Part shown: positions 1-64,000 of the stretch, one piece after another | Position numbering within the stretch: the first letter of the stretch is position 1 | How the letters are laid out: each line of letters opens with the position of its first letter | NCBI GenBank assembly: GCA_014138725.1 | Contig: JACJID010000004.1 | Location: forward strand, 806,001-870,000 | Origin: Kutzneria viridogrisea | Lineage (GTDB): Bacteria > Actinomycetota > Actinomycetes > Mycobacteriales > Pseudonocardiaceae | Direction: 5' to 3' | DNA length: 64,000 nt | Notes under the pieces: generated by a model | Databases searched by the model: none | What the model saw: the letters and a program-made list of their open reading frames with translations, nothing else | Told to the model about the DNA's origin: nothing | Translations under genes and position numbers: made by a program

Positions 1-663
1 TTCGTCGCGGGCGGCTGGATGATGGCCGAGCTGTCCGGGCAGGGCCAGTACGACTTCGGGCCCGCCTACCGCTACGTGGTGCAGTACTCGCTGTTCGGCG
101 CGCTGTGGCTGGGCGCGGTGGTCGCCGTGGTGCTGCTGGTGTCGATCAACGACGGCAACTACTACGAGATGATCAACGGCGGGCAGAACGTGCTCGGCCA
201 GCTGCCCGGCTGGCGCCGCTGGCACACCTGCCTGCTGATGGCCGTGATCGCCGCCGTGTTCACCTGGTTGTTCCCCAGCGTGGAGGACGGTTTCTTCAAG
301 GTGGCCAGCTGGTCCTCGATCGCACTGCCCAGCATCACGGTGGTGATGTGCGTGGACCGCTTCCTGCTGCCGAGGCTGACCGGGCTGACCCGGCCGGTGG
401 ACCAGGTGCCCAGCTGGCGCGAGGCGGCCACCGCGAACTGGCCCGGCCTGGTGTCGGTGGCGCTGGCCGTGGGCTTCGGCGCCTGGGGCCTCGGTTTGTT
501 GCCCTGGCAGGACTCCGCGCCCGCCGCGGGTCTGGTGCCGGTCGAGACCTGGCTGCTGGCCGGGCTGCTCTACGCTGCCCTAGCCGCTGCCGTCGCGAAG
601 CGACCGCTGGCCACCACGGTGCTCGGCTTCGGCAGGCGGCTCCGACACCACGGTGACGTCTGA
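1..663 (+). CDS. NCS1-like permease, C-terminal part (5' end outside window)
   Basis: The frame is open from base 1, so the N-terminus lies outside the window. About 220 residues are visible, with five or six hydrophobic segments separated by short loops. The stretch around INDGNYYEMINGGQNVL, followed by a basic loop and a membrane segment ending in DRFLLPRL, resembles the C-terminal half of nucleobase:cation symporter-1 (cytosine/purine/hydroxymethylpyrimidine) permeases. It ends 15 bases before a TenA-like gene on the same strand. Such pairs are known in thiamine-pyrimidine salvage, so a pyrimidine-type substrate is plausible but not shown. The family call rests on loose pattern similarity only. 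Confidence 0.5.
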   Translation, partial: FVAGGWMMAELSGQGQYDFGPAYRYVVQYSLFGALWLGAVVAVVLLVSINDGNYYEMINGGQNVLGQLPGWRRWHTCLLMAVIAAVFTWLFPSVEDGFFKVASWSSIALPSITVVMCVDRFLLPRLTGLTRPVDQVPSWREAATANWPGLVSVALAVGFGAWGLGLLPWQDSAPAAGLVPVETWLLAGLLYAALAAAVAKRPLATTVLGFGRRLRHHGDV

Positions 664-678
664 GGGAGCATCGCAGCA

Positions 679-1335
679 ATGACCGCTTCGGCACGCGAAC
701 TGCTGGCAGCCGCCAGGCAGGACCTCGCCCCCGGCGAGCACGAGAACCGCCTTGTCCCGCTGATCGCCCAGGGCACCGCCCCGCGCGCCGCGATCGCCGC
801 GCTGGCCGCCGAGCAGCACCGCATCATCGTCAGCGACTGGCGCAGTTTCCTGGTGCTGGCCTCCCGCTCGCAGGACCCGGCGGCGGGCAGCTTCTTCAGC
901 GACCTGGCCGCGGGCGAGGTGCTGGCGCTGGACAACCTCAAGAAGTTCGCCGCCGCGGCGGGCCTGGACGAGCAGGCGCTCAGGGACTACCGGCCGCGCG
1001 CGGGCTGCCAGGCCTACCCGTCCTACCTGGCCTGGCTGGCGCTCAACGGCGAGCCCAGCGACGTGGTGCTGGCCGTGGTCGCCAACTTCTCCGCCTGGGG
1101 CTCCTACTGCGGCACGGTCGCCGCCGCCCTGCGCGAGCACTACGGCTTCGACGACGAGGGCTGTGGCTTCTTCGACTTCTTCGCGACGCCCGCGCCCGGC
1201 GGGGACGAGGCGGCACTGGCCGTGGTGCAGGCCGGGCTGGACGCCGGTCGCGGCACCGACCAGGCTCGCGAGTACGGCCGCCTGTTGCAGTCCTACGAGC
1301 TGATGTTCTGGAACACCCTGGCCGAGATCTCCTGA
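679..1335 (+). CDS. TenA/PqqC-like (haem-oxygenase fold) protein
   Basis: This 218-residue, mostly helical protein has the size and spacing of the TenA/THI-4/PqqC superfamily. It has an SDWRSFLVLASR helix near residue 50, a Tyr- and Cys-containing middle, and a closing YELMFWNTLAE helix, where TenA proteins carry a conserved Glu and aromatic residues. TenA (aminopyrimidine aminohydrolase, thiaminase II) salvages the thiamine pyrimidine, but many relatives have other or unknown activities. It follows the permease by 15 bases with a GGGAG ribosome site and is probably co-transcribed. A large palindrome begins eight bases after its stop. The exact reaction is unproven. Confidence 0.55.
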   Translation: MTASARELLAAARQDLAPGEHENRLVPLIAQGTAPRAAIAALAAEQHRIIVSDWRSFLVLASRSQDPAAGSFFSDLAAGEVLALDNLKKFAAAAGLDEQALRDYRPRAGCQAYPSYLAWLALNGEPSDVVLAVVANFSAWGSYCGTVAAALREHYGFDDEGCGFFDFFATPAPGGDEAALAVVQAGLDAGRGTDQAREYGRLLQSYELMFWNTLAEIS

Positions 1336-1342
1336 AGCCGCG

Positions 1343-1397
1343 TGTCATGAAAGTGCCGTTCCTGGCACCTGACGCCAGGAACGGCACTTTCATGACA
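1343..1397. terminator. 3'-end palindrome copy 1 (class A)
   Basis: Two perfect 24-base arms (1343-1366 and 1374-1397) enclose a 7-base loop. The arm core is ATGAAAGTGCCGTTC. It lies between the ends of two convergent genes and can serve either strand. The minus-strand gene's TGA stop lies inside the right arm. No T-run follows either side, so this is a GC-rich hairpin rather than a classic intrinsic terminator. Confidence 0.7.
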
Positions 1398-3510
1398 TGT
1401 TCGGGGGCAGCACCAGGTTGCCGCTGCTGGTGGTCTCGCGGCGGCGCAGTTCGCCGACCTTGCCCTCGCGCAGCAGGTCCAGGAACAGGTCCACCACGTC
1501 CGGGTCGAACTGGGTGCCCCGGCCCAGTCGCAGCTGCTCGGCGGCCGCGGCCACGCTCAGCGCCGGCTGGTAGGGGCGGTCCACCAGCATGGCCGCCCAG
1601 GAGTCGCAGACGGCCAGGATCCTGGCCTCGACCCGGATCCCGTTGCCCACCAACCGGGACGGGTAGCCGTTGCCGTCGTAGCGCTCGTGGTGCTGGCGGA
1701 TGATGTCGGCCACCACGCCGAAGCCGGGCACCATCCTGGCCAGCCGGTAGCCGTACTCGGGGTGCTGGCGCACCAGCCGCCACTCGTCCTCGTTCAGCGC
1801 GGTGGGCTTGGTCAGCACCGCCTCCGGGATGACGATCTTGCCGATGTCGTGCAGCCGCCCGGCCAGCTCGGCGTTGCGGGCGGTGGCCTCGTCCTGGCCC
1901 AGTGCGGTGGCCAGGGTCATCGTCCACCGGCTGATGCACAGGCTGTGGTCGTGCGCGCCCAGCTGGGCGTCCACCTCGTCGGCCACGTGGCTGAGGTAGT
2001 CGATCATGGCGGTGTGGTCGGTGGTGGTGCTCGTGTCGGGCACCGCCGCCTCGCCGACCACGACCTGGTCCCGGCCGCGGGCCTTGGCCACGTACAGCGC
2101 GCGGTCGGCGGTGGCCACCAGCTCGTTGGGACTGTCCCCGTGCAGCGGGAAACAGGCGGCGCCCACCGAGACGGTGACGGCGATCCAGGTGTCCTCGGAG
2201 ACGGCCACGGGGCTGCTGGCCACCCGCTGGCGCAGCCGCTCGGCGATGGAGTGCAGCTCGCTCAGGCTCGCCTCGGGCACCAGCAGGGCGAACTCCTCGC
2301 CGCCGTAGCGGGAGAGCACGTCCCCGCCGCGGGAGGCCCCGCGCAACCGGGCCGAGATCTCGATCAGCGCCTGGTCCCCCGCCGGGTGCCCGTAGTGGTC
2401 GTTGATGGACTTGAAGTGGTCCACGTCGATGATGAACACCGCCAGCGAGCCTCCGGAGCGCCGGGCGCGGGCCACCTCGATGGGCAGCTGGGCCTCGAAG
2501 AAGCGCCGGGTGTGCAGGCCGGTCAGCGCGTCGGTGATGGCCAGCCGCCGCTGGTCGGAGACCAGCCCCGCCAGCCGGGCGATGGTCAGCCCGAACAGCA
2601 CGGCACAGGCCAGCGCGATCACCGAGATGTCGGTGAAGTCCCCCGCGGAGTTGCGCACGAACAGGGTGACCGGGGCGATCAGCGCCGCGGCGCACAGCGC
2701 GGTGATGCGGGCCGGGCCGATGGCGGTCTCGCGCACCGGGGACGGGTCGGTCAGCCGGGCCATCGTGGGGTGCAGGGCCGCGGCGCCCAGGGCCAGGTTG
2801 CCCGCCAGCCAGATGGCGTCCAGGAAGTTGCCCGCCTGGTAGACCCCGTCCAACTGCTGCGAGACGTACAGGGTGTCGGCGGCGACGAAGGCGAGCAGGT
2901 TGAAGGTCAGCAGGAAGAACGAGGCGGGACGACGGCCGCCGCCCAGGATCAGCCGCAGCGCGATGGTCAGCATCAGCAGGTCCATCACCGGGTACGCCAG
3001 CGAGGTGATCTTGACGACCATCGGCGCGTCCAGCCGGGCGTTGGGCGCGATCAGGTAGAGCCAGGACAGCATGGCCGCGCCCACGCCGATGACCGCGGCG
3101 TCGAGCAGGCCGGGCAGGTCGCGGCCGGGGGTGCGGCGGCGGATGAACATCAGCAGGCCGGCCACCACGAGCGGGTAGTGCGACAGGTACAGCGGGTCGG
3201 CCACGCCCGGGTAGTCCATCACCTGGAACGCGTAGTGCGCGAGGTAGAAGCTGGTGTCCGCGATGGCGTAGACCACCTGGCTCAGGCCGAGCATCAGCCA
3301 GGGCAGCCGGGGGCGCGGCCGGTACCGGTACAGCCCGTAGAGCACCGCGACCGCGGCCGAGACGCTGTCCAGGCAGTACAGCGTGATCCGGACGGCCAGC
3401 CCGGTGCCCTCGGCGGGCACCAGGTAGTACGCGACCAGGATGAGGGCGCCGACTGTCAGGTAGCCGATCCACACCCGGCTGAACTCGGTGCGCGGACCCG
3501 TCGCGTCCAT
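1390..3510 (-). CDS. membrane-bound GGDEF plus HD-GYP cyclic-di-GMP protein
   Basis: A 706-residue protein. The first ~320 residues contain about nine membrane segments. A diguanylate cyclase domain follows, with GGEEF near residue 403 and an upstream RGGD inhibitory site at the canonical five-residue spacing, so synthesis with product feedback is expected. The C-terminal ~190 residues are an HD-GYP phosphodiesterase domain with HDIGK near 554 and HHERYDGNGYP near 607. Making and breaking c-di-GMP in one chain, with HD-GYP replacing the commoner EAL domain, suggests a sensor-switched bifunctional enzyme. I chose ATG 3510 because AGGGG lies 6 bases upstream; a TTG at 3546 is possible. Its stop codon is inside the flanking palindrome. 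Confidence 0.9.
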   Translation of the reverse strand: MDATGPRTEFSRVWIGYLTVGALILVAYYLVPAEGTGLAVRITLYCLDSVSAAVAVLYGLYRYRPRPRLPWLMLGLSQVVYAIADTSFYLAHYAFQVMDYPGVADPLYLSHYPLVVAGLLMFIRRRTPGRDLPGLLDAAVIGVGAAMLSWLYLIAPNARLDAPMVVKITSLAYPVMDLLMLTIALRLILGGGRRPASFFLLTFNLLAFVAADTLYVSQQLDGVYQAGNFLDAIWLAGNLALGAAALHPTMARLTDPSPVRETAIGPARITALCAAALIAPVTLFVRNSAGDFTDISVIALACAVLFGLTIARLAGLVSDQRRLAITDALTGLHTRRFFEAQLPIEVARARRSGGSLAVFIIDVDHFKSINDHYGHPAGDQALIEISARLRGASRGGDVLSRYGGEEFALLVPEASLSELHSIAERLRQRVASSPVAVSEDTWIAVTVSVGAACFPLHGDSPNELVATADRALYVAKARGRDQVVVGEAAVPDTSTTTDHTAMIDYLSHVADEVDAQLGAHDHSLCISRWTMTLATALGQDEATARNAELAGRLHDIGKIVIPEAVLTKPTALNEDEWRLVRQHPEYGYRLARMVPGFGVVADIIRQHHERYDGNGYPSRLVGNGIRVEARILAVCDSWAAMLVDRPYQPALSVAAAAEQLRLGRGTQFDPDVVDLFLDLLREGKVGELRRRETTSSGNLVLPPNMS

Positions 3511-3749
3511 CGGTGGCCCCTCATCCGGAATTGGTTGGCGAATCAATTATCCGCCTGGCCGAAACCACCAGGCATGATGCCCCAAAACACCCGGTTGCGG
3601 AACCGTTACCCGGTCCTTCGGCCATAACGGTCCCCAGCTTAGGGGATCTTCGCGCACTGGTCTGCGTGACCGTGCCGGAGTGGCTCGAAGAGGCACCGGG
3701 CCTGTGGCTCACGGGCAAGTTCTGTGAATACCCCGATGGGGGTGAAGGG

Positions 3750-3794
3750 CCGGTGTGGGCTGGCGAAGCCGCCGCGCAAGCCAACCCACACCGG
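3750..3794. repeat. 15-bp inverted repeat upstream of dehydratase
   Basis: Arms 3750-3764 and 3780-3794 (CCGGTGTGGGCTGGC and its near complement) enclose a 15-base loop. The single non-complementary position is C/A on plus-strand RNA but becomes a G-U wobble on minus-strand RNA. It lies about 90 bases before the dehydratase start. It could be a leader hairpin, an insulator between the divergent genes, or part of an antisense transcript. Confidence 0.45.
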
Positions 3795-3836
3795 GGTCTG
3801 GGAGGGGGCCTGTCCGGCACCCCTTGCTGAAAACAC

Positions 3837-3852
3837 AGTAAACGTTTTCACT
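3837..3852. promoter_or_regulatory. LacI-family operator
   Basis: AGTAAACGTTTTCACT is a near-palindrome centred on CG (AAAC/GTTT core) matching the LacI/GalR operator pattern. It lies 35 bases upstream of the dehydratase start, and a LacI-type regulator gene follows that dehydratase, so repression of the pair by that regulator is the simplest reading. Confidence 0.65.
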
Positions 3853-3886
3853 GGAGCTGTCCAGACCACTGAGAGGAGCCGCCCTC

Positions 3887-5596
3887 ATGAGGCCCGAGGA
3901 CCTGCGCAGCCACCGCTGGTATGGCACCGACGGACTGCGTTCCTTCAGCCACCGCACCAGGACCAGGCAGCTGGGCATCGGCGCGCAGGAGCACCTGGGC
4001 AAGCCGGTGATCGCGGTGGTCAACACCTGGAGCGAGCTCAACCCGTGCCACAGCCACCTGCGCGAGCGGGCCGAGGCGGTCAAGCGCGGGGTGTGGCAGG
4101 CCGGGGGCTACCCGGTGGAGCTGCCGGTGGGCTCGATGGGCGGGGAGACCTTCCAGAAGCCCACGGCCATGCTGTACCGCAACCTGCTGGCGATGGAGAC
4201 CGAGGAGCTGCTGCGCTCCTACCCGGTGGACGGGGCCGTGCTGCTGGGCGGCTGCGACAAGACCACCCCCGCCCTGCTGATGGGCGCGGCCAGCGCGGAC
4301 CTGCCCGCGATCTTCGTACCGGCCGGGCCGATGCTGCGCGGGCACTGGCGCGGGGAGGTGCTGGGCAGCGGCAGCGACATGTGGCGGTACTGGGACGACC
4401 GGCGCGCGGGCCTGGTGGACGACCGGCAGTGGGGCGAACTGGAGGAGGGGCTGGCCCGCTCCCCCGGCCACTGCATGACCATGGGCACGGCCTCCACCAT
4501 GACCTCGGTGGCCGAGGTGCTGGGACTGACCCTGCCCGGTGCCGCCTCGATCCCCGCGGCGGACTCCGCGCATCCCAGGATGGCCGCGGCCAGCGGGATC
4601 CGCGTGGTGGACATGGTCCGCGAGGATCTGCGCCCGGCCAAGCTGCTCGACGAGCGGGCCTACGCCGACGCCGTGACGGCGGTGCTGGCGCTGGGCGGCT
4701 CCACCAACGCGGTGATCCACCTGGTGGCGATGGCCAACCGCAGCGGGATCACGTTGTCGGCGGCCGACTTCGACCGGGCCGTGCCGGTGCTGGCCGACCT
4801 GCGGCCCAGCGGGCGGTTCCTGATGGAGGACTTCTACTACGCGGGCGGGCTGCGCGCGCTGCTGGCCCGGCTGGGCGGGCTGCTGCACCTGGAACGGCCC
4901 ACCGCGGCCGGGATCAGCCTCGGCGAGGCCCTGGCCGGTGCCGAGGTCTTCGACGAGGAGGTGATCCGCCCGCTGGACCGGCCGTTGGCCACCGGGGGCG
5001 GGCTGGCCGTGCTGCGCGGCAACCTCGCGCCGGACGGGGCGGTGCTCAAGACCATCGCCGCCAGCCCGGAACTGTTGCGGCACACCGGGCCCGCGGTGGT
5101 GTTCGACGGTTACTCGGACCTGCAACGGCGCATCGACGAGGACACCCTGCCCGTCACCGAGGACTCGGTACTGGTGCTGCGCGGCGCGGGCCCGCTCGGC
5201 GGTCCCGGCATGCCGGAGCACGGCATGTTGCCGATCCCGCAACGCTTGCTGCGCAAGGGGATCCGGGACATGGTGCGGATCTCCGACGCGCGCATGAGCG
5301 GCACCAGCTACGGAACCTGCGTGCTGCACGTCGCGCCGGAGTCGCACGTGGGCGGGCCGCTCGCCCTGGTGCGCGACGGGGATCTGATCACAGTGGACAC
5401 CGACCGGCGGCTGCTGCACCTGCACGTGGCCGATGCGGAGCTGGCCGCGCGCCGTTGCGAGTGGACACCGCCCGCGCCGCGGTACACCCGTGGCTACGGC
5501 AGCCTGTTCGCCGGGCACGTGTTGCAGGCGGATCGGGGCTGCGACTTCGACTTCCTCGCCGAGCACGGGCCGACCCCCGAACCGGACGCGAGTTGA
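3887..5596 (+). CDS. IlvD/Edd-family sugar-acid dehydratase
   Basis: A 569-residue enzyme of the dihydroxy-acid / sugar-acid dehydratase family. Three cysteines expected to bind an iron-sulfur cluster are present: NPCH (C54), GGCDKT (C123) and GHCMTMG (C196). The TMGTASTM segment and the C-terminal SDARMSGTSYG block are also typical. The N-terminal RSHRWYG and overall length fit the aldonate-dehydratase branch (L-arabinonate, xylonate, galactonate) better than biosynthetic IlvD. The enzyme would remove water from an aldonic acid to give a 2-keto-3-deoxy acid. A LacI-type operator precedes it and a LacI-type regulator follows, which also fits sugar catabolism. The substrate cannot be fixed from sequence. 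Confidence 0.85.
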   Translation: MRPEDLRSHRWYGTDGLRSFSHRTRTRQLGIGAQEHLGKPVIAVVNTWSELNPCHSHLRERAEAVKRGVWQAGGYPVELPVGSMGGETFQKPTAMLYRNLLAMETEELLRSYPVDGAVLLGGCDKTTPALLMGAASADLPAIFVPAGPMLRGHWRGEVLGSGSDMWRYWDDRRAGLVDDRQWGELEEGLARSPGHCMTMGTASTMTSVAEVLGLTLPGAASIPAADSAHPRMAAASGIRVVDMVREDLRPAKLLDERAYADAVTAVLALGGSTNAVIHLVAMANRSGITLSAADFDRAVPVLADLRPSGRFLMEDFYYAGGLRALLARLGGLLHLERPTAAGISLGEALAGAEVFDEEVIRPLDRPLATGGGLAVLRGNLAPDGAVLKTIAASPELLRHTGPAVVFDGYSDLQRRIDEDTLPVTEDSVLVLRGAGPLGGPGMPEHGMLPIPQRLLRKGIRDMVRISDARMSGTSYGTCVLHVAPESHVGGPLALVRDGDLITVDTDRRLLHLHVADAELAARRCEWTPPAPRYTRGYGSLFAGHVLQADRGCDFDFLAEHGPTPEPDAS

Positions 5597-5642
5597 GACA
5601 AGATCGGCGTAAGGTTCGCATTGTCCGGAAGGAGTGGTGTCG

Positions 5643-6635
5643 GTGGCGGTGACCATCCGCGATGTGGCGCGGCAGGCCGAGGTGTCGGTGGCCACCGTCT
5701 CGCGCGCGCTGACCTCCCCCGAGCTCGTGCGCGCCAGCACCAGGGAGCGGGTGCTGGCGGTGGCGGCGGACCTGGGCTACCAGCCCAACCTGGCCGCGCG
5801 CGGGCTGATCACCGGGCGGACCGGCAACCTCGGCATCGTGGTGCCCGACCTGAACAACCCGTTCTTCACCGGGGTGCTCAAGGGTGTGCAGTCCCAGGCG
5901 CGGCAGTCCTCCTACGCGGTGTTCGTGGCCGACAGCGACGAGGACCCGGCCGCCGAGCGGGACCTGGTGCTGGCGATGGCCAAGCAGGTGGACGGCGTGA
6001 TCCTGTGCTCGCCGGGCCTCGAGGAACAGGTGGTGCGCGAGCTCGCGCGGGCCACCAGCCTGGTGCTGATCAACCGGCGCGTGCGCGGCATTCCCGCCGC
6101 GCTGATGTCCAGCGGCTCGGGCATGCGGCAGGTGATCGACCACCTCGTCGCGCTGGGGCACGGCCGGATCGCCTACCTGAACGGGCCGCGTACCTCCTGG
6201 TCGAACCGGGAACGCAGGCGGGGCCTGAAGGCCGCGGTGCAGCGGCACGGGGTGGACCTGGTCGACCTGGGGCCGTTCCCGCCGCGCTACGAGGGCGGGT
6301 TGCAGGCCGCGGACCTGGCGCTGGCCGAGGGCGTCACGGCCATCGTGGCGTACAACGACATCATGGCGCTGGGCGTGCTGGCCCGGCTGCGCGACCGGGG
6401 CGTGTCGGTGCCCGGACAGGTCAGCCTGACCGGGTTCGACGACCTGATGTTCGCCGCGCTGTGCCAGCCCGCGCTGACCACGGTGGCCATGCCGGTGGAG
6501 CCGACCGGGCGGCTGGGCGTGGACCTGTTGCTGAGCAGACTGGGCCGCGACGGCGGTGCGATCAGGCAGGAGGAACTGGACACACAATTGATCGTCCGGG
6601 CCACGACCGCACCGCCGTCGGATTCACGGAATTGA
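5643..6635 (+). CDS. LacI/GalR-family transcriptional regulator
   Basis: The N-terminus VTIRDVARQAEVSVATVSRA is a standard LacI helix-turn-helix and hinge, followed by a periplasmic-binding-protein-like sensor domain (NLGIVVPDLNNPFF, then GFDDLMFA near the C-terminus). Of several in-frame GTGs from 5634, GTG 5643 gives the usual MAVTIRDVAR start and lies nine bases from an AAGGAG site. It is 46 bases downstream of the sugar-acid dehydratase and probably shares its transcript. The AAACGTTT operator upstream of the dehydratase is its likely target, with a sugar acid or sugar as inducer. Confidence 0.88.
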   Translation: MAVTIRDVARQAEVSVATVSRALTSPELVRASTRERVLAVAADLGYQPNLAARGLITGRTGNLGIVVPDLNNPFFTGVLKGVQSQARQSSYAVFVADSDEDPAAERDLVLAMAKQVDGVILCSPGLEEQVVRELARATSLVLINRRVRGIPAALMSSGSGMRQVIDHLVALGHGRIAYLNGPRTSWSNRERRRGLKAAVQRHGVDLVDLGPFPPRYEGGLQAADLALAEGVTAIVAYNDIMALGVLARLRDRGVSVPGQVSLTGFDDLMFAALCQPALTTVAMPVEPTGRLGVDLLLSRLGRDGGAIRQEELDTQLIVRATTAPPSDSRN

Positions 6636-6636
6636 G

Positions 6637-7452
6637 CTACGGCTTGGGCAGCACACAACCGGGAAGGCTCAGGTCCACCTTGCTGCCGGTCATGCACGCG
6701 GCCAACAGATAAGTCTGCTGACCGTAGTTGATGCCCTGCCGAACGGTGACGTTGCCGTTCTCGTCCACCTCGCACGGGTTGTTCTCCGTGCAGCGCTCCC
6801 CGTTCTCGTTACCGGTGTTGTTGATCCCGATCAGCTTGCCGGTGGCCGCGTCCACGATCGGCGAGCCGGAGGTGCCGCCGATGGTGTTGCACGAGCGGGT
6901 GTAGCGGATCGAGTCCTTGGAGGTCCAGTCCGCCTCCTTGAGCCGGTACACGAACCCGTCGATGTCGCACGAGTAGATCCGCTTCCAGTAGCCGGAGACC
7001 ACCTTGATCGCGGTGCCCGCGGTGGGATGGGTTGGGGAGATCTCCAGCGCCCTGATGCCGTACTGCTGCTGGATCTGCCCGTAGGTGGTGGACAGCTGGT
7101 AGAGCGACACGTCGGTGTCGGTCATGGTCGCGTACAGCAGCTTGGTGGCGCGCAGGGTGGCCAGCCGCCCGCCGCTGCCGGAGAGCAGGGTGAAGGTGCG
7201 CGAGGAGCTCCGGTTGGTGATCACCTCGCCGGCGGCCGGGAAGCCGCCCTCGTAGCAGTGCCCGTTGGACAGCACCAGGGCCGGGTCGCTCGGGCTGGCC
7301 GAGGCCAGTCTGACCAGCGAGCCGGAACAGTTGTTCAGCGCTACGGTGCCGGAGAAGTCGACCGCGGCGGGCGCGGCCTGGGCGACCGGGGCGGCCAGCA
7401 TGGTCAGCCCGAGCACCGCGCCCAGGAGGGTGCCGATGACGCGTGGGGACAT
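6637..7452 (-). CDS. secreted trypsin-like (S1) serine protease
   Basis: A 271-residue protein with a signal peptide (hydrophobic residues 5-24, likely cleavage after VAQA) and a chymotrypsin-fold protease body. The triad candidates are H65 (SNGHC), D114 (TDTDVSL) and S195 (GGTSGSP). Cysteines flank the active site, as in exported proteases. Residues 215-250 hold an acidic, Cys-containing insert. It ends one base after the convergent LacI gene. I chose ATG 7452, which has GGAAGGA upstream and starts exactly at the signal peptide; longer frames upstream are not plausible. It is divergent from the DUF969 operon. Secreted peptide breakdown is the likely role. Confidence 0.82.
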   Translation of the reverse strand: MSPRVIGTLLGAVLGLTMLAAPVAQAAPAAVDFSGTVALNNCSGSLVRLASASPSDPALVLSNGHCYEGGFPAAGEVITNRSSSRTFTLLSGSGGRLATLRATKLLYATMTDTDVSLYQLSTTYGQIQQQYGIRALEISPTHPTAGTAIKVVSGYWKRIYSCDIDGFVYRLKEADWTSKDSIRYTRSCNTIGGTSGSPIVDAATGKLIGINNTGNENGERCTENNPCEVDENGNVTVRQGINYGQQTYLLAACMTGSKVDLSLPGCVLPKP

Positions 7453-7559
7453 AGCAGGGGTCCTTCCGTCTGTACGGCCAGTGGTAACACGGTGTAGCGG
7501 GACGGTAGCCCTGGGCGCCACCCGCCGAAAGTCGGTGCATAACAATTCGCAACCTGTCC

Positions 7560-7582
7560 CCTTGTTGGATTGTTCAACAAGG
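7560..7582. promoter_or_regulatory. candidate operator before DUF969 operon
   Basis: Perfect 8-base arms CCTTGTTG and CAACAAGG are separated by seven bases, about 42 bases upstream of the DUF969 start, in the region shared with the divergent protease. The TTGT/ACAA layout suits a GntR- or FadR-type repressor, but no such gene is adjacent. Confidence 0.5.
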
Positions 7583-7623
7583 CTTAGCCTTCCGAGCACC
7601 CCACCCGAGAGAGGAGCACGCTG

Positions 7624-8295
7624 ATGCTCGTCCTGCTCGGTGTCGCACTGGTGGTCGTCGGGTTCGCGCTGCGACTCAACCCGCTACTGGTGGTCACCGC
7701 GTCCGGCATCGTCACCGCAGTGCTCGGCGGCGTCACCCCGAGCCAGATCCTGGACGCCTTCGGCAACGGGTTCGCGGGCAGCCGCTCGGTGACCATCTAC
7801 GTGGTCACCCTGCCCGCGATCGGCCTGCTGGACCGGTTCGGCCTCCAGCAGCAGGCGACCCGGTTGATCGGCAAGCTGCGCGTGCTGACCACCGGCCGCC
7901 TGCTCGCGACCTACCTGCTGATCCGGCAGGGCACCGCCGCGCTGGGCCTGACCGGGATCTGCGGGCCCGCGCAGACCCTGCGCCCGCTGATCGCGCCGAT
8001 GGCCCTGGGCGCCGCGACGCGCAGGCACGGTGAGCTCAGCGACCCGGCCATCGAGCGGGTCAAGGCGTACTCGGCCAGCGCCGACACCGTGGGCCTGTTC
8101 TTCGGTGAGGACATCTTCCTCGCGGTCGGCTCGATCCTGCTGATCACCGGCTTCGTGGACACCACCTACCACCTCAAGTTGGACGCGCTGCAGATCGCGC
8201 TGTGGGCCATCCCGACCGCCGTGTGCGCGCTGGTGATCCACTCCGCGCGGCTGCTGTGGCTGGACCGCCGACTCGCCAAGGAGCTGGCCCGATGA
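7624..8295 (+). CDS. DUF969 family membrane protein
   Basis: A 223-residue integral membrane protein with five or six hydrophobic segments. It carries the RFGLQQQATRLI and GICGPAQTLRPLIAPMA blocks I associate with DUF969. Genes of this family occur beside DUF979 and pyrrolidone-carboxylate peptidase, as here, and the pair is thought to form a permease. Its last four bases overlap the next start (ATGA), so the two are translationally coupled. The substrate is unknown. Linkage to pcp suggests pyroglutamate or a pyroglutamyl peptide, which is inference only. Confidence 0.8.
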   Translation: MLVLLGVALVVVGFALRLNPLLVVTASGIVTAVLGGVTPSQILDAFGNGFAGSRSVTIYVVTLPAIGLLDRFGLQQQATRLIGKLRVLTTGRLLATYLLIRQGTAALGLTGICGPAQTLRPLIAPMALGAATRRHGELSDPAIERVKAYSASADTVGLFFGEDIFLAVGSILLITGFVDTTYHLKLDALQIALWAIPTAVCALVIHSARLLWLDRRLAKELAR

Positions 8296-9257
8296 TCGAC
8301 GCCGAGTGGCTGTACTGGCTGTGCGGGCTGTTCTTCCTGGCCAACGCGGTGCTCTGCGGGCGGGAGAGGCGCTACGGGGCGGTGGCTTTCTGGGCCCTGC
8401 TGGGACTGTCCTTCTGCTACAGCACCTTCGTGGTGGCCAAGACCGCGGCGGCATGGCCGCTGGGCCTGGCCGTGCTCGTGATCGCCGGGCTGGCCGGGTT
8501 CGGCGCGGTGCGCAAGGCGGAACTGCCCGCGCCCACCGAGGCCGAGCAGGAAAGCTCAGCAGCCAAGCTGGGCAACAGGTTGTTCGTGCCCGCGCTGATG
8601 ATCCCGTTGGTGGCACTGGTGTTCGCCACGATGCTGGCCTCGATCACCGTGGGCGGCAAGCCCTTGCTGGCCGCGGGCACCGCCACGCTGACCGGGCTCG
8701 GCGCCGGAGCACTGATCGCCGTCGCCGTCGGCCTGGTGTTGGTGCGGCCCGCGCAGCCGGTGGGCCTGGGCGCGCCGCTGCGCGAGGGCAGCCGCCTGTT
8801 GCAGTCCATCGGCTGGGTCGTGCTGCTGCCGCAGATGCTGGCGGTGCTGGGCCTGCTGTTCGACAAGTCCGGTGTGGGCAAGCAGGTCGGCACCGTGCTG
8901 TCGGGGCTGCTGCCGGGCGGCTCGCTGCTGGCCGCGGTGGTCGTCTACTGCGTGGGCATGGCCCTGTTCACCGTGGTCATGGGCAACGCCTTCGCCGCCT
9001 TCCCGGTGATGACCGCCGCGGTGGGCTGGCCGGTGCTGATCCAGCAGTTCCACGGCAATCCCGCACTGGTGTTCGCGGTCGGCATGCTCGCCGGGTTCTG
9101 CGGCACCCTGTGCACCCCGATGGCCGCCAACTTCAACATCGTGCCCGCCGTGCTGCTGGAGATGAAGGACCGCTACGGGCCGATCAAGGCCCAGCTGCCG
9201 ACCGCGATCCCTTTGCTGGCCTGCAACATCGCGATCATGTACTGGCTGGGGTTCTGA
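8292..9257 (+). CDS. DUF979 family membrane protein
   Basis: A 321-residue protein with eight to ten membrane segments, starting MIDAEWLYWLCGLFFLANA. It overlaps the DUF969 gene by four bases and the pcp start by one base, so the three genes form one tightly coupled operon. Conserved-looking blocks include MGNAFAAFPVMTAAVGWP and FCGTLCTPMAANFNIVPA, which resemble the membrane-embedded loops of ion-coupled carriers. With DUF969 it probably makes a two-component permease. The central loop (residues ~75-95) is charged and cytoplasmic by prediction. Transport activity is inferred, not shown. Confidence 0.8.
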   Translation: MIDAEWLYWLCGLFFLANAVLCGRERRYGAVAFWALLGLSFCYSTFVVAKTAAAWPLGLAVLVIAGLAGFGAVRKAELPAPTEAEQESSAAKLGNRLFVPALMIPLVALVFATMLASITVGGKPLLAAGTATLTGLGAGALIAVAVGLVLVRPAQPVGLGAPLREGSRLLQSIGWVVLLPQMLAVLGLLFDKSGVGKQVGTVLSGLLPGGSLLAAVVVYCVGMALFTVVMGNAFAAFPVMTAAVGWPVLIQQFHGNPALVFAVGMLAGFCGTLCTPMAANFNIVPAVLLEMKDRYGPIKAQLPTAIPLLACNIAIMYWLGF

Positions 9258-9898
9258 TGCGCACCGTGCTGCTGACCGGGTTCGAGCCCTTCGGCGGGGA
9301 GCGGGTCAACCCGTCCTGGCAGGCCGTGTCCCTGCTCGGCGAGCGCCAACCACTGTCCGGTGTGGACATCCGCGTCGCGGTGCTGCCCTGCGCCTTCGAC
9401 ACTTCGCTCGACGCCCTGCGCGCGGCCGTCACCGAGCACTCCCCCGAGCTCGTGATCTGCACCGGCCAGGCGGGTGGCCGTCACGCCGTCACACCGGAAC
9501 GGGTCGCCGTCAACCTCGACGACGCCCGCATCCCCGACAACGCGGGCAGCCAACCCGTGGACGTGCCGGTGGTCGAGGGCGGGCCCGCCGCCTACTTCAC
9601 CAGCCTGCCCGTCAAGGCCTCCGTCGCCGCCATGCGTGCCGCCGGGGTGCCCGCCGCCGTCTCGTACACCGCCGGCACCTTCGTCTGCAACCACGTGTTC
9701 TACGGGCTGATGCACCTGCTCGCCACGGAGTTGCCCGGTGTGCGCGGCGGCTTCGTGCACGTGCCCTACACCCCGGAGCAGCTCGCCGACGCACCGAGCA
9801 TGTCCGTCGCCACCATCGCCGAGGGCCTCGCCGCCCTCGTGCGGACCTGCCTGGACACGGTCGAGGATCTGTCGGTTCCCGCCGGGACCCTGCACTGA
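9257..9898 (+). CDS. pcp: pyrrolidone-carboxylate (pyroglutamyl) peptidase I
   Basis: A 213-residue cysteine peptidase that removes N-terminal pyroglutamate from peptides. The triad is intact at the classical positions: E81 (TPERVAVN), C144 (TFVCNHVFYG) and H168 (GGFVHVPY). The start GFEPFGGERVNPSW is also typical. The ATG overlaps the DUF979 stop by one base. As the last gene of the DUF969-DUF979 operon, it likely processes a peptide or amino acid handled by that permease. A class-B palindrome begins 13 bases after its stop and probably ends the transcript. Confidence 0.93.
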   Translation: MRTVLLTGFEPFGGERVNPSWQAVSLLGERQPLSGVDIRVAVLPCAFDTSLDALRAAVTEHSPELVICTGQAGGRHAVTPERVAVNLDDARIPDNAGSQPVDVPVVEGGPAAYFTSLPVKASVAAMRAAGVPAAVSYTAGTFVCNHVFYGLMHLLATELPGVRGGFVHVPYTPEQLADAPSMSVATIAEGLAALVRTCLDTVEDLSVPAGTLH

Positions 9899-9911
9899 CC
9901 CACCCCGTTGT

Positions 9912-9964
9912 GCCGTGAAGGTGGCTTTCACCGCGCTGGGCGCGGTGAAAGCCACCTTCACGGC
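9912..9964. terminator. 3'-end palindrome copy 2 (class B)
   Basis: Perfect 25-base arms (9912-9936, 9940-9964) enclose a TGG loop; the arm core is GTGAAGGTGGCTTTC. It follows the pcp stop and precedes the GH27 promoter region, so it most likely separates the two transcripts. Confidence 0.7.
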
Positions 9965-9991
9965 GTTGGTGCGGCGACTTTACCTTCGCGA

Positions 9992-10022
9992 ATCAAACAA
10001 GATCAAACATCGGATATATCCG
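9992..10022. promoter_or_regulatory. direct repeats plus palindrome upstream of GH27 gene
   Basis: ATCAAACA occurs twice with a 10-base period (9992-9999, 10002-10009), i.e. one helical turn, immediately followed by the perfect 12-base palindrome CGGATATATCCG (10011-10022). The stretch is AT-rich compared with its surroundings and lies about 130 bases before the glycosidase start. It is probably a regulator-binding or promoter region. Confidence 0.45.
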
Positions 10023-10148
10023 GCACAGAACTGCTGTGACACCTACTTGTGGTGTATTGACACCACCTGGGAGTTCCCTGTGTGATGGGCACCACTGATC
10101 GAGTTCGTTCGTTTCTGATCGGTTGTGTGTCACGGACAAGGAGGTCCG

Positions 10149-12161
10149 ATGTCTGTCCGCTCACGGTTGACGGCGATCGGTTTGCTGGCGCTCCCCCTGC
10201 TGCTGGGCGCCACGGCACCGCTCGCCCACCCTGCCACCGTCGCGGCGCCAGCACTGGACAACGGTCTGGCCAAGACGCCCCAGATGGGGTTCAACAACTG
10301 GAACGCCACGCACTGCCGGGCCGAGTTCAACGAGTCCATGGTCAAGGGCATCGCCGACCTGTTCGTCAACAAGGGACTCAAGGCCGCCGGGTACCAGTAC
10401 GTCAACCTGGACGACTGCTGGGCACTGCCGCAGCGCGACTCCGCGGGCAACCTGGTGCCCGATCCGGTGCGCTTCCCCAACGGCATCAAGGCGGTCGCCG
10501 ACTACGTCCACAGCAAGGGCCTGAAGTTCGGGCTGTACTCCAGCGCGGGCAGCAAGACCTGTGACACCAACGGGTTCCCGGGCGGCCTGGGCCACGAGAA
10601 GGCCGATGCCAAGCTCTGGGCCTCCTGGGGCGTGGACTACCTGAAGTACGACAACTGCAACAACGAGGGCGTGGACGCCAAGCAGCGCTACACCGCGATG
10701 CGCGACGCACTGGCCGCCACCGGCCGCCCGATCCTGTACAGCCTCTGCGAGTGGGGCGAGAACAAGCCCTGGACCTGGGCGAAGGACGTGGGCAACTCCT
10801 GGCGCACCACCGGGGACATCAGCGACAACTGGGGCAGCATGTTGTCGATCTTCAAGCAGAACGTGGGGCTGGCGCCCTACGCGGGCCCCGGCCACTGGAA
10901 CGATCCCGACATGCTGGAGGTCGGCAACGGGGGCATGACCGACACCGAGTACCGCAGCCACTTCAGCCTCTGGTCGATCATGGCGGCCCCGCTGCTGATC
11001 GGTTCGGACATCCGCAAGGCCACGTCCGCCACCATGGAGATCCTGACCAACAAGGAGGTCATCGCCGTCGACCAGGACCGGCTCGGCGCGCAGGGCCAGG
11101 AGATCAGCAACGCCTCCGGTCTGCACGTGATCAGCAAGCCGCTGTCCGGCGGTGACCGCGCGGTGGCCCTGTTCAACGAGACGGCGGCACCGGCCACGAT
11201 CAGCACCACGGCGGCGAAAGTCGGGCTGCCCCAGGCAGGCGGCTACACCGTGCGCGACCTGTGGACGCACACCACTCGCGAAACCGCGGGCACGATCGGC
11301 GCGGTGGTGCCGCCACACGGCACGGTGCTGCTGCGGGTGGGCAACGACCGGAACTGGCCGCAGTACCCGCCCGCCGTGCGCACCGGCATCGAGTTCCCGG
11401 TGGCCTACCCCGGCGCGCCGGTGCTCGCCGAGCCGGGAAAGGCCGCCAAGCTGAGCACGGTTGCCGTCAACGACGGGGCCGCCAACGCCACCAACGCCCG
11501 CGTGCAACTGACCGCTCCGCAGGGCTGGACCGTGCAGCCGCAGTCAGCCACCAGCACGCCGAAACTGGCTCCTGGCAAGGAACTGCGCACGCAGTGGGCC
11601 CTCACCCCGCCCGCGGGCACCAAGCCGGGCACCTACTCGCTGGCGGTCCGCACGAGCTACCAGCCGCAATCGTCCACTTCGGACTACCAGCTCGCGGTCG
11701 CCGTGGTGGCGCCGCAACCCGGCGGTACCAGCGGACTCGGTGACGACCAGTGGATCAGCGCGGACAACGGCTGGGGCCCGGTGGAGCGCAACACCAGCAA
11801 CGGCGAGCAGGGTGCCGGGGACGGGCACCCGATGAAGATCGGCAGCGTGTCCTACGCCAAGGGCCTGGGCGTGCACGCCCCCAGCACCGTCGAGTACTAC
11901 CTCGGCGGGCGGTGCACCTCGGTGCGCAGCACGGTCGGCCTGGACGAGGAGGCCAACGGCAACGGCTCGGTCAGCTTCGAGGTGTGGGCCGACGGCCGCA
12001 AGGTCGCCGACAGCGGGGTGCTGCGGGCGGGCAGCGGGGGCAAGGCGCTGACCGCCGACCTCACCGGGGCCAGCCTGCTGCGACTGGTGGTCACCGACGG
12101 CGGGGACGGCAACACCTACGATCACGCCGACTGGGCGGGCGCCGAGCTCACCTGCTCCTGA
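10149..12161 (+). CDS. secreted GH27 alpha-galactosidase-like glycosidase with NPCBM domain
   Basis: A 670-residue exported enzyme. It starts with a signal peptide (about 30 residues). The GH27 (beta/alpha)8 domain begins at TPQMGFNNWN. The nucleophile is D168 in YLKYDN and the acid/base is D223 in RTTGDI. A small beta domain ends near 400, a NEW3-like Ig domain covers ~410-510, and a C-terminal NPCBM-type carbohydrate-binding domain covers ~525-670. It would release terminal alpha-galactose (or related sugars) outside the cell. ATG 10149 has an AAGGAGG site four bases upstream. The last 40 bases overlap the 3' end of the convergent MFS gene. Confidence 0.92.
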   Translation: MSVRSRLTAIGLLALPLLLGATAPLAHPATVAAPALDNGLAKTPQMGFNNWNATHCRAEFNESMVKGIADLFVNKGLKAAGYQYVNLDDCWALPQRDSAGNLVPDPVRFPNGIKAVADYVHSKGLKFGLYSSAGSKTCDTNGFPGGLGHEKADAKLWASWGVDYLKYDNCNNEGVDAKQRYTAMRDALAATGRPILYSLCEWGENKPWTWAKDVGNSWRTTGDISDNWGSMLSIFKQNVGLAPYAGPGHWNDPDMLEVGNGGMTDTEYRSHFSLWSIMAAPLLIGSDIRKATSATMEILTNKEVIAVDQDRLGAQGQEISNASGLHVISKPLSGGDRAVALFNETAAPATISTTAAKVGLPQAGGYTVRDLWTHTTRETAGTIGAVVPPHGTVLLRVGNDRNWPQYPPAVRTGIEFPVAYPGAPVLAEPGKAAKLSTVAVNDGAANATNARVQLTAPQGWTVQPQSATSTPKLAPGKELRTQWALTPPAGTKPGTYSLAVRTSYQPQSSTSDYQLAVAVVAPQPGGTSGLGDDQWISADNGWGPVERNTSNGEQGAGDGHPMKIGSVSYAKGLGVHAPSTVEYYLGGRCTSVRSTVGLDEEANGNGSVSFEVWADGRKVADSGVLRAGSGGKALTADLTGASLLRLVVTDGGDGNTYDHADWAGAELTCS

Positions 12162-13357
12162 CCCCGCACCACCAGGCCGCGCACCTCGCGGCTGCACAGC
12201 GCCAGTCCCGTCGCCGCGAGCACCAGGGCCGCCGCCCCCAGCAGGGTCGGTGCCACGCCCACGCTCGCGGCGACGGGCCCTGCCGCGACCTCCCCCAGCG
12301 GCAGGGCCACGCAGGACCCGAGCGCGTCGTAGGAGTAGACCCGGGCCAGCCGGTCGGGCGGCACGTTCTCCTGGAGGGACACGTCCCAGGCCACCGTGAA
12401 CACCTCGGCCGCCACACCCATCAGACCCATGCAGACCGCCAGCACCACCACCCCCGGCTGCACGGCCAGCGCCACCAGCGGCACGGCGTTGACAAAGGTC
12501 AACAGCACACCCACCAGCAGGGCGCGACGCGGCTGCCACCGCGTGGCCAGCAGGCCGCCGAGCAGGGCGCCCACGGTGAACCCGGCCATCACCACACCCC
12601 AGCCGGACCGGCCGAAGCTGTGGTCGGCCACCACCGGGCCGAGCACGCTGATCCCGCCCGAACTGGCGGCGTTGACCACCATGAACTGCAGCACCACCAC
12701 CCACACCCAGGTGCGCGCGGTGAACTCGGTCCAGCCCTCGCGCAGGTCGGCCAGCGCGCTGCTCGCCTCGCGGGCCGGTGCCGCGATCCTGATCGTGGCG
12801 AAGCAGCCGGCCGCCAACAGGAACAGCACCGCGTCCACCGCGATGCCCCAGCCCGGGCCGACGGCCGCGACCAGCAGGCCGCCCAGCGAGGCGCCGAGGA
12901 TCATCGCGGTGTTGTTCGCGATCCGGTTCAGCGCGTTGGCCGGGCGCAGCAACTCCTTCGGCACCGTCTGCGGCACCAGCGCCGCCGAGCCCGGCATGGC
13001 CACGGCGGCCAGCGCCCCGTTGCAGGCGCTCAGCACGATCAGCAGCGGGATGGACGCGTGCCCGGTCAGCACCGACAGGGCCACCAGCGCCTGGGACAGC
13101 GCCGCGCCGAAGTTGGTGCCCTGCAACAGGACCCCGCGCGGCAACCGGTCCGCGAGCACCCCGCCCAGCAGGAGCAGCGCCACGTTGGCCAGCGACCGCG
13201 TGCCCACCACCACGCCCAGGTCCGCCACCGAGCCGGTGAGGTCCAGCACCGCGAAGGACAGCGCGATCGGCGCCACCCCGTTGCCCAGGTAGTTGACCGC
13301 CCGCCCCGCCACCAGCCACCGGTAGTCCCGGTGCCGCAGCGCCCCCACAGTGCTCAT
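12122..13357 (-). CDS. MFS transporter (drug-efflux type)
   Basis: A 411-residue protein with about twelve membrane segments. The RHRDYRWLVAGRAVNYLG start, the GVLADRLPRG loop after helix 2 and the central cytoplasmic loop are typical of the MFS_3 (enterobactin/macrolide-exporter-like) group. Many members export antibiotics or siderophores, so efflux is the best guess; the substrate is unknown. Its 3' end overlaps the GH27 gene by 40 bases on the opposite strand. No regulator or biosynthetic genes adjoin it. Confidence 0.85.
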   Translation of the reverse strand: MSTVGALRHRDYRWLVAGRAVNYLGNGVAPIALSFAVLDLTGSVADLGVVVGTRSLANVALLLLGGVLADRLPRGVLLQGTNFGAALSQALVALSVLTGHASIPLLIVLSACNGALAAVAMPGSAALVPQTVPKELLRPANALNRIANNTAMILGASLGGLLVAAVGPGWGIAVDAVLFLLAAGCFATIRIAAPAREASSALADLREGWTEFTARTWVWVVVLQFMVVNAASSGGISVLGPVVADHSFGRSGWGVVMAGFTVGALLGGLLATRWQPRRALLVGVLLTFVNAVPLVALAVQPGVVVLAVCMGLMGVAAEVFTVAWDVSLQENVPPDRLARVYSYDALGSCVALPLGEVAAGPVAASVGVAPTLLGAAALVLAATGLALCSREVRGLVVRGQEQVSSAPAQSA

Positions 13358-13419
13358 CCCCGCAAGCTAGCCGACCCCGGGCCGGACCCACACCGGATTT
13401 GTCCCACCCGGCCCCGTGG

Positions 13420-13468
13420 CGTGAAGGTGGCGTTCGCTGCGCTGGGCGCAGCGAACGCCACCTTCACG
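13420..13468. terminator. 3'-end palindrome copy 3 (class B)
   Basis: Perfect 23-base arms (13420-13442, 13446-13468) enclose a TGG loop. The core is a class-B variant (GTGAAGGTGGCGTTCGC). The stop codon of the leftward hypothetical gene (13464-13466) is inside the right arm. Confidence 0.7.
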
Positions 13469-13934
13469 GCGCACGTGACCCAGGCCGCCGCACCGTGTCC
13501 CCGCGTGTCGGCCCGGTGCAGGCCCGCGAGCCCGGGTGCCCGGACACGGCGGCGGCCCAGGCCAGCGTGCCCGCCAACGCCTTGACCGCCTCGCTGTCGA
13601 ACACGACCTCGACCTGTAGGTCGTTGGGCAGCAGCAGGTACAGCTCCATCGGTGGGCGGCCGGTGCAGTCGTGCTCCCACCAGCGGTGCGGGTTCACGCC
13701 GAGCAGGCGCTCGGGGTGTACCGGGTGCTGGCAGGGCACGCCGATGCTGTCGGCCTCGCGCAGCGCGGCGATCAACGCGCCGACCGCGCGGGGCTCCAGC
13801 GAGACGGTGAACTCGGGCAGGCCCGCCAGGCCGAGCGTGACCCAGCCGTCCCGGGGACCGGGGACCACCGTGGTGGTCGCGCCGGTGCCCGAGCCGGTCG
13901 TGCAGGGCACGCCGCGCGGAGTGAGTTGGTGCAT
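13464..13934 (-). CDS. hypothetical protein
   Basis: A 156-residue protein I do not recognise. From residue 30 to about 125 it looks like one alpha/beta domain (WVTLGLAGLPEFTVSLEP, then ALIAALREADSIG, then MELYLLLPNDLQVEVVFDSEAVKALAGTL). The C-terminal ~25 residues are basic and look disordered. Three Cys residues are scattered. ATG 13934 has AAGGG six bases upstream. Codon use is normal for the genome, so it is likely a real gene. The TGA stop is formed by the palindrome, so the disordered tail may be an extension acquired when that element arrived. Confidence 0.6.
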   Translation of the reverse strand: MHQLTPRGVPCTTGSGTGATTTVVPGPRDGWVTLGLAGLPEFTVSLEPRAVGALIAALREADSIGVPCQHPVHPERLLGVNPHRWWEHDCTGRPPMELYLLLPNDLQVEVVFDSEAVKALAGTLAWAAAVSGHPGSRACTGPTRGDTVRRPGSRAP

Positions 13935-14043
13935 CGGAAACCCTTGCCGCCGTTGAGGTGTGGATACGGCGCGGTGGGTTCCTGAACCCTCTGGAGGACT
14001 CCGTCCATCGAGGCACCCGCGTGAGCTGGAGCCGACTTTACCG

Positions 14044-15633
14044 TCAGTACAGCGATTCGTAGCCCGGATCAACCCGAACGTGGAGCAGGGTGGGCACTGT
14101 CGTGGTACCCAGCCCGGCCAGTGCCTCGCGCAGTTGCTCGGGCGTGTGCACGGCCCGAGCCGCGCAGCCCATGCCCTTGGCCAGCGCGGTGAAGTCGAGT
14201 CCGCCCAGCTCGGTGCCGGGAACCTTGGCCACCCCGGCGCTGTCGGCCATCGAACGCAGCGCCCCGTACTGGGTGTTGTCCAGGATCACGAAGGTCACCG
14301 GCACGTGCTCCCGCGCGGCGGTCCACAGCGCCTGGATGCCGTACATCGCCGAACCGTCGCCGATCACGGCCACCACCGGCCGGTCCCCCGACACCATGCG
14401 CACCCCGACGGCGGCGGGCAGCCCCCAGCCCAGCACGCCGCTGGCCATGGTGAAGAAGCCCCGGTCCCGGGAGGTGATCGGCAGGTGGTCGTGCAGGTCG
14501 TTGCGGTGGCTGGGGATCTCCTCCACGAGCACCCCGTCCGAGGGCAGCGCCTCGGACAGCGCCGCCAGCACGTAGGCACCCGACATCAGGCCGCCCACCG
14601 CGGGCGCCGCTGGCTCGGCCGCCCGCTCCCGCGGTGACGGCGCCGACCGCCCGCTGTCGGTCACCTGCTCCAACAGCGCCTGGGCGGCCAGCTTCGGCGT
14701 GGCCAGCAACCCGGTTCCCTCAGGGGCCCAGGCCAGCACGTCCGGGTCGTCGTGGATCAGGTGCAGCGGCGGCAGGTCCGGCCCGTCCTCGGGGGTCTGC
14801 ACGTGGTAGGTGAACGCCGACGCGCCCAGCGCCACCACGCAGTCGTAGGCCGACAGCGCCTGGGTGAGCTGCTTGCGGGCCGGGGGCAGGAAGCCCGCGA
14901 ACAGGGCGTGGTCCTCGGGGAACGCGCAGCGCGGCGACATCGGGCTCGCCCACACCGCCGCCCTGGTCCGCTCCGCCAGCCGCACCACCTCCTCCACCGC
15001 GTGGTCGGCGTCCACCGAGGCGCCCACGACCAGCGCGGGCCGTTCGCTGGCGTCCAGGGCCCGCGCCACCTCGGCGATCGCCGCGGCGTCGGGCCCGAAC
15101 CCGGCGGTGCGCGGGCGCAGCGGCACCGGCCCCGCGGGCTGGTCCCAGTCGTCGACCGGCACGGACAGGAACACGGGCCCGTACGGCGGTTGGGTCGCGA
15201 TCTGCAATGCGCGCGCCAGCGCCGCGGGCACGTCGGCCGCGCGCGCGGGCTGATTGCTCCACTTGACGTACGGCTTGGGGAACTCCGGCGCGTCGATCGC
15301 CCCCAGGAACGGGTCCCCGGTCAGCAGCTCACGCGCCTGCTGGCCCGCGATGACCACCAGCGGGGTGCGGTTGCGGTACGCCGTGACCAGGCCGCCCAGC
15401 CCGTGGCCCACCCCGCCCGAGGAGTGCAGGTTCACCACCACCGGGCCGCCGCTGAACTGCGCGTAGCCGTCGGCCATGGCCACCACGCAGGACTCCTGCA
15501 GGGCCAGCACGTAACGGAAGTCGTCCGGCCAGTCCCCCAGGAACGGCAACTCGGTCGAACCGGGGTTGCCGAACACGGTGGTCGTACCCCAGGCCCGCAT
15601 CAGCTCTCGGCAGGCATCTCGCACTGTACGCAC
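14044..15633 (-). CDS. mdlC: benzoylformate decarboxylase (ThDP-dependent)
   Basis: A 529-residue thiamine-diphosphate enzyme. The residues known to matter in Pseudomonas benzoylformate decarboxylase are all matched: S26 (GNPGST), E47 (LALQESC), H70 (VNLHSSGG) and H277 (FTYHVQT, matching H281). The ThDP/Mg motif begins GDGSAMYGIQALW and ends ILDN. It would decarboxylate an aryl 2-oxo acid such as phenylglyoxylate to an aldehyde, as in the mandelate pathway. No mandelate racemase or dehydrogenase is nearby, so the true substrate may differ. The start is GTG 15633, with a weak AGGA site. Confidence 0.85.
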   Translation of the reverse strand: MRTVRDACRELMRAWGTTTVFGNPGSTELPFLGDWPDDFRYVLALQESCVVAMADGYAQFSGGPVVVNLHSSGGVGHGLGGLVTAYRNRTPLVVIAGQQARELLTGDPFLGAIDAPEFPKPYVKWSNQPARAADVPAALARALQIATQPPYGPVFLSVPVDDWDQPAGPVPLRPRTAGFGPDAAAIAEVARALDASERPALVVGASVDADHAVEEVVRLAERTRAAVWASPMSPRCAFPEDHALFAGFLPPARKQLTQALSAYDCVVALGASAFTYHVQTPEDGPDLPPLHLIHDDPDVLAWAPEGTGLLATPKLAAQALLEQVTDSGRSAPSPRERAAEPAAPAVGGLMSGAYVLAALSEALPSDGVLVEEIPSHRNDLHDHLPITSRDRGFFTMASGVLGWGLPAAVGVRMVSGDRPVVAVIGDGSAMYGIQALWTAAREHVPVTFVILDNTQYGALRSMADSAGVAKVPGTELGGLDFTALAKGMGCAARAVHTPEQLREALAGLGTTTVPTLLHVRVDPGYESLY

Positions 15634-15665
15634 GCCGCGATCCTAGACGTAGGATGTCTGCGGGC

Positions 15666-15706
15666 CTTGCACCGTGGCGTGAAGGGCTTGCACCGTGGCG
15701 TGAAGG
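15666..15706. repeat. 20-bp direct duplication feeding into palindrome
   Basis: CTTGCACCGTGGCGTGAAGG occurs at 15666-15685 and again at 15687-15706. The second copy runs straight into the left arm of palindrome copy 4. This looks like a partial duplication of the palindrome's edge and flank, by slippage or insertion. Confidence 0.75.
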
Positions 15707-15750
15707 TGGCTTTCACTGCGCTGGGCGCAGTGAAAGCCACCTTCACGCCA
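15696..15750. terminator. 3'-end palindrome copy 4 (class B)
   Basis: Perfect 26-base arms (15696-15721, 15725-15750) with a TGG loop, the longest copy here. It holds the TGA stop (15743-15745) of the leftward frameshifted gene and lies upstream of the mdlC start. Confidence 0.7.
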
Positions 15751-16146
15751 CTGGGACGGGCTCGATCCCGAACTTCTGGGCTACGAGGCGCCAGAAGAGC
15801 GGGACGGCCTCCACACTGGGCCGGACGAGGTGGTCGTCGTGCCCGGTGGTCGAGCGGTGCTCGATGAGGACGTGGCCCGAGCCCACGTGGCCGGAGGAGG
15901 GTGATCGGACCACGAGGACGGCGATCGGCGGGGCCTCGGGCACAGGCCGGGCAGCGACCACCAAGTCGTGCATGGAGGTCAGTGCCGCCAATTGGCGATC
16001 GGCCCCGCAGACGCGCACGCTGTCGACGATCTCGGCCATGTGGCGGAACTCGGGTGTCCGGCGGCCATCTCGTGGAAGGCCAGGGCGATCTGCGACCAGG
16101 GCCGCTCGGTGAAGTGGTCCTGCCAGGCCCGCGAGGTTGCCCGCAC
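15743..16146 (-). pseudogene. hypothetical gene split by a frameshift
   Basis: Two overlapping leftward frames join into one sensible protein of about 134 residues. The first runs from GTG 16146 and reads RAWQDHFTERPWSQIALAFH and then EMAAGHP. The second continues as EFRHMAEIVDSVRV and ends FGIEPVPVA. The switch lies near 16046-16056, in the minus-strand context CACCCGAGTTCC, where one extra C would restore H-P-E-F. Neither half looks complete alone. It is either a genuine one-base deletion or a sequencing error in a homopolymer. I do not recognise the family. The intact product would be a small soluble alpha/beta protein. Its stop is supplied by palindrome copy 4. Confidence 0.6.
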
Positions 16147-16171
16147 CTGGTCAGTGTGCCCCGGCTCGTGC

Positions 16172-16220
16172 CATGAAAGTGCCGTTCGTTGCACTCAACG
16201 CAGGGAACGGCACTTTCATG
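16172..16220. terminator. 3'-end palindrome copy 5 (class A, imperfect)
   Basis: Arms 16172-16192 and 16200-16220 (21 bases, two non-Watson-Crick positions) enclose a 7-base loop. The core ATGAAAGTGCCGTTC matches copies 1 and 7. The stop codon of the amino-acid dehydrogenase (16216-16218) lies in the right arm. Confidence 0.65.
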
Positions 16221-17334
16221 ACGGGTTCGGCAATCGCCCGCGCAACCGCATGGCCTCGCGGACGCGGGTCTGGGCGAGGTCGCGGGCGGCTTCGTGGGTG
16301 GTGCGGCCGAGCGCGCGGGCGTGGTCCAGCACGGTGACGGCGTTGGCGCGCAGCTTGTCGGCGATGACGGCGTAGATCGCGGCGGGGTCGGGGCGCAGCG
16401 CGGAGTAGCGGGCGTCCATGGCGTACGCCGCGGCGACCACACCCCCGGCGTTGGCGATGAAGTCGGGCAGCACGGTGACCCCGCGCGCGGCGAGGACCTG
16501 CTGCGCGGCGGGGGTCGTGGGCAGGTTGGCGCCCTCGACCACGACCCGGGCGCCGATCCGCCCGGCGAGGTCGACGTCGATGACGTCCTGGGTCGCGGCG
16601 GGCACGAGCACCTCGGCGGGCACGAGCAGTTCCTCGCCCAGTGCCAGCAACCGGCCACCTCGGTACTCGGTGACGGTCCGGTCCCCGGGCACGGCGAGCA
16701 GGGCGGCCACGTCCAGGCCGTCGGGGTCGTGCCGGACCCCCAGCGCGCTGGACACGGCGACCACGGTGGCGCCGAGTTCGGCGTACCGCTTGGCGGCGGC
16801 ACGTCCGACGGCACCGAAGCCCTGGATGGCGACCCGCGCGCCGGTCAGCTCGGTGACGGCGTCAGTGGCCTCGGCGAGGCCGTACCCGGTGACGCCGAGT
16901 TGGTCGTACGGGACGCCGCCCAGCTCGGCGGGGGTACCCACGGCGGCGCCGCGATCACGCAGTTCGTCCTGCACGACGGCGGCGTCGCGCTCGGTCATGC
17001 CCACGTCCAGCCCGAGCACGTACTCGGCGGGCACCTCGTTGGACAGCGCCCGCACGAACGCGCGCAGCACGGCCTCCTTGTCGGCGCGGGCCGGGTCGTA
17101 GCGGATCCCGGCCTTGGCCCCGCCGTGGAACAGGTCCACCCCGGCCCACTTCCAGGTCATCACCCTGGCCAGCCGGGCGACCTCGGCCACGGTCAGCCCC
17201 GGGCTCATCCGGGTGCCGCCCTTGCCCATCCCGCGGGCGGTGTTGTCGATCACGAGCACCCCGCGCATACCGGTGCGGGTGTCGGACACGCAGACGACTT
17301 TCTCCGGACCCCACTCGTCCATCAGCTCGAACAT
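16216..17334 (-). CDS. Glu/Leu/Phe/Val dehydrogenase family protein
   Basis: A 372-residue NAD(P)-dependent amino-acid dehydrogenase. The catalytic lysine is K74 in FHGGAKAGIRYDP. The Rossmann motif is GFGAVGR near residue 199, and PDFIANAGGV near 300 is the conserved C-terminal block. The fold interconverts an amino acid with its 2-oxo acid and ammonia. GGAKAG is intermediate between the glutamate (GGGKGG) and leucine/valine (GGGKA) branches, so the substrate is uncertain. It is divergent from the aldehyde dehydrogenase / glutaryl-CoA dehydrogenase operon, where glutamate released by transamination could be its substrate. The start ATG 17334 has a close GGGAG; M5 (17322) is an alternative. 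The stop lies in palindrome copy 5. Confidence 0.85.
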   Translation of the reverse strand: MFELMDEWGPEKVVCVSDTRTGMRGVLVIDNTARGMGKGGTRMSPGLTVAEVARLARVMTWKWAGVDLFHGGAKAGIRYDPARADKEAVLRAFVRALSNEVPAEYVLGLDVGMTERDAAVVQDELRDRGAAVGTPAELGGVPYDQLGVTGYGLAEATDAVTELTGARVAIQGFGAVGRAAAKRYAELGATVVAVSSALGVRHDPDGLDVAALLAVPGDRTVTEYRGGRLLALGEELLVPAEVLVPAATQDVIDVDLAGRIGARVVVEGANLPTTPAAQQVLAARGVTVLPDFIANAGGVVAAAYAMDARYSALRPDPAAIYAVIADKLRANAVTVLDHARALGRTTHEAARDLAQTRVREAMRLRGRLPNPS

Positions 17335-17512
17335 GCTCCCAGGCTGCCGGAGCGCGGACCGGGCAGCCAAGGCCAGGAGAACACGACCTCGTGGCCCAGA
17401 GGTGCAGGACTGCTTGCCCTCAGCCGAACGAGGTCCCGTGCTCCCGGGCTTGGCTGGGGCGGGGCGGGTTCGCCAAGGTGGAAGGCACACCGAACAGTGA
17501 GAAGGGACCTCC

Positions 17513-19078
17513 ATGGCCGAGCCTCTTGCGTGCGCGTCCGTCATCGCGGGCAGCACCGACACCGGCGCCGCGGGCGGAGAACTGACCTCGCTCAACCCCG
17601 CTCAGCTCACCGACGTGGTCGCGCGGGTGGCGCTGTCCGGGCCACCGGCCGTGGTCGAGGCCGCACGGGCGGCGCGCGAGGCGTTCCCCGCATGGGCGGC
17701 GACCCCGGCTCCGGTGCGCGGGCAGGTCGTGCACCGCTGGGGCCGACTGGTCGAGTCCAACAAGGAGGCCCTCGCGCGGCTGATCACCCGCGAGATCGGC
17801 AAGCCCTACGCGGAGTCCCTCGGCGAGGTGCAGGAGATCATCGATACCTGCGACTTCTTCCTTGGCGAGGGCAGGCGGCTGTACGGGCAGACCGTGCCCA
17901 GCGAGATGCCGGACAAGCAGCTGTTCACCTTCCGCGTGCCGGTCGGGGTCAGCGTGATCATCACCGCGGCGAACTTCCCGGCCGCCGTGCCCTCCTGGTA
18001 CCTGGTGCCCGCGCTGCTCTGCGGCAACACCGTGGTGTGGAAGCCCGCGGAGCTGTCCGCGGCCGTGGGCCAGGCGCTGGCCGAGCTGGCCTGGCACGCC
18101 GGGGTGCCCGCCTCGGTGCTCAACCTGGTGCAGGCCAACGGCGAGGCCACCTTCACGGGCCTGTCCCAGGCGCTGGAACAGGGGCTGGTGGACAAGGTCG
18201 GCTTCACCGGGTCCACCGAGGTCGGCCGGGCGATCAGCGAGCTGTGCGGACGCCACCTGCAATCGCCGTGCCTGGAGCTGGGCGGCAAGAACCCGCTGGT
18301 GGTCATGGCGGACGCGAAGCTGGACCTGGCCGTGGAGGGCGCGCTGTTCAGCGGGTTCGGCTCGGCCGGGCAGCGCTGTACCTCGCTGGGCACGGTCTTC
18401 GTGCAGCGCGAGGTGCACGAGGAGTTCCTGCGCCGGTTCACCGCGGCCGTGGAGCAGGCCGCGATCGGCGAGCCGATGCGGGAGGTGCTGTACGGACCGC
18501 TGATCGACACCCGGTACGCGGAGCGGTTCGAGCAGTACCTGGAGCTGGTCCAGCCGCACCACACCGTGCACGGCTCCACCGGGACGGGCCGGATCACCGA
18601 TGCCAACCCGCGCAAGGGTTTTGTCGGTTCACCGGAGCAGGGCATCTACGTGCACCCGACCATTGTGGACGGTGTGACCGCGCAGGACGCCCTGTACCGC
18701 ACCGAGACCTTCGGGCCGCTGGTCGGCGTGGGCAGCTTCGACACGTTCGACGAGGCGGTGGAACTGGCCAACGGGCACGGTTACGGCCTGTCCGCGGCGA
18801 TCTACACCACCGACGCCGCCAACGCGTTCCGGTTCCGGCAGCGCTGCCGCGCGGGCATGGTCAGCGTGAACAACTCCACCTCCGGGGCGGAGGCGCACCT
18901 GCCCTTCGGCGGCAACGGCCTGTCCGGCAACGGCAGCCGCCAGTCCGGGATCTGGGTGCTCGACCAGTTCACCCGCTGGCAGTCGATGAACTGGGACTAC
19001 GCGGGCAAGCTCCAGAAGGCGCAGATGGACCTGGTGGCGCTGCCGGAGGCCGACCTCGACTACCGGCTGGACGTGTGA
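17513..19078 (+). CDS. aldehyde dehydrogenase, probable 2-aminoadipate-semialdehyde (P6C) dehydrogenase
   Basis: A 521-residue aldehyde dehydrogenase with catalytic E255 (LELGGKN) and C289 (GSAGQRCTS), and the Rossmann region ITAANFP and FTGSTEVG. GSAGQRCT and the long C-terminal arm resemble the ALDH7 / piperideine-6-carboxylate dehydrogenase side of the superfamily. It is followed with one-base overlap by glutaryl-CoA dehydrogenase and then a 2-oxo-acid dehydrogenase E1. Together these fit lysine breakdown by way of 2-aminoadipate, with this enzyme oxidising the semialdehyde. The aldehyde dehydrogenase call is firm; the substrate is inferred from context. ATG 17513 follows a GAAGGGA site. 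Confidence 0.75.
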   Translation: MAEPLACASVIAGSTDTGAAGGELTSLNPAQLTDVVARVALSGPPAVVEAARAAREAFPAWAATPAPVRGQVVHRWGRLVESNKEALARLITREIGKPYAESLGEVQEIIDTCDFFLGEGRRLYGQTVPSEMPDKQLFTFRVPVGVSVIITAANFPAAVPSWYLVPALLCGNTVVWKPAELSAAVGQALAELAWHAGVPASVLNLVQANGEATFTGLSQALEQGLVDKVGFTGSTEVGRAISELCGRHLQSPCLELGGKNPLVVMADAKLDLAVEGALFSGFGSAGQRCTSLGTVFVQREVHEEFLRRFTAAVEQAAIGEPMREVLYGPLIDTRYAERFEQYLELVQPHHTVHGSTGTGRITDANPRKGFVGSPEQGIYVHPTIVDGVTAQDALYRTETFGPLVGVGSFDTFDEAVELANGHGYGLSAAIYTTDAANAFRFRQRCRAGMVSVNNSTSGAEAHLPFGGNGLSGNGSRQSGIWVLDQFTRWQSMNWDYAGKLQKAQMDLVALPEADLDYRLDV

Positions 19079-20238
19079 TGGCGGACCCGATCGACCTGCT
19101 GGGCGTGGCGGAGCTGTTCTCCGAGGAAGAGCGGCTCATCCGCGACACCGTGCGCGAGTTCGTGGACGACAAGGTGCGCCCGCACGTGGGCCGCTGGTTC
19201 GCCGACGGCACCTTCCCGCTCGAACTCGCCCCGGAACTGGGCAAGCTCGGACTGTTCGGCATGCACCTGACCGGCTACGGCTGCGCGGGGGCCAGCGCCA
19301 CGGCGTACGGCATCGCGTGCATGGAGCTGGAGGCGGTGGACTCCGGGCTGCGCAGCTTCGTGTCGGTGCAGGGATCCCTTGCCATGACGGCGATCCACAA
19401 GTTCGGCTCGGAGCAACAGAAGCAGCAGTGGTTGCCGCGCATGGCCTCCGGCGAGGCGATCGGCTGCTTCGGGCTGACCGAACCGGACTTCGGCTCGAAC
19501 CCGGCCGGGATGCGCACCACCGCGAAGCGCACCGCTGGGGGCTGGGTCCTCAACGGCAGCAAGCTCTGGATCACCAACGGCGGGGTCGCGGAGATCGCGG
19601 TGGTGTGGGCCCGCACCGAGGACGGGGTTCGCGGCTTCCTGGTTCCCCGTGGCACCAAGGGTTTCACGACCCGTGACATCAAGGACAAGTTGTCGCTGCG
19701 GGCCTCGGTGACCTCCGAACTGGTCATGCAGGACTGCGAGCTGCCCGAGGACGCGGTGCTTGCCGACAGTCGTGGCCTGCGCGCTCCACTGTCCTGTTTG
19801 AACGAAGCGCGGTTCGGCATCCTGTGGGGCGCCGTGGGTGCCGCGCGTGACTGCTACGCGACCGCCTTGCGGTACGCCAAGTCCCGCGTCCAGTTCGACC
19901 GGCCGATCGCCGGTTTCCAGCTGACCCAGCAGAAACTGGTCGGCATGGCACTGGAGCTGGAGAAGGCGTTCCTGACCGCGCAGCACATCGGGCGGCTCAA
20001 GGACGCGGGCCGCTGCGAGGCGGCGCACGTCAGCTTCGGCAAGCTCAACAACGTGCGGGTCGCGCTGGACATCGCCCGCGAGGCGCGCACGATCCTGGCG
20101 GCCAGCGGCATCACCACCGAGTACTCGGTGCTGCGGCACGCCAACAACCTCGAGTCGGTGCTGACCTACGAGGGCACCAGCGAGATCCACACGCTGGTGC
20201 TCGGCGAGGCGATCACCGGGATCGGCGCGTACCGGTGA
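19078..20238 (+). CDS. gcdH: glutaryl-CoA dehydrogenase
   Basis: A 386-residue FAD enzyme of the acyl-CoA dehydrogenase family. The start ELFSEEERLIRDTVREFV, the FGLTEPDFGSNP flavin-binding block, and the closing TYEGTSEIHTLVLGEAITG with catalytic Glu near 365 are typical of the glutaryl-CoA branch, which both oxidises and decarboxylates glutaryl-CoA to crotonyl-CoA. The ATG overlaps the preceding stop by one base and the next gene starts inside its stop (GTGA), so it is the middle gene of a coupled three-gene operon. An electron-transfer flavoprotein would be the acceptor; none is encoded here. Confidence 0.85.
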   Translation: MADPIDLLGVAELFSEEERLIRDTVREFVDDKVRPHVGRWFADGTFPLELAPELGKLGLFGMHLTGYGCAGASATAYGIACMELEAVDSGLRSFVSVQGSLAMTAIHKFGSEQQKQQWLPRMASGEAIGCFGLTEPDFGSNPAGMRTTAKRTAGGWVLNGSKLWITNGGVAEIAVVWARTEDGVRGFLVPRGTKGFTTRDIKDKLSLRASVTSELVMQDCELPEDAVLADSRGLRAPLSCLNEARFGILWGAVGAARDCYATALRYAKSRVQFDRPIAGFQLTQQKLVGMALELEKAFLTAQHIGRLKDAGRCEAAHVSFGKLNNVRVALDIAREARTILAASGITTEYSVLRHANNLESVLTYEGTSEIHTLVLGEAITGIGAYR

Positions 20239-22388
20239 CCGAGCAGGTCGACGAGCACTTCCTGGCGGCGGTGGCGGGACTGCGGGCGTGCCCCGCCGCC
20301 CCGGTGGCCGACCGTGCGCGGCTGCTGGAGCTGTTCGACGCCCAGTTGGGCAGCCGCCACCTGGACCTGGTGGCCCGCGAGTTCCGGGCCAAGGGCCTTG
20401 GCTACTACACGATCGGCTCCGCCGGGCACGAGGGCAACGTGGCCGTGGCCGCCGCGCTGCGCCCCACCGATCCGGCCCTGCTGCACTACCGCTCCGGGGC
20501 GTTCTACCTGGAGCGCGTGCGGCAGGCCGGGCTGTCCACCGGGCTGGACGACGTGCTGCTGGGCATGATGGCGGCCACCGAGGAGCCGATCGCGGGCGGG
20601 CGGCACAAGGTGTTCGGCAACCACGCGGCGGCCGTGATCCCGCAGACCTCCACGATCGCCTCGCACCTGCCGCGGGCGGTCGGCGTGGCCTTCGCCATCG
20701 AGCGGGCGCGCAAGCTCGGCGTGGACTCGCCCTGGCCCGCCGACGCGCTCGCGGTGTGCAGCTTCGGGGACGCCTCGGCCAACCACTCCACGGCCGCCGG
20801 GGCGATCAACACCGCCGTGTACTGCGGCTACCAGAAGCTGCCGATGCCGCTGCTGCTGGTGTGCGAGGACAACGGGCTGGGCATCAGCGTGCCGACCCCG
20901 CACGGCTGGATCGCCAGCGCCTACGGCAATCGGCCCGGCCTGCGCTACTTCTCCGCCAGCGGCTTCGACCTGGTGCAGGCCTGCCAGGTCGCCGCCGAGG
21001 CCGCCGACTGGGTCCGTCGCAAGCGCTTGCCCGCCTTCCTGCACCTGCACACCGTGCGGCTAATGGGCCACGCCGGGTCCGATCTGGAGTCGGCCTACCG
21101 GGCCCCGCAGGAGACCGCCGCCGAGTTGGCGCGCGATCCGCTGCTGGGCACCGCCGAGCAGCTGATCGCCTGCGGGGCGCTGACCCCGGACGAGGTCGTG
21201 CGGCGGTACGAGGACAAGCGCGCCGAGGTCCGCGCGCGGGCGGAACGCGCCGCCGGCCGACCCCAGTTGGACAGCGCCGCCGCCGTGCTCGCACCGCTGG
21301 CGCCACGCAGGCCCGAGCTGGTGGCACAGGCTGTGCGGCCCGCGCAGCCGCACGAGCCGGTCACCTTCGCGCAAGCGGTCAACCGGACGCTGGCGGACCT
21401 GCTCGCGCAGCACCCGAACCTGCTCGTCTTCGGCGAGGACGTGGGCCGCAAGGGCGGGGTGTACGGCGTCACGCGGGGCCTGCGGCGGCGGTTCGGCGCG
21501 GGGCGCGTGTTCGACACCGTGCTGGACGAGCAGTCCATCCTGGGCCTCGCGCTGGGTACCGGCGTGTCCGGACTGCTGCCGATCGCGGAGATCCAGTACC
21601 TGGCGTACCTGCACAACGCCGCCGACCAGCTGCGCGGCGAGGCGGCGACGCTGCGCTTCTTCTCCAACGGCCAGTACCGCAACCCGATGGTCGTGCGCAT
21701 CGCCGGGTACGGCTACCAGAAGGGCTTCGGCGGGCACTTCCACAACGACAACGCGATCGCCGCGCTGCGGGACATCCCCGGCCTGGTGATCGCCTCACCC
21801 GCCCGCCCCGAGGACGCCGCCGCGATGCTGCGCACCTGCGTGGCCGCGGCCCAGGTGGACGGCAGCGTCTGCGCCTTCCTGGAGCCGATCGCGCTGTACC
21901 ACACCAGGGACCTGCACACCGAGGGCGACGGCGGCTGGCTGGCCGGGCCGCCGACCGGGCACGTGCCACTGGGCAGCGGCCGGACCCACGGCACCGGCAC
22001 CGACCTGACCCTGGTGAGCTTCGGCAACGGGGTGCCGATGAGCCTGCGCGTGGCGCGGCGCCTGGCCGAGCACGGCCTCGGTGCCCGCGTGCTGGACCTG
22101 CGCTGGCTCGCCCCGCTGCCCGTGGCCGACCTGCTGCGCGAGGCCACCGCCACCGGCCGGGTGCTGGTCGTGGATGAGACGCGGCGCACCGGCGGGGTGT
22201 CCGAGTCCGTGCTGACCTGCTTGCTGGACAACGGGTTCAGCGGCCGAGTCGCCCGCGTGGCCAGCGAGGACAGCTTCGTCCCGCTGGGCGGGGCCGCGCT
22301 GCACGTGCTGCTGTCCGAGGACACCGTGCTGCGCGCGGCGTTCGATCTACTGAACATCAGACTTCCGACGGGTACTGGCCTGGAGTGA
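20235..22388 (+). CDS. fused alpha-beta 2-oxo-acid dehydrogenase E1 (candidate 2-oxoadipate dehydrogenase)
   Basis: A 717-residue protein joining both halves of a heterotetramer-type E1. Residues ~1-340 are E1-alpha with the ThDP motif starting GDASANHST and a C-terminal helical tail. Residues ~360-700 are E1-beta (FGEDVGRKGGVYGVT, FLEPIALYH, VLVVDETRRTGGV). The nearest known relatives are branched-chain 2-oxo-acid dehydrogenase E1 and other fused E1 proteins. E1 decarboxylates a 2-oxo acid and passes the acyl group to lipoyl-E2. Coupling to gcdH argues for 2-oxoadipate, whose product glutaryl-CoA is the gcdH substrate. No E2 or E3 gene is nearby, so these must be borrowed from another complex. 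The substrate is inference. Confidence 0.8.
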   Translation: MTEQVDEHFLAAVAGLRACPAAPVADRARLLELFDAQLGSRHLDLVAREFRAKGLGYYTIGSAGHEGNVAVAAALRPTDPALLHYRSGAFYLERVRQAGLSTGLDDVLLGMMAATEEPIAGGRHKVFGNHAAAVIPQTSTIASHLPRAVGVAFAIERARKLGVDSPWPADALAVCSFGDASANHSTAAGAINTAVYCGYQKLPMPLLLVCEDNGLGISVPTPHGWIASAYGNRPGLRYFSASGFDLVQACQVAAEAADWVRRKRLPAFLHLHTVRLMGHAGSDLESAYRAPQETAAELARDPLLGTAEQLIACGALTPDEVVRRYEDKRAEVRARAERAAGRPQLDSAAAVLAPLAPRRPELVAQAVRPAQPHEPVTFAQAVNRTLADLLAQHPNLLVFGEDVGRKGGVYGVTRGLRRRFGAGRVFDTVLDEQSILGLALGTGVSGLLPIAEIQYLAYLHNAADQLRGEAATLRFFSNGQYRNPMVVRIAGYGYQKGFGGHFHNDNAIAALRDIPGLVIASPARPEDAAAMLRTCVAAAQVDGSVCAFLEPIALYHTRDLHTEGDGGWLAGPPTGHVPLGSGRTHGTGTDLTLVSFGNGVPMSLRVARRLAEHGLGARVLDLRWLAPLPVADLLREATATGRVLVVDETRRTGGVSESVLTCLLDNGFSGRVARVASEDSFVPLGGAALHVLLSEDTVLRAAFDLLNIRLPTGTGLE

Positions 22389-22538
22389 CCCGGCCCTAGC
22401 ATCGGCGCTGGCGCGTGACCCCTGCGAAACAACCTCTGCACCGACCATGCGCTCCACAACGAGACCCACCGGCACCTGAGCGCTGCCGGTCGGTGACGCG
22501 CGCCTTGGTGAAGTCCCTGCGAACAAGGACGGAACGCG

Positions 22539-23420
22539 ATGCGAAGCGCTCTCGTTGCCCTGACCTCGTTATGCCTCCTGCTCACCGGCGCCGCCGCCGG
22601 CAACGCCAGCACCCGTGAGGGCGTCGTGCCCGGGTTGTCGGGTACCGATGCCGTGCACGCCGCCGGACCGGCTGCCGACAACTTCCTGAAGCTGCACCGG
22701 CAGCGCGTCGCCGACAACGCGGCCCGCAAGCCCCAGGTGGCCGCGCAGCTGCACACCTTCTGGGGCCCCGAGCCCAAGCTCGGCAGCGGCGACGGCATGG
22801 TCGTCACCCAGAGCATCACCCCGAGCCTGCGGCTGTCCAACTCCAGCGACACCGTGTACGCGCCGACCATGAAGCCCACCGGGCACTCCTGCATCGAGAT
22901 CACCACCGCCTACGGGCTCGGTGACGCCGGTCAGCTGTGGGCCTGGGACTGGTGCAAGTCGGTGTCCCCGGCGAAGGTCGTGTACCTGGACAGCTCCTTC
23001 GTGAGCACCTACACGACAACTGTCAACGGTCACCCGGCCTACACGGTGCAGGAGGTCCAGACCAACGCCAGGCAGAACACCTGGACGGCCTCGCTCTACA
23101 ACTACAAGACCAGCGCCTGGGACGTGCTGTTCACCCAGAGCGGCAGCGACCAGAGCCAGCTCAACGAGGGCTGGGACATCTTCGAGATCTACGCCACGCA
23201 CAACAACTCGACCGGCAACGCCTACTACTGCTCCGACGCCAGGGGCGCCGTGTTCGAGAGCAGCTCGATCAAGCTGCGTTCCGGCGGCAGCTGGGTCCCC
23301 GCCACGTCCTCGAACTCCCCGCTCTCGCCAACGACCAACCCGCGGCCGAGCGACTACGACTGCTCCTCGCTGAAGTTCGAACTGCTCAACGCCAACGACC
23401 ACTGGCGCGTCACCGTGTGA
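22539..23420 (+). CDS. secreted protein of unknown function
   Basis: A 293-residue protein with a clear signal peptide (MRSALVALTSLCLLLTGAAAG, cleavage near residue 22). The mature part has a helical stretch (NFLKLHRQRVADNAARK) and then a beta-rich region with many Ser/Thr/Tyr/Trp residues and few cysteines, reminiscent of a lectin-like or concanavalin-like sandwich. Motifs such as HSCIEITTAYGLGDAGQLWAW and YCSDARGAVFESSSIKL look structural. I do not recognise a catalytic site. AAGGACGGAA precedes ATG 22539. It stands alone between the E1 operon and the spermidine operon, with an inverted repeat after its stop. Confidence 0.7.
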   Translation: MRSALVALTSLCLLLTGAAAGNASTREGVVPGLSGTDAVHAAGPAADNFLKLHRQRVADNAARKPQVAAQLHTFWGPEPKLGSGDGMVVTQSITPSLRLSNSSDTVYAPTMKPTGHSCIEITTAYGLGDAGQLWAWDWCKSVSPAKVVYLDSSFVSTYTTTVNGHPAYTVQEVQTNARQNTWTASLYNYKTSAWDVLFTQSGSDQSQLNEGWDIFEIYATHNNSTGNAYYCSDARGAVFESSSIKLRSGGSWVPATSSNSPLSPTTNPRPSDYDCSSLKFELLNANDHWRVTV

Positions 23421-23443
23421 CCGCCACCACTCGCGTGAGTGAG

Positions 23444-23500
23444 CCGCCCACCGCGCCGGCCTACGGATTTCGTGAAGGAATTCGGCCGTCCGGTGGGCGG
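23444..23500 (+). terminator. long-loop inverted repeat after secreted-protein gene
   Basis: Perfect 10-base arms CCGCCCACCG (23444-23453) and CGGTGGGCGG (23491-23500) enclose 37 bases that contain a further short GGCC pairing. It begins 24 bases after the secreted-protein stop and 230 bases before the decarboxylase. It may end the first transcript or form part of the leader of the second. Confidence 0.4.
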
Positions 23501-23729
23501 TGGTCGCCAACAGCCTCTTCGAGGATCTACCATGACTCGCCGCGGTGCGCCCCGAAGCACCGCGACCACCCAAGCGGCGAACGGGTCGACGCAACCACTG
23601 ACCCGAGACTGGAAGGTACGTAGCGGAATGGGAGACAGCCTCGCCTGCCGGGCGTTGCACGCGCCACAGCCGATCACGGCGACCACCGTGCAGCCGCACA
23701 CTCCGTCACAGACGGAACCAACCGGGGCG

Positions 23730-24866
23730 ATGTCCCGCATCCGCGAGTACCTCGACCGTGAGAAACCGCCCACGCCCTGCCTGGTCATCGACCTGGCCAC
23801 GGTGCGGGAGCGGTACCACCAGCTGGCCGCTGCCCTGCCGGGCGCCCGGCTGTACTACGCCGTCAAGGCGAACCCGAACGCCGAAGTGGTGCGCCTGTTG
23901 GTGGAACTGGGCGCCAGCTTCGACGTGGCGAGCATCCCCGAGATCGAGCTCTGCCTGGCCAGCGGCGCCCGTCCGGAGCAGATCTCCTACGGCAACACGA
24001 TCAAGAAGCGCGCCGACATCGCGCGGGCCTTCGAGCTGGGCGTGCGTCTGTTCACTTCGGACAGCCTCGCCGACGTGGAGCACCTGGCCGAGCACGCGCC
24101 CGGCGCCTCGGTGTTCTGCCGCGTGCTGCTGGCCGACACCGGTTCGCTGACCCCGTTCGGCAAGAAGTTCGGCTGCGCCCCGGAAATGGCCACCGAACTG
24201 CTGTCCCACGCCGTGCGGCTGGGCCTGCGCGCGGGTGGCGTGTCCTTCCACGTCGGCTCGCAGCAGCTCGCCCCGTCCGCCTGGGACGAGGGCGTGCGGC
24301 AGGCCGCTGGCGTGGCCGCGAAGCTGGCCGCCGAGGGCATCGAGCCGCCTCTGCTGAACATCGGCGGCGGGCTGCCCGGCCGTTACACCCAGGACATGCC
24401 GCCGCTGGCCGAGTACGCCGGGGCGATCACCTCCTCGGTGCGCGAGCACTTCGGCGCCGCCGGGCTCGCGCTGCCCCAGCTGGTGCTGGAACCGGGCCGG
24501 TTCCTGGTCGCCGACGCGGGGCTGCTGCGCAGCGAGGTCGTGCTGGTCTCCCGTAAGTCCACAGAGGACACTCACCGCTGGGTGTACCTGGACGTGGGCC
24601 GCTACAACGGGCTGGCCGAGACCGAGAACGAGTACATCACCTACCTGCTGGCCACGCCCGGCCGCGAGGGTGCGACCGGTCCGGTGTACCTGGCCGGTCC
24701 CACCTGCGACGGGGACGACGTGCTGTACCAGCACAACGTGTACCGCCTGCCGATGGAGCTGCGCGCCGGGGACCACGTGGAGTTCCTCAGTACCGGCGCC
24801 TACACGGCGAGCTACTCCTCCATAGCGTTCAACGGGTTCGCGCCGCTGCCGACCCACTGCATCTGA
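23730..24866 (+). CDS. PLP-dependent ornithine/lysine decarboxylase (fold III)
   Basis: A 379-residue alanine-racemase-fold decarboxylase. The PLP lysine is K46 (YYAVKANPN). The phosphate loop is NIGGGLPGRY, and the active-site cysteine from the partner subunit is C326 in GPTCDGDD, the signature of eukaryotic-type ornithine decarboxylases. It would produce putrescine (or cadaverine from lysine). speD and speE follow, completing spermidine synthesis. Start choice: ATG 23730 matches where the family begins but has only GGGG upstream. ATG 23628, behind GGAAGG, would add 34 residues of low-complexity sequence and cannot be excluded. Ornithine versus lysine preference cannot be read from the sequence. 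Confidence 0.85.
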   Translation: MSRIREYLDREKPPTPCLVIDLATVRERYHQLAAALPGARLYYAVKANPNAEVVRLLVELGASFDVASIPEIELCLASGARPEQISYGNTIKKRADIARAFELGVRLFTSDSLADVEHLAEHAPGASVFCRVLLADTGSLTPFGKKFGCAPEMATELLSHAVRLGLRAGGVSFHVGSQQLAPSAWDEGVRQAAGVAAKLAAEGIEPPLLNIGGGLPGRYTQDMPPLAEYAGAITSSVREHFGAAGLALPQLVLEPGRFLVADAGLLRSEVVLVSRKSTEDTHRWVYLDVGRYNGLAETENEYITYLLATPGREGATGPVYLAGPTCDGDDVLYQHNVYRLPMELRAGDHVEFLSTGAYTASYSSIAFNGFAPLPTHCI

Positions 24867-24945
24867 CCGCGCGCGAGCGGTCGACCTCTTTCGTCCAGGC
24901 CCTGTCAGGGGTCTGGTCTGCCCTGGGAATAGATGGGAGTGATAG

Positions 24946-25329
24946 ATGACCGGAGTACTGGGCTCGGTGCAGACCGTGGGGTCGTTCACCGGACAGCACG
25001 TGCTCGCCGAGATGGAGGGCATCGAGGCCGCGCTGCTCAACGACGAGCAGAGGCTGCGGGAAATCCTGGCCACCGTGCTCGACCAGGCGGGAGCCACCGT
25101 GCTGGAGGTGACCTCCAAGCAGTTCGAGCCGCAGGGGGTGACCGTGCTGGCACTGCTGTCCGAGTCGCACGCCTCCCTGCACACCTACCCAGAGATCGGA
25201 AAGGTCTTCGTCGACGTCTTCACCTGCGGGCACCGGGCCAAGCCCGAGTTCGCGGTGCAGCTGCTCGCCGAGGCGTTGCGCACGCCCGTGGTGCACGCGA
25301 AGACCATCCGCCGCGGCGAGGACGAGTAG
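24946..25329 (+). CDS. speD: S-adenosylmethionine decarboxylase proenzyme
   Basis: A 127-residue proenzyme of the short bacterial type. It self-cleaves between E73 and S74 in the SESHASLHTYPE motif, and S74 becomes the pyruvoyl group. The H75, C-containing FTCGH and acidic C-terminus fit the family. It supplies decarboxylated SAM, the aminopropyl donor for the spermidine synthase encoded 40 bases downstream. A GGGAG site precedes ATG 24946. It lies 79 bases after the decarboxylase on the same strand. Confidence 0.93.
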   Translation: MTGVLGSVQTVGSFTGQHVLAEMEGIEAALLNDEQRLREILATVLDQAGATVLEVTSKQFEPQGVTVLALLSESHASLHTYPEIGKVFVDVFTCGHRAKPEFAVQLLAEALRTPVVHAKTIRRGEDE

Positions 25330-25369
25330 TCGTGTCCCCCTTGCCAGCGAAGAAGATTGTGAGGACCCA

Positions 25370-26239
25370 GTGACCACAACCGAACGCACGAAGCAGATCC
25401 ACGAGCCCACCGGTCAGGGGCTCACCCGGATCTGGGACCTCGACGAGGTCGTCTGGGAGGGTGACACCGACTTCCAGCACCTCGTGATCGCCAAGACCGC
25501 CCAGGGCGTGTCGCTGTTCTGCGACAACGACCGGCAGAGCACCGAGTTCAGCCAGCTCACCTACCACGAGGCACTGATGGTGCCCGCGCTGCTGCTGGCC
25601 GACCAGGTGCGGTCCGTGCTCGTCGTCGGCTCCAGCGAGGGCGTCGTCTGCCAGATGGCCGTGGCCGCCGGTGCGACCCGGGTCGACCACGTGGACATCG
25701 ACACCCAGGCGGTCAAGCTCTGCGCGGAGCACCTGCCCTACGGCTACACCCCGGAGGAACTGGACCGCGCCGAGCGCGGCGACGGGCCGATCCGGGTGCA
25801 CTACGCCGACGGGTGGAAGTTCCTGCTCGACGCCGCGAACGGCACCGACCGGTACGACATCGTGCTGGTCGACCTGCCCGACGAGCGCGAGGAGGAAGCC
25901 CAGCACAACCGCTTGTACGGCACCGAGTTCCTCGGCATGTGCAAGGCCGTGCTGGCGCGGGGCGGCGTGGTGGTGACCCAGGCGGGTTGCCAGACCATGT
26001 GGCGCAACAAGACTTTGCAGACCTCGTGGCGGCGTTTCACCGAGACGTTCGGCACGACGGCGTACTACGGCTCCGACGAGCACGAGTGGGCCTACCTGTT
26101 CGGGCGCGCCGACGAGGTCGCCGACCCGACCGCGCTGATGATCGAGCGGCTGCCCGCCTGCGGGTACCGCCCGGAGTCCATCGACGCGCTGGCGCTGCGG
26201 GGCAACTCGGTTCCCCCGTACCGCGTGCGGCACCAGTAG
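25370..26239 (+). CDS. speE: spermidine synthase (polyamine aminopropyltransferase)
   Basis: A 289-residue aminopropyltransferase with a Rossmann-type methyltransferase fold. Seen are the SAM-binding glycine-rich segment LVVGSSEG, the acidic HVDIDTQAV strand end, and the catalytic LVDLPDEREEEA region that aligns with the D-x-x-D active-site loop. It transfers aminopropyl from decarboxylated SAM to putrescine. It is the third gene of the decarboxylase-speD-speE operon, and its GTG 25370 is preceded by GAGGA at five bases. The polyamine made could be spermidine or a relative. It is slightly unusual in having P rather than S/T in LVDLPD. Confidence 0.88.
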   Translation: MTTTERTKQIHEPTGQGLTRIWDLDEVVWEGDTDFQHLVIAKTAQGVSLFCDNDRQSTEFSQLTYHEALMVPALLLADQVRSVLVVGSSEGVVCQMAVAAGATRVDHVDIDTQAVKLCAEHLPYGYTPEELDRAERGDGPIRVHYADGWKFLLDAANGTDRYDIVLVDLPDEREEEAQHNRLYGTEFLGMCKAVLARGGVVVTQAGCQTMWRNKTLQTSWRRFTETFGTTAYYGSDEHEWAYLFGRADEVADPTALMIERLPACGYRPESIDALALRGNSVPPYRVRHQ

Positions 26240-26276
26240 TACCCGGCGGCGGGGTACGGTCCGCACCCCGCCGCCC

Positions 26277-26894
26277 TCACAACTCGGGGCGCCAGCAGCG
26301 TTTGACCTCCAGCCAACTCGGCGCGGGCCCTGGCGGCTGCTGGTGCCCGGTCGCGCGCAGGCCGTCCAGCATCAGCTCCAGGTAGCGCCGTTGCAGCAGG
26401 GCGGAGCGCTCGGCGCTGCCGACGCCCCGCACCCTGAGCTGAGCGAAGATCAGGTACAGGTCGCCCGGCGTGATGCCCGCGCGCATCGCCCCCGACGCGA
26501 TCGCCCTGTCCAGCAAGGCTTCCAGCACTTCCGCCAGCCGGTCGCTGGTGGCCAGCTGCTCGTCGGTCGCCGGGAACACACCGGCCAGTTGCAGCAGTTC
26601 CCCGCTGCCCGCCTCGGCACAGTCCCGCATGAACCCCGTGAAGGCCGCCCACGCGTCCCCCGGCTGTTCCACCGCCTGCTGCGCCAGTTCCACCAGCTGT
26701 TCCATCGCGTGGATGCACAGCTGCTGAACCAGTTCGTCCTTGCTCGCGTACCTCCGGTACAGGGAGGCCACGCCGACACCGGCCCGCCGCGCGATCGCCG
26801 CCATCGAGGCGTCCGGCCCCAGCTCGGCGAGCACGGCCCTGGCTGCGTCGAAAACCAGTGTGTCGTTGCGCCGCGCCTCCGCCTGTCTGCTCAC
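26277..26894 (-). CDS. TetR-family transcriptional regulator
   Basis: A 205-residue regulator with an N-terminal TetR helix-turn-helix (AAIARRAGVGVASLYRRYASKDEL, residues 32-55) and a helical ligand-binding domain of normal size. The C-terminus (GHQQPPGPAPSW) is Pro-rich. It starts at GTG 26894 and ends 38 bases from the convergent spermidine synthase. TetR proteins usually repress neighbouring efflux or catabolic genes, but no obvious divergent partner exists here; only the HNH gene lies upstream on the same strand. The target is unknown. Confidence 0.88.
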   Translation of the reverse strand: MSRQAEARRNDTLVFDAARAVLAELGPDASMAAIARRAGVGVASLYRRYASKDELVQQLCIHAMEQLVELAQQAVEQPGDAWAAFTGFMRDCAEAGSGELLQLAGVFPATDEQLATSDRLAEVLEALLDRAIASGAMRAGITPGDLYLIFAQLRVRGVGSAERSALLQRRYLELMLDGLRATGHQQPPGPAPSWLEVKRCWRPEL

Positions 26895-26914
26895 GTGGCC
26901 AGGCTAGCCGCTGC

Positions 26915-27997
26915 TCAGGGCGGGTCGGGTTCCGCGATGGGCTTGGGCCGGGTCGTGTAGACGAACCCCAGCGGGGTCGTCCAGTGCCGGGTCCCATCCA
27001 ACTCTCGGGTGAACCGGTACAACCCAATCGTCTTCACATAATGGTGCAGCTCACAAAACGGCCCCAGATTGCGCGCATCCGTCACCCCACCCGAGGCGAA
27101 TCCCCGCGCATGGTCGATCTCGCACCGCGCCGCAGGCCGCATACACCCCGGCGCCTGACACACCCGATCCCGCACCCGCACGAATTCCTTCAACGCCTCA
27201 GGTGGTCGATACCGTTTCCGTCCCACCCCCACCGGCATCCCGACCTCATCCACGAGAACTTTCCGCCAGTCCCCCTGCGCGGCGATCTCCCGCGCGGTAG
27301 CCGCCTCCACCGGCCCCACCCCGGAAATGTACCCCGGCTCCTCAGTTAGTCCAATGAGCGTCTTCGCGGAAATCGTGAGATCGGTGTGCACAGTCACCGG
27401 TCGGCCGCTGCCCAGCATCCGGTCAATGAACACATCGGCCTGCTTCTCACCCCAGGACCGGTCATCTTCGAGGCTCTCCGCGTCGGCGGTGATCTGATCG
27501 AAGATCACCCGCGCGGGCACCGCATCCAGGTACGCGGTCAGCAACGCCATCCCATCCGGCATCGACCGATAGCCCACCTGCGAAGACTTCCGCACCGCCC
27601 GCACGTGCCGCCGCTGCGCACCCACCGGATCCACCAGGCAGACCAGCCGATCGGTCTCGGCCTTGAGTTCCTGGGTGGTCCACTCGGCGGCCCCGGTCAG
27701 CCCGGCATCCACCGCCCGAGCCTGCTCCGCATCCAGGTTCTCGGTCCGCTTGCGCACCACCTCGAACCGGTCCAGATCCACCAACCCATCCCGCAGCAAC
27801 CCCGCCACAACGGGAAGCCGATCCAGCGCGGCAGCCTGGTCCAGTTTCCGCCGCGCGGCACCCAACGGAATGTGCAGCAGCAATGCCAACTCGTGGGGAT
27901 CATCCAACTCCGCGATCAGGCGAAGCTGCGCGTGATCGAGCGTCCGCTTGGCAACCTCAGCCGCCAAGACTGCCCGCACGATCTCCACCTTCCCCAC
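26915..27997 (-). CDS. DUF222 / HNH endonuclease (13E12-type) protein
   Basis: About 360 residues. An N-terminal helical DUF222 domain is followed by an HNH nuclease domain near the C-terminus: CQAPGC, then CEIDHARGFASGG, and a closing NLGPFCELHHYVKT, giving the zinc cysteines and the catalytic His pair. This is the actinobacterial 13E12-repeat family, usually present in many copies and thought to be mobile-element-associated, with unproven function. The start is uncertain: GTG 27997 is the earliest sensible one, with nearby GTGs also possible. Directly upstream lie 82-bp tandem repeats. A degraded relative sits at 45.9-46.1 kb. Confidence 0.82.
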   Translation of the reverse strand: MGKVEIVRAVLAAEVAKRTLDHAQLRLIAELDDPHELALLLHIPLGAARRKLDQAAALDRLPVVAGLLRDGLVDLDRFEVVRKRTENLDAEQARAVDAGLTGAAEWTTQELKAETDRLVCLVDPVGAQRRHVRAVRKSSQVGYRSMPDGMALLTAYLDAVPARVIFDQITADAESLEDDRSWGEKQADVFIDRMLGSGRPVTVHTDLTISAKTLIGLTEEPGYISGVGPVEAATAREIAAQGDWRKVLVDEVGMPVGVGRKRYRPPEALKEFVRVRDRVCQAPGCMRPAARCEIDHARGFASGGVTDARNLGPFCELHHYVKTIGLYRFTRELDGTRHWTTPLGFVYTTRPKPIAEPDPP

Positions 27998-28014
27998 GCC
28001 ACCAATTCTACTCC

Positions 28015-28217
28015 GAATGCCGGACACGGAAGAGTGAAAGGGCGGCCGATCGCCGCGCGCAAAGAGTGACGATGGACGCACGGGCCTCGCGGCAGCGAAT
28101 GCCGGAAACGAAAGGGTGAAAAAAGGGAGGCCAATTGCCGCCCGCGAAGAGTGACGATGGACGCAGGCCTCGCGGCAGCGAATAGCCGACACTAACAGGC
28201 GAAAGAGGGCCGCCGCC
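28015..28217. repeat. 82-bp tandem repeat, two and a half copies
   Basis: Unit 1 (28015-28096), unit 2 (28097-28179) and a partial unit 3 (28180 to about 28217) each begin GAAT-GCCG and share GAGTGACGATGGACGCA and GCCTCGCGGCAGCG. The copies differ at scattered positions and by single-base indels, so the duplication is not brand-new. It lies immediately upstream of the HNH gene. Confidence 0.85.
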
Positions 28218-28256
28218 AACAATCAGCCAAACCCCAGGGGTGGTTTTTCTGGGGGA

Positions 28257-28329
28257 GGCGATGGGCTACGCTGCCCGGCGAAATCGGGGCGGCATTCCAC
28301 GCCCCGACTCCCGATTACCGCCCATCGCC
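28257..28329 (-). terminator. nested stem-loop after MFS gene
   Basis: The outer 10-base arms GGCGATGGGC (28257-28266) and GCCCATCGCC (28320-28329) enclose an inner hairpin with arms TCGGGGCG (28284-28291) and CGCCCCGA (28300-28307). It begins about 25 bases beyond the stop of the leftward MFS gene, so a terminator is likely. A small extra CCCCAG/CTGGGG hairpin with a T-run follows at about 28232-28254. Confidence 0.55.
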
Positions 28330-28354
28330 AGGGGCCCCAGACAAAACCGCCCCG

Positions 28355-29614
28355 TCACCCCGTAGCCACAAGCACCCGCCGCCGCCCCGCCATCATCGCC
28401 AGCGACAACCCCGCCGCCCCGCAACTGAGCAGACCCGCCACGTACCAGGCCAGGTCGTAGTTGCCGAGGTTGTCGCGGACCAACCCGGCCGCGACTGCGG
28501 CGAAGGCCGCACCGACCTGGTGGGAGGCGAACACCCAGCCGAACACGATCGGCCCGCGGTCACCGAAGTACCGGCGGCACAGGGCGACGGTCGGCGGCAC
28601 GGTGGCGACCCAGTCGAGCCCGTAGAAGACGATGAACACGAGCATGCTGGGCTGCGTGGTGCCCGCGAACAGCGAGGGCAGGGTGAACAGGGACAGCCCG
28701 CGCAGCCCGTAGTACGCGCCGAGCAGCACGCGCGAGTCGAACCGGTCGGTGAGCCAGCCGGAGAAGACGGTCCCGGCGATGTCGAAGATGCCGACGAGCG
28801 CGAGCAGGCTGGCGGCGGCGGTCTCCCCCATGCCGTGGTCCATCGCGGCGGGGATGAAGTGCGTGCCGACCAACCCGTTCGTCGTGGCCCCGCAGATGGC
28901 GAACCCGGCCGCCAGCAACCAGAACGGCTTCGTCCGCGCGGCGTCGAACAGTGCCCGCAACGCCAACCGCGCCGCGCCACCACTCGCGGCCTCAACCACA
29001 GCGGGCTCCGTAGCACCGAGCGCCACGAGCCCCACGTCCTCCGGGCGGTCCCGCAGCAGCAACGCCACCAGCGGAACCACCACCAGCGCAGCCCCTGCCA
29101 CCACCAGGGCCGCGACACGCCAACCGGAGTCGGCGGCGATCGAGGCCAGTACGGGCAGGAACACGAGCTGACCGGCCGCGCTGCCCGCGGTGAGCACGCC
29201 GGTGACGATGCCGCGGTGCCGCACGAACCAGCGGGAGGTCACGGTGGCGACGAACGCGAGCGCCATGGAGCCGGTGCCCAGCCCGACGAGCACGCCCCAG
29301 CAGAGCAGGAGCTGCCAGCTGGCGGTCATGAACACGGTCAGCCCGCTGCCGACCGCCACGACCAGCAGCGCGACGGACACGACAGCCCGGATCCCGAAGC
29401 GCTGCATGAGCGCGGCGGCGAAGGGCGAGGTGAGCCCGTAGAGCACGAGGTTGACCGACACGGCGGCCGAGATGGTGCCCATGGACCAGCCGAACTCGCG
29501 GTGCAGCGGGTCCATGAGCACGCCGGGGGTCGCGCGGAACCCGGCCGCGCCGACCAGCGCCACGAAGGACACTGCGGCCACGACCCAAGCACGGTGGATC
29601 TTCGATCTCAACAC
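28355..29614 (-). CDS. MFS transporter (monocarboxylate/oxalate-formate type)
   Basis: A 419-residue, twelve-helix MFS protein. FRATPGVLMDPLHREFGWSM followed by GTISAAVSVNLVLYGLTSPF is typical of the group that includes oxalate/formate antiporters and monocarboxylate permeases, and GWLTDRFDSR marks the second half. The mid-chain loop (residues ~195-230) is charged. GTG 29614 is the best start, though its ribosome site is weak. It is divergent from an AraC/DJ-1-type regulator with only 54 bases between them, so that regulator probably controls it. The substrate is unknown. Confidence 0.82.
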   Translation of the reverse strand: MLRSKIHRAWVVAAVSFVALVGAAGFRATPGVLMDPLHREFGWSMGTISAAVSVNLVLYGLTSPFAAALMQRFGIRAVVSVALLVVAVGSGLTVFMTASWQLLLCWGVLVGLGTGSMALAFVATVTSRWFVRHRGIVTGVLTAGSAAGQLVFLPVLASIAADSGWRVAALVVAGAALVVVPLVALLLRDRPEDVGLVALGATEPAVVEAASGGAARLALRALFDAARTKPFWLLAAGFAICGATTNGLVGTHFIPAAMDHGMGETAAASLLALVGIFDIAGTVFSGWLTDRFDSRVLLGAYYGLRGLSLFTLPSLFAGTTQPSMLVFIVFYGLDWVATVPPTVALCRRYFGDRGPIVFGWVFASHQVGAAFAAVAAGLVRDNLGNYDLAWYVAGLLSCGAAGLSLAMMAGRRRVLVATG

Positions 29615-29650
29615 GGCGACCAGCAAACGCGCTCGGCCCCATCGAGCACG

Positions 29651-29668
29651 AGTGGCCCGGAGGCCACT
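29651..29668 (+). promoter_or_regulatory. hairpin covering the ribosome site of the AraC-type gene
   Basis: The perfect inverted repeat AGTGGCC-CGGA-GGCCACT ends one base before ATG 29669 and contains the GGAGG ribosome site in its loop and right arm. It may be an operator in the divergent promoter region or an RNA hairpin that limits translation. Confidence 0.55.
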
Positions 29669-30676
29669 ATGTGCAAGAATCGGGCCATGAGGACCGGCAA
29701 GCACACCGTGGTCGTGCTGGCACTGGACGGGGTGGTCGCCTTCGACCTGGGCATCGCCTCGCGCGTCCTGAACTCGGCGGACCAGGCGCTGGGCGGCACC
29801 GCCTACGAGGTGCTGACCTGCACCGCGGACGGCGGCCCCGTGCGGACCACGGCGGGGTTCGCGCTGCTGCCCGGCCACGGCCCGGAGGTGCTGGAACGCG
29901 CGGACACGGTGATCGTGCCGGGGCCGTGCGAGGGGCCACTGGTCACCAGCGCGACGCTGCCCGGGGACCTCGTGGCGGCGCTGGCCCGCGTCCCGGCCAA
30001 GGCCCGCTGGGTGTCGATCTGCACCGGGGCGTTCGTCCTGGCGGCGGCGGGTCTGCTCGACGGCAGGCCCGCGACCACGCACTGGATGCACACGGAGACC
30101 TTCCGCGCACTGCACCCGCGCGTCCAACTCAACCCCGACGTGCTGTTCGTGGACGACGGGGACGTGCTCACCTCGGCGGGCGCCGCGGCGGGCATCGACC
30201 TGTGCCTGCACATCGTGCGCCGCGACCACGGCAGCGAGATCGCCAACCAGGTGGCCCGGCGCACGGTGGTGCCCGCGTGGCGTGACGGCGGCCAGAGCCA
30301 GTACATCGAACGGCCGTTGCCGGAGGTGGTGGACTCCAGCACGGCGGCCACCCGCCGCTGGCTCACCGAGCACCTGCACGAGCAGGTCGACCTGCGCGGG
30401 CTCGCCGCGACCGCGCGGATGAGCGTGCGCACCTTCACGCGCCGCTTCCGCGAGGAGACGGGCATGAGCCCCGGCCAGTGGCTGTTGCGGCAGCGGGTGG
30501 AGCGGGCCCGACACCTGTTGGAGAGCACGGAGTTGTCGGTGGAACGGATCGCCCGCGAGGCCGGGTTCGGCACCACGGCCTCGCTGCGCCAGCACCTCAA
30601 CTCCGTGCTCGGCGTCTCCCCTTCGGCCTACCGCAGGGCGTTCACCGGTAGGCGGCCTGCCCGACGGGCCGGATGA
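29669..30676 (+). CDS. AraC-family regulator with DJ-1/PfpI domain (GATase1-like)
   Basis: A 335-residue regulator. Residues ~10-180 are a class-I glutamine-amidotransferase-like (DJ-1/PfpI) domain with the nucleophile-elbow cysteine in ICTGAFVLAAAG. Residues ~230-325 hold two AraC helix-turn-helix motifs (LAATARMSVRTFTRRFREET and the repeat ending GVSPSAYRRAF). Family members such as FtrA and ArgR-like regulators sense amines, amino acids or aldehydes. It is divergent from an MFS gene, its probable target. I chose ATG 29669, with GGAGG five bases upstream, over ATG 29687. Its 3' end overlaps the convergent SDR gene by 35 bases. Confidence 0.9.
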   Translation: MCKNRAMRTGKHTVVVLALDGVVAFDLGIASRVLNSADQALGGTAYEVLTCTADGGPVRTTAGFALLPGHGPEVLERADTVIVPGPCEGPLVTSATLPGDLVAALARVPAKARWVSICTGAFVLAAAGLLDGRPATTHWMHTETFRALHPRVQLNPDVLFVDDGDVLTSAGAAAGIDLCLHIVRRDHGSEIANQVARRTVVPAWRDGGQSQYIERPLPEVVDSSTAATRRWLTEHLHEQVDLRGLAATARMSVRTFTRRFREETGMSPGQWLLRQRVERARHLLESTELSVERIAREAGFGTTASLRQHLNSVLGVSPSAYRRAFTGRRPARRAG

Positions 30677-31352
30677 GGATCTCGTTGACGTCCACGCTCG
30701 GCGGCTGGCCCACCGCGTAGAGCACCGCCCTGGCCACGTCCTCCGGCTCCAGCTTGGGCTCCCCGTAGCGGTCGACGGGGATCGCCGGGGTGTCGACCAA
30801 CCCTGGCTGCACCACGGTGACCCGCACCCCGCTGCCCACGCACTCCGCCCGGATCGCCTGTGCCAGCCCGGAAACGGCCCACTTCGTCGCCGAGTAGAGG
30901 CTGCCCGGCCGCACCCCGCGCCCGGCCGCCGACCCGGTCAGCACCAGGTGGCCGCCGCTGCGCACCAGCGCGGGCAGCGCGGCGCGCGCGGTGTAGGCGG
31001 GCCCGCACACGTTGGCCAGCACCATGTCCTGCCACTGCTCGGGCGGGGTGCCGCCGTCACCGAGGAACGAGGTCGTCACGGCGATGCCCGCGTTGGCGAA
31101 CACCACGTCCAGCCGCCCGAAGTGCTCCTCGGCCCGCTCGATGAGCGCGCTGACCTGCCCCCAGTCCGCCACGTCGCAGGGCTGCGCGAACACCTGGTCC
31201 GGACCACCGCCCAGGGACTCGGCGAACGCGGCGAGCCGGTCGGCACCGCGCGCCGCGAGCACGAGCCGGTACCCGGACTTGGCGGCCAGTCTCGCGGTGG
31301 CCGCACCCAGTCCGCTGGAGGCACCCGTGACGAGCAGCACTTGATCGTTCAT
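30642..31352 (-). CDS. short-chain dehydrogenase/reductase
   Basis: A 236-residue SDR enzyme with the classical cofactor motif TGASSGLGAA (residues ~9-18), FANAG, the catalytic Ser in LTGSAAG, and YSATK. R at the end of the second strand (AARGADRL) suggests NADP(H). The sequence resembles the broad group of SDR oxidoreductases annotated as serine or 3-oxoacyl reductases, so the substrate is open. ATG 31352 has AGGGTGG upstream; three residues earlier is a weaker option. The 3' end overlaps the AraC gene on the other strand. Confidence 0.88.
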   Translation of the reverse strand: MNDQVLLVTGASSGLGAATARLAAKSGYRLVLAARGADRLAAFAESLGGGPDQVFAQPCDVADWGQVSALIERAEEHFGRLDVVFANAGIAVTTSFLGDGGTPPEQWQDMVLANVCGPAYTARAALPALVRSGGHLVLTGSAAGRGVRPGSLYSATKWAVSGLAQAIRAECVGSGVRVTVVQPGLVDTPAIPVDRYGEPKLEPEDVARAVLYAVGQPPSVDVNEILIRPVGQAAYR

Positions 31353-31421
31353 GAAGACCACCCTAGGGCCGCCGACGTGGTCCGCAACCCGGTGTGCCCG
31401 CCCAGGGTACGCTCAGTGGCG

Positions 31422-31805
31422 ATGGACAGCAGGGCGAGCCGCCACCGGTGGGTGATCAGGACGATCACCGTGTTCGCCGTGCTGGTTGGTGTGTTCGCCA
31501 TGCACGGCCTGCCGATGGCCGTGGGCACCGGCTGTCACGGCGGGAGCACCGCCATGTCGGCCACCGCGATGTCCGGGCACGCCGACAGCGGACCCGTGGC
31601 CGCCCCGGCCCACCACCGCGGCGAACTGTGCGTGTTCGTCCAACCGGACGCCGCGGACAGCTCCGCGCTGCTCGCGCTCGCCGTCCTGGCGCTGACCGCG
31701 TTCGCCCTGGTGCTCGGCCTGTGGTCGACCGACCGCCCCTCGCGCGGCCCCCCGCTGCCCAGCGGCGCGCAGTTGCTGCTGCGCCTGTCCGTGTCGCGGA
31801 CCTGA
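31422..31805 (+). CDS. small membrane protein, DUF6153-like
   Basis: A 127-residue protein with two membrane segments: residues ~13-35 (ITVFAVLVGVFAMHGLPMAV) and ~82-103. The loop between them, on the outside by prediction, is rich in Met and His (GCHGGSTAMSATAMSGH, then AHHRGELC), which suits copper or another soft metal. The AMHGL motif at the end of the first helix is what I associate with DUF6153. It is 54 bases upstream of a Met/His-rich lipoprotein and a permease, and the three look like one metal-handling operon. The role is inferred. Confidence 0.6.
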   Translation: MDSRASRHRWVIRTITVFAVLVGVFAMHGLPMAVGTGCHGGSTAMSATAMSGHADSGPVAAPAHHRGELCVFVQPDAADSSALLALAVLALTAFALVLGLWSTDRPSRGPPLPSGAQLLLRLSVSRT

Positions 31806-31859
31806 CAGGACCAGTTCACCCCGGTCCCGTTTGTCGTTCGCACGTAAGGACTTCCACTC

Positions 31860-32615
31860 ATGCTGTTCCGTCGTACCCTGCTGGCCGCCGCCGCGCTGGC
31901 CACCCTCACCGCCTGCTCGCAGGCCCCCGCCGAGCACGACATGTCCGCCATGCCCATGCCGGACGCGGGCACCTACAAGGTCTCCTCCACGTCCACAGTG
32001 GACAACGCCGACTACCGGTTCACAATCGTGGACGGCGGCGGCAAGACCGTCACGCAGTTCGAGCCGGACCAGACCAAGCTGATGCACTTCTACCTGATCC
32101 GCTCGGACCTCACCGGCTTCCAGCACGTGCACCCGACGATGGCCGCCGACGGCACCTGGACGGCCCCGCTGACCCCGGCCGGTCCCGGGGACTACCGGGT
32201 CTACGCCGCGTTCACCACCGGCGGCAAGGAGCAGGTCGTCGGTCAGCCGACCCAGGTCCCGGGCACCGCGACGAGCACCCCGCTGCCGCCCGCCTCGGCC
32301 AGCGCGCAGGCCGACGGCTACACGGTGTCGCTGGAGGGCGAGCCGATGGCGGGCATGGCACACTCGCTGAAGGTGACCATCAGCAAGGACGGCAAGCCCG
32401 TGACCGACCTGCAGCCCTACCTCGGCACCAGCGCACACCTGTCGGCCTTCCACGAGGGCGACCTGGAGTTCGCGCACCTGCACCCCGAGTCCGCCAACGG
32501 GGCTGAGCTGTCCTTCCACGCGGTGCTGCCCAAGTCGGGCAACTACCGGCTGTTCGTGCAGTTCCAGACGAACGACACCCTGCACACCGCGGCGCTGACG
32601 CTCAAGGTCAGCTGA
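31860..32615 (+). CDS. Met/His-rich secreted lipoprotein, probable copper-binding
   Basis: A 251-residue lipoprotein. The signal peptide ends in the lipobox LTAC (Cys at 19), followed by HDMSAMPMPD, a Met/His cluster typical of periplasmic-type copper carriers. The rest looks like two beta-sandwich domains containing paired histidines (QHVHP, AHLHPE, LMHFY). It overlaps the downstream permease start by one base. A role in capturing or delivering copper outside the membrane is the best inference; no enzyme motif is visible. CGTAAGGA lies upstream of ATG 31860. Confidence 0.7.
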   Translation: MLFRRTLLAAAALATLTACSQAPAEHDMSAMPMPDAGTYKVSSTSTVDNADYRFTIVDGGGKTVTQFEPDQTKLMHFYLIRSDLTGFQHVHPTMAADGTWTAPLTPAGPGDYRVYAAFTTGGKEQVVGQPTQVPGTATSTPLPPASASAQADGYTVSLEGEPMAGMAHSLKVTISKDGKPVTDLQPYLGTSAHLSAFHEGDLEFAHLHPESANGAELSFHAVLPKSGNYRLFVQFQTNDTLHTAALTLKVS

Positions 32616-33778
32616 TGGTCCTCGACGCGGTGGGGCGCGCGCTGGCCATGGCGGGCTCGATGACCTGGGAGATCCTCTGGGCGCTCATCCTGGGCTTCGC
32701 GCTGTCGGCCGTGGTGCAGGCACTGGTGCGCAAGGCCACGGTGGTCCGGCTGCTCGGCGACGACCGTCCCAGGACGTTGCTGGTGGCGGCCGGACTGGGC
32801 GCGGCCTCCTCCTCGTGTTCCTACGCGGCGGTGGCGCTGGCCCGGTCGCTGTTCGTCAAGGGCGCGAACTTCACCGCGTCGATGGCCTTCGAGATCGCCT
32901 CCACGAACCTGGTGGTGGAGTTGGGCGTGCTACTGGCCCTGCTGCTGGGCTGGCAGTTCACCGCGGCGGAGTTCCTCGGCGGCCCGATCATGATCGTGCT
33001 GCTCACGGTGCTGATGCGCCGGGTGCTGCGCCGCGGGCGGCTGCTGACCGCCGCCCGCGAGCAGGCCGAGAAGGGCGTGGCCGGGGCCATGGAGGGCCAC
33101 GCCGCGATGGACATGTCGGTGCGGGCGGGCGGTTCGGTGTGGCGCAGGCTGCGCTCGGCCGAGGGCTTCACCTCGGTGTCGCACGTGTTCGTCATGGAGT
33201 GGGCGGCGATCCTGCGCGATCTGGTGATCGGCCTGCTGCTGGCCGGGGCGATCGGGGCGTGGGTGCCCGAGGAGTTCTGGCGGCAGCTGTTCCTGACCGG
33301 CCACCCGGTGCTGTCCGCGCTGTGGGGGCCGCTGGTCGGCCCGCTGGTGGCGGTGCTCAGCTTCGTGTGCTCGATCGGCAACGTGCCGCTGGCGGTGGTG
33401 CTGTGGAACGGGGGCATCAGCTTCGGCGGGGTCGTCGCCTTCGTGTTCGCCGACCTGCTGATCCTGCCGATCCTGAACATCTACCGCCGCTACTACGGCA
33501 CCCGCATGGCCCTGGTGCTGTTCGGCCTGTTCACCGCCGCCACGGTCGGCGCGGGCTACGCCGTGGAGCTGCTGTTCGGCGTGACCGGGCTGACGCCCAC
33601 CCGGCGGGCCGGGACCATGGTCGAGTCGGGCGTCTCGTGGAACTACACGACCTGGCTCAACCTGGTGTTCCTCGCGCTGGCGGCGGTGCTGGTGGTCCGG
33701 TTCCTGCGCACCGGCGGTGTCGGCATGCTGCGCATGATGGGCGGCTCACCGCCGAACAGCGGGCACGATCACACGTAG
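32615..33778 (+). CDS. permease of the DUF318/ArsP-like family
   Basis: A 387-residue protein with eight to ten membrane segments. The paired motifs [19 protein letters not shown] and [17 protein letters not shown], one in each half, are the inverted-repeat signature of the predicted-permease family that includes ArsP and related metal/organo-arsenical exporters. A cytoplasmic loop (residues ~150-185) carries Met and His. The C-terminus ends GHDHT. It is translationally coupled to the Met/His-rich lipoprotein, so a metal such as copper is the likely substrate. The family call is good; the cargo is unknown. Confidence 0.78.
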
Positions 33779-33818
33779 CGCGGGAAGCACGGGCGGCGGC
33801 GCGGCGTTACACCAGGAC

Positions 33819-34877
<1,059 letters not shown>

Positions 34878-34885
34878 GGCCCTGA

Positions 34886-35048
34886 CCCGCGCGTGTCGGC
34901 GCTTGCGGCACCGCGTGTCGGCGCTTCCGGGACGGTGTGTCGGCGCTTGCGGCACATCCTCCCGGCTGCTGGGAAATCGCCCGCGAAGCGCCAACACACC
35001 GCACGTGAGACGCCGACACGCGGTACGCGGAGCGCCGACACGCGCGGG
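34886..35048. terminator. triple concentric inverted-repeat array
   Basis: Three forward copies of a GTGTCGGCGCTT-type unit face three inverted copies and pair concentrically: 34886-34903 with 35031-35048 (18 of 18 bases), 34911-34923 with 35011-35023 (13 of 13), and 34934-34948 with 34986-35000 (14 of 15). The whole can fold into one long interrupted hairpin between two convergent genes. The one mismatch becomes G-U in minus-strand RNA, the direction of the pknG operon. Confidence 0.75.
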
Positions 35049-35056
35049 TACGTGGG

Positions 35057-37204
35057 TCAGGTCAGGGTGCGGGGGCGCACGGCGTTGGCGCGGTCGACCA
35101 GGGCGACCCGCTCGCTGATGGTGCCGGCCATGCGGGCCAGGGCGCGGTAGCAGGCCTCCAGCCCGAAGCGCAGGTCGCGCTCGGTCAGCGGGCAGTCCAG
35201 CACGCGGATCGCGACCCCGTCGCCACCGGCCTGCACCCAGGCGAACGCCGCGCTCAGCACGTCGGCGACCAACTGGGCGCGGGCCGTGGCGTCCAGGCTG
35301 AGCCGTTGCAGCCGCTCACCGGCCTCGACCAGGTCGGTGACGGCCAGCTCGCGGCCGGCCCGGTTGCTGATCCGCACGTGGATGGCGGCGACCTGGGCCG
35401 CCACGTGCTGGCTGGAGCTGTCCGGCACCGAGTCGAGGATCTCCACGGCCCAGGAGCGGTGGCCCTGGGCGAGCCGGGTGCGGGCCAGGCCGAACGCGGC
35501 GCTGACATAGGTGTTGTCGGTGCGCCACACCAGCTCGTAGTAGCGGGCCGCGGCCTGCTGGTCCCCGCACAGCTCCGCGCTGACGGCCAGCGCGAGCCGG
35601 GCGGCGGGCTCGCCGGGCAGGCTGTCGTACACGGAGTCGAAGGCGGCGCGGGCCTGCGCGGGCTGCCCGTCGGCCACGGCGACCAGTCCTCGGTACCACT
35701 CGGCGCGCCAGTCCCCCGGCGAGTCCTCGGCGACCTCGGCCAGCACGACGGCGGCCTCGGACAGGTCGTGCAGGTCGATCAGGGCGCGGGCACGCCGCAG
35801 CTGCACCTCGGCGGTGATCATCGGCGCCGAGTCCAGCCCGGAGATGACGGTCGCGGGATCGGTGCCGGTCATCGTAGCCAGGTAGCCGGCGGCCGGGTCG
35901 TCGGTGTCCACCTGCGGCACGGGCAGGGCGACGGCGACCTCGGCCGGATCGGGCGGGACCAGTTCGGCCTGGCTGCCGAAGGTCCTGCGCTGCGGACTGA
36001 ACACAGTGGACAGTCCGGGCGGCGGCTGGTCCCCGCCGATCGCGCACACCTCGCGCAGCACACCCACCAACTGGTCGGCCATCTCCCCCGCCGAGCCGAA
36101 CCTGCGGCCGGGGTCGGCGTGCGTGGCGCGCAGCAGGAACCGGTGGTAGGACTCGAAGACCTCGAACAGCGGCACCTGCTCCACCCCGGGCAGGCTGTGC
36201 TTGTGCACGCCGCGGTACTCGGGGAACTCGAAGCTGAGCACCGCGAGCATCCGGCCCACCGTGTACAGGTCGGAGGCGACCGAGGGCCCGCGCCTGCCCA
36301 GCTCCGGCGCGCCGTACCCGGCCGTGTAGAACATCGGGCTCTCGTAGTCGTCCATGCGCCGCACCGCGCCCAGGTCCAGCAGCTTGAGCTGCTCGTCGGT
36401 CTGGATCACGTTGTCCGGCTTGAGGTCGCAGTACAGCAGGCCCAGTCCGTGCAGGTAGCCCAGCGCGGGCAGCACCTCCAGGCCATAGGCGATCACCTGG
36501 GTCAGCGGCATCGGGTCGATCAGCCCGTCGGGCCGCCGACGGGCCAAGGCCAGTTCCCGTAAGGAGTTGCCGCCCACGTACTCCATCACGATGTAGCCGA
36601 CCATCGTGCCGGTGGTCGGCTCCGGGTACTGCACGAAGTTGTAGATCTTGACGATGTTGGGGTGCTCGACCTCGGCGAGGAACCGGCGTTCCGCGACGGC
36701 GGCGGCCATCGCGGCGGTGTCCCCGGTGTCGATCAGTCCTTTGAGGACGACCCAGCGGTCGTTGACGTTGTGGTCACGGGCGAGGTAGATCCAGCCCAGC
36801 CCGCCGTAGGCCAGGCAGCCCAGCACCTCGTACTGGCCGCCGAGCACATCACCGGGCGCCAGCTTGGGCAGGAAGGAGAACCGCGTGCCGCAGCGCGGGC
36901 AGAAGCCCTCGGTGGCCCCCGGCTCGCCGTCCGTCCCACGGCCGACCTTGCCGCCGCACAGGCAGCAGAACCGCTTGGACTCCGCGACAACCGGGTTCTC
37001 CAGCACCGCGGTGGTCGGGTCCCGATAGGGCACGCGCGGCACCTCGACCAGTCCGGCGCCCAGCCGCCCCCGGGTGATCGCCCGCGCGGACAGCGGGCGG
37101 GAGGGCTGGCTGGGTGGTCGCCAGCCGTCGGTGCCCCAGCCGGTCTGCTCCAGCCCGGTCGGTACCGCGCCGGTCATCGCGGGCTCCCACGCTTGAGTCC
37201 CCAT
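35057..37204 (-). CDS. pknG: serine/threonine protein kinase PknG
   Basis: A 715-residue soluble kinase. It has an N-terminal rubredoxin-like metal site (CCLCGG, then CPRCG), a kinase domain from GQYEVLGCLAYGGLGW with catalytic YCDLKPDNV and LDLGAVRR in place of DFG, and a C-terminal TPR domain of ~300 residues. That is the known PknG layout. In mycobacteria and corynebacteria PknG phosphorylates GarA/OdhI to adjust 2-oxoglutarate use in response to amino acids sensed through GlnX and GlnH. The glnH and glnX homologues lie directly upstream, and the start is two bases after the glnH stop. Confidence 0.96.
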   Translation of the reverse strand: MGTQAWEPAMTGAVPTGLEQTGWGTDGWRPPSQPSRPLSARAITRGRLGAGLVEVPRVPYRDPTTAVLENPVVAESKRFCCLCGGKVGRGTDGEPGATEGFCPRCGTRFSFLPKLAPGDVLGGQYEVLGCLAYGGLGWIYLARDHNVNDRWVVLKGLIDTGDTAAMAAAVAERRFLAEVEHPNIVKIYNFVQYPEPTTGTMVGYIVMEYVGGNSLRELALARRRPDGLIDPMPLTQVIAYGLEVLPALGYLHGLGLLYCDLKPDNVIQTDEQLKLLDLGAVRRMDDYESPMFYTAGYGAPELGRRGPSVASDLYTVGRMLAVLSFEFPEYRGVHKHSLPGVEQVPLFEVFESYHRFLLRATHADPGRRFGSAGEMADQLVGVLREVCAIGGDQPPPGLSTVFSPQRRTFGSQAELVPPDPAEVAVALPVPQVDTDDPAAGYLATMTGTDPATVISGLDSAPMITAEVQLRRARALIDLHDLSEAAVVLAEVAEDSPGDWRAEWYRGLVAVADGQPAQARAAFDSVYDSLPGEPAARLALAVSAELCGDQQAAARYYELVWRTDNTYVSAAFGLARTRLAQGHRSWAVEILDSVPDSSSQHVAAQVAAIHVRISNRAGRELAVTDLVEAGERLQRLSLDATARAQLVADVLSAAFAWVQAGGDGVAIRVLDCPLTERDLRFGLEACYRALARMAGTISERVALVDRANAVRPRTLT

Positions 37205-37206
37205 GC

Positions 37207-38190
37207 TCAGTCCCGGTATCTCGCGGTCGGCGGCGCGGGCACCGGCCCGAGCCTGGTGCCCAGCCAGTGCTGGTAGGAGGCGGTCCAGGTGCCGTCGACG
37301 CGGACCTTCTCGAGCACCCCGTTGACGAAACGCACGAAGTCCTCGTCCTGCTTGGGCATCGCGATCCCGTACGGCTCGTCGGTGAACCTCGGTCCCACGA
37401 TCTTGGTGTACGGGTCCTGGGCCGCCATGCCGACCAGGATCGTGTCGTCGGTGGACACGGCGTCGACCTGGCCCTGCTGCATCATCACCAGGCAGTCGGT
37501 CCAGTTGTCCACCGACACCGGGGTGGGCCGCGCGGGGGCGGTGCTGATGTTGTCCAGCGAGGTGGACCCCCTGGCAGCGCACACCTTGCGGCCGGTCAGG
37601 TCGTCCATGCTGTCCACAGTGGAATTACTCTTGACCAGGACCCGTTGTCCCGCCTGGTAGTACACGGTGGAGAAGGCGACCTGCTTGAGCCGCGCGCAGT
37701 CAACGGTCATCGTCCTGGCCACGATGTCCACCTTGCCCTGGTGCAGGGAGGAGATGCGCTCCGCCGAGGTGATCGCCTTGAACTGGATGCGGTTGGGATC
37801 GCCGAACAGGGCCGCGGCCACCGCGTGCAGCATGTCGATGTCGAACCCGGCCAGCTCCCCGGTGAACGGGTCGCGGAAGCCGAACGGGTAGGTGGTCTGG
37901 TCCACCCCGGCGATCAGCCGCCCGCGCTCGACGATCCTGGCCATGGTGGAGCCCTCGGGCATCCGTCCCGGTTGGGGCAGCGGCCCCGCGGGGCGCAGGC
38001 TGGCGGTCGGATCGCAGCTGCGGTCGGGGGCCTGCTGGGCGGTGGTGGGCGTCGGCCCGCCGCCGACGCCCAGCGGCATCGGCGCGGGCAGGGCGTTGGG
38101 CGCGACCGGTGGCGGCGTGCTGGGCACGGCGCAGCCCGCGAGCAGCGAGGCCGCCAGCAGCAGCCCGCCCAGCGCGCCCGGCGCTCTCAC
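37207..38190 (-). CDS. glnH: GlnH-like amino-acid-binding lipoprotein of the PknG pathway
   Basis: A 327-residue extracytoplasmic solute-binding lipoprotein. The signal peptide ends with lipobox LAGC (Cys near 20), followed by a Pro-rich linker. The binding domain has RGRLIAGVDQTTYPFGFRD, GFDIDMLHAVAAALFGD and VDAVSTDD, matching polar-amino-acid binding proteins. In mycobacteria the orthologue binds aspartate/glutamate and signals through GlnX to PknG. The GTG start overlaps the glnX stop by four bases, and pknG follows two bases after its own stop. Confidence 0.9.
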   Translation of the reverse strand: MRAPGALGGLLLAASLLAGCAVPSTPPPVAPNALPAPMPLGVGGGPTPTTAQQAPDRSCDPTASLRPAGPLPQPGRMPEGSTMARIVERGRLIAGVDQTTYPFGFRDPFTGELAGFDIDMLHAVAAALFGDPNRIQFKAITSAERISSLHQGKVDIVARTMTVDCARLKQVAFSTVYYQAGQRVLVKSNSTVDSMDDLTGRKVCAARGSTSLDNISTAPARPTPVSVDNWTDCLVMMQQGQVDAVSTDDTILVGMAAQDPYTKIVGPRFTDEPYGIAMPKQDEDFVRFVNGVLEKVRVDGTWTASYQHWLGTRLGPVPAPPTARYRD

Positions 38191-39515
38191 CAGTACTCCC
38201 GCAGCCGCTGCCAGCAGCCGTACACCGAGCCGATCCCCCCGATCACGGCCAGCACGATCAGGCCGGGGCGCAGGAAGGTCAGCGCGGCAAGCGAATCGGC
38301 GGCGCCACGGCTGAAGGCGCCCCGGGTGGCGCTGATCGCGCCGACCAGCCTGCCGTCGAGCTGACTGAACAGCGTGCCGCTGCTGGTGTCGGAGGCGCCG
38401 ATCGCGATGTCCACGGCCTGCTTGTACTGGCCGGAGTCGTCGGCCTGGCGGATCTTGGCGTGCGCCTTGACCCAGGACTGCTGGTAGCGCATCGCGTCGT
38501 CCAGGTCGGCGCGCACCACCGGGTCGGTGGCCAGTGCCCTGGCCTGGCCGAGCAGCCCGCCGGTGCCGTCGGCCCCGCCCAGTCGGGTGCTCGCGGTCTG
38601 GAAGTCCTGCTGGTAGCTCTGGCCGGTGCCCCTGGCGACCAGGGTCAGCGTCTCGTCGGCCCTGGCCTGCACGGCGGCCAGCCGGGCCTGCACCAGCACG
38701 CTGACCTGGTCGGAGCCGTCGATGCGCGCGCTGGACATGCGCACCGAGACGACCACCATCGAGGTCAGGGTCCACAGCAGGGCCAGCGACACGGCCACGG
38801 TCGCCACGACGAGCCCCGCGTTGAGCAGGCGGTTCGTCCTGCGCAGCAGGTAGACCTGCACGGCGAACAGGCAGCCGACCACGAACAGCAACAGCAGGAT
38901 CTCCACCACCGGCAGGCGCGCCGCCGCGTCCTGTTCCTGGGCGAAGCGGGCGTTCTCGGCTCGGTAGAGCTGCTCGGCGGCGGGCAGCAAGGTGGAGCGC
39001 ATCAGCCCGGAGGCCTCACGCAGGTAGGCGGCGCCCACCGGGAAGCCCTGCCGGTTGTTGGCGCGGGCGGTCTCCACCAGCCCGGTGTAGACCGGCAGCT
39101 GGGTGGACAGGGTCAGCAGCGGGTTGCCCGCGACCTCGGTGCCCGCGGCCAGGGTCAGCGCGGAGGTGGCCTGGGCGATGTCCGCGCTGTACTGGGCTCT
39201 GGTGGTCAGCGGCTCGACCCCGCCGGACAGGAACGCGCTGGCGGCCGCTGCGTCGGCGTCGGACAGCGAGCGGTAGATGTCCTGCGCGGCCACGCTCAGC
39301 GGCTCGCTGCCGCCTGCCAGGTCGGTGATCTCCTCACCCTTGCGCTGCACGGCGCTGGCGGTGACCGTGGCGACCAGGATGCACAGCAGCAGCAGACCGG
39401 ACATGATGCCCGCGAGCTTGCCCGGTGAGCTGCGGCCGAACCGGGCCAGCGCGCGCAGTAGCCGCTTGGGCACTCTCGGTACCGCCCCCACGCGGGTGAT
39501 CATCCCCAGCGCCAC
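38187..39515 (-). CDS. glnX: GlnX-like membrane sensor of the PknG pathway
   Basis: A 442-residue membrane protein with four membrane segments: one near residues 35-57, a pair near 200-260 and one near 415-435. They separate two large extracytoplasmic helical regions (residues ~60-200 and ~265-410). This matches GlnX, which links GlnH outside the cell to PknG inside. It is the first gene of the glnX-glnH-pknG operon. GTG 39515 has GGGGGTGG upstream; ATG 39503 is possible. Just upstream is ATGATCGGGCCGG, repeated 78 bases apart (39553 and 39631). Confidence 0.9.
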   Translation of the reverse strand: MALGMITRVGAVPRVPKRLLRALARFGRSSPGKLAGIMSGLLLLCILVATVTASAVQRKGEEITDLAGGSEPLSVAAQDIYRSLSDADAAAASAFLSGGVEPLTTRAQYSADIAQATSALTLAAGTEVAGNPLLTLSTQLPVYTGLVETARANNRQGFPVGAAYLREASGLMRSTLLPAAEQLYRAENARFAQEQDAAARLPVVEILLLLFVVGCLFAVQVYLLRRTNRLLNAGLVVATVAVSLALLWTLTSMVVVSVRMSSARIDGSDQVSVLVQARLAAVQARADETLTLVARGTGQSYQQDFQTASTRLGGADGTGGLLGQARALATDPVVRADLDDAMRYQQSWVKAHAKIRQADDSGQYKQAVDIAIGASDTSSGTLFSQLDGRLVGAISATRGAFSRGAADSLAALTFLRPGLIVLAVIGGIGSVYGCWQRLREYW

Positions 39516-39620
39516 TGGTGACCACCCCCGTCCTGGCCGGGCGGCCCGCGCGATGATCGGGCCGGACCAACAGGATGACTATCGATCGTGCCGAGGTCCA
39601 GCGCCACCCGGGGAGTCTGG

Positions 39621-41828
39621 TCACCCTCCCATGATCGGGCCGGCGGTGATGCGGTGCGCCAGGGCGGTGTGCCTGCGACCTGCGGACACGGCGCGGACGG
39701 CCTGCTGGATGGCCCTGCGCGAACCGACGAGCACCACGAGCTTCTTGGCCCGCGTCACCGCCGTGTAGAGCAGGTTGCGCTGGAGCATCATCCAGGCGCT
39801 GGTGGTGACCGGCACCACGACCGCGGGGTACTCGCTGCCCTGCGAGCGGTGGATGGTGATCGCGTAGGCGTGCACCAGTTCGTCCAGTTCGCCGAACTCG
39901 TAGTCGACCTCCTCGTCCTCGTCGGTGCGCACGGTCAGCACCTGCTCCTCCACCGACAGCGCGGTGACCACGCCGACGGTGCCGTTGAAGACCCCGGCCA
40001 CCCCCTTGTCGTAGTTGTTGCGGATCTGGGTGACCTTGTCGCCGACCCGGAACACCCGGCCGCCGAACCGCCGCTCGGGCAGGTTCGGCCGGGACGGGGT
40101 CAGGGCCTCCTGCAACAGCCCGTTGAGCGCGCCCGCCCCCGCCGAGCTGCGGTGCATCGGGGCCAGTACCTGCACGTCCCGGCGCGGGTCCAGGCCGAAC
40201 CGGCGCGGGATGCGGTTGGCCACCACGTCCACGGTCAGCTCGCCGACCGCATCGTTGTCCTCCTGCGGGAACAGGAAGAAGTCGGGTAACCCGTCGGTGA
40301 CCGGGGGCTTGCCCGCGTTGATCCGGTGCGCGTTGGTGACCACCCCGGACTGCTGGGCCTGGCGGAAGATCCGGGTCAGCCGCACCCTCGGGATCGGCTC
40401 GGCGGCGAGCAGGTCGCGCAACACCTCACCGGCACCGACGCTGGGCAGCTGGTCCACGTCCCCGACCAGCAGCACGTGCGCACCCGGCGGCACCGCCTTG
40501 AGTAACTTGTTGGCCAGCAACAGGTCCAGCATGGACACCTCGTCGACCACCAGCAGGTCCACGTCCAGCGGCCGGTCCCGGTCGTAGGCGGCGTCCCCGC
40601 CGGGGCGCAGTTCCAGCATGCGGTGCACGGTGGCCGCCTCGCAGCCGGTCAGCTCCGCCAGCCGCTTGGCCGCGCGGCCGGTGGGTGCCGCGAGCATCAC
40701 CTTGGCCCGTTTGGCCTGCGCGAGCAGCACGATGGACCGCACGGTGAAGCTCTTGCCGCAGCCCGGTCCGCCGGTGAGCACCGCCAGCTTCTCGGTCAGC
40801 GCCAGCCGGACCGCCTGCTCCTGCTCGGGTGCGAGCTCGGTGCCGGTGGTCCCGTGCAGCCAGGCCAGCGCCTTGTCCCAGTCCACCCCGACGAAGCCGG
40901 GCAGCCGCTCGGCGGTGGTGTTCAGCAGCCGCAGCGACTGGTTGGCCAGGGAGATCTCCGCGCGGTGGAAGGGAACGAGGTAGATCGCCTGGTCGTCGGC
41001 CGGCAGCGAGTCGCGGACGAGGCCCTCCTCCTCGACCAGCTCGTCCAGGCAGGACCCGACCAGGACCGAGGGCACCTCCAGGATCTCCACGGCGTTGGCG
41101 ACCAGGCTGGGCTGCGGCAGGTAGCAGTGGCCGTCCTCGCTGGCCTGGGAGAGCGTGTACTGCAGGCCCGCCTTGACCCGCTGTGGGCTGTCGTGCGGGA
41201 TGCCGACCGCCTTGGCCAGCGTGTCGGCGGTCTTGAAGCCGATGCCCCACACGTCGGCGGCCAGTCGGTACGGCTCCTGTTTGACGACCCGGATCGCCTC
41301 GTCCTTGTAGGTCTTGTAGATGCGCACCGCCAGCGAGGTGGACACGCCGACCCCTTGCAGGAACAGCATCACCTCCTTGATCGCCTTCTGCTCCTCCCAG
41401 GCGTCGGCGATCAGCTTCGTCCGCTTGGGCCCCAGGCCCGGCACCTCGATCAGCCGGGCGCTCTCGTGCTCGATGATCTCCAGGGCGTCCACCCCGAAGT
41501 GCTGCACGATGCGCTCGGCGAACCTCGGCCCGATGCCCTTGATCAGCCCGGAGCCCAGGTAGCGCTGGATGCCCTGCACGGTGGCGGGCAGCACCGTGCT
41601 GTACGAGTCGACCATGAACTGCTTGCCGTACTGGGGGTGGCTGCCCCACCGGCCGCGCAGCAGCAGGCTCTCCCCCGGCTGCGCGCCGAGCAGGGCACCG
41701 ACCACGGTCAGCAGGTCCCCCGCGCCGCGACCGGTGTCCACCTTGGCGACGGTGTAGCCGGTCTCCTCGTTGGCGTAGGTGATCCGCTCCAACGACCCCT
41801 CGACGGTGGCGTAGTTGTGTGCGGTCAT
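39621..41828 (-). CDS. recD2: RecD2-type ATP-dependent DNA helicase
   Basis: A 735-residue 5'-3' superfamily-1B helicase. The N-terminal OB/helix-hairpin-helix region (YLGSGLIKGIGPRFAERIV, VPGLGPKRTKLI) marks the RecD2 branch that works without RecBC. Walker A is GGPGCGKS, Walker B is LLVVDEVSMLD, and the C-terminal motif is AITIHRSQGSEYP. RecD2 acts in replication-fork and recombination repair. ATG 41828 starts a standard MTAHNYATVEGSLERI. It is the gene between glnX and glyA, and a palindrome separates it from glyA. Confidence 0.95.
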   Translation of the reverse strand: MTAHNYATVEGSLERITYANEETGYTVAKVDTGRGAGDLLTVVGALLGAQPGESLLLRGRWGSHPQYGKQFMVDSYSTVLPATVQGIQRYLGSGLIKGIGPRFAERIVQHFGVDALEIIEHESARLIEVPGLGPKRTKLIADAWEEQKAIKEVMLFLQGVGVSTSLAVRIYKTYKDEAIRVVKQEPYRLAADVWGIGFKTADTLAKAVGIPHDSPQRVKAGLQYTLSQASEDGHCYLPQPSLVANAVEILEVPSVLVGSCLDELVEEEGLVRDSLPADDQAIYLVPFHRAEISLANQSLRLLNTTAERLPGFVGVDWDKALAWLHGTTGTELAPEQEQAVRLALTEKLAVLTGGPGCGKSFTVRSIVLLAQAKRAKVMLAAPTGRAAKRLAELTGCEAATVHRMLELRPGGDAAYDRDRPLDVDLLVVDEVSMLDLLLANKLLKAVPPGAHVLLVGDVDQLPSVGAGEVLRDLLAAEPIPRVRLTRIFRQAQQSGVVTNAHRINAGKPPVTDGLPDFFLFPQEDNDAVGELTVDVVANRIPRRFGLDPRRDVQVLAPMHRSSAGAGALNGLLQEALTPSRPNLPERRFGGRVFRVGDKVTQIRNNYDKGVAGVFNGTVGVVTALSVEEQVLTVRTDEDEEVDYEFGELDELVHAYAITIHRSQGSEYPAVVVPVTTSAWMMLQRNLLYTAVTRAKKLVVLVGSRRAIQQAVRAVSAGRRHTALAHRITAGPIMGG

Positions 41829-41926
41829 GGCAGCACCGTATCCAGCACCACCGACAGGCCCGGTGACGGGCCGGTTCGGGTCGGCCGCGCTGCACGGCGC
41901 ACACCACCTGCACGCCTACCTGCCCA

Positions 41927-41981
41927 TGTCATGACAGTGCCGTTCGAGACACTAGATGTCTCGAACGGCACTGTCATGACA
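41927..41981. terminator. 3'-end palindrome copy 6 (class A variant with compensatory changes)
   Basis: Perfect 25-base arms (41927-41951, 41957-41981) enclose CTAGA. The core reads ATGACAGTGCCGTTC instead of ATGAAAGTGCCGTTC, and the opposite arm has the matching change, so pairing is kept. It starts five bases after the leftward glyA stop. Confidence 0.75.
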
Positions 41982-41985
41982 CCTG

Positions 41986-43248
41986 TCAGGCCCAGCCCGG
42001 CATCGGGTAGCCCGCCAGCAGCTCGGAGATCTGCGCGGCGATGCGCTCGATGCCCGCCTCGTCCCCGGCGTTCGCGGCCGTCACGGTGTCGTCGATCCAC
42101 TGGGCCAGCTGCGGCATCTGCTCGACACCCAGGCCGCGCGTGGTGATCGCGGCGGTGCCCAGCCGGATGCCGGACGGGTCGAAGGGCTTGCGCGGGTCGA
42201 AGGGCACGGTGTTGTAGTTCAGCTCGATGCCCGCGCGGTCCAGGGCCTTGGCCGCGGGCTTGCCCGCGATGCCCTTGGACTCCAGGTCGACCAGGATCAG
42301 GTGGTTGTCGGTACCGCCGGAGACCAGGTCGAAACCGCGCTCCACCAAGGATTCCGCCAGCGCCTTGGCATTGGCCACGATGGCGTGCGCGTAGTCGCGG
42401 AACCCCGGCGCCGCGGCCTCCTTGAGCGCCACGGCGATGCCCGCGGTGGTGTGGTTGTGCGGGCCGCCCTGCAGGCCGGGGAACACCGCCTTGTCCAGCG
42501 CGGCGGCGTGCTCCGCGTCGGACATCAGCATGGCGCCGCGCGGGCCGCGCAGGGTCTTGTGCGTGGTGGTGGAGATGACCTGGGCGTGGCCCACCGGCGA
42601 GGGGTGCGCCCCGCCCGCGATCAGCCCCGCGATGTGCGCGATGTCGGCCACCAGCACCGCGCCCACCTCGCGGGCGATCTCGGCGAAGGCCGGGAAGTCG
42701 ATCGTGCGCGGGATGGCCGTGCCCCCGCAGAAGATCAGCTTGGGCCGCTCGGCCCTGGCCAGGTCGCGCACCTCGTCCAGGTCCACCCGGCCGGTCTCCT
42801 TGGTGACCCCGTAGCGCACGGCCCTGAACCACTTGCCGGTCGCCGACACCGACCAGCCGTGGGTCAGGTGCCCGCCCATCGGCAGGGCCATGCCCATCAC
42901 CGTGTCGCCGGGCTGGAGGAACGCCAGGTAGACCGCCAGGTTGGCCGGGGAACCGGAGTAGGGCTGCACGTTGGCGTGGTCCACGCCGAAGACGTCCTTG
43001 GCGCGCTGCACGGCCAGCGTCTCGATCGGGTCGATGAACTGCTGGCCCTCGTAGTAGCGGCGCCCCGCGTACCCCTCGGAGTACTTGTTGGTCAGCACCG
43101 TGCCGGTGGCCTCCAGCACGGCGGTGGACACGTAGTTCTCGGAGGCGATCAACCGGATCTTGTCGTGCTGCCGCTTGGCCTCGGCCTCGACCAGTCCGGC
43201 CAGTTCCGGGTCGAACCCGGTGAGGGCGGTGAGGGCAGGCTGGTGCAT
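41986..43248 (-). CDS. glyA: serine hydroxymethyltransferase
   Basis: A 420-residue PLP enzyme that converts serine and tetrahydrofolate to glycine and methylene-tetrahydrofolate. PLP lysine K231 is in STTTHKTLRGPRG. SENYVS, YSEGYAGRRYY and the Pro-rich substrate loop are present. ATG 43248 has GGGAGA six bases upstream, and that site falls inside a long inverted repeat that is part of a ZTP riboswitch, so translation is expected to rise when folate one-carbon supply is short. The gene ends five bases before palindrome copy 6. Confidence 0.96.
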   Translation of the reverse strand: MHQPALTALTGFDPELAGLVEAEAKRQHDKIRLIASENYVSTAVLEATGTVLTNKYSEGYAGRRYYEGQQFIDPIETLAVQRAKDVFGVDHANVQPYSGSPANLAVYLAFLQPGDTVMGMALPMGGHLTHGWSVSATGKWFRAVRYGVTKETGRVDLDEVRDLARAERPKLIFCGGTAIPRTIDFPAFAEIAREVGAVLVADIAHIAGLIAGGAHPSPVGHAQVISTTTHKTLRGPRGAMLMSDAEHAAALDKAVFPGLQGGPHNHTTAGIAVALKEAAAPGFRDYAHAIVANAKALAESLVERGFDLVSGGTDNHLILVDLESKGIAGKPAAKALDRAGIELNYNTVPFDPRKPFDPSGIRLGTAAITTRGLGVEQMPQLAQWIDDTVTAANAGDEAGIERIAAQISELLAGYPMPGWA

Positions 43249-43251
43249 GTG

Positions 43252-43369
43252 GGATCTCCCGCGTCGGTCGTCCGCTCCGGCGGCGGTACCCAGGCGCGCG
43301 ACGCCGCCGGACAGTCGCTCCCCGGTGGTCGATTCCACCTGAACACGCCAGTCGCGACGCGGGAGATCC
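43252..43369 (-). promoter_or_regulatory. ZTP (pfl) riboswitch controlling glyA
   Basis: The minus-strand leader contains the ZTP-aptamer blocks in order: GUCGCGACUGGCG, CAGGUGGA, CCACCGGGGAGCGAC (together 43314-43358) and, after a linker, CGCGCCUGGG (43287-43296), the pseudoknot partner. The outer 15-base arms 43355-43369 and 43252-43266 are perfectly complementary, and the second contains the glyA ribosome site (43255-43260). ZTP riboswitches are known upstream of glyA and purine or folate genes. A translation-level switch is inferred. Confidence 0.85.
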
Positions 43370-43376
43370 TATCGCC

Positions 43377-43586
43377 TCACACCGGCGGCACCATGCCCGC
43401 CAGCCGGCCGTCGCCGGAGCACAACCGGCAGTCCCGGTTGGCCGTGGCGCTGCGGCCGACACCACCGAGCACGGCCAGCACCGACAGCGGGGCCTCACCG
43501 ATGCCGCCGCAGTGGTGGCACACGGTGTAGGTCTGCTCAGCCACCGAGTCCGCGACGAACTCGGCCTCCTCTTCGTCTCCGGTCAC
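43377..43586 (-). CDS. small zinc-ribbon-like protein
   Basis: A 69-residue protein with two Cys pairs, CHHCGG near residue 23 and CRLCSGDG near residue 53, similar to the CxxCxGxG repeats of DnaJ-type zinc fingers. The N-terminus is acidic (GDEEEAEF). GTG 43586 is the start, and the gene ends just before the glyA riboswitch region. A metal-binding, possibly protein- or nucleic-acid-contacting role is likely. The spacing and codon use support a real gene, but I know no named family. Confidence 0.55.
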   Translation of the reverse strand: MTGDEEEAEFVADSVAEQTYTVCHHCGGIGEAPLSVLAVLGGVGRSATANRDCRLCSGDGRLAGMVPPV

Positions 43587-43601
43587 CGCACGACCATACG
43601 G

Positions 43602-44039
43602 TCAGGCCCTCGTCAGCAGGACAACCGGGATGTCCCGCTCGGTCTTGGCCTGGTATTCGTCGTAGGCGGGCCAGATACCGGCCATCAGCGGCCACAGCCT
43701 CGCCTTGTCCCGCGCGTCGGCGGTGCTCGCCACGGCCTCGAACTTGTCCGCGCCCACCTGGACGTGCACGCGGGGCTGCTCGGACAGGTTCAGGTACCAC
43801 AGCGGGTGCGTTGGCGCCCCGCCGTAGGAGGCCACGATGACGTAGCGGTCACCGTCCTGGCCGTAGATCAGCGCGTTGCGGCGCTGCTTGCCCGACCTGC
43901 GGCCGGTCGTGGTCAGCACCAGCGTGGGCACCCCGGGCTGCCATTCGTGCCCGTCCGCACCATCGCTGTCCACGTAGCGACGGGTGTGCTCGGCGACAAA
44001 GTCAATCGCGCTGTCCAACGGCTGTTCCTGCTCGGACAC
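43602..44039 (-). CDS. F420-dependent nitroreductase-family (Ddn-like, DUF385) protein
   Basis: A 145-residue protein of the deazaflavin-dependent nitroreductase family. The TLVLTTTGRRSGKQRRNALIY block binds the F420 phosphate region. VASYGGAPTHPLWYLNL and the closing WPAYDEYQAKTERDIPVV are characteristic. These small split-barrel proteins reduce quinones or nitro compounds with F420H2. GTG 44039 follows GGAGGGAG. The presence of this family implies the host makes coenzyme F420. Confidence 0.92.
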   Translation of the reverse strand: MSEQEQPLDSAIDFVAEHTRRYVDSDGADGHEWQPGVPTLVLTTTGRRSGKQRRNALIYGQDGDRYVIVASYGGAPTHPLWYLNLSEQPRVHVQVGADKFEAVASTADARDKARLWPLMAGIWPAYDEYQAKTERDIPVVLLTRA

Positions 44040-44107
44040 CGGTTCTCCCTCCAGTGAGCCCCCCAGCGGGGGCAACACCGGAGGGCACCGGCTTTCTTCC
44101 CGGCAGG

Positions 44108-44644
44108 TCAGTTGCCCGCGGAGACGACCTTGACCGCGTCGATCACGAACACGAGGGTCTCGCCGCCCTTGATGCCCTGGTAACCGTCCGACCCGTAACC
44201 CTTGTCGGCGGGGATGATCAGCAGGCGGCGACCGCCCTCCTTCTGACCGACCAGGCCCTCGTTCCAGCCCTGGATGACGCCGGCCTGGCCGACCGGCACC
44301 ACCGGGAAGGGCTTGACCGGGGTGCGGTTCCACACCGAGTCCACGACCTTCTTGTCCGACCAGGTAACCAGGTGGTAGTTCGTGTCCGCCTCGTCGCCGA
44401 CCTTGACGGCCGGGCCGGTTCCCACGGACAGGTCCTTGCTGACCAGCTGCTTGGGCGGGGCGCAGTTGTCCGGGATGGTGATCGTCGGCTTGCTGCCGAA
44501 GGCCCCGTCCACCTTCACGTCATCGGCCGTGCAGACCTTGTCCGGGGAGTTCGTGCCCCCGGTCCCGGCGTCGGACTTGCCGCCGCAGGCCGTCACGGAC
44601 AGCAGGGACACCATGATCACGGCCGCGAGGCCAGCAGTGCGCAT
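44108..44644 (-). CDS. FKBP-type peptidyl-prolyl isomerase lipoprotein
   Basis: A 178-residue exported protein. The signal peptide ends in the lipobox SVTAC (Cys near 20), followed by a Gly/Ser linker. The FKBP domain covers about residues 85-178, with VIQGWNEGLVGQKEGGRRLL and IPADKGYG, the conserved substrate-pocket region. It would speed prolyl folding of proteins outside the membrane. It lies between the nitroreductase gene and the divergent sigma-factor gene. ATG 44644 is used; a GTG three codons earlier is possible. Confidence 0.92.
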   Translation of the reverse strand: MRTAGLAAVIMVSLLSVTACGGKSDAGTGGTNSPDKVCTADDVKVDGAFGSKPTITIPDNCAPPKQLVSKDLSVGTGPAVKVGDEADTNYHLVTWSDKKVVDSVWNRTPVKPFPVVPVGQAGVIQGWNEGLVGQKEGGRRLLIIPADKGYGSDGYQGIKGGETLVFVIDAVKVVSAGN

Positions 44645-44760
44645 GGCGCGCACGATAACCCAGCCACCCGCGTTACCTGTTCGTGACCTACCGGGAGGTA
44701 TCCCCGAGGGCCCGCCGGCTCCCTGAATACCAGGGCACCACGGAGGCGGAGGGGGGCACG

Positions 44761-45408
44761 GTGGACCGACTGGGCGCAGGCCCGAGTTCGCCACCTGCAG
44801 ACGTGCACGAACAGGGCGACCGCATACCCGAGGAGAACACCGACGACCGCTACGAGCGGATCGCCGAACTGCTGGAGGCGGCCCGCTCGGGGCGGCCGGA
44901 CGGCATGGACGAACTGGTCGAGGAGCTGACCCCGCTGCTCTGGCACGTCGCGCGGGCGCAGGGCCTGGACCACACCAGCTGCGCCGACGTGGTGCAGACC
45001 ACCTGGTTGAACCTGCTGCGCTCACTGGCGGGCATCCACACGCCCTCGGCGCTGACCGCCTGGCTGGTGACCACCACCAAGCGCGAGGCCTGGCGGGCCC
45101 GCGACGCGCAGCGCCAGGAACTGCCCTCAGCCGAGGAGGGCTTCGCCGACAGCACCGTCGACGAGGGCACCCCCGACCAGCAGGTGCTGGCCGCCGACCA
45201 GCGCAAGCGCCTGTGGCAGGCGGTGCACCGGCTGCCCCTGCGCTGCCAGGAGCTGATCCGGGTGGTGGCCTTCACCCCGCGACCCGACTACGGGGTCGTG
45301 GCCGCCCGGCTGGGTATGCCCCGCGGCAGCATCGGCCCGACCAGGGGCCGCTGCCTGGCGAAACTGCGCGACCTGCTCACGTCCGAGACCGAAGGGGGAT
45401 GGGTGTGA
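44761..45408 (+). CDS. ECF-like RNA polymerase sigma factor
   Basis: A 215-residue sigma-70-family protein with region 2 (LLWHVARAQGLDHTSCADVVQTTWLNLLR) near residues 60-90 and region 4 (DYGVVAARLGMPRGSIGPTRGRCLAKL) near 175-205, without regions 1 and 3. The 25-residue acidic N-terminal extension is unusual. GTG 44761 follows GGAGGGGGG and is preferred over earlier starts. The next gene starts inside its stop codon, so the two are made together. That partner is not a classical anti-sigma factor, so regulation of this sigma factor is unclear. Confidence 0.88.
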   Translation: MDRLGAGPSSPPADVHEQGDRIPEENTDDRYERIAELLEAARSGRPDGMDELVEELTPLLWHVARAQGLDHTSCADVVQTTWLNLLRSLAGIHTPSALTAWLVTTTKREAWRARDAQRQELPSAEEGFADSTVDEGTPDQQVLAADQRKRLWQAVHRLPLRCQELIRVVAFTPRPDYGVVAARLGMPRGSIGPTRGRCLAKLRDLLTSETEGGWV

Positions 45409-45890
45409 CCACGATGCGACCGCTGGGCCCGGCCAGCGCGAACGAGCCGCTGGACGAGGTGGACTTCCTGATCCTGGACCAGGTCCGCGAGCTGTACACG
45501 CAGGCCGACCCGCCGCCCGTCGACCTGGTCGAGCGGATCCGGCTCGCCGTGTCCATGGCAGGCGCCTGCGAGCCGCTGGCCCGCAGGCGCGAGGTGCTGG
45601 CCGCCGGGATGCGCGGCACCGACCAGCGCAGGCTGATCACCTTCGACGCGGAGTCCGTCACGGTGATGATCAGCGTCCAACCGAACCGGGACGGGACCGT
45701 GCGGATCGACGGCTGGCTCACCCCGCCCGCCGGGCACCCGGTCGAGCTGCGCACCGCCCGGATCCGCATGCGCACCACCGCCGACGCGGACGGCCGGTTC
45801 GTGCTGGACGGGGTGAAACCCGGCACCGCCCAGTTGGTGGTCCGCCCGCTGCGCGGCCGCTCGGTGACGACCCCCGCGATCGTGCTCTGA
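45405..45890 (+). CDS. hypothetical protein coupled to the sigma factor
   Basis: A 161-residue soluble protein overlapping the sigma-factor stop by four bases (GTGA). The first 70 residues are helical (EVDFLILDQVRELY, VDLVERIRLAVSMAG). Residues ~75-160 look like a small beta-sandwich resembling carboxypeptidase-regulatory or transthyretin-like folds (GRFVLDGVKPGTAQLVVRP). No membrane segment or anti-sigma zinc motif is seen. Coupling suggests it acts with the sigma factor. Similar sigma-factor/small-protein pairs in related actinomycetes are, as I recall, often followed by a third large gene; here a gene remnant follows instead. Confidence 0.65.
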   Translation: MTTMRPLGPASANEPLDEVDFLILDQVRELYTQADPPPVDLVERIRLAVSMAGACEPLARRREVLAAGMRGTDQRRLITFDAESVTVMISVQPNRDGTVRIDGWLTPPAGHPVELRTARIRMRTTADADGRFVLDGVKPGTAQLVVRPLRGRSVTTPAIVL

Positions 45891-45899
45891 CGGGTCCTT

Positions 45900-46115
45900 C
45901 GGACACAGGAGGCTGGCCAACCGGTACCGCACCACCACGAAATCCCGCAACGCCTTCGGCGCCCGGTATCGTTTTCGGCCGCCCCGACCAAAATCCACTG
46001 AATCGGCGATGGCCTTCCGCGACGATTTCGCGAGTGCGACGCATGAGCGGATATCACTACCCGACCCCAGCACCCGATCAACGAATTCCTCGGCCCGCTT
46101 CTCACACCCGGACGA
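45900..46115 (-). pseudogene. remnant of a DUF222/HNH (13E12) gene
   Basis: One leftward frame reads CEKRAEEFVDRVLGSG and, about 25 residues later, GRKRYRAPKALRDFVVV. These match GEKQADVFIDRMLGSG and GRKRYRPPEALKEFVRV of the intact gene at 26915-27997, but roughly 60-70 intervening residues are missing, and the N-terminus and the HNH nuclease motif are gone. It is a decayed copy with an internal deletion, and it cannot encode a working nuclease. Confidence 0.8.
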
Positions 46116-46268
46116 AGCCGCTCACCGATCACCTCACAAAGGGGCGATCTTTTCGGCAGTCGCACCTGTCGGCACAGCTCACGCATTCCTGTTGGTCCGC
46201 GACCTCGAAGTCGCGACGAGATGACCTCGCTGCTTCCCTGTCCTCGCGCGAGCCCATTCCGGAGAGAA

Positions 46269-46308
46269 CTGCGGGTGCCGACACCGAGGACGGTGCCGAC
46301 ACCCGCAG
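46269..46308 (-). terminator. hairpin terminator for the Gly/Trp-rich peptide gene
   Basis: Minus-strand RNA folds into a 17-pair stem (15 Watson-Crick, two G-U) with loop GUCCUC, then UUCUC. The same DNA read as plus-strand RNA has two C/A mismatches, so the stem is built for leftward transcription. It begins 24 bases after the peptide gene's stop. Confidence 0.75.
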
Positions 46309-46331
46309 ACTTGATCAGCAGACCTGGCCGA

Positions 46332-46463
46332 TCAGCAATGCCCGTGGCCCCACCAGCCGCCACCCCACCAGCCGCCGCCGTGGCCGCCGTGGCCCCATCC
46401 GCCGCCTTGACCCCATCCGCCTTCGGCCGAACGGGGAGCCTGAGCACCCTTGGTCGATTCCAT
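46332..46463 (-). CDS. 43-residue Gly/Trp/His-rich peptide
   Basis: A short gene with ATG 46463, a strong AAAGGGG site upstream and a dedicated terminator downstream. The product has a 14-residue leader-like start (MESTKGAQAPRSAE) and then a 29-residue stretch made almost only of Gly, Trp and His, with repeats GGWG, GHGG and GGGWWG, ending GHGHC. There is no signal peptide. The codons differ from neighbouring genes in being less G/C-biased at third positions. Possible roles are a ribosomally made, modified peptide, a metal-binding peptide (His plus C-terminal Cys) or a small structural peptide. No modifying enzyme is adjacent. The function is unknown. Confidence 0.6.
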   Translation of the reverse strand: MESTKGAQAPRSAEGGWGQGGGWGHGGHGGGWWGGGWWGHGHC

Positions 46464-46943
46464 TGGATACTGCCCCTTTCTCTCTCGAACTTCAATGATT
46501 GCGGAGAAAGTTCGCCACGCGCAGGCCACTCAACAAATAGTGCTCCGCTCGCCACGTTACCGAACCGCATGTGGAGGCAAAGCGGCATCGACCAGAACAC
46601 ACTACGAGTTGCACAAGGTTTGCGTCGCACCTTTCGTTGAACCACCGGGCGAACGGCCCAACTGTATCGAGAACGATGACGACTACAGAGAGGCCACCCA
46701 GGCGGCCCCAGTCGGAAACCGCCAGCCGGATACCGACCCCGCACTCATGGCCTCGACCGAAAGAACCAGGTAGTCCGCGATGCATTTCCCGATTTGTCAC
46801 ACCGAGGACCCCGGTCCCACCGCCCCGGCGGCTGGCCCTCGAGCGCCGGACCCGGCAATCGCACGCCCGGGCGCTGGTCCAGGCCACGGATCCCCGTCCG
46901 GGCCGGACCTCGCCCCCAGGACAACACCCCCGGGCAACCCGAC
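46464..46943. other. gene-poor, lower-GC region between peptide gene and ctaB
   Basis: About 480 bases with no credible gene. Composition is visibly less GC-rich than the rest of the window. A minus-strand -10-like TAACGT lies near 46554-46559, roughly 90 bases before the peptide start, and is a possible promoter. The rest shows nothing I can name; it may be decayed accessory DNA. Confidence 0.5.
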
Positions 46944-47909
46944 CTAGAAGGGCAGCCCGAAGGTCTTCAGCCCGACAACGGCGTCCGCGGCCAGCGCCAC
47001 GAAGACCAGCATCAGGTAGGTGTTGGACATGTGGAACAGCTTCATCGGGCTGCCCGGCTCACCGCGCCGGACCGCGTTGTGCAGCCGGTGGGCGAACACC
47101 AGGAACCAGACGCCGAACACGACGGCGAAGCTGCCGTAGATCCAGCTGGTGGCGGGCAGCAGCAACAGGCTCCAGGCGACCATGACCCAGGAGTAGATGA
47201 CGATCTGCCGGGAGACCTGCTCGCGACTGGCCACCACGGGCAGCATGGGCACCTTGGCTGCGGCGTAGTCCTCGCGGAACTTCATGGCCAGCGCCCAGAA
47301 GTGCGGGGGCGTCCAGAAGAAGATGACACCGAACATGACCAGCGCGGGCCAGCCAACGGTGCCGGTCACGGCGGACCAGCCGATCACCACCGGCATGCAG
47401 CCCGCGGCGCCGCCCCACACGATGTTCTGCGAGGTCCGCCGCTTGAGGCCCATGGTGTAGACGAAGACGTAGAACAGGATCGTCACCACGGCGAGCACGG
47501 CGGACAGCAGGTTGGTGGTCAGCCACAGCCAGCTGAACGCCGCGGCACCCAGGGCGATGCCGAACACCAGGGCGCTGCGCACCGGCACCTCGTGGGTGGC
47601 CAGCGGACGGGCCTTGGTGCGCTTCATCACGGCGTCGATGTCCGCGTCGACCACGCAGTTGAGCGCGTTGGCGCTACCCGCGGCCATCGTGCCGCCGACG
47701 AGGGTGGCCAGCACCAGCCACACCGACGGGATTCCACGCTGGGCAAGCAGCATCGCTGGGATCGTCGTCACCAGCAGCAGCTCGATCACGCGCGGCTTCA
47801 TCAGGGCCACGTAGGCCTTGACGACATCGCGCACTCGACGACTGGGAGTGGTGGTGGCGTCGATGGCGGTACTGCCCGGCGTTCCCTCCACGGGGGTCAC
47901 CGACGGCAT
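46944..47909 (-). CDS. ctaB: protohaem IX farnesyltransferase (haem O synthase)
   Basis: A 321-residue UbiA-family prenyltransferase with about nine membrane segments. The first aspartate motif region ([20 protein letters not shown]) and the [16 protein letters not shown] loop are characteristic. It attaches a farnesyl group to haem B to make haem O for cytochrome oxidase. ATG 47909 has AGGAG close upstream; the ORF continues upstream but without family-like sequence. It is divergent from tkt, the order commonly seen in actinobacteria. Confidence 0.95.
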
Positions 47910-48214
47910 CTCGCTCCTCGAATCAGGCAGTTCGGGTCGGCTCAGGCGATCAAGTTCACCGGCCGGTAAGGATCGTAACCGCGCAGGTGTGCCCCACCCC
48001 TCAAGGGGGGCCGAGAGGTGGGTCACCCGACCCGGTGGCACGCCGCGGGCCACTTGGGATCACACGAGCGGCGGTACCGGACTAGGCTGGCCGCGGATGA
48101 GCAAGAGATAGCGGGACGGGCTGGGAACGGCCGGTCGACGGGATCGATCAAGACCTCGTTGACCAGGAACCCGACCCTCCCCCGCGCAACGCAGAAGAGT
48201 GGGAGCTCAGGTCC
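47910..48214. other. ctaB-tkt divergent promoter region
   Basis: These 305 bases separate the divergent ctaB and tkt genes and must contain both promoters. A CCCCTCAAGGGGGG-type short hairpin near 47997-48011 and a TAGGCT -10-like element near 48093 (plus strand) are the only features I can point to. No gene is evident. Confidence 0.45.
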
Positions 48215-50314
48215 GTGTCCGAAGTTGACGAGATCACCCGGCTGACTACAGCACACCTTCCCCAGGACTGGACCGAGCTGGACAAGCGCGCGGTGGACAC
48301 CATCCGGGTGCTGGCGGCGGAGGCTGTGCAGAAGGTCGGCAACGGCCACCCCGGTACCGCGATGAGCCTGGCGCCGGCCGCGTACACGCTGTTCCAGCGG
48401 ACGATGCGGCACGACCCGACCGACCCGAACTGGATCGGCCGCGACCGGTTCGTGCTGTCCTGCGGCCACTCCAGCCTGACCCTGTACCTACAGCTGTTCC
48501 TGGCCGGGTACGGCCTCGAACTGGACGACATCAAGGCGCTACGGACCTGGGGCTCGCTGACCCCGGGCCACCCCGAGCACGGGCACACCGCCGGCGTGGA
48601 GATCACCACCGGCCCGCTGGGCCAGGGCCTGGCCTCCGCGGTCGGCATGGCCATGGCGGCCCGCCGTGAGCGCGGCCTGTTCGACCCCGAGGCGGCGCCG
48701 GGCACCAGCCCGTTCGACCACTTCGTCTACGTCATCGCCTCCGACGGTGACATCGAGGAGGGCGTGACCTCCGAGGCCAGCTCCATCGCGGGCCACCAGC
48801 GCCTTGGCAACCTGGTGCTGATCTACGACGACAACAAGATCTCCATCGAGGACGACACGGCCATCGCGCTGTCCGAGGACACCGCCAAGCGCTACGAGTC
48901 CTACGGCTGGCACGTGCAGCACGTCGAGGGCGGGGAGAACGTCGAGGCGCTGGAGGCGGCGCTGGCCGCGGCCAAGGCCGAGACCGAGCGGCCCTCGATC
49001 ATCGTGCTGCGCACCGTGATCGGCTACCCGGCGCCCACCAAGATGAACACCGGCAAGGCGCACGGCGCCGCCCTGGGCGACGCCGAGATCGTCGAGATCA
49101 AGAAGGTGCTCGGCTTCGACCCGGAGCAGAGCTTCCAGGTGGCCGAGGAGGTGCTGGCCCACGCCCGCAAGGCCGTGGAGCGGGGCAACGCCGCGCACGT
49201 GGAGTGGCAGCGCTCCTTCGACCTGTGGGCGAACGCCAACCCGGAGCGCAAGGCGCTGCTGGACAGGCTGAACGGGCACGAACTGCCCGCCGGATGGGCA
49301 GAGAAGCTGCCGACCTGGTCGCCGGACCCCAAGGGCGTGGCGACCCGCAAGGCCAGCGGTGAGGTGCTCAGCGCGCTGGCCGAGGTGCTGCCCGAGCTGT
49401 GGGGCGGCTCCGCGGACCTGGCGGAGAGCAACAACACCACCATGAAGGGCGCCGACTCCTTCGGTCCCACCGAGATCTCCACCGCGGAGTGGACGGCCAA
49501 CCCCTACGGCCGCACCCTGCACTTCGGCATCCGCGAGCACGCGATGGGCTCGATCCTCAACGGCATCGCGCTGCACGGTCCGACCCGCCCCTACGGCGGC
49601 ACCTTCCTGGTGTTCAGCGACTACATGCGCCCGGCCGTCCGGCTCGCCGCGCTGATGAAGCTGCCCGCCACCTACGTGTGGACCCACGACTCGATCGGCC
49701 TTGGCGAGGACGGCCCCACGCACCAGCCGATCGAGCACCTGGCCGCGCTGCGCGCCATCCCGGGCCTGGCCGTGGTCCGCCCCGGTGACGCCAACGAGAC
49801 CGCCGCGGCCTGGAAGGCGCTGCTGTCCCGGCACGACCAGCCGGTGGGCCTCGCGCTGACCCGGCAGAACCTGCCCGTGCAGGAGGGCACCGACGAGCAG
49901 GGCGTCGCGCGCGGCGGCTACGTGCTGGCCGAGGCCTCCTCGGGTGAGCCCCAGGTCGTGATCATCGCCACCGGCTCGGAGCTACAGCTCGCGGTGGCGG
50001 CCAGGAAGGTTCTCGAGGCCGAGGGCGTTGCAACCCGTGTGGTCTCGATGCCCTGCGTGGAGTGGTTCGACGAGCAGGACGAGGCCTACCGCAACCAGGT
50101 GATCCCGCCCTCGGTCAGGGCCAGGGTCACCGTCGAGGCGGGTATCGCCCAGCCGTGGTACCGCTTCGCCGGGGACGCCGGGCGGATCGTTTCGATCGAG
50201 CACTTCGGGGCATCCGCTGACTACCAGACCCTGTTCCGCGAGTTCGGGTTCACCACCGAGGCCGTCGTCGAGGCTGCGCGCAGCAGCATCGCCGCACTGG
50301 AGGGAAACAAGTGA
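48215..50314 (+). CDS. tkt: transketolase
   Basis: A 699-residue ThDP enzyme of the pentose-phosphate pathway, moving two-carbon units between sugar phosphates. Typical blocks are [13 protein letters not shown], the ThDP motif beginning GDGDIEEG-type ([18 protein letters not shown]) and ending YDDNKIS, and the second-domain [19 protein letters not shown]. It leads the tkt-tal-pgi-zwf-opcA operon, in which each start overlaps the previous stop by four bases. The start is GTG 48215. Confidence 0.97.
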
Positions 50315-51426
50315 GCACAACGAATCGACTGGCCGCGCTGAGCGAGGCCGGTGTGTCGATCTGGCTCGACGACCTGTCGAGGGAGCGGCTCAACACCGGC
50401 AACCTCGCGGCCCTGATCAGCGAGAAGCACGTGGTCGGCGTGACCACCAACCCGACGATCTTCGCGGGCGCCCTATCCAAGGGTGCGGCCTACGACGAGC
50501 AGGTCCGCGAGCTGGCCGCGCGCGGTGCGGACATCGACGCCACGGTGCGCGAGATCACCACCACCGACGTGCGCAACGCCTGCGACCTGTTCCGCCAGAC
50601 CTGGCAGGCCAGCGGCGGCAAGGACGGGCGGGTGTCCATCGAGGTGGACCCGCGCCTGGCACACGACACCGAGCGCACCGTGGCCGAGGCGCTGGACCTG
50701 TGGAAGACCGTGGACCGGCCGAACCTGATGGTGAAGATCCCGGCCACTGTGGAGGGTCTGCCCGCGATCACCCGCGTGCTGGCCGAGGGCATCAGCGTGA
50801 ACGTGACGCTGATCTTCTCCGTGGCCCGCTACCAGGCCGTGATGGAGGCCTTCCTGGCCGGGATCGAGCAGGCCAAGGCCAACGGGCACGACATCTCCGG
50901 CATCCAGTCCGTCGCCTCCTTCTTCGTGTCCCGTGTGGACAGTGAGGTGGACAAGCGGCTGGACGCCATCGGCACCCCCGAGGCGCAGGCGCTCAAGGGC
51001 GAGGCCGCGATCGCCAACGCGCGGCTGGCCTACGCCGCCTACGAGGCGACCTTCGCCACCGAGCGGTGGACCGCGCTGGAGCAGGCGGGCGCCAAGCCGC
51101 AGCGCCCGCTGTGGGCCTCCACCGGCGTGAAGGACCCGGCCTACTCCGACACCCGCTACGTGGACGAGCTCGTGGTCGACAACGTGGTGAACACCATGCC
51201 GGAGAAGACCCTGGACGCGGTGGCCGACCACGCGCAGCTGCGCGGGGACACCGTGACCGGCACCGGTGAGCAGGCGCAGGAGGTGTTCGACGCCCTGGAG
51301 CAGGCGGGCATCGACATCGAGGACGTCTACGCCGTGCTGGAGACCGAGGGCGTGGACAAGTTCGAGAAGTCCTGGGCGGAGCTGCTGGAGACCGTCGGCG
51401 GCCAGCTGCGGAAGGCGGGGGCGTGA
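50311..51426 (+). CDS. tal: transaldolase
   Basis: A 371-residue transaldolase of the long actinobacterial type. It begins with [12 protein letters not shown] and [15 protein letters not shown]. The Schiff-base lysine is in [11 protein letters not shown] near residue 139, and [16 protein letters not shown] follows. It moves three-carbon units between sugar phosphates. GTG 50311 overlaps the tkt stop, and its own stop overlaps pgi. Confidence 0.97.
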
Positions 51427-53042
51427 GCACCGAGATCGCCGTCACGATCGTCCACAGCGGACTGGCCGAGGAGGCCAAGCCGTTGGTGGACAACCTGGTC
51501 GCCGAGCAGGTGGCCTCGAAGCTGACCGCGAAGGACGCCACCCTGTGGGGTCCCGACGCCGAGTCCGAGTCGAGGATCCGGCTGTCCTGGACCACGTTGC
51601 ACGAGTCCTCCATGCCGCTGGTCGGCGAGATCGAGGCGCTGGCCGCCGAGCTCGCGGGCGAGGGCGTGGACCGGGTCGTGCTCGCGGGCATGGGCGGCTC
51701 CTCGCTGGCGCCGGAGGTGATCACCGCCACCGCGGGCGTTCCGCTGGTGGTGCTGGACACCACCGACGCGGGCCAGGTGGCCGACGCGCTGGCCGGTGAC
51801 CTCAGCCGCACCGTGATCGTGGTGTCCTCCAAGTCCGGCGGCACGGTGGAGACCGACAGCCACCGCCGGATCTTCGAGGCGGCGTTCACCGCCAACGGCA
51901 TCGACGCCGCCAGCCGGATCGTGGTCGTCACCGACCCGGGCTCCCCGCTGGAGGCCGCGTCGAAGGAGGCCGGTTACCGCAAGGTGTTCACCGCCGACCC
52001 GCACGTGGGCGGCCGCTACTCGGCGCTGACCGCGTTCGGCCTGGTGCCCGCGGGGCTGGCCGGGGTGGACATCCAGGGCCTGTTGCAGGACGCGGCGCGG
52101 GCCGCGGTGCAGCTGGCCGCCGACTCGGCGGACAACCCGGCGCTGTGGCTGGCCGCCGCGTGGGGTGCCGCGCACGCCCGCGGCGCGGAGAAGGTCGTGC
52201 TGGCCGACACGGGTTCTGGCATCAAGGGCTTCCCCGACTGGGCGGAGCAGTTGATCGCCGAGTCCACCGGCAAGCAGGGCACCGGTCTGCTGCCGGTGGC
52301 CGTGGAGGGCCCGGACGCGGTGGGCTTCGCCGACGCGGGCAGTGACGCCACCCCGGTGGCCATCGGTGCCGCCGAGGGCGCAGCACAGATCAGCACCACC
52401 GGCCCGCTGGGCGGCCAGTTCCTGCTGTGGGAGTACGCCACGGCGATCGCGGGCCGCCTGCTGGGCATCAACCCGTTCGACCAGCCCGACGTGGAGGCCG
52501 CCAAGGTGGCCGCCCGCTCGCTGCTGGACAAGCCCCTGGGCGGCGAGGAGGCCGCGCCCGCGCTGGTCGTGGGCTCGGTGGAGGTGTACCCCTCCGGGGA
52601 CTGGTTCCCGCGGGGGGTGAGCACGCTGACCGAGGTGCTCAGCGCCTTCATCGGCACCGCCCCCGAGGCGGGCTACCTGGCCGTGCAGGCGTACCTGGAC
52701 CGCCTGGACGACGCCTCGGCCGCCGTGCTGCGGCCCGCGCTGGGCCGGGTCACCGGCCTGCAGACCACCTTCGGGTGGGGGCCGCGCTTCCTGCACTCGA
52801 CCGGCCAGTACCACAAGGGCGGGCACCAGAACGGGGTGTTCCTTCAGGTGACCGGCGCGGTGGAGCAGGACCTGGCGGTGCCCGGCCGCCCGTACACCCT
52901 CGGGGTGTTGCAACACGCCCAGGCGCTCGGGGACGGTCAGGTGCTCGCCGAGCACGGCCGCCCGGTGCTGCGGCTGCACCTGACCGACCGGGCCGCGGGC
53001 CTGGTCGAACTGACCAAGGCTGTGCAGGAGGTCACCCGTTGA
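51423..53042 (+). CDS. pgi: glucose-6-phosphate isomerase
   Basis: A 539-residue phosphosugar isomerase. The SIS domains show [14 protein letters not shown] and [15 protein letters not shown], the [14 protein letters not shown] region, and a C-terminal [11 protein letters not shown] with the conserved His/Lys. It differs from E. coli-type Pgi and matches the divergent group linked to tal and zwf in actinobacteria, where it feeds the oxidative pentose-phosphate branch. It is coupled by four-base overlaps to tal and zwf. Confidence 0.93.
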
Positions 53043-54577
53043 CTAGCGGCCTACGCGCGTGGCGCAACCCGTTGCGCGACGAGCGGGACAAGCGGCTGCC
53101 CCGGATCGCGGGCCCCTGTGGCCTGGTGATCTTCGGGGTGACCGGCGACCTGTCCCGCAAGAAGCTGATGCCGGCCATCTACGACCTGGCCAACCGCGGG
53201 CTGCTGCCGCCGGGCTTCGCGCTCACCGGCTTCGCCCGCCGCGACTGGGCCAACGAGGACTTCGGCGAGGTGGTGCACCAGGCGATCAAGGACCACGCCC
53301 GCACCCCGTACCGGCCCGAGGTCTGGGCCCAGCTGTCCGAGGGCATCCGGTTCGTCCAGGGCACCTTCGACGACGACAACGCCTTCGACGAGCTGGCCAG
53401 GACGGTGCGCGAGCTGGACGAGCAGCGCGGCACCGGCGGCAACCACGCGTTCTACCTGTCCATCCCGCCCGGCGCGTTCCCGGTGGTCACCAAGCAGCTG
53501 GCCCGCTCCGGGCTGGCCGCCCAGGACTCCGAGCAGTGGCGCCGGGTGGTCATCGAGAAGCCCTTCGGCCACGACCTGCGCTCCGCCAAGGAGCTCAACA
53601 ACGTGGTCAACGACGTCTTCCCCGAGGAGTCGGTGTTCCGCATCGACCACTACCTCGGCAAGGAGACGGTGCAGAACATCCTGGCGCTGCGCTTCGCCAA
53701 CCAGCTGTTCGAGCCGATCTGGAACGCCAACTACGTGGACCACGTGCAGATCACCATGGCCGAGGACATCGGCCTTGGTGGGCGCGCGGGCTACTACGAC
53801 GGCATCGGCGCGGCCCGGGACGTGATCCAGAACCACCTGCTGCAACTGCTGGCGCTGACCGCGATGGAGGAGCCGGTCTCCTTCCACCCCAGGGCGCTGC
53901 GGGCGGAGAAGGTCAAGGTGCTCTCGGCGACCAGGGCCCAGGGTCCGTTCGACGAGACCACCTCGCGCGGGCAGTACACCGGCGGCTGGCAGGGCGGGCA
54001 GAAGGTGCCCGGCCTGCTGGAGGAGGGCGGGTTCGCCCCGGACTCGATCACCGAGACCTACGCGGGAATCACCCTGGAGGTCAACACCCGGCGCTGGGCC
54101 GGGGTGCCCTTCTACCTGCGGCACGGCAAGCGGCTGGGCCGCAAGGTCACCGAGATCGCCGTGGTGTTCAAGCGGGCGCCGCACCTGCCGTTCGACTCGA
54201 CGGCCACCGAGGAACTGGGCGAGAACGCCCTGGTCATCCGGGTGCAGCCGGACGAGGGCGTGACGATGCGCTTCGGCTCCAAGGTGCCCGGCAACACCAT
54301 GGAGGTCCGCGACGTCACGATGGACTTCGGTTACGGCCACGCCTTCACCGAGTCCTCGCCGGAGGCCTACGAGCGGCTCATCCTGGACGTGCTGCTCGGC
54401 GAGCCCTCGCTGTTCCCGATGAACGAGGAGGTCGAGCTGTCCTGGCAGATCCTCGACCCGGTGCTCAAGCACTGGGAGAGCCAGGGCGCGCCCGAACCGT
54501 ACGCACCCGGCAGCTGGGGCCCGCCCTCGGCCGACGCGATGCTGGCCCGCACTGGTCGTCACTGGAGGCGCCCGTGA
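53039..54577 (+). CDS. zwf: glucose-6-phosphate 1-dehydrogenase
   Basis: A 512-residue enzyme that oxidises glucose 6-phosphate with NADP (or NAD). It has the nucleotide-binding FGVTGDLSRKKLMPAIYDL and the substrate motif RIDHYLGKE with catalytic His. I placed the start at TTG 53039, which overlaps the pgi stop (TTGA) and continues the pattern of overlapped starts in this operon; the family length is then normal. The downstream partner OpcA activates this enzyme in related bacteria. Confidence 0.95.
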   Translation: MTSGLRAWRNPLRDERDKRLPRIAGPCGLVIFGVTGDLSRKKLMPAIYDLANRGLLPPGFALTGFARRDWANEDFGEVVHQAIKDHARTPYRPEVWAQLSEGIRFVQGTFDDDNAFDELARTVRELDEQRGTGGNHAFYLSIPPGAFPVVTKQLARSGLAAQDSEQWRRVVIEKPFGHDLRSAKELNNVVNDVFPEESVFRIDHYLGKETVQNILALRFANQLFEPIWNANYVDHVQITMAEDIGLGGRAGYYDGIGAARDVIQNHLLQLLALTAMEEPVSFHPRALRAEKVKVLSATRAQGPFDETTSRGQYTGGWQGGQKVPGLLEEGGFAPDSITETYAGITLEVNTRRWAGVPFYLRHGKRLGRKVTEIAVVFKRAPHLPFDSTATEELGENALVIRVQPDEGVTMRFGSKVPGNTMEVRDVTMDFGYGHAFTESSPEAYERLILDVLLGEPSLFPMNEEVELSWQILDPVLKHWESQGAPEPYAPGSWGPPSADAMLARTGRHWRRP

Positions 54578-55686
54578 TCATCGACCTGCCCTCGACCACG
54601 ACCTCCCAGGTCAACAGCAAGCTGGTCGAGGTCCGCGAGCAGGGTGGCGCGGTGGCGCTTGGCCGCGTGCTGACCCTGGTCATCGTCACCGACGACGGCA
54701 CCAAGACCGAGGAGGCCATCGCCGCGGCCAACGAGGCCAGCCGCGAGCACCCGTGCCGGGTGATCGTGCTGGCCAAGGGCGCGCGCAAGGCGGCGGCCAG
54801 GCTGGACGCGCAGATCCGCGTGGGCGGGGACGCGGGCGCCAGCGAGGTGATCGTGCTGCGCCTGTACGGCCCGCTGGCCGAGCAGGCCGCGAGCTGCACG
54901 GTGCCGCTGCTGCTGCCCGACGCCCCGGTGGTGGCCTGGTGGCCCTCGGAGGCGCCCGAGGTGCCCGCCGAGGACCCGATCGGCCAGCTGGCCGCCCGGC
55001 GGATCACCGACTCGGCCGCCGAGAAGAACCCGATCAAGGCGCTGGACCAGCGGCGCAAGTCCTACGCCGAGGGCGACACCGACCTGGCGTGGACCCGGCT
55101 GACCAACTGGCGCGCCCAGCTGGCCAGCGCGCTGGACCTGCCGCCCTTCGAGAAGATCACCAGCGCCACCGTGGTCGGCGAGTCCGACTCCCCGTCCACG
55201 GAACTGCTGGCCGGGTGGCTGGCCTGGTCGCTGAAGATCCCGGTGACCAGAGCGAAGGCCACCTCCGGTGAGGGCATCGTGCAGGTGTACCTGGAGCGGC
55301 GCTCCGGGCCGGTGGAGCTGGTCCGGCCGGACGGCAAGACCGGCACGCTGACCCAGGCCGGGCAGCCCGAGCGGCGCATCGCGCTGCAACGGCGCACGGT
55401 GCGCGACTGCCTGTCCGAGGAGCTGCGCAGGCTGGACCCGGACGAGATCTACGAGGCGGCGCTCAAGGCGGCGGCCAAGGTGGTCAAGGGCAGGGCGCCC
55501 AGCGCCAAGTCCGCGGCCAAGCCCGCCGCGGCCAAGGCGGCACCGAAGGCGGCGGCTTCCAAGGCGGCGGCACCGAAGGCCAAGGCCAAGGCCCCCGCCG
55601 ACAAGCCCGCGGCGGACAAGCCGGACACGGCCAAGCCCGCTCGCAAGGCCGCGGCCAAGAAGGTCACCGCCAAGGCGGATTCGTGA
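54574..55686 (+). CDS. opcA: OpcA, Zwf assembly/activator protein, with basic Ala/Lys tail
   Basis: A 370-residue OpcA family protein. The core (residues ~1-305) begins MIIDLPSTTTSQVNSKL and includes PVVAWWPSEAPEVPAEDPIG and the DCLSEELRRLDPD end. OpcA binds and activates glucose-6-phosphate dehydrogenase. Residues ~305-370 are an added tail of Lys, Ala and Pro (AKSAAKPAAAKAAPKAAASK-type repeats) like histone-H1 or HupB tails. That is unusual for OpcA and suggests nucleic-acid or membrane-surface contact, or simple repeat expansion. The GTG overlaps the zwf stop. Confidence 0.93.
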   Translation: MIIDLPSTTTSQVNSKLVEVREQGGAVALGRVLTLVIVTDDGTKTEEAIAAANEASREHPCRVIVLAKGARKAAARLDAQIRVGGDAGASEVIVLRLYGPLAEQAASCTVPLLLPDAPVVAWWPSEAPEVPAEDPIGQLAARRITDSAAEKNPIKALDQRRKSYAEGDTDLAWTRLTNWRAQLASALDLPPFEKITSATVVGESDSPSTELLAGWLAWSLKIPVTRAKATSGEGIVQVYLERRSGPVELVRPDGKTGTLTQAGQPERRIALQRRTVRDCLSEELRRLDPDEIYEAALKAAAKVVKGRAPSAKSAAKPAAAKAAPKAAASKAAAPKAKAKAPADKPAADKPDTAKPARKAAAKKVTAKADS

Positions 55687-55729
55687 GCGAGCTTGCGAGC
55701 GAATCATCGAGCACAGGGCTGGCGCGCAG

Positions 55730-55759
55730 CGCCGCACCGAGCGCCAGCGAGGTGCGGCG
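55730..55759 (+). promoter_or_regulatory. hairpin abutting the pgl start codon
   Basis: Perfect arms CGCCGCACC (55730-55738) and GGTGCGGCG (55751-55759) enclose 12 bases. The right arm ends at the base before ATG 55760 and takes in part of the GAGG ribosome site. This could limit pgl translation relative to opcA. The sequence before it repeats GAGC-type words (GCGAGCTTGCGAGCGAATC). Confidence 0.6.
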
Positions 55760-56479
55760 ATGAGCAGTCCTGACGTGGTGGTGCACGGCAGCGGCGAGGT
55801 GCTCGCCGCTGCCGCGGCCGCCCGGCTGATCACCAGCCTGGTGGACGCCCAGACCGCTCGCGGTACCGCCTCGCTGGTGCTCACCGGTGGGCGGACCGGC
55901 AACGCCGTGCTGGAGCACGTCCGCTCCAGCCCGGCCCGCGACGCCGTGGACTGGTCGCGGGTGGACCTGTACTGGGGCGACGAACGGTTCCTGCCCTCCG
56001 GTCACGCCGACCGCAACGAGACGCAGGCCCGCGCCGCGCTGCTGGACCACCTGCCGCTGGACCCGGCGCGGGTGCACGCCGTGCAGCCCTCCGACGGCCG
56101 GTTCGGGGACGACCCCGACGCCGCCGCCGAGGACTACGCCGCCGTGCTGCCCGAGCGGTTCGACGTGTGCCTGCTCGGGGTCGGTGAGGAGGGGCACACC
56201 GCCTCGCTGTTCCCCGACTCGCCCGGGGTGCACGAGACCTCGCGTGCCGTGGTGGCGGTGCGCGACTGCCCCAAGCCGCCGCCGACCAGGGTCAGCCTCA
56301 CGCTGCCCACCATCCGGCGGTCCACGCAGGTGTGGCTGATGACCACCGGCTCGGCCAAGGCCGAACCCGTGGCGCTGGCCCTCGGCGGTGCCACCGAGGT
56401 GCGGATCCCCGCCGCGGGTGCCCGCGGTCTGGACCGCACCCTGTGGCTGCTCGACTCCTCGGCGGCCGCCAAGCTCTGA
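55760..56479 (+). CDS. pgl: 6-phosphogluconolactonase
   Basis: A 239-residue DevB-type lactonase that hydrolyses 6-phosphogluconolactone made by Zwf. Seen are LVLTGGRTGNAVLEHV, VDLYWGDERFLPSGHADRN and LLGVGEEGHTASLFPDSP with the conserved catalytic His. It is the last gene of the tkt-to-pgl cluster, 73 bases after opcA rather than overlapping it, with a hairpin at its ribosome site. Palindrome copy 7 follows its stop by 14 bases. Confidence 0.95.
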   Translation: MSSPDVVVHGSGEVLAAAAAARLITSLVDAQTARGTASLVLTGGRTGNAVLEHVRSSPARDAVDWSRVDLYWGDERFLPSGHADRNETQARAALLDHLPLDPARVHAVQPSDGRFGDDPDAAAEDYAAVLPERFDVCLLGVGEEGHTASLFPDSPGVHETSRAVVAVRDCPKPPPTRVSLTLPTIRRSTQVWLMTTGSAKAEPVALALGGATEVRIPAAGARGLDRTLWLLDSSAAAKL

Positions 56480-56493
56480 CCCACCCTCAGTGC

Positions 56494-56542
56494 CATGAAA
56501 GTGCCGTTCCTGGCGTTGAACGCCAGGAACGGCACTTTCATG
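56494..56542. terminator. 3'-end palindrome copy 7 (class A)
   Basis: Perfect 22-base arms (56494-56515, 56521-56542) with loop TTGAA; the core is ATGAAAGTGCCGTTCCTGGC, as in copy 1. It ends the pentose-phosphate cluster and lies 230 bases before the histidine-kinase gene. Confidence 0.7.
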
Positions 56543-56566
56543 ACATGGGGTGTTTACAGGTCAACA

Positions 56567-56584
56567 GTCATCAACAGTGATGAC
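56567..56584. promoter_or_regulatory. candidate operator upstream of histidine kinase
   Basis: The perfect inverted repeat GTCATCA-ACAG-TGATGAC overlaps a TCAACAGT direct repeat (56561, 56571). The region (56560-56700) is AT-rich for this genome and about 190 bases from the kinase start, so it probably belongs to that gene's promoter. Confidence 0.45.
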
Positions 56585-56771
56585 ATAACTTCGCAATGTG
56601 ACGCTGCGTTACTCCTTAAGGCCCAGTCTTCTCGGGGTTCATCACTGCGGGTGACATGTCGGCGACTTGACGTGTGCTGATGCACAGACATTTGGCAGCG
56701 CGCGTCCCGATCGGGTGTTAGGACTGTCTAAGAGCACAAGACTCACTCGCCCGCCCGAGGAGGACCGAGTC

Positions 56772-58151
56772 GTGCCAAACAGGCCGTGTCACGCCGTGCC
56801 CGACCCCGCTGTGCCCGAACACGAGGTAGGTCTCCCGCTGCCACGCCAGTCCACAGGCACAACCTGGGCCGATCCGTCCCTCCAGCAGTACCGTGTCTCC
56901 TCGGGGCAGGCCGGAGACGAAGGAGTCACCGAAGCCGTGGACGCGATCCCGGATCCCAGCCTCGTCGCCGCGGTCATCGGCGACGTGCGCGGTCCCCTGC
57001 TGACCAGATTCGGCCGCGCGGTGCTGGCCTTCGGCAAGCGCCACCGTCAGGGCCTCGCCGACGTGGGCCTCATGCTGTTCGCCCTGCTGGACATGTTCCT
57101 GGTGTTCCCGAAGAACGCCGAGGTGTACTCCTACGTGCTCACCGGGGTCGCGGTGGCCGCACTGGTGCTGCGCCGTCGCTACCCGTTCCTGGTGCTGCTG
57201 ATCTGCGTGCCCGGCTTCCTCGCCGGCTGGTCGGCGCTGGCCGGGATGATCGCCCTGTACGAGCTGGCCAAGCGCCGGACGTGGTGCTGGCAGACCGCGG
57301 TCGGCACCGTGATGGTGGTGCTCTGCTACTTCGTGACCTGGCCGCTGGACAAGTTCCTGGCCGAGAGCTGGAACGAACAGGCCCGCGACCTGCTGTGGGG
57401 CGTGATCCACGCGGGCGCCCCGCTGGCGCTGGGCCTGCTGGTGACCACCTACAAGGAGCTGCGCCGCCGGATCAGCGAGCTGGCAACGATCCGCGAGCGC
57501 GAGGAGGCGCTCCAGTCGATGGCCATCCGCACCGACGAGCGCACCAAGCTGGCCCGCGAGATGCACGACGTGGTCTCGCACCAGGTCACGCTGATCGCCA
57601 TGCAGGCGGGCGCGCTGAAGGTCACGGCCCAGGACGAGGCGTCCCGGGAGATCGCGAAGACGATCCGCAGGCTGTCCACCCGCACCCTGGAGGAGCTGCG
57701 CCAGCTGGTCGGCGTGCTGCGCGCGCCCACCGATGACGAGTGCGTGCCGGACCTGGCCGACCTGGAGCGCATGGTGTCCGACTCGGGCATCCCGGTGACG
57801 CTGACCCTGGAGGGCCCGCTGGACGAGCTGCCGCAGCCGGTGTCCGGGGCGGCCTACCGCACGGTGCAGGAAGCGCTGACCAACGTCGGCAAGTACGCGC
57901 CCGCCGCGGCCACCTCGGTGCTGGTGCAGGCCAACAAGCGGGAACTGCTCGTGCAGGTGCGCAACGAACGCCCCCGAGGGCAGCGGACCCCTGCCCTGCC
58001 CTCGGGGGGTCACGGGCTGGTCGGGCTCACCGAGCGGGCCGAGTTGCTCGGCGGCAGTTTCCACGCGGCGCCCAGCGTGGACGGCGGCTTCGTGGTGACC
58101 TCCCGCTTCCCGCTGGGAGTGAGCACCCTGCCCGCGGCCCACGCCGTCTAG
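56772..58151 (+). CDS. orphan sensor histidine kinase (HisKA_3, NarL-type partner class)
   Basis: A 459-residue membrane kinase. A ~75-residue soluble N-terminus precedes five or six membrane segments (residues ~95-235) with little outside loop, so it probably senses the membrane or an intramembrane signal. Then comes a short coiled coil, the phospho-accepting H-box REMHDVVSHQVTLIAMQAGAL, the N-box QEALTNVGKYAPAA and the G-box GHGLVGLTERAELLGG. This class signals to LuxR/NarL-type response regulators, but no regulator gene adjoins it. GTG 56772 is eight bases from an AGGAGG site. Confidence 0.9.
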   Translation: MPNRPCHAVPDPAVPEHEVGLPLPRQSTGTTWADPSLQQYRVSSGQAGDEGVTEAVDAIPDPSLVAAVIGDVRGPLLTRFGRAVLAFGKRHRQGLADVGLMLFALLDMFLVFPKNAEVYSYVLTGVAVAALVLRRRYPFLVLLICVPGFLAGWSALAGMIALYELAKRRTWCWQTAVGTVMVVLCYFVTWPLDKFLAESWNEQARDLLWGVIHAGAPLALGLLVTTYKELRRRISELATIREREEALQSMAIRTDERTKLAREMHDVVSHQVTLIAMQAGALKVTAQDEASREIAKTIRRLSTRTLEELRQLVGVLRAPTDDECVPDLADLERMVSDSGIPVTLTLEGPLDELPQPVSGAAYRTVQEALTNVGKYAPAAATSVLVQANKRELLVQVRNERPRGQRTPALPSGGHGLVGLTERAELLGGSFHAAPSVDGGFVVTSRFPLGVSTLPAAHAV

Positions 58152-58156
58152 AACGC

Positions 58157-58205
58157 CGTGAAGGTGGCTTTCACTGCGCTGAGCGCAGTGAAAGCCACCT
58201 TCACG
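58157..58205. terminator. 3'-end palindrome copy 8 (class B)
   Basis: Arms 58157-58180 and 58182-58205 (23 usable pairs, effective loop TGA). The core GTGAAGGTGGCTTTCACTGCGC is identical to copy 4. It sits between the convergent kinase (stop six bases away) and rbpA (stop 14 bases away) genes and may serve both. Confidence 0.7.
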
Positions 58206-58218
58206 CCACCTTGTCCGC

Positions 58219-58566
58219 CTAGAAATCGCCCTCGCGTTGGGCGCGCAGCTTGGCCAGCGCCTCGGCGAGGATCGCCTCACCGTCGGCGTCGGAGCGGCGC
58301 TCCTTCACGTAGGCGAGGTGAGTCTTGTACGGCTCGTTGCGCGGTGGAGCAGGCGGAGCCGCCTGGTCCCGTCCAGCGGGCAGCCCACAGCGCGGGCAGT
58401 CCCAGGACTCCGGCTCCTCCGCGTCGAGCGCGAAGGACGGCCGAGACTCGTGATTGTTGGCACACCAGTAGGACACCCGATGCCGAGGCGCGGACTCGCC
58501 GCGCTCGGACTCACCCATCGGGCCCGATCCGACTCGGGTACCGCGGATCGCGTTACCGCCGGTCAT
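58219..58566 (-). CDS. rbpA: RNA polymerase-binding protein RbpA
   Basis: A 115-residue RbpA, an actinobacteria-specific transcription factor that binds RNA polymerase and the principal sigma factor and aids open-complex formation. The N-terminal NAIRGTRVGSGPMGESERGE arm, the zinc site WCANNH and CPRCG, and the C-terminal sigma-interaction helices PYKTHLAYVKERRSDADGEA are all present. Its presence is strong evidence for an actinobacterial host. The gene stands alone, convergent with the kinase. Confidence 0.97.
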   Translation of the reverse strand: MTGGNAIRGTRVGSGPMGESERGESAPRHRVSYWCANNHESRPSFALDAEEPESWDCPRCGLPAGRDQAAPPAPPRNEPYKTHLAYVKERRSDADGEAILAEALAKLRAQREGDF

Positions 58567-58639
58567 CGACCCTCACACCCCCACAGTGCGTGGTTGTCTT
58601 GCCCCAGTAATTCCAGAGAATGCACAGCCCGACGGCTGA

Positions 58640-58876
58640 TCAACCGCCCAGCTTGGTGAGCAGGCCGATGCCGATGATGCTGATGATCCAGACCGCCGAG
58701 ACGAACAGCGTGATGCGGTCGAGGTTCTTCTCGACCACGCTGGAACCGGACAGGCTGGACTGCATGCCACCGCCGAACAGCGAGGACAGCCCGCCGCCCC
58801 GGCCGCGGTGCAGCAGGACGAGCAGAATCAGCAACAGGCTGGCCACAATCAACAGGATCTGCAGGAACAGATTCAT
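58640..58876 (-). CDS. secG: preprotein translocase subunit SecG
   Basis: A 78-residue protein with two membrane segments (residues ~3-22 and ~54-73) and the conserved loop LLHRGRGGGLSSLFGGG, typical of SecG in the SecYEG channel. ATG 58876 has GAGG upstream. It follows gap-pgk-tpiA on the same strand, as in many actinobacteria, separated by a 213-base gap that contains a terminator. Confidence 0.95.
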   Translation of the reverse strand: MNLFLQILLIVASLLLILLVLLHRGRGGGLSSLFGGGMQSSLSGSSVVEKNLDRITLFVSAVWIISIIGIGLLTKLGG

Positions 58877-58984
58877 CTCATCCTCGCTGTCAGGCGTACA
58901 GGCACTACAGGCTACCCGTTCGCGCTCCGAACACGGGAGCACGGTCGACAATTGGCGGTGCGTACTCGGTCAACGAAACCACGC

Positions 58985-59016
58985 CGGGGCCCCGTCCACA
59001 CTCGGACGAGGCCCCG
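58985..59016 (-). terminator. terminator of gap-pgk-tpiA
   Basis: The stem CGGGGCC / GGCCCCG continues into CGTCC / GGACG, with one C/A mismatch in plus-strand RNA that becomes U-G in minus-strand RNA. It begins about 75 bases after the tpiA stop and is followed in the leftward direction by GTGGTTTCGTT. It probably ends the glycolytic operon before secG. Confidence 0.65.
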
Positions 59017-59089
59017 ACCAGCGGTTTTGCCCAACGGCACCGGTTACCAGCGAACCTGCCGCGATCCGCCAGGATCGCCGAGAGCACAA

Positions 59090-59875
59090 CTACGGCAGCG
59101 GGCCGCCAGCGGCCAGGGCGCAGAGCTTGGCGAACTCCTCCGCGTCCAGGCTGGCGCCGCCGACCAGCGCGCCGTCCACGTCCTCCTGCTTCACCAGCTC
59201 GCTGATGTTGCCGGACTTCACCGAACCGCCGTAGAGCACGCGCACCTCGTCCGCCACGTCCTGGCCGTACTTCTCGGCCAGCGCGGCGCGGATCGCGGCG
59301 CACACCTCCTGGGCGTCGTCCGGGGTGGCGACCTTGCCGGTGCCGATCGCCCACACCGGTTCGTAGGCGATCACCACCTTGGCCACCTGCTCGGCCTTGA
59401 GGCCCTTGAGCCCGGCGATCAGCTGGCTGGTGCAGTGCTCGACGTGCCCGGCCGCCTCGCGGACGTCCAGGCGCTCACCCACGCACAGGATCGGCACGAT
59501 GCCGTGCTTGACCGCGGCGCGCACCTTCTTGTTGACCAGCTCGTCGTCCTCGTGGTGGTACTCGCGGCGCTCGGAGTGACCCACGGTGACGTAGGTGCAG
59601 CCGAGCTTGGCCAGCATCACCCCGGACACGTCCCCGGTGTAGGCACCGGAGTCGTGCGGGGACAGGTCCTGGGCCCCGTGCTTGATCAGCAGCTTGTCCC
59701 CGTCGATCAGGGTCTGCACGCTGCGGATGTCGGTGAACGGCGGCAGCACGGCCACCTCCACCTTGGCGAAGTACTTCTCCGGGAGCCGGAAGGCGATCTT
59801 CTGCGCCAGGGAGATGGCCTCGAGGTGGTTGAGGTTCATCTTCCAGTTGCCCGCGATGAGCGGCAGCCGTGCCAT
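59090..59875 (-). CDS. tpiA: triose-phosphate isomerase
   Basis: A 261-residue TIM-barrel enzyme interconverting glyceraldehyde 3-phosphate and dihydroxyacetone phosphate. Active-site residues are K12 (GNWKMN), H100 (VGHSERR) and E172 ([11 protein letters not shown]). The ATG overlaps the pgk stop by one base. It is the last gene of gap-pgk-tpiA, with a terminator hairpin 75 bases further on. Confidence 0.98.
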
Positions 59876-61080
59876 CAGCCCTCCAGAACAGTGACGCCGG
59901 GCAGTTCCTTGCCCTCCAGGTACTCCAGCGAGGCCCCGCCACCGGTGGAGATGTGCGAGAAGCCGTCCTCGGGCAGGCCCAGCTGGCGGACCGCGGCGGC
60001 CGAGTCGCCGCCGCCGACCACCGTGAAGGCCTCCGAGTCGACCAGGGCCTGCGCCACGGCACGGGTGCCGCCGGAGAACGCCTCGAACTCGAACACGCCC
60101 ATCGGGCCGTTCCAGAACACGGTGGCCGCGTCGGCCAGCTTGCTCGCGAACAGCTCTCGGCTGCGCGGGCCGATGTCCAGGCCCATCCGGTCGGCCGGGA
60201 TGGCGTCGGTGGGCACGACCTCGTGCTCGGCGTTGGCCGCGAACTCCTTGGCCGCCAGCACGTCCACCGGCAGCACCAGCTCCACGCCCAGTTCCTCGGC
60301 CTTGGCCAGGAAGCCCCTGACCTGGTCGAGCTGGTCCTCCTGGAGCAGCGACTGGCCGACCTCGTGGCCCTGGGCCCTGAGGAAGGTGTAGGCCATGCCG
60401 CCGCCGACCAGCAGCCGGTCGACCTTGGTCAGCAGGTTGGCGATGACCCCGAGCTTGTCGGAGACCTTCGCCCCGCCCAGCACCACCACGTAGGGCCGGG
60501 CCAGGTCCTCGGTGAGCTTGCGCAGCACCTCGACCTCGGCCAGCACCAGGCCGCCCGCGTAGTGCGGCAGCTTCTTGGCCACGTCGTACACCGAGGCCTG
60601 CTTGCGGTGCACCACGCCGAAGCCGTCGGAGACGAAGGCGCCCCCGCTGCCGACCAGGGCGGCCAGGTCCTCGGCAAGCGACTCGCGCTCGGCGGCGTCC
60701 TTGCTGGTCTCGCGCGGGTCGAACCGGATGTTCTCCAGCAGGGCCACGCCACCGTCGGTCAGCGCGCCGACCACGGCCTTGGCGGACTCGCCCACCACGT
60801 CGGCGGCCAGCGCCACCTCGGTGCCCAGCAGCTCGCCCAGCCGGGCGGCCACCGGGGCCAGCGAGAACTTCGGGTCCGGCTCACCCTTGGGGCGGCCCAG
60901 GTGCGCGGTCACGACCACGCGGGCGCCCGCCTCGGTGAGCCTGCGCAGCGTGGGCAACGAGGCGCGCACACGGCCGTCGTCGGTGATCGTCTCGCCGTCG
61001 AGGGGGACGTTCAGGTCGGCGCGCACCAGGACGCGCCGACCTGCGACACCCTCGGCGAGCAAGTCGTCGAGGTTCTTCAC
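59875..61080 (-). CDS. pgk: phosphoglycerate kinase
   Basis: A 401-residue two-domain kinase making ATP from 1,3-bisphosphoglycerate. Seen are the N-terminal [13 protein letters not shown], the [12 protein letters not shown] loop, and the C-terminal [15 protein letters not shown] and GGGDSAAAV nucleotide-binding loops. The start is GTG 61080, ten bases after gap; the end overlaps tpiA. All are typical of the family. Confidence 0.98.
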
Positions 61081-61090
61081 GGTGACGTCC

Positions 61091-62179
<1,089 letters not shown>

Positions 62180-62220
62180 TCACAGGGGCCGCCGAGAATC
62201 TGTATCGTGACAGTCGAGGT

Positions 62221-62236
62221 TGCTCCGAACGGAGCA
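62221..62236 (-). terminator. short hairpin after glpD
   Basis: TGCTCC-GAAC-GGAGCA (six-base arms) lies about 50 bases after the leftward glpD stop and 126 bases before gap. It is a modest candidate terminator for glpKD; no clear T-run follows. The rest of 62096-62283 should hold the gap promoter. Confidence 0.4.
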
Positions 62237-62283
62237 CGCCTGGCAGAGCATTGGTCCAGACCATAGCGGGTTTTCCTTGTGTG

Positions 62284-63840
62284 TCAGGCGACTCCGCGAG
62301 CGGTGAGCAGCTCGCCGACCCGCTCGCGGACGGCCGGGGTGTCTAGACCACGTACCGAAACAGTGGTACGGCGCCGCAACACGTCGTCAACGTCACATGC
62401 CCACTCGTGTTCCACGGCGTGCACGGCCTGCGCCCAGATGTCGGGGCCGTCCGGGTGGATGCGGTCCAGCAGCCGGGGGTCGGCCGCGGCCAGGGCCAGC
62501 ACCTCGTTGCCCGCGGTGCCGTAGTGCGTTGCCAGGTGCGCGGCCACGTCCTGGGGCAGTTCGGGCAGCTCGGCGAGCAGCCCACGGGTGACGTTCTCCG
62601 GCAGGGCCGCACCCGGCAGCGGGGCGGGCGGGCCGTCCAGGGGCTTGGTGTGCGGGCCGCCGAGTCGGTCGGCCACGTGGCCCAGCACCTGGGTGCCGAT
62701 CTTGCGGAAGGTGGTCCACTTGCCGCCAGCCACGCTGATCACCCCGCCGGAGCCCACGGTGATCACGGTCTCCCGCTTGGCGTTCTTGGTCTCCCCCGGC
62801 CCGCCGGGCAGCACCCGCAGACCGGCGAAGGAGTACGCCAGCTTCGCGCGGTCCAGGGCCTGGGCCTGGATGCCCAGCCCGGCCTCGCCCAGGATCTGGT
62901 CCACGTCGGCCTCGGTGCAGGCCACCTGCGCCGGGTCGCCCTCGTAGGCCTCGTCGGTGGTGCCCAGCAGCAGCTGGCCCTCCCACGGGATCGCGAAGGA
63001 CACCCGCACGTCGTCGATGGGCGTGGTCACCGCGGCCCGCCAGGGCTGCTCGGTACGCAGCACCAGGTGCGAGCCCTTGGACAGCCGGATGCTCGGCGCC
63101 GCGTGCGGGTTCTCCAGCCGCCGCAGGTGGTCCAGCCACGGGCCGGTGGCGTTGACCACCACCTTGGCGTCCAGGCCGAACTCGGTGCCGTCCAACAGGT
63201 CGCGCAGCTCCAGCCCACTGACCCGGCCGCCCAGCCTGCGGAAGCCGGTGACCTCGGCGTGGTTGACCAGCACGGCTCCGCACTCGGCCGCGGCGCGCGC
63301 GGCGGTGACGGCCATCCGGCTGTCGTTCATCTGGTGGTCGTAGTACATGGCGCAGCCGCGCAGCCCCTCGGTGCGCAGCGCGGGCACCATCTCCAGGGAC
63401 TTGGCCGCCGACAGCAGCTTGCCGGTGCCGTCGCCGAAGCCGGACAGCGCGGAGTAGAGCAGCACGCCCGCGCCCAGCTTGAGCCGGGAGTGCGGGCCGT
63501 CGCGGAACACCGGCACCAGGAAGGGCAGCGGCCGGACCAGGTGCGGGGCCAGCCTGTCGCCCAGCGCGCGCCGCTCGGAGTGGTTCTCGTGCACCAGGCG
63601 CACGTCGCCCATGGCCAGGTAGCGCAGGCCGCCGTGCACCAGCTTCGAGGAGGCGCTGGACGTGCCGCCCGCGAAGTCCCCGCGCTCCACCAGCGCCACC
63701 CGCAGCCCGGAGCGGGCCGCCGCCCAGGCGGTGGCGATGCCCAGGATGCCGCCGCCGACCACGGCCAGGTCGAAGCTGCCGCGCGCCAGGCGCTGCCGGG
63801 TCGCGGCGCGCTGGTCGGAGACGTTCATGTCGTTGCTCAT
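62284..63840 (-). CDS. glpD: aerobic glycerol-3-phosphate dehydrogenase
   Basis: A 518-residue FAD enzyme oxidising glycerol 3-phosphate to dihydroxyacetone phosphate at the membrane. It has an N-terminal FAD motif VVGGGILGIATAWAAARSG, GTSSASSKLVHGGLRYL and the conserved GGKWTTFRKIG near the C-terminal third. The ATG overlaps the glpK stop (ATGA), so glycerol kinase and this dehydrogenase are coupled. Its product enters glycolysis at tpiA/gap, encoded just downstream. Confidence 0.96.
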   Translation of the reverse strand: MSNDMNVSDQRAATRQRLARGSFDLAVVGGGILGIATAWAAARSGLRVALVERGDFAGGTSSASSKLVHGGLRYLAMGDVRLVHENHSERRALGDRLAPHLVRPLPFLVPVFRDGPHSRLKLGAGVLLYSALSGFGDGTGKLLSAAKSLEMVPALRTEGLRGCAMYYDHQMNDSRMAVTAARAAAECGAVLVNHAEVTGFRRLGGRVSGLELRDLLDGTEFGLDAKVVVNATGPWLDHLRRLENPHAAPSIRLSKGSHLVLRTEQPWRAAVTTPIDDVRVSFAIPWEGQLLLGTTDEAYEGDPAQVACTEADVDQILGEAGLGIQAQALDRAKLAYSFAGLRVLPGGPGETKNAKRETVITVGSGGVISVAGGKWTTFRKIGTQVLGHVADRLGGPHTKPLDGPPAPLPGAALPENVTRGLLAELPELPQDVAAHLATHYGTAGNEVLALAAADPRLLDRIHPDGPDIWAQAVHAVEHEWACDVDDVLRRRTTVSVRGLDTPAVRERVGELLTARGVA

Positions 63841-64000
63841 TCGTCGTCCTCGTCAATCCAGTCCATGGTCCGGGCAACGGCCTTGCGCCACTTGCGGTAG
63901 CCCTTGTCCCGGATCGAGGACTCCATGGCGGGCAGCCACTCGGCGGCCTTGTGCCAGTTGTCCCGGAGCTTGTCGGTGCCCTCCCAGAACCCCACGGCGA
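63837..64000 (-). CDS. glpK: glycerol kinase, C-terminal fragment (runs off the window)
   Basis: About 54 C-terminal residues are visible on the minus strand: AVGFWEGTDKLRDNWHKA, then a segment ending GYRKWRKAVARTMDWIDEDDE. This matches the end of glycerol kinase (AVGFW near the end, KAV-RT-DW at the terminus). The stop overlaps glpD. Its product, glycerol 3-phosphate, is the GlpD substrate. The 5' end lies beyond base 64000. Confidence 0.85.
   Translation of the reverse strand, partial: AVGFWEGTDKLRDNWHKAAEWLPAMESSIRDKGYRKWRKAVARTMDWIDEDDE

What the first reader, a model, noticed from the sequence alone, without database searches (positions are those of the whole stretch)
1343..58205. A family of eight near-perfect palindromes at gene 3' ends, in two related sequence classes
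Copies lie at 1343-1397, 9912-9964, 13420-13468, 15696-15750, 16172-16220, 41927-41981, 56494-56542 and 58157-58205. Class A arms contain ATGAAAGTGCCGTTC with 5-7 base loops. Class B arms contain GTGAAGGTGGCTTTC with TGG/TGA loops. The two cores agree at 11 of 15 positions, suggesting one origin. All eight lie immediately downstream of at least one gene and none is in a divergent promoter gap. They look like a dispersed 3'-end hairpin (terminator, RNA stabiliser, or passive mobile element) that keeps its own sequence and not only its ability to pair.
Basis: partly seen in the sequence, partly recalled or inferred. Interest (0 to 1): 0.78.

Follow-up and report, generated by a model that had tools for sequence, protein, structure and literature searches.

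The report
Gene-end hairpin cassettes of Kutzneria
The eight palindromes belong to a family of short hairpin cassettes, present in hundreds of copies in this genome, that sit just after genes where an ordinary transcription stop signal would be, and that in a related genus appear to be exchanged for one another between species.

Summary
All eight palindromes are real. The window lies in a Kutzneria genome (Pseudonocardiaceae) with 154 strict and 382 relaxed matches; reversed-pattern controls give 0. Each copy is two facing 13-base boxes exactly 17 bases apart: all 60 facing arm pairs within 81 bases in a 1.26-Mb sample. The same 13-17-13 plan, with other letters, occurs across the family (67 of 150 genomes, up to 492 copies) but hardly outside it.

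Near-perfect copies hug stop codons: 40 of 48 within 25 nt, 8.7 expected. Convergent gaps with one rarely hold another hairpin: 2 of 17, against 44 of 74 without. At homologous gene ends, relatives often carry ordinary hairpins. In one related genus a single gene end carries either of two unlike elements (9 and 7 of 16 species), even between two species whose comparable flanks are identical.

Best reading: exchangeable 3'-end hairpins acting as two-way terminators or RNA ends, REPIN-like, but without a detected REP transposase in this genome. Termination and the copying mechanism are inferred.

The parts
1343..1397 (.). Element 1 (class A): between the stops of a TENA/THI-4-like gene (679-1335 +) and a GGDEF/HD gene (1390-3510 -); its TGA is the called stop codon of the latter
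   Evidence: 24-bp perfect arms, 7-nt loop; RNA fold -51.7 kcal/mol
9912..9964 (.). Element 2 (class B): its 47-nt core begins 16 nt after a pyroglutamyl peptidase gene (9257-9898 +)
   Evidence: -54.7 kcal/mol
13420..13468 (.). Element 3 (class B, GCGTTC variant): at the end of ORF 13464-13910 (-), which has no Pfam hit
   Evidence: -49.1 kcal/mol
15696..15750 (.). Element 4 (class B): at the end of a weak ORF 15743-16039 (-), core 99 nt from the start of 14044-15600 (-)
   Evidence: -57.4 kcal/mol
16172..16220 (.). Element 5 (class A, imperfect near the loop): its TGA is the called stop codon of a Glu/Leu/Phe/Val dehydrogenase gene (16216-17334 -)
   Evidence: -35.2 kcal/mol
41927..41981 (.). 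Element 6 (class A): its core ends 8 nt from the stop of the serine hydroxymethyltransferase gene (41986-43248 -)
   Evidence: -50.5 kcal/mol
56494..56542 (.). Element 7 (class A): its core begins 15 nt after the 6-phosphogluconolactonase gene (55760-56479 +), where 42 of 57 related loci read have a hairpin
   Evidence: -44.9 kcal/mol
58157..58205 (.). Element 8 (class B): its core begins 6 nt after a histidine kinase gene (56937-58151 +); ORF 58219-58566 (-) converges on it (missed by my caller; a gene is called at the homologous place in several congeners)
   Evidence: -46.0 kcal/mol

Best explanation
The palindromes are copies of a Pseudonocardiaceae family of short cassettes: two facing 13-base boxes (GAARG-NNN-CYTTC or a variant) around a 17-base, largely self-complementary spacer, with some 6-8 further paired bases outside. 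Placed within about 25 nt of a stop codon they form a very stable RNA hairpin, readable from both sides, that takes the place of the ordinary intrinsic terminator and marks the 3' end of one gene or of two convergent genes (termination without a U-tract, or an exonuclease block). The cassettes are exchanged as units: within a genome the arms are kept alike, and at one homologous gene end related species carry unlike versions. I infer that copying is ectopic and templated, for example repair of breaks at the cruciform from another copy, and that template switching between the arms keeps them complementary. Shown: anatomy, placement, absence of other hairpins beside them, pairing with compensatory change, unlike elements in one slot in a related genus. 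Inferred: termination, break-and-copy, and any protein that reads the boxes.
For: Placement: 40 of 48 near-perfect copies placed in a gap lie within 25 nt of a stop (simulated mean 8.7, maximum 19 of 48 in 2000 runs); 3 are divergent (mean 11.5). Replacement: another hairpin is present in 2 of 17 convergent gaps with a near-perfect copy and in 44 of 74 without any copy (Fisher p 0.0004; gaps of 40-250 nt: 2 of 12 against 30 of 48). Eight of 13 convergent gaps with a single near-perfect copy are 80 nt or less, so hold little else. At the pgl end 42 of 57 related loci have a hairpin, 36 of them starting within 25 nt, against 7 of 57 for the same scan inside the gene; congeners have hairpins at other homologous ends. 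Pairing: 92.3% Watson-Crick against 74.0% after dealing 3' letters anew (maximum 76.6%), with several two-sided changes. Unit: 60 facing arm pairs at spacer 17 and none at any other spacer from 0 to 81; 10 of 102 arms lie outside listed copies; 97 of 114 listed family box pairs have spacer 17. Swapping: 9 species carry a three-box and 7 a two-box element, first box 15-18 nt after the same stop; G107 and G599 have no difference in the 113 flank columns where both have letters yet differ in type; at a second site five species differ in content between aligned flanks.
Against: Only 1 of 49 element-gene-end pairs has 4 or more T in the 8 bases after the palindrome (ordinary hairpins here: 14 of 102), so canonical termination is not predicted, and U-less termination in actinobacteria is disputed (PMC12288462, passages and its reference list). 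29 of 79 copies are imperfect, often in arrays, and only 6 of 24 of those with a 3' end are near a stop. Two of 6 copies with readable homologous ends in congeners had no hairpin there by my criterion. A fixed 17-base spacer is not needed for termination. Element-bearing convergent gaps are shorter (median 81 against 171 nt), which lowers the chance of a second hairpin; in tandem gaps the effect is not significant (0 of 18 against 59 of 354, p 0.09). No clear target duplication was seen. The swap count could not be resolved on a tree.
Confidence: 0.67

Rival explanations
1. Primarily a selfish replicating repeat of the REPIN kind, moved by an unidentified transposase; its place after stop codons is simply where insertions are tolerated, and any terminator role is incidental.
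For: The doublet is the unit and single arms are rare; conserved ends with a spacer conserved in length and largely in pairing but not in letters, as described for REPINs (PMC3116915, passages); arrays; copy number differs widely between related genomes; the element supplies the called TGA stop in 11 of 45 near-perfect copies with a 3' end.
Against: No PF01797 (RAYT/Y1) match in the own genome, nor in seven genomes with 285-492 box pairs. Near-perfect copies sit far closer to stops than uniform placement in intergenic space predicts and seldom share a convergent gap with another hairpin. No clear target duplication.
Confidence: 0.3
2. Binding sites of a DNA-binding protein (chromosome organiser or gyrase site); the 30-bp step between boxes and their own dyad symmetry reflect protein recognition of DNA, and the hairpin is secondary.
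For: Boxes are themselves near-palindromes at a fixed 30-bp step across genera, and some genomes have head-to-tail arrays with that step; several arm positions do not vary among 50 near-perfect copies.
Against: Letters differ between species while spacing and pairing stay; the spacer also covaries; strong preference of near-perfect copies for gene 3' ends and scarcity of other hairpins beside them.
Confidence: 0.15
3. Ordinary intrinsic terminators that came to look alike by convergence.
For: Similar slots to ordinary hairpins; some hairpins in relatives also have GAAGG/CCTT-like flanks.
Against: Identical 47-mers at separate sites (11 of 79 copies share a 47-mer with another), a fixed spacer and over a hundred copies of a core with no strict match in six congeners are hard to reach by convergence.
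Confidence: 0.04
4. DNA-uptake signals whose inverted pairs serve as terminators, as in Neisseria (recalled).
For: Inverted pairs at gene ends.
Against: Single arms are few: 10 of 102 outside listed copies, 1 of them inside a gene.
Confidence: 0.02

Closest known systems
REPINs (REP doublets forming hairpins), Pseudomonas (PMC3116915, passages seen)
   Same: Two conserved inverted boxes round a spacer that keeps its length and hairpin capacity but not its letters; hundreds of extragenic copies; arrays; single boxes the minority
   Different: No RAYT transposase match in the own genome or in 12 of 14 element-bearing genomes checked; shorter (43-59 bp; REPIN ends are 71 or 110 bp apart); near-perfect palindrome overall; near-perfect copies tied to stop codons, whereas REP doublets are described as random in extragenic space
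REP/BIME elements (PMC3733652, passages seen)
   Same: Extragenic palindromes, single or in mosaic clusters, hypothesised to act in termination and mRNA stability
   Different: GTAG beside 2 of 50 copies; CGTC beside 11 of 50, mostly at a position inside the paired outer arm; no RAYT here; the unit is a doublet
I-shaped (U-less) intrinsic terminators of mycobacteria (PMC12288462, passages seen)
   Same: Hairpin within 50 nt of the stop, no U-tract, G+C-rich actinobacteria
   Different: To my knowledge (recalled) those are not a sequence family; these are dispersed copies of one cassette with a fixed spacer
Ordinary gene-end hairpins of Pseudonocardiaceae
   Same: Same slots after the same genes
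   Different: Letters differ from species to species and gene to gene in what I read; more T after the stem

Membership tests
REPIN / REP | Short extragenic palindromes in high copy | tested here: met
   382 relaxed matches; of 79 sampled, 1 inside a called gene and 1 at a contig edge
REPIN / REP | Two inverted boxes with a spacer of constant length and pairing; singles rare | tested here: met
REPIN / REP | RAYT (Y1 transposase, PF01797) in the genome | tested here: not met
   0 matches in own genome; 1 of 7 Kutzneria genomes has a marginal match, 23.8 bits; 2 of 14 element-bearing genomes have one; the control rings in E. coli and 4 others of 14
REPIN / REP | Unpaired GTAG or CGTC tag at one end | tested here: not met
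   GTAG on one side in 2 of 50; CGTC on one side in 10 and on both in 1 of 50, 9 of its 13 occurrences at the paired position -4
Intrinsic terminator | Stable hairpin shortly after a stop codon | tested here: met
   near-perfect copies; imperfect copies mostly not (6 of 24)
Intrinsic terminator | U-tract after the stem | tested here: not met
   1 of 49
Intrinsic terminator | Transcripts end there | not testable with these tools
   no RNA 3'-end data
MITE | Terminal inverted repeats with target-site duplication | tested here: inconclusive
   no excess for k 4-8; small unassessed excesses for k 2-3 at some offsets (e.g. 8 against 3.9, 4 against 1.4); ends not known exactly
Rfam RNA family | Match at gathering score | tested here: not met
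   only a ZTP riboswitch in the window
DNA uptake sequence | Excess of single copies, also in genes | tested here: not met

The most novel reading that the evidence does not exclude
A new class of mobile or exchangeable terminator cassette: a family-wide population of 13-17-13 palindromes that compete for the terminator slots of genes, replace ordinary terminators and each other without changing the flanks, and are kept to a strict 30-bp grammar by an unidentified, RAYT-independent protein or repair process.
Probability: 0.3. Interest if true: 0.82.

Novelty: new variant of a known kind. Interest (0 to 1): 0.64.

Why it matters
If right, the stop signals of many genes in a group of antibiotic-producing bacteria are not simply inherited gene by gene but turn over as interchangeable cassettes. 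That gives a natural system in which terminator exchange, concerted evolution of repeats and the spread of REPIN-like elements without a RAYT can be followed directly. It may also offer ready-made two-way terminators for actinomycete engineering.

Tried and rejected
Tried and rejected: RAYT/Y1 transposase as mover (two element-bearing genomes, G028 and G104, do have matches, so a role there is open). Viral or plasmid carriage: 0 viral contigs with the general pattern, no plasmid match for one typed 55-mer. Target-site duplication (small unassessed excesses for k 2-3 only). Uptake sequences. Rfam, window only. Literature: none of the held PMC texts contains any of six core strings. Searches for palindromes and terminators in Actinobacteria, Amycolatopsis and Pseudonocardiaceae showed nothing on this family in the titles and abstract starts listed (15 of 66 listed; 3 of 3; 10 of 557; 4 of 4; 2 of 2), so absence from print is not shown. 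'Satellites in the prokaryote world' names Amycolatopsis mediterranei in a table only (passages). Papers and 53 other than the two opened were seen in the listing only. A tree from 159 flank columns (34 variable) was too weak to count swaps: 5 changes against 5.5 for shuffled labels.

Limits: gene calls come from a home-made caller that missed ORF 58219-58566. The near-perfect threshold (19 of 23 pairs) was chosen after seeing the data. The 1.26-Mb sample is C2:1-1.2 Mb (5000 N) plus the window, about 12% of the genome. The 382 matches were not filtered for pairing. Position lists of the genome searches are truncated; their counts are whole. Relaxed matches in congeners include a few that look like coding sequence. 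No call names genus g16.
Full report
1. The observation. They take places 1-7 and 9 in the tool's ranking of the window's 41 inverted repeats. Each folds as RNA at -35.2 to -57.4 kcal/mol, and no shuffle of 200 does as well. The window is G000:C4:806001-870000 of a 10.25-Mb genome. Same-genus genomes G126, G109 and G142 have contigs of the same length as named Kutzneria records at the same gene, so the host is a Kutzneria, family Pseudonocardiaceae; its species name was not shown.

2. Copy number and anatomy. A strict pattern with a free spacer of 5-35 bases matches 154 times, the reversed control 0 times. A relaxed fixed pattern with up to 2 mismatches matches 382 times, control 0. In 1.2 Mb of contig C2 plus the window I found 79 copies (71 + 8): 50 near-perfect (19 or more of 23 pairs) and 29 imperfect. 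Facing arms occur at spacer 17 in 60 cases and at no other spacer from 0 to 81; 14 larger distances (82-115) remain, probably neighbours in arrays. Of 102 arms, 10 lie outside listed copies, 1 of them in a gene. So the unit is the doublet. Pairing is kept through two-sided changes: 92.3% Watson-Crick against 74.0% when 3' letters are dealt anew, maximum 76.6% of 500. Some positions do not vary among the 50 (for example G6, T7, G8, C10, C19 of the 47-mer, counted from 0), so letters are constrained too. 73 of the 79 47-mers are distinct, and 11 copies share a 47-mer with another. Conservation continues about 4 bases outside the core.

3. Two forms. Near-perfect copies are mostly solitary (38 of 50 have no other within 400 nt); imperfect ones mostly clustered (20 of 29). 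Some clusters share longer text: similar mosaics are seen at C2:57592, 148843 and 518710 (by eye).

4. Placement. Of the 48 near-perfect copies placed in a gap, 21 are convergent, 24 tandem and 3 divergent; uniform placement in intergenic space gives 9.6, 26.9 and 11.5 on average. 40 lie within 25 nt of a stop codon, against a mean of 8.7 and a maximum of 19 in 2000 simulations. The two left out are one inside a called gene and one at a contig edge. Nine lie between two stops both within 25 nt, and in 11 of 45 the element's own TGA is the called stop. Against this, imperfect copies are near a stop in only 6 of 24 cases.

5. They stand where terminators stand. Of 98 convergent gaps of 20 nt or more, 17 hold a near-perfect copy, and 2 of those hold another hairpin; of 74 without any copy 44 do (p 0.0004); 7 with imperfect copies only were left out. 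For gaps of 40-250 nt it is 2 of 12 against 30 of 48. In tandem gaps it is 0 of 18 against 59 of 354 (p 0.09). Divergent gaps without a copy give the background, 14 of 150. At the end of the 6-phosphogluconolactonase gene I read 58 of the 80 loci returned (L206-L263); 57 gave an end, and 42 of these have a hairpin, 36 starting within 25 nt, against 7 of 57 for the same scan inside the gene (a few loci are outside the family). One, Lentzea kentuckyensis, has a 13-17-13 element there. At the histidine kinase end (element 8) G126, G087 and G019 have hairpins by script and G142 by eye. In a 144-kb stretch with 12 copies, homologous gene ends were readable for 6 copies; for 4 at least one relative has a hairpin, for 2 none does by my criterion, and in one slot (two copies) G019 has its own 13-17-13 element. 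No U-tract follows: 1 of 49, against 14 of 102 for ordinary hairpins.

6. Phylogenetic spread. The strict Kutzneria core occurs in 3 of 297 family genomes: 153 in the own genome and 1 each in two genomes of genus g16, 0 in six congeners. A general pattern of the plan matches 31 of 249 family genomes in 10 of 46 genera (own 308; congeners 0-72) and, of a phylum sample of 296, the own genome only. Box pairs with a free spacer of 3-33 match 67 of 150 family genomes in 29 of 46 genera, up to 492 copies; of 114 forward rows listed (17 genomes) 97 have spacer 17. In a class sample of 246, 15 genomes besides the own have a match: fourteen with 1-2, and one of a sister family (G801) with 19, whose 12 listed forward rows have spacer 18 nine times and 17 three times. 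Genus g31 has head-to-tail arrays with a 30-bp step. Letters differ by species; spacing and pairing largely stay.

7. Swapping. In genus g16, one convergent gap in five species has flanks that align but different content between them: arrays, a single element or other hairpins. At a second gene end, 9 of 16 species carry a three-box element and 7 a two-box one (one of these broken, G182), first box 15-18 nt after the stop. G107 and G599 have no difference in the 113 flank columns where both have letters, yet carry different types. A tree from 159 flank columns (34 variable) gives 5 type changes, no better than shuffled labels (mean 5.5), so the number of exchanges is not known. Compensatory changes are seen between species: GAAGG/CCTTC and GAAAG/CTTTC changed at both ends, and a C-G to T-A change in the element shared by G107 and G592 (by eye).

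8. Mechanism. Shown: cassette anatomy, placement, scarcity of other hairpins beside near-perfect copies, covariation, unlike elements in one slot. Inferred: that RNA polymerase stops or exonucleases halt at the hairpin; that copies spread by ectopic templated repair at cruciforms; that template switching keeps the arms matched (ideas recalled, from no call). No RAYT was found in the own genome or in 12 of 14 element-bearing genomes checked.

9. Known kinds. The REPIN description, conserved inverted ends with a spacer whose critical features are length and hairpin capacity and with common compensatory changes, fits closely (PMC3116915, passages). Two features fail here: RAYT and the GTAG/CGTC tag of REPs (PMC3733652, passages). 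As terminators they would be of the U-less type claimed for mycobacteria, which is contested (PMC12288462, passages). I therefore file them as a REPIN-like variant that most likely works as a gene-end hairpin, not as REPINs.

Noticed in passing
window 43281-43365 (-): ZMP/ZTP riboswitch (RF01750, 45.6 bits) directly upstream of the serine hydroxymethyltransferase gene.
   Followed up: no
G000:C2 60810, 148684, 534449, 755887, 1046470: A second set of strong palindromes with a core like GGGCGGGACTCGCG in the same genome (by eye).
   Followed up: no
G000:C2 432939 and 494285: Two palindromes sharing GAAGCGCCGACACGCGGGG, perhaps a third family.
   Followed up: no
G000:C2 57592-57860, 148843-149080, 518710-518950: A longer mosaic repeat that contains several imperfect copies and shared text between them (by eye).
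   Followed up: partly
G000:C2 318968-462370: A 143-kb stretch without copies, containing an ORF of about 7833 aa and only 4 convergent gene pairs.
   Followed up: no
G801 (same order, another family): 19 box pairs whose listed spacers are mostly 18 rather than 17 (9 of 12 forward rows listed).
   Followed up: no
G104 and G028: The only two of 14 element-bearing genomes checked that have Y1 transposase matches (4 and 3); link to the elements not examined.
   Followed up: no
window 58219-58566 (-): ORF in a region 84-86% identical in DNA to all six congeners, with a gene called at the homologous place in several of them; missed by my caller, so element 8 lies in a 67-nt convergent gap.
   Followed up: partly
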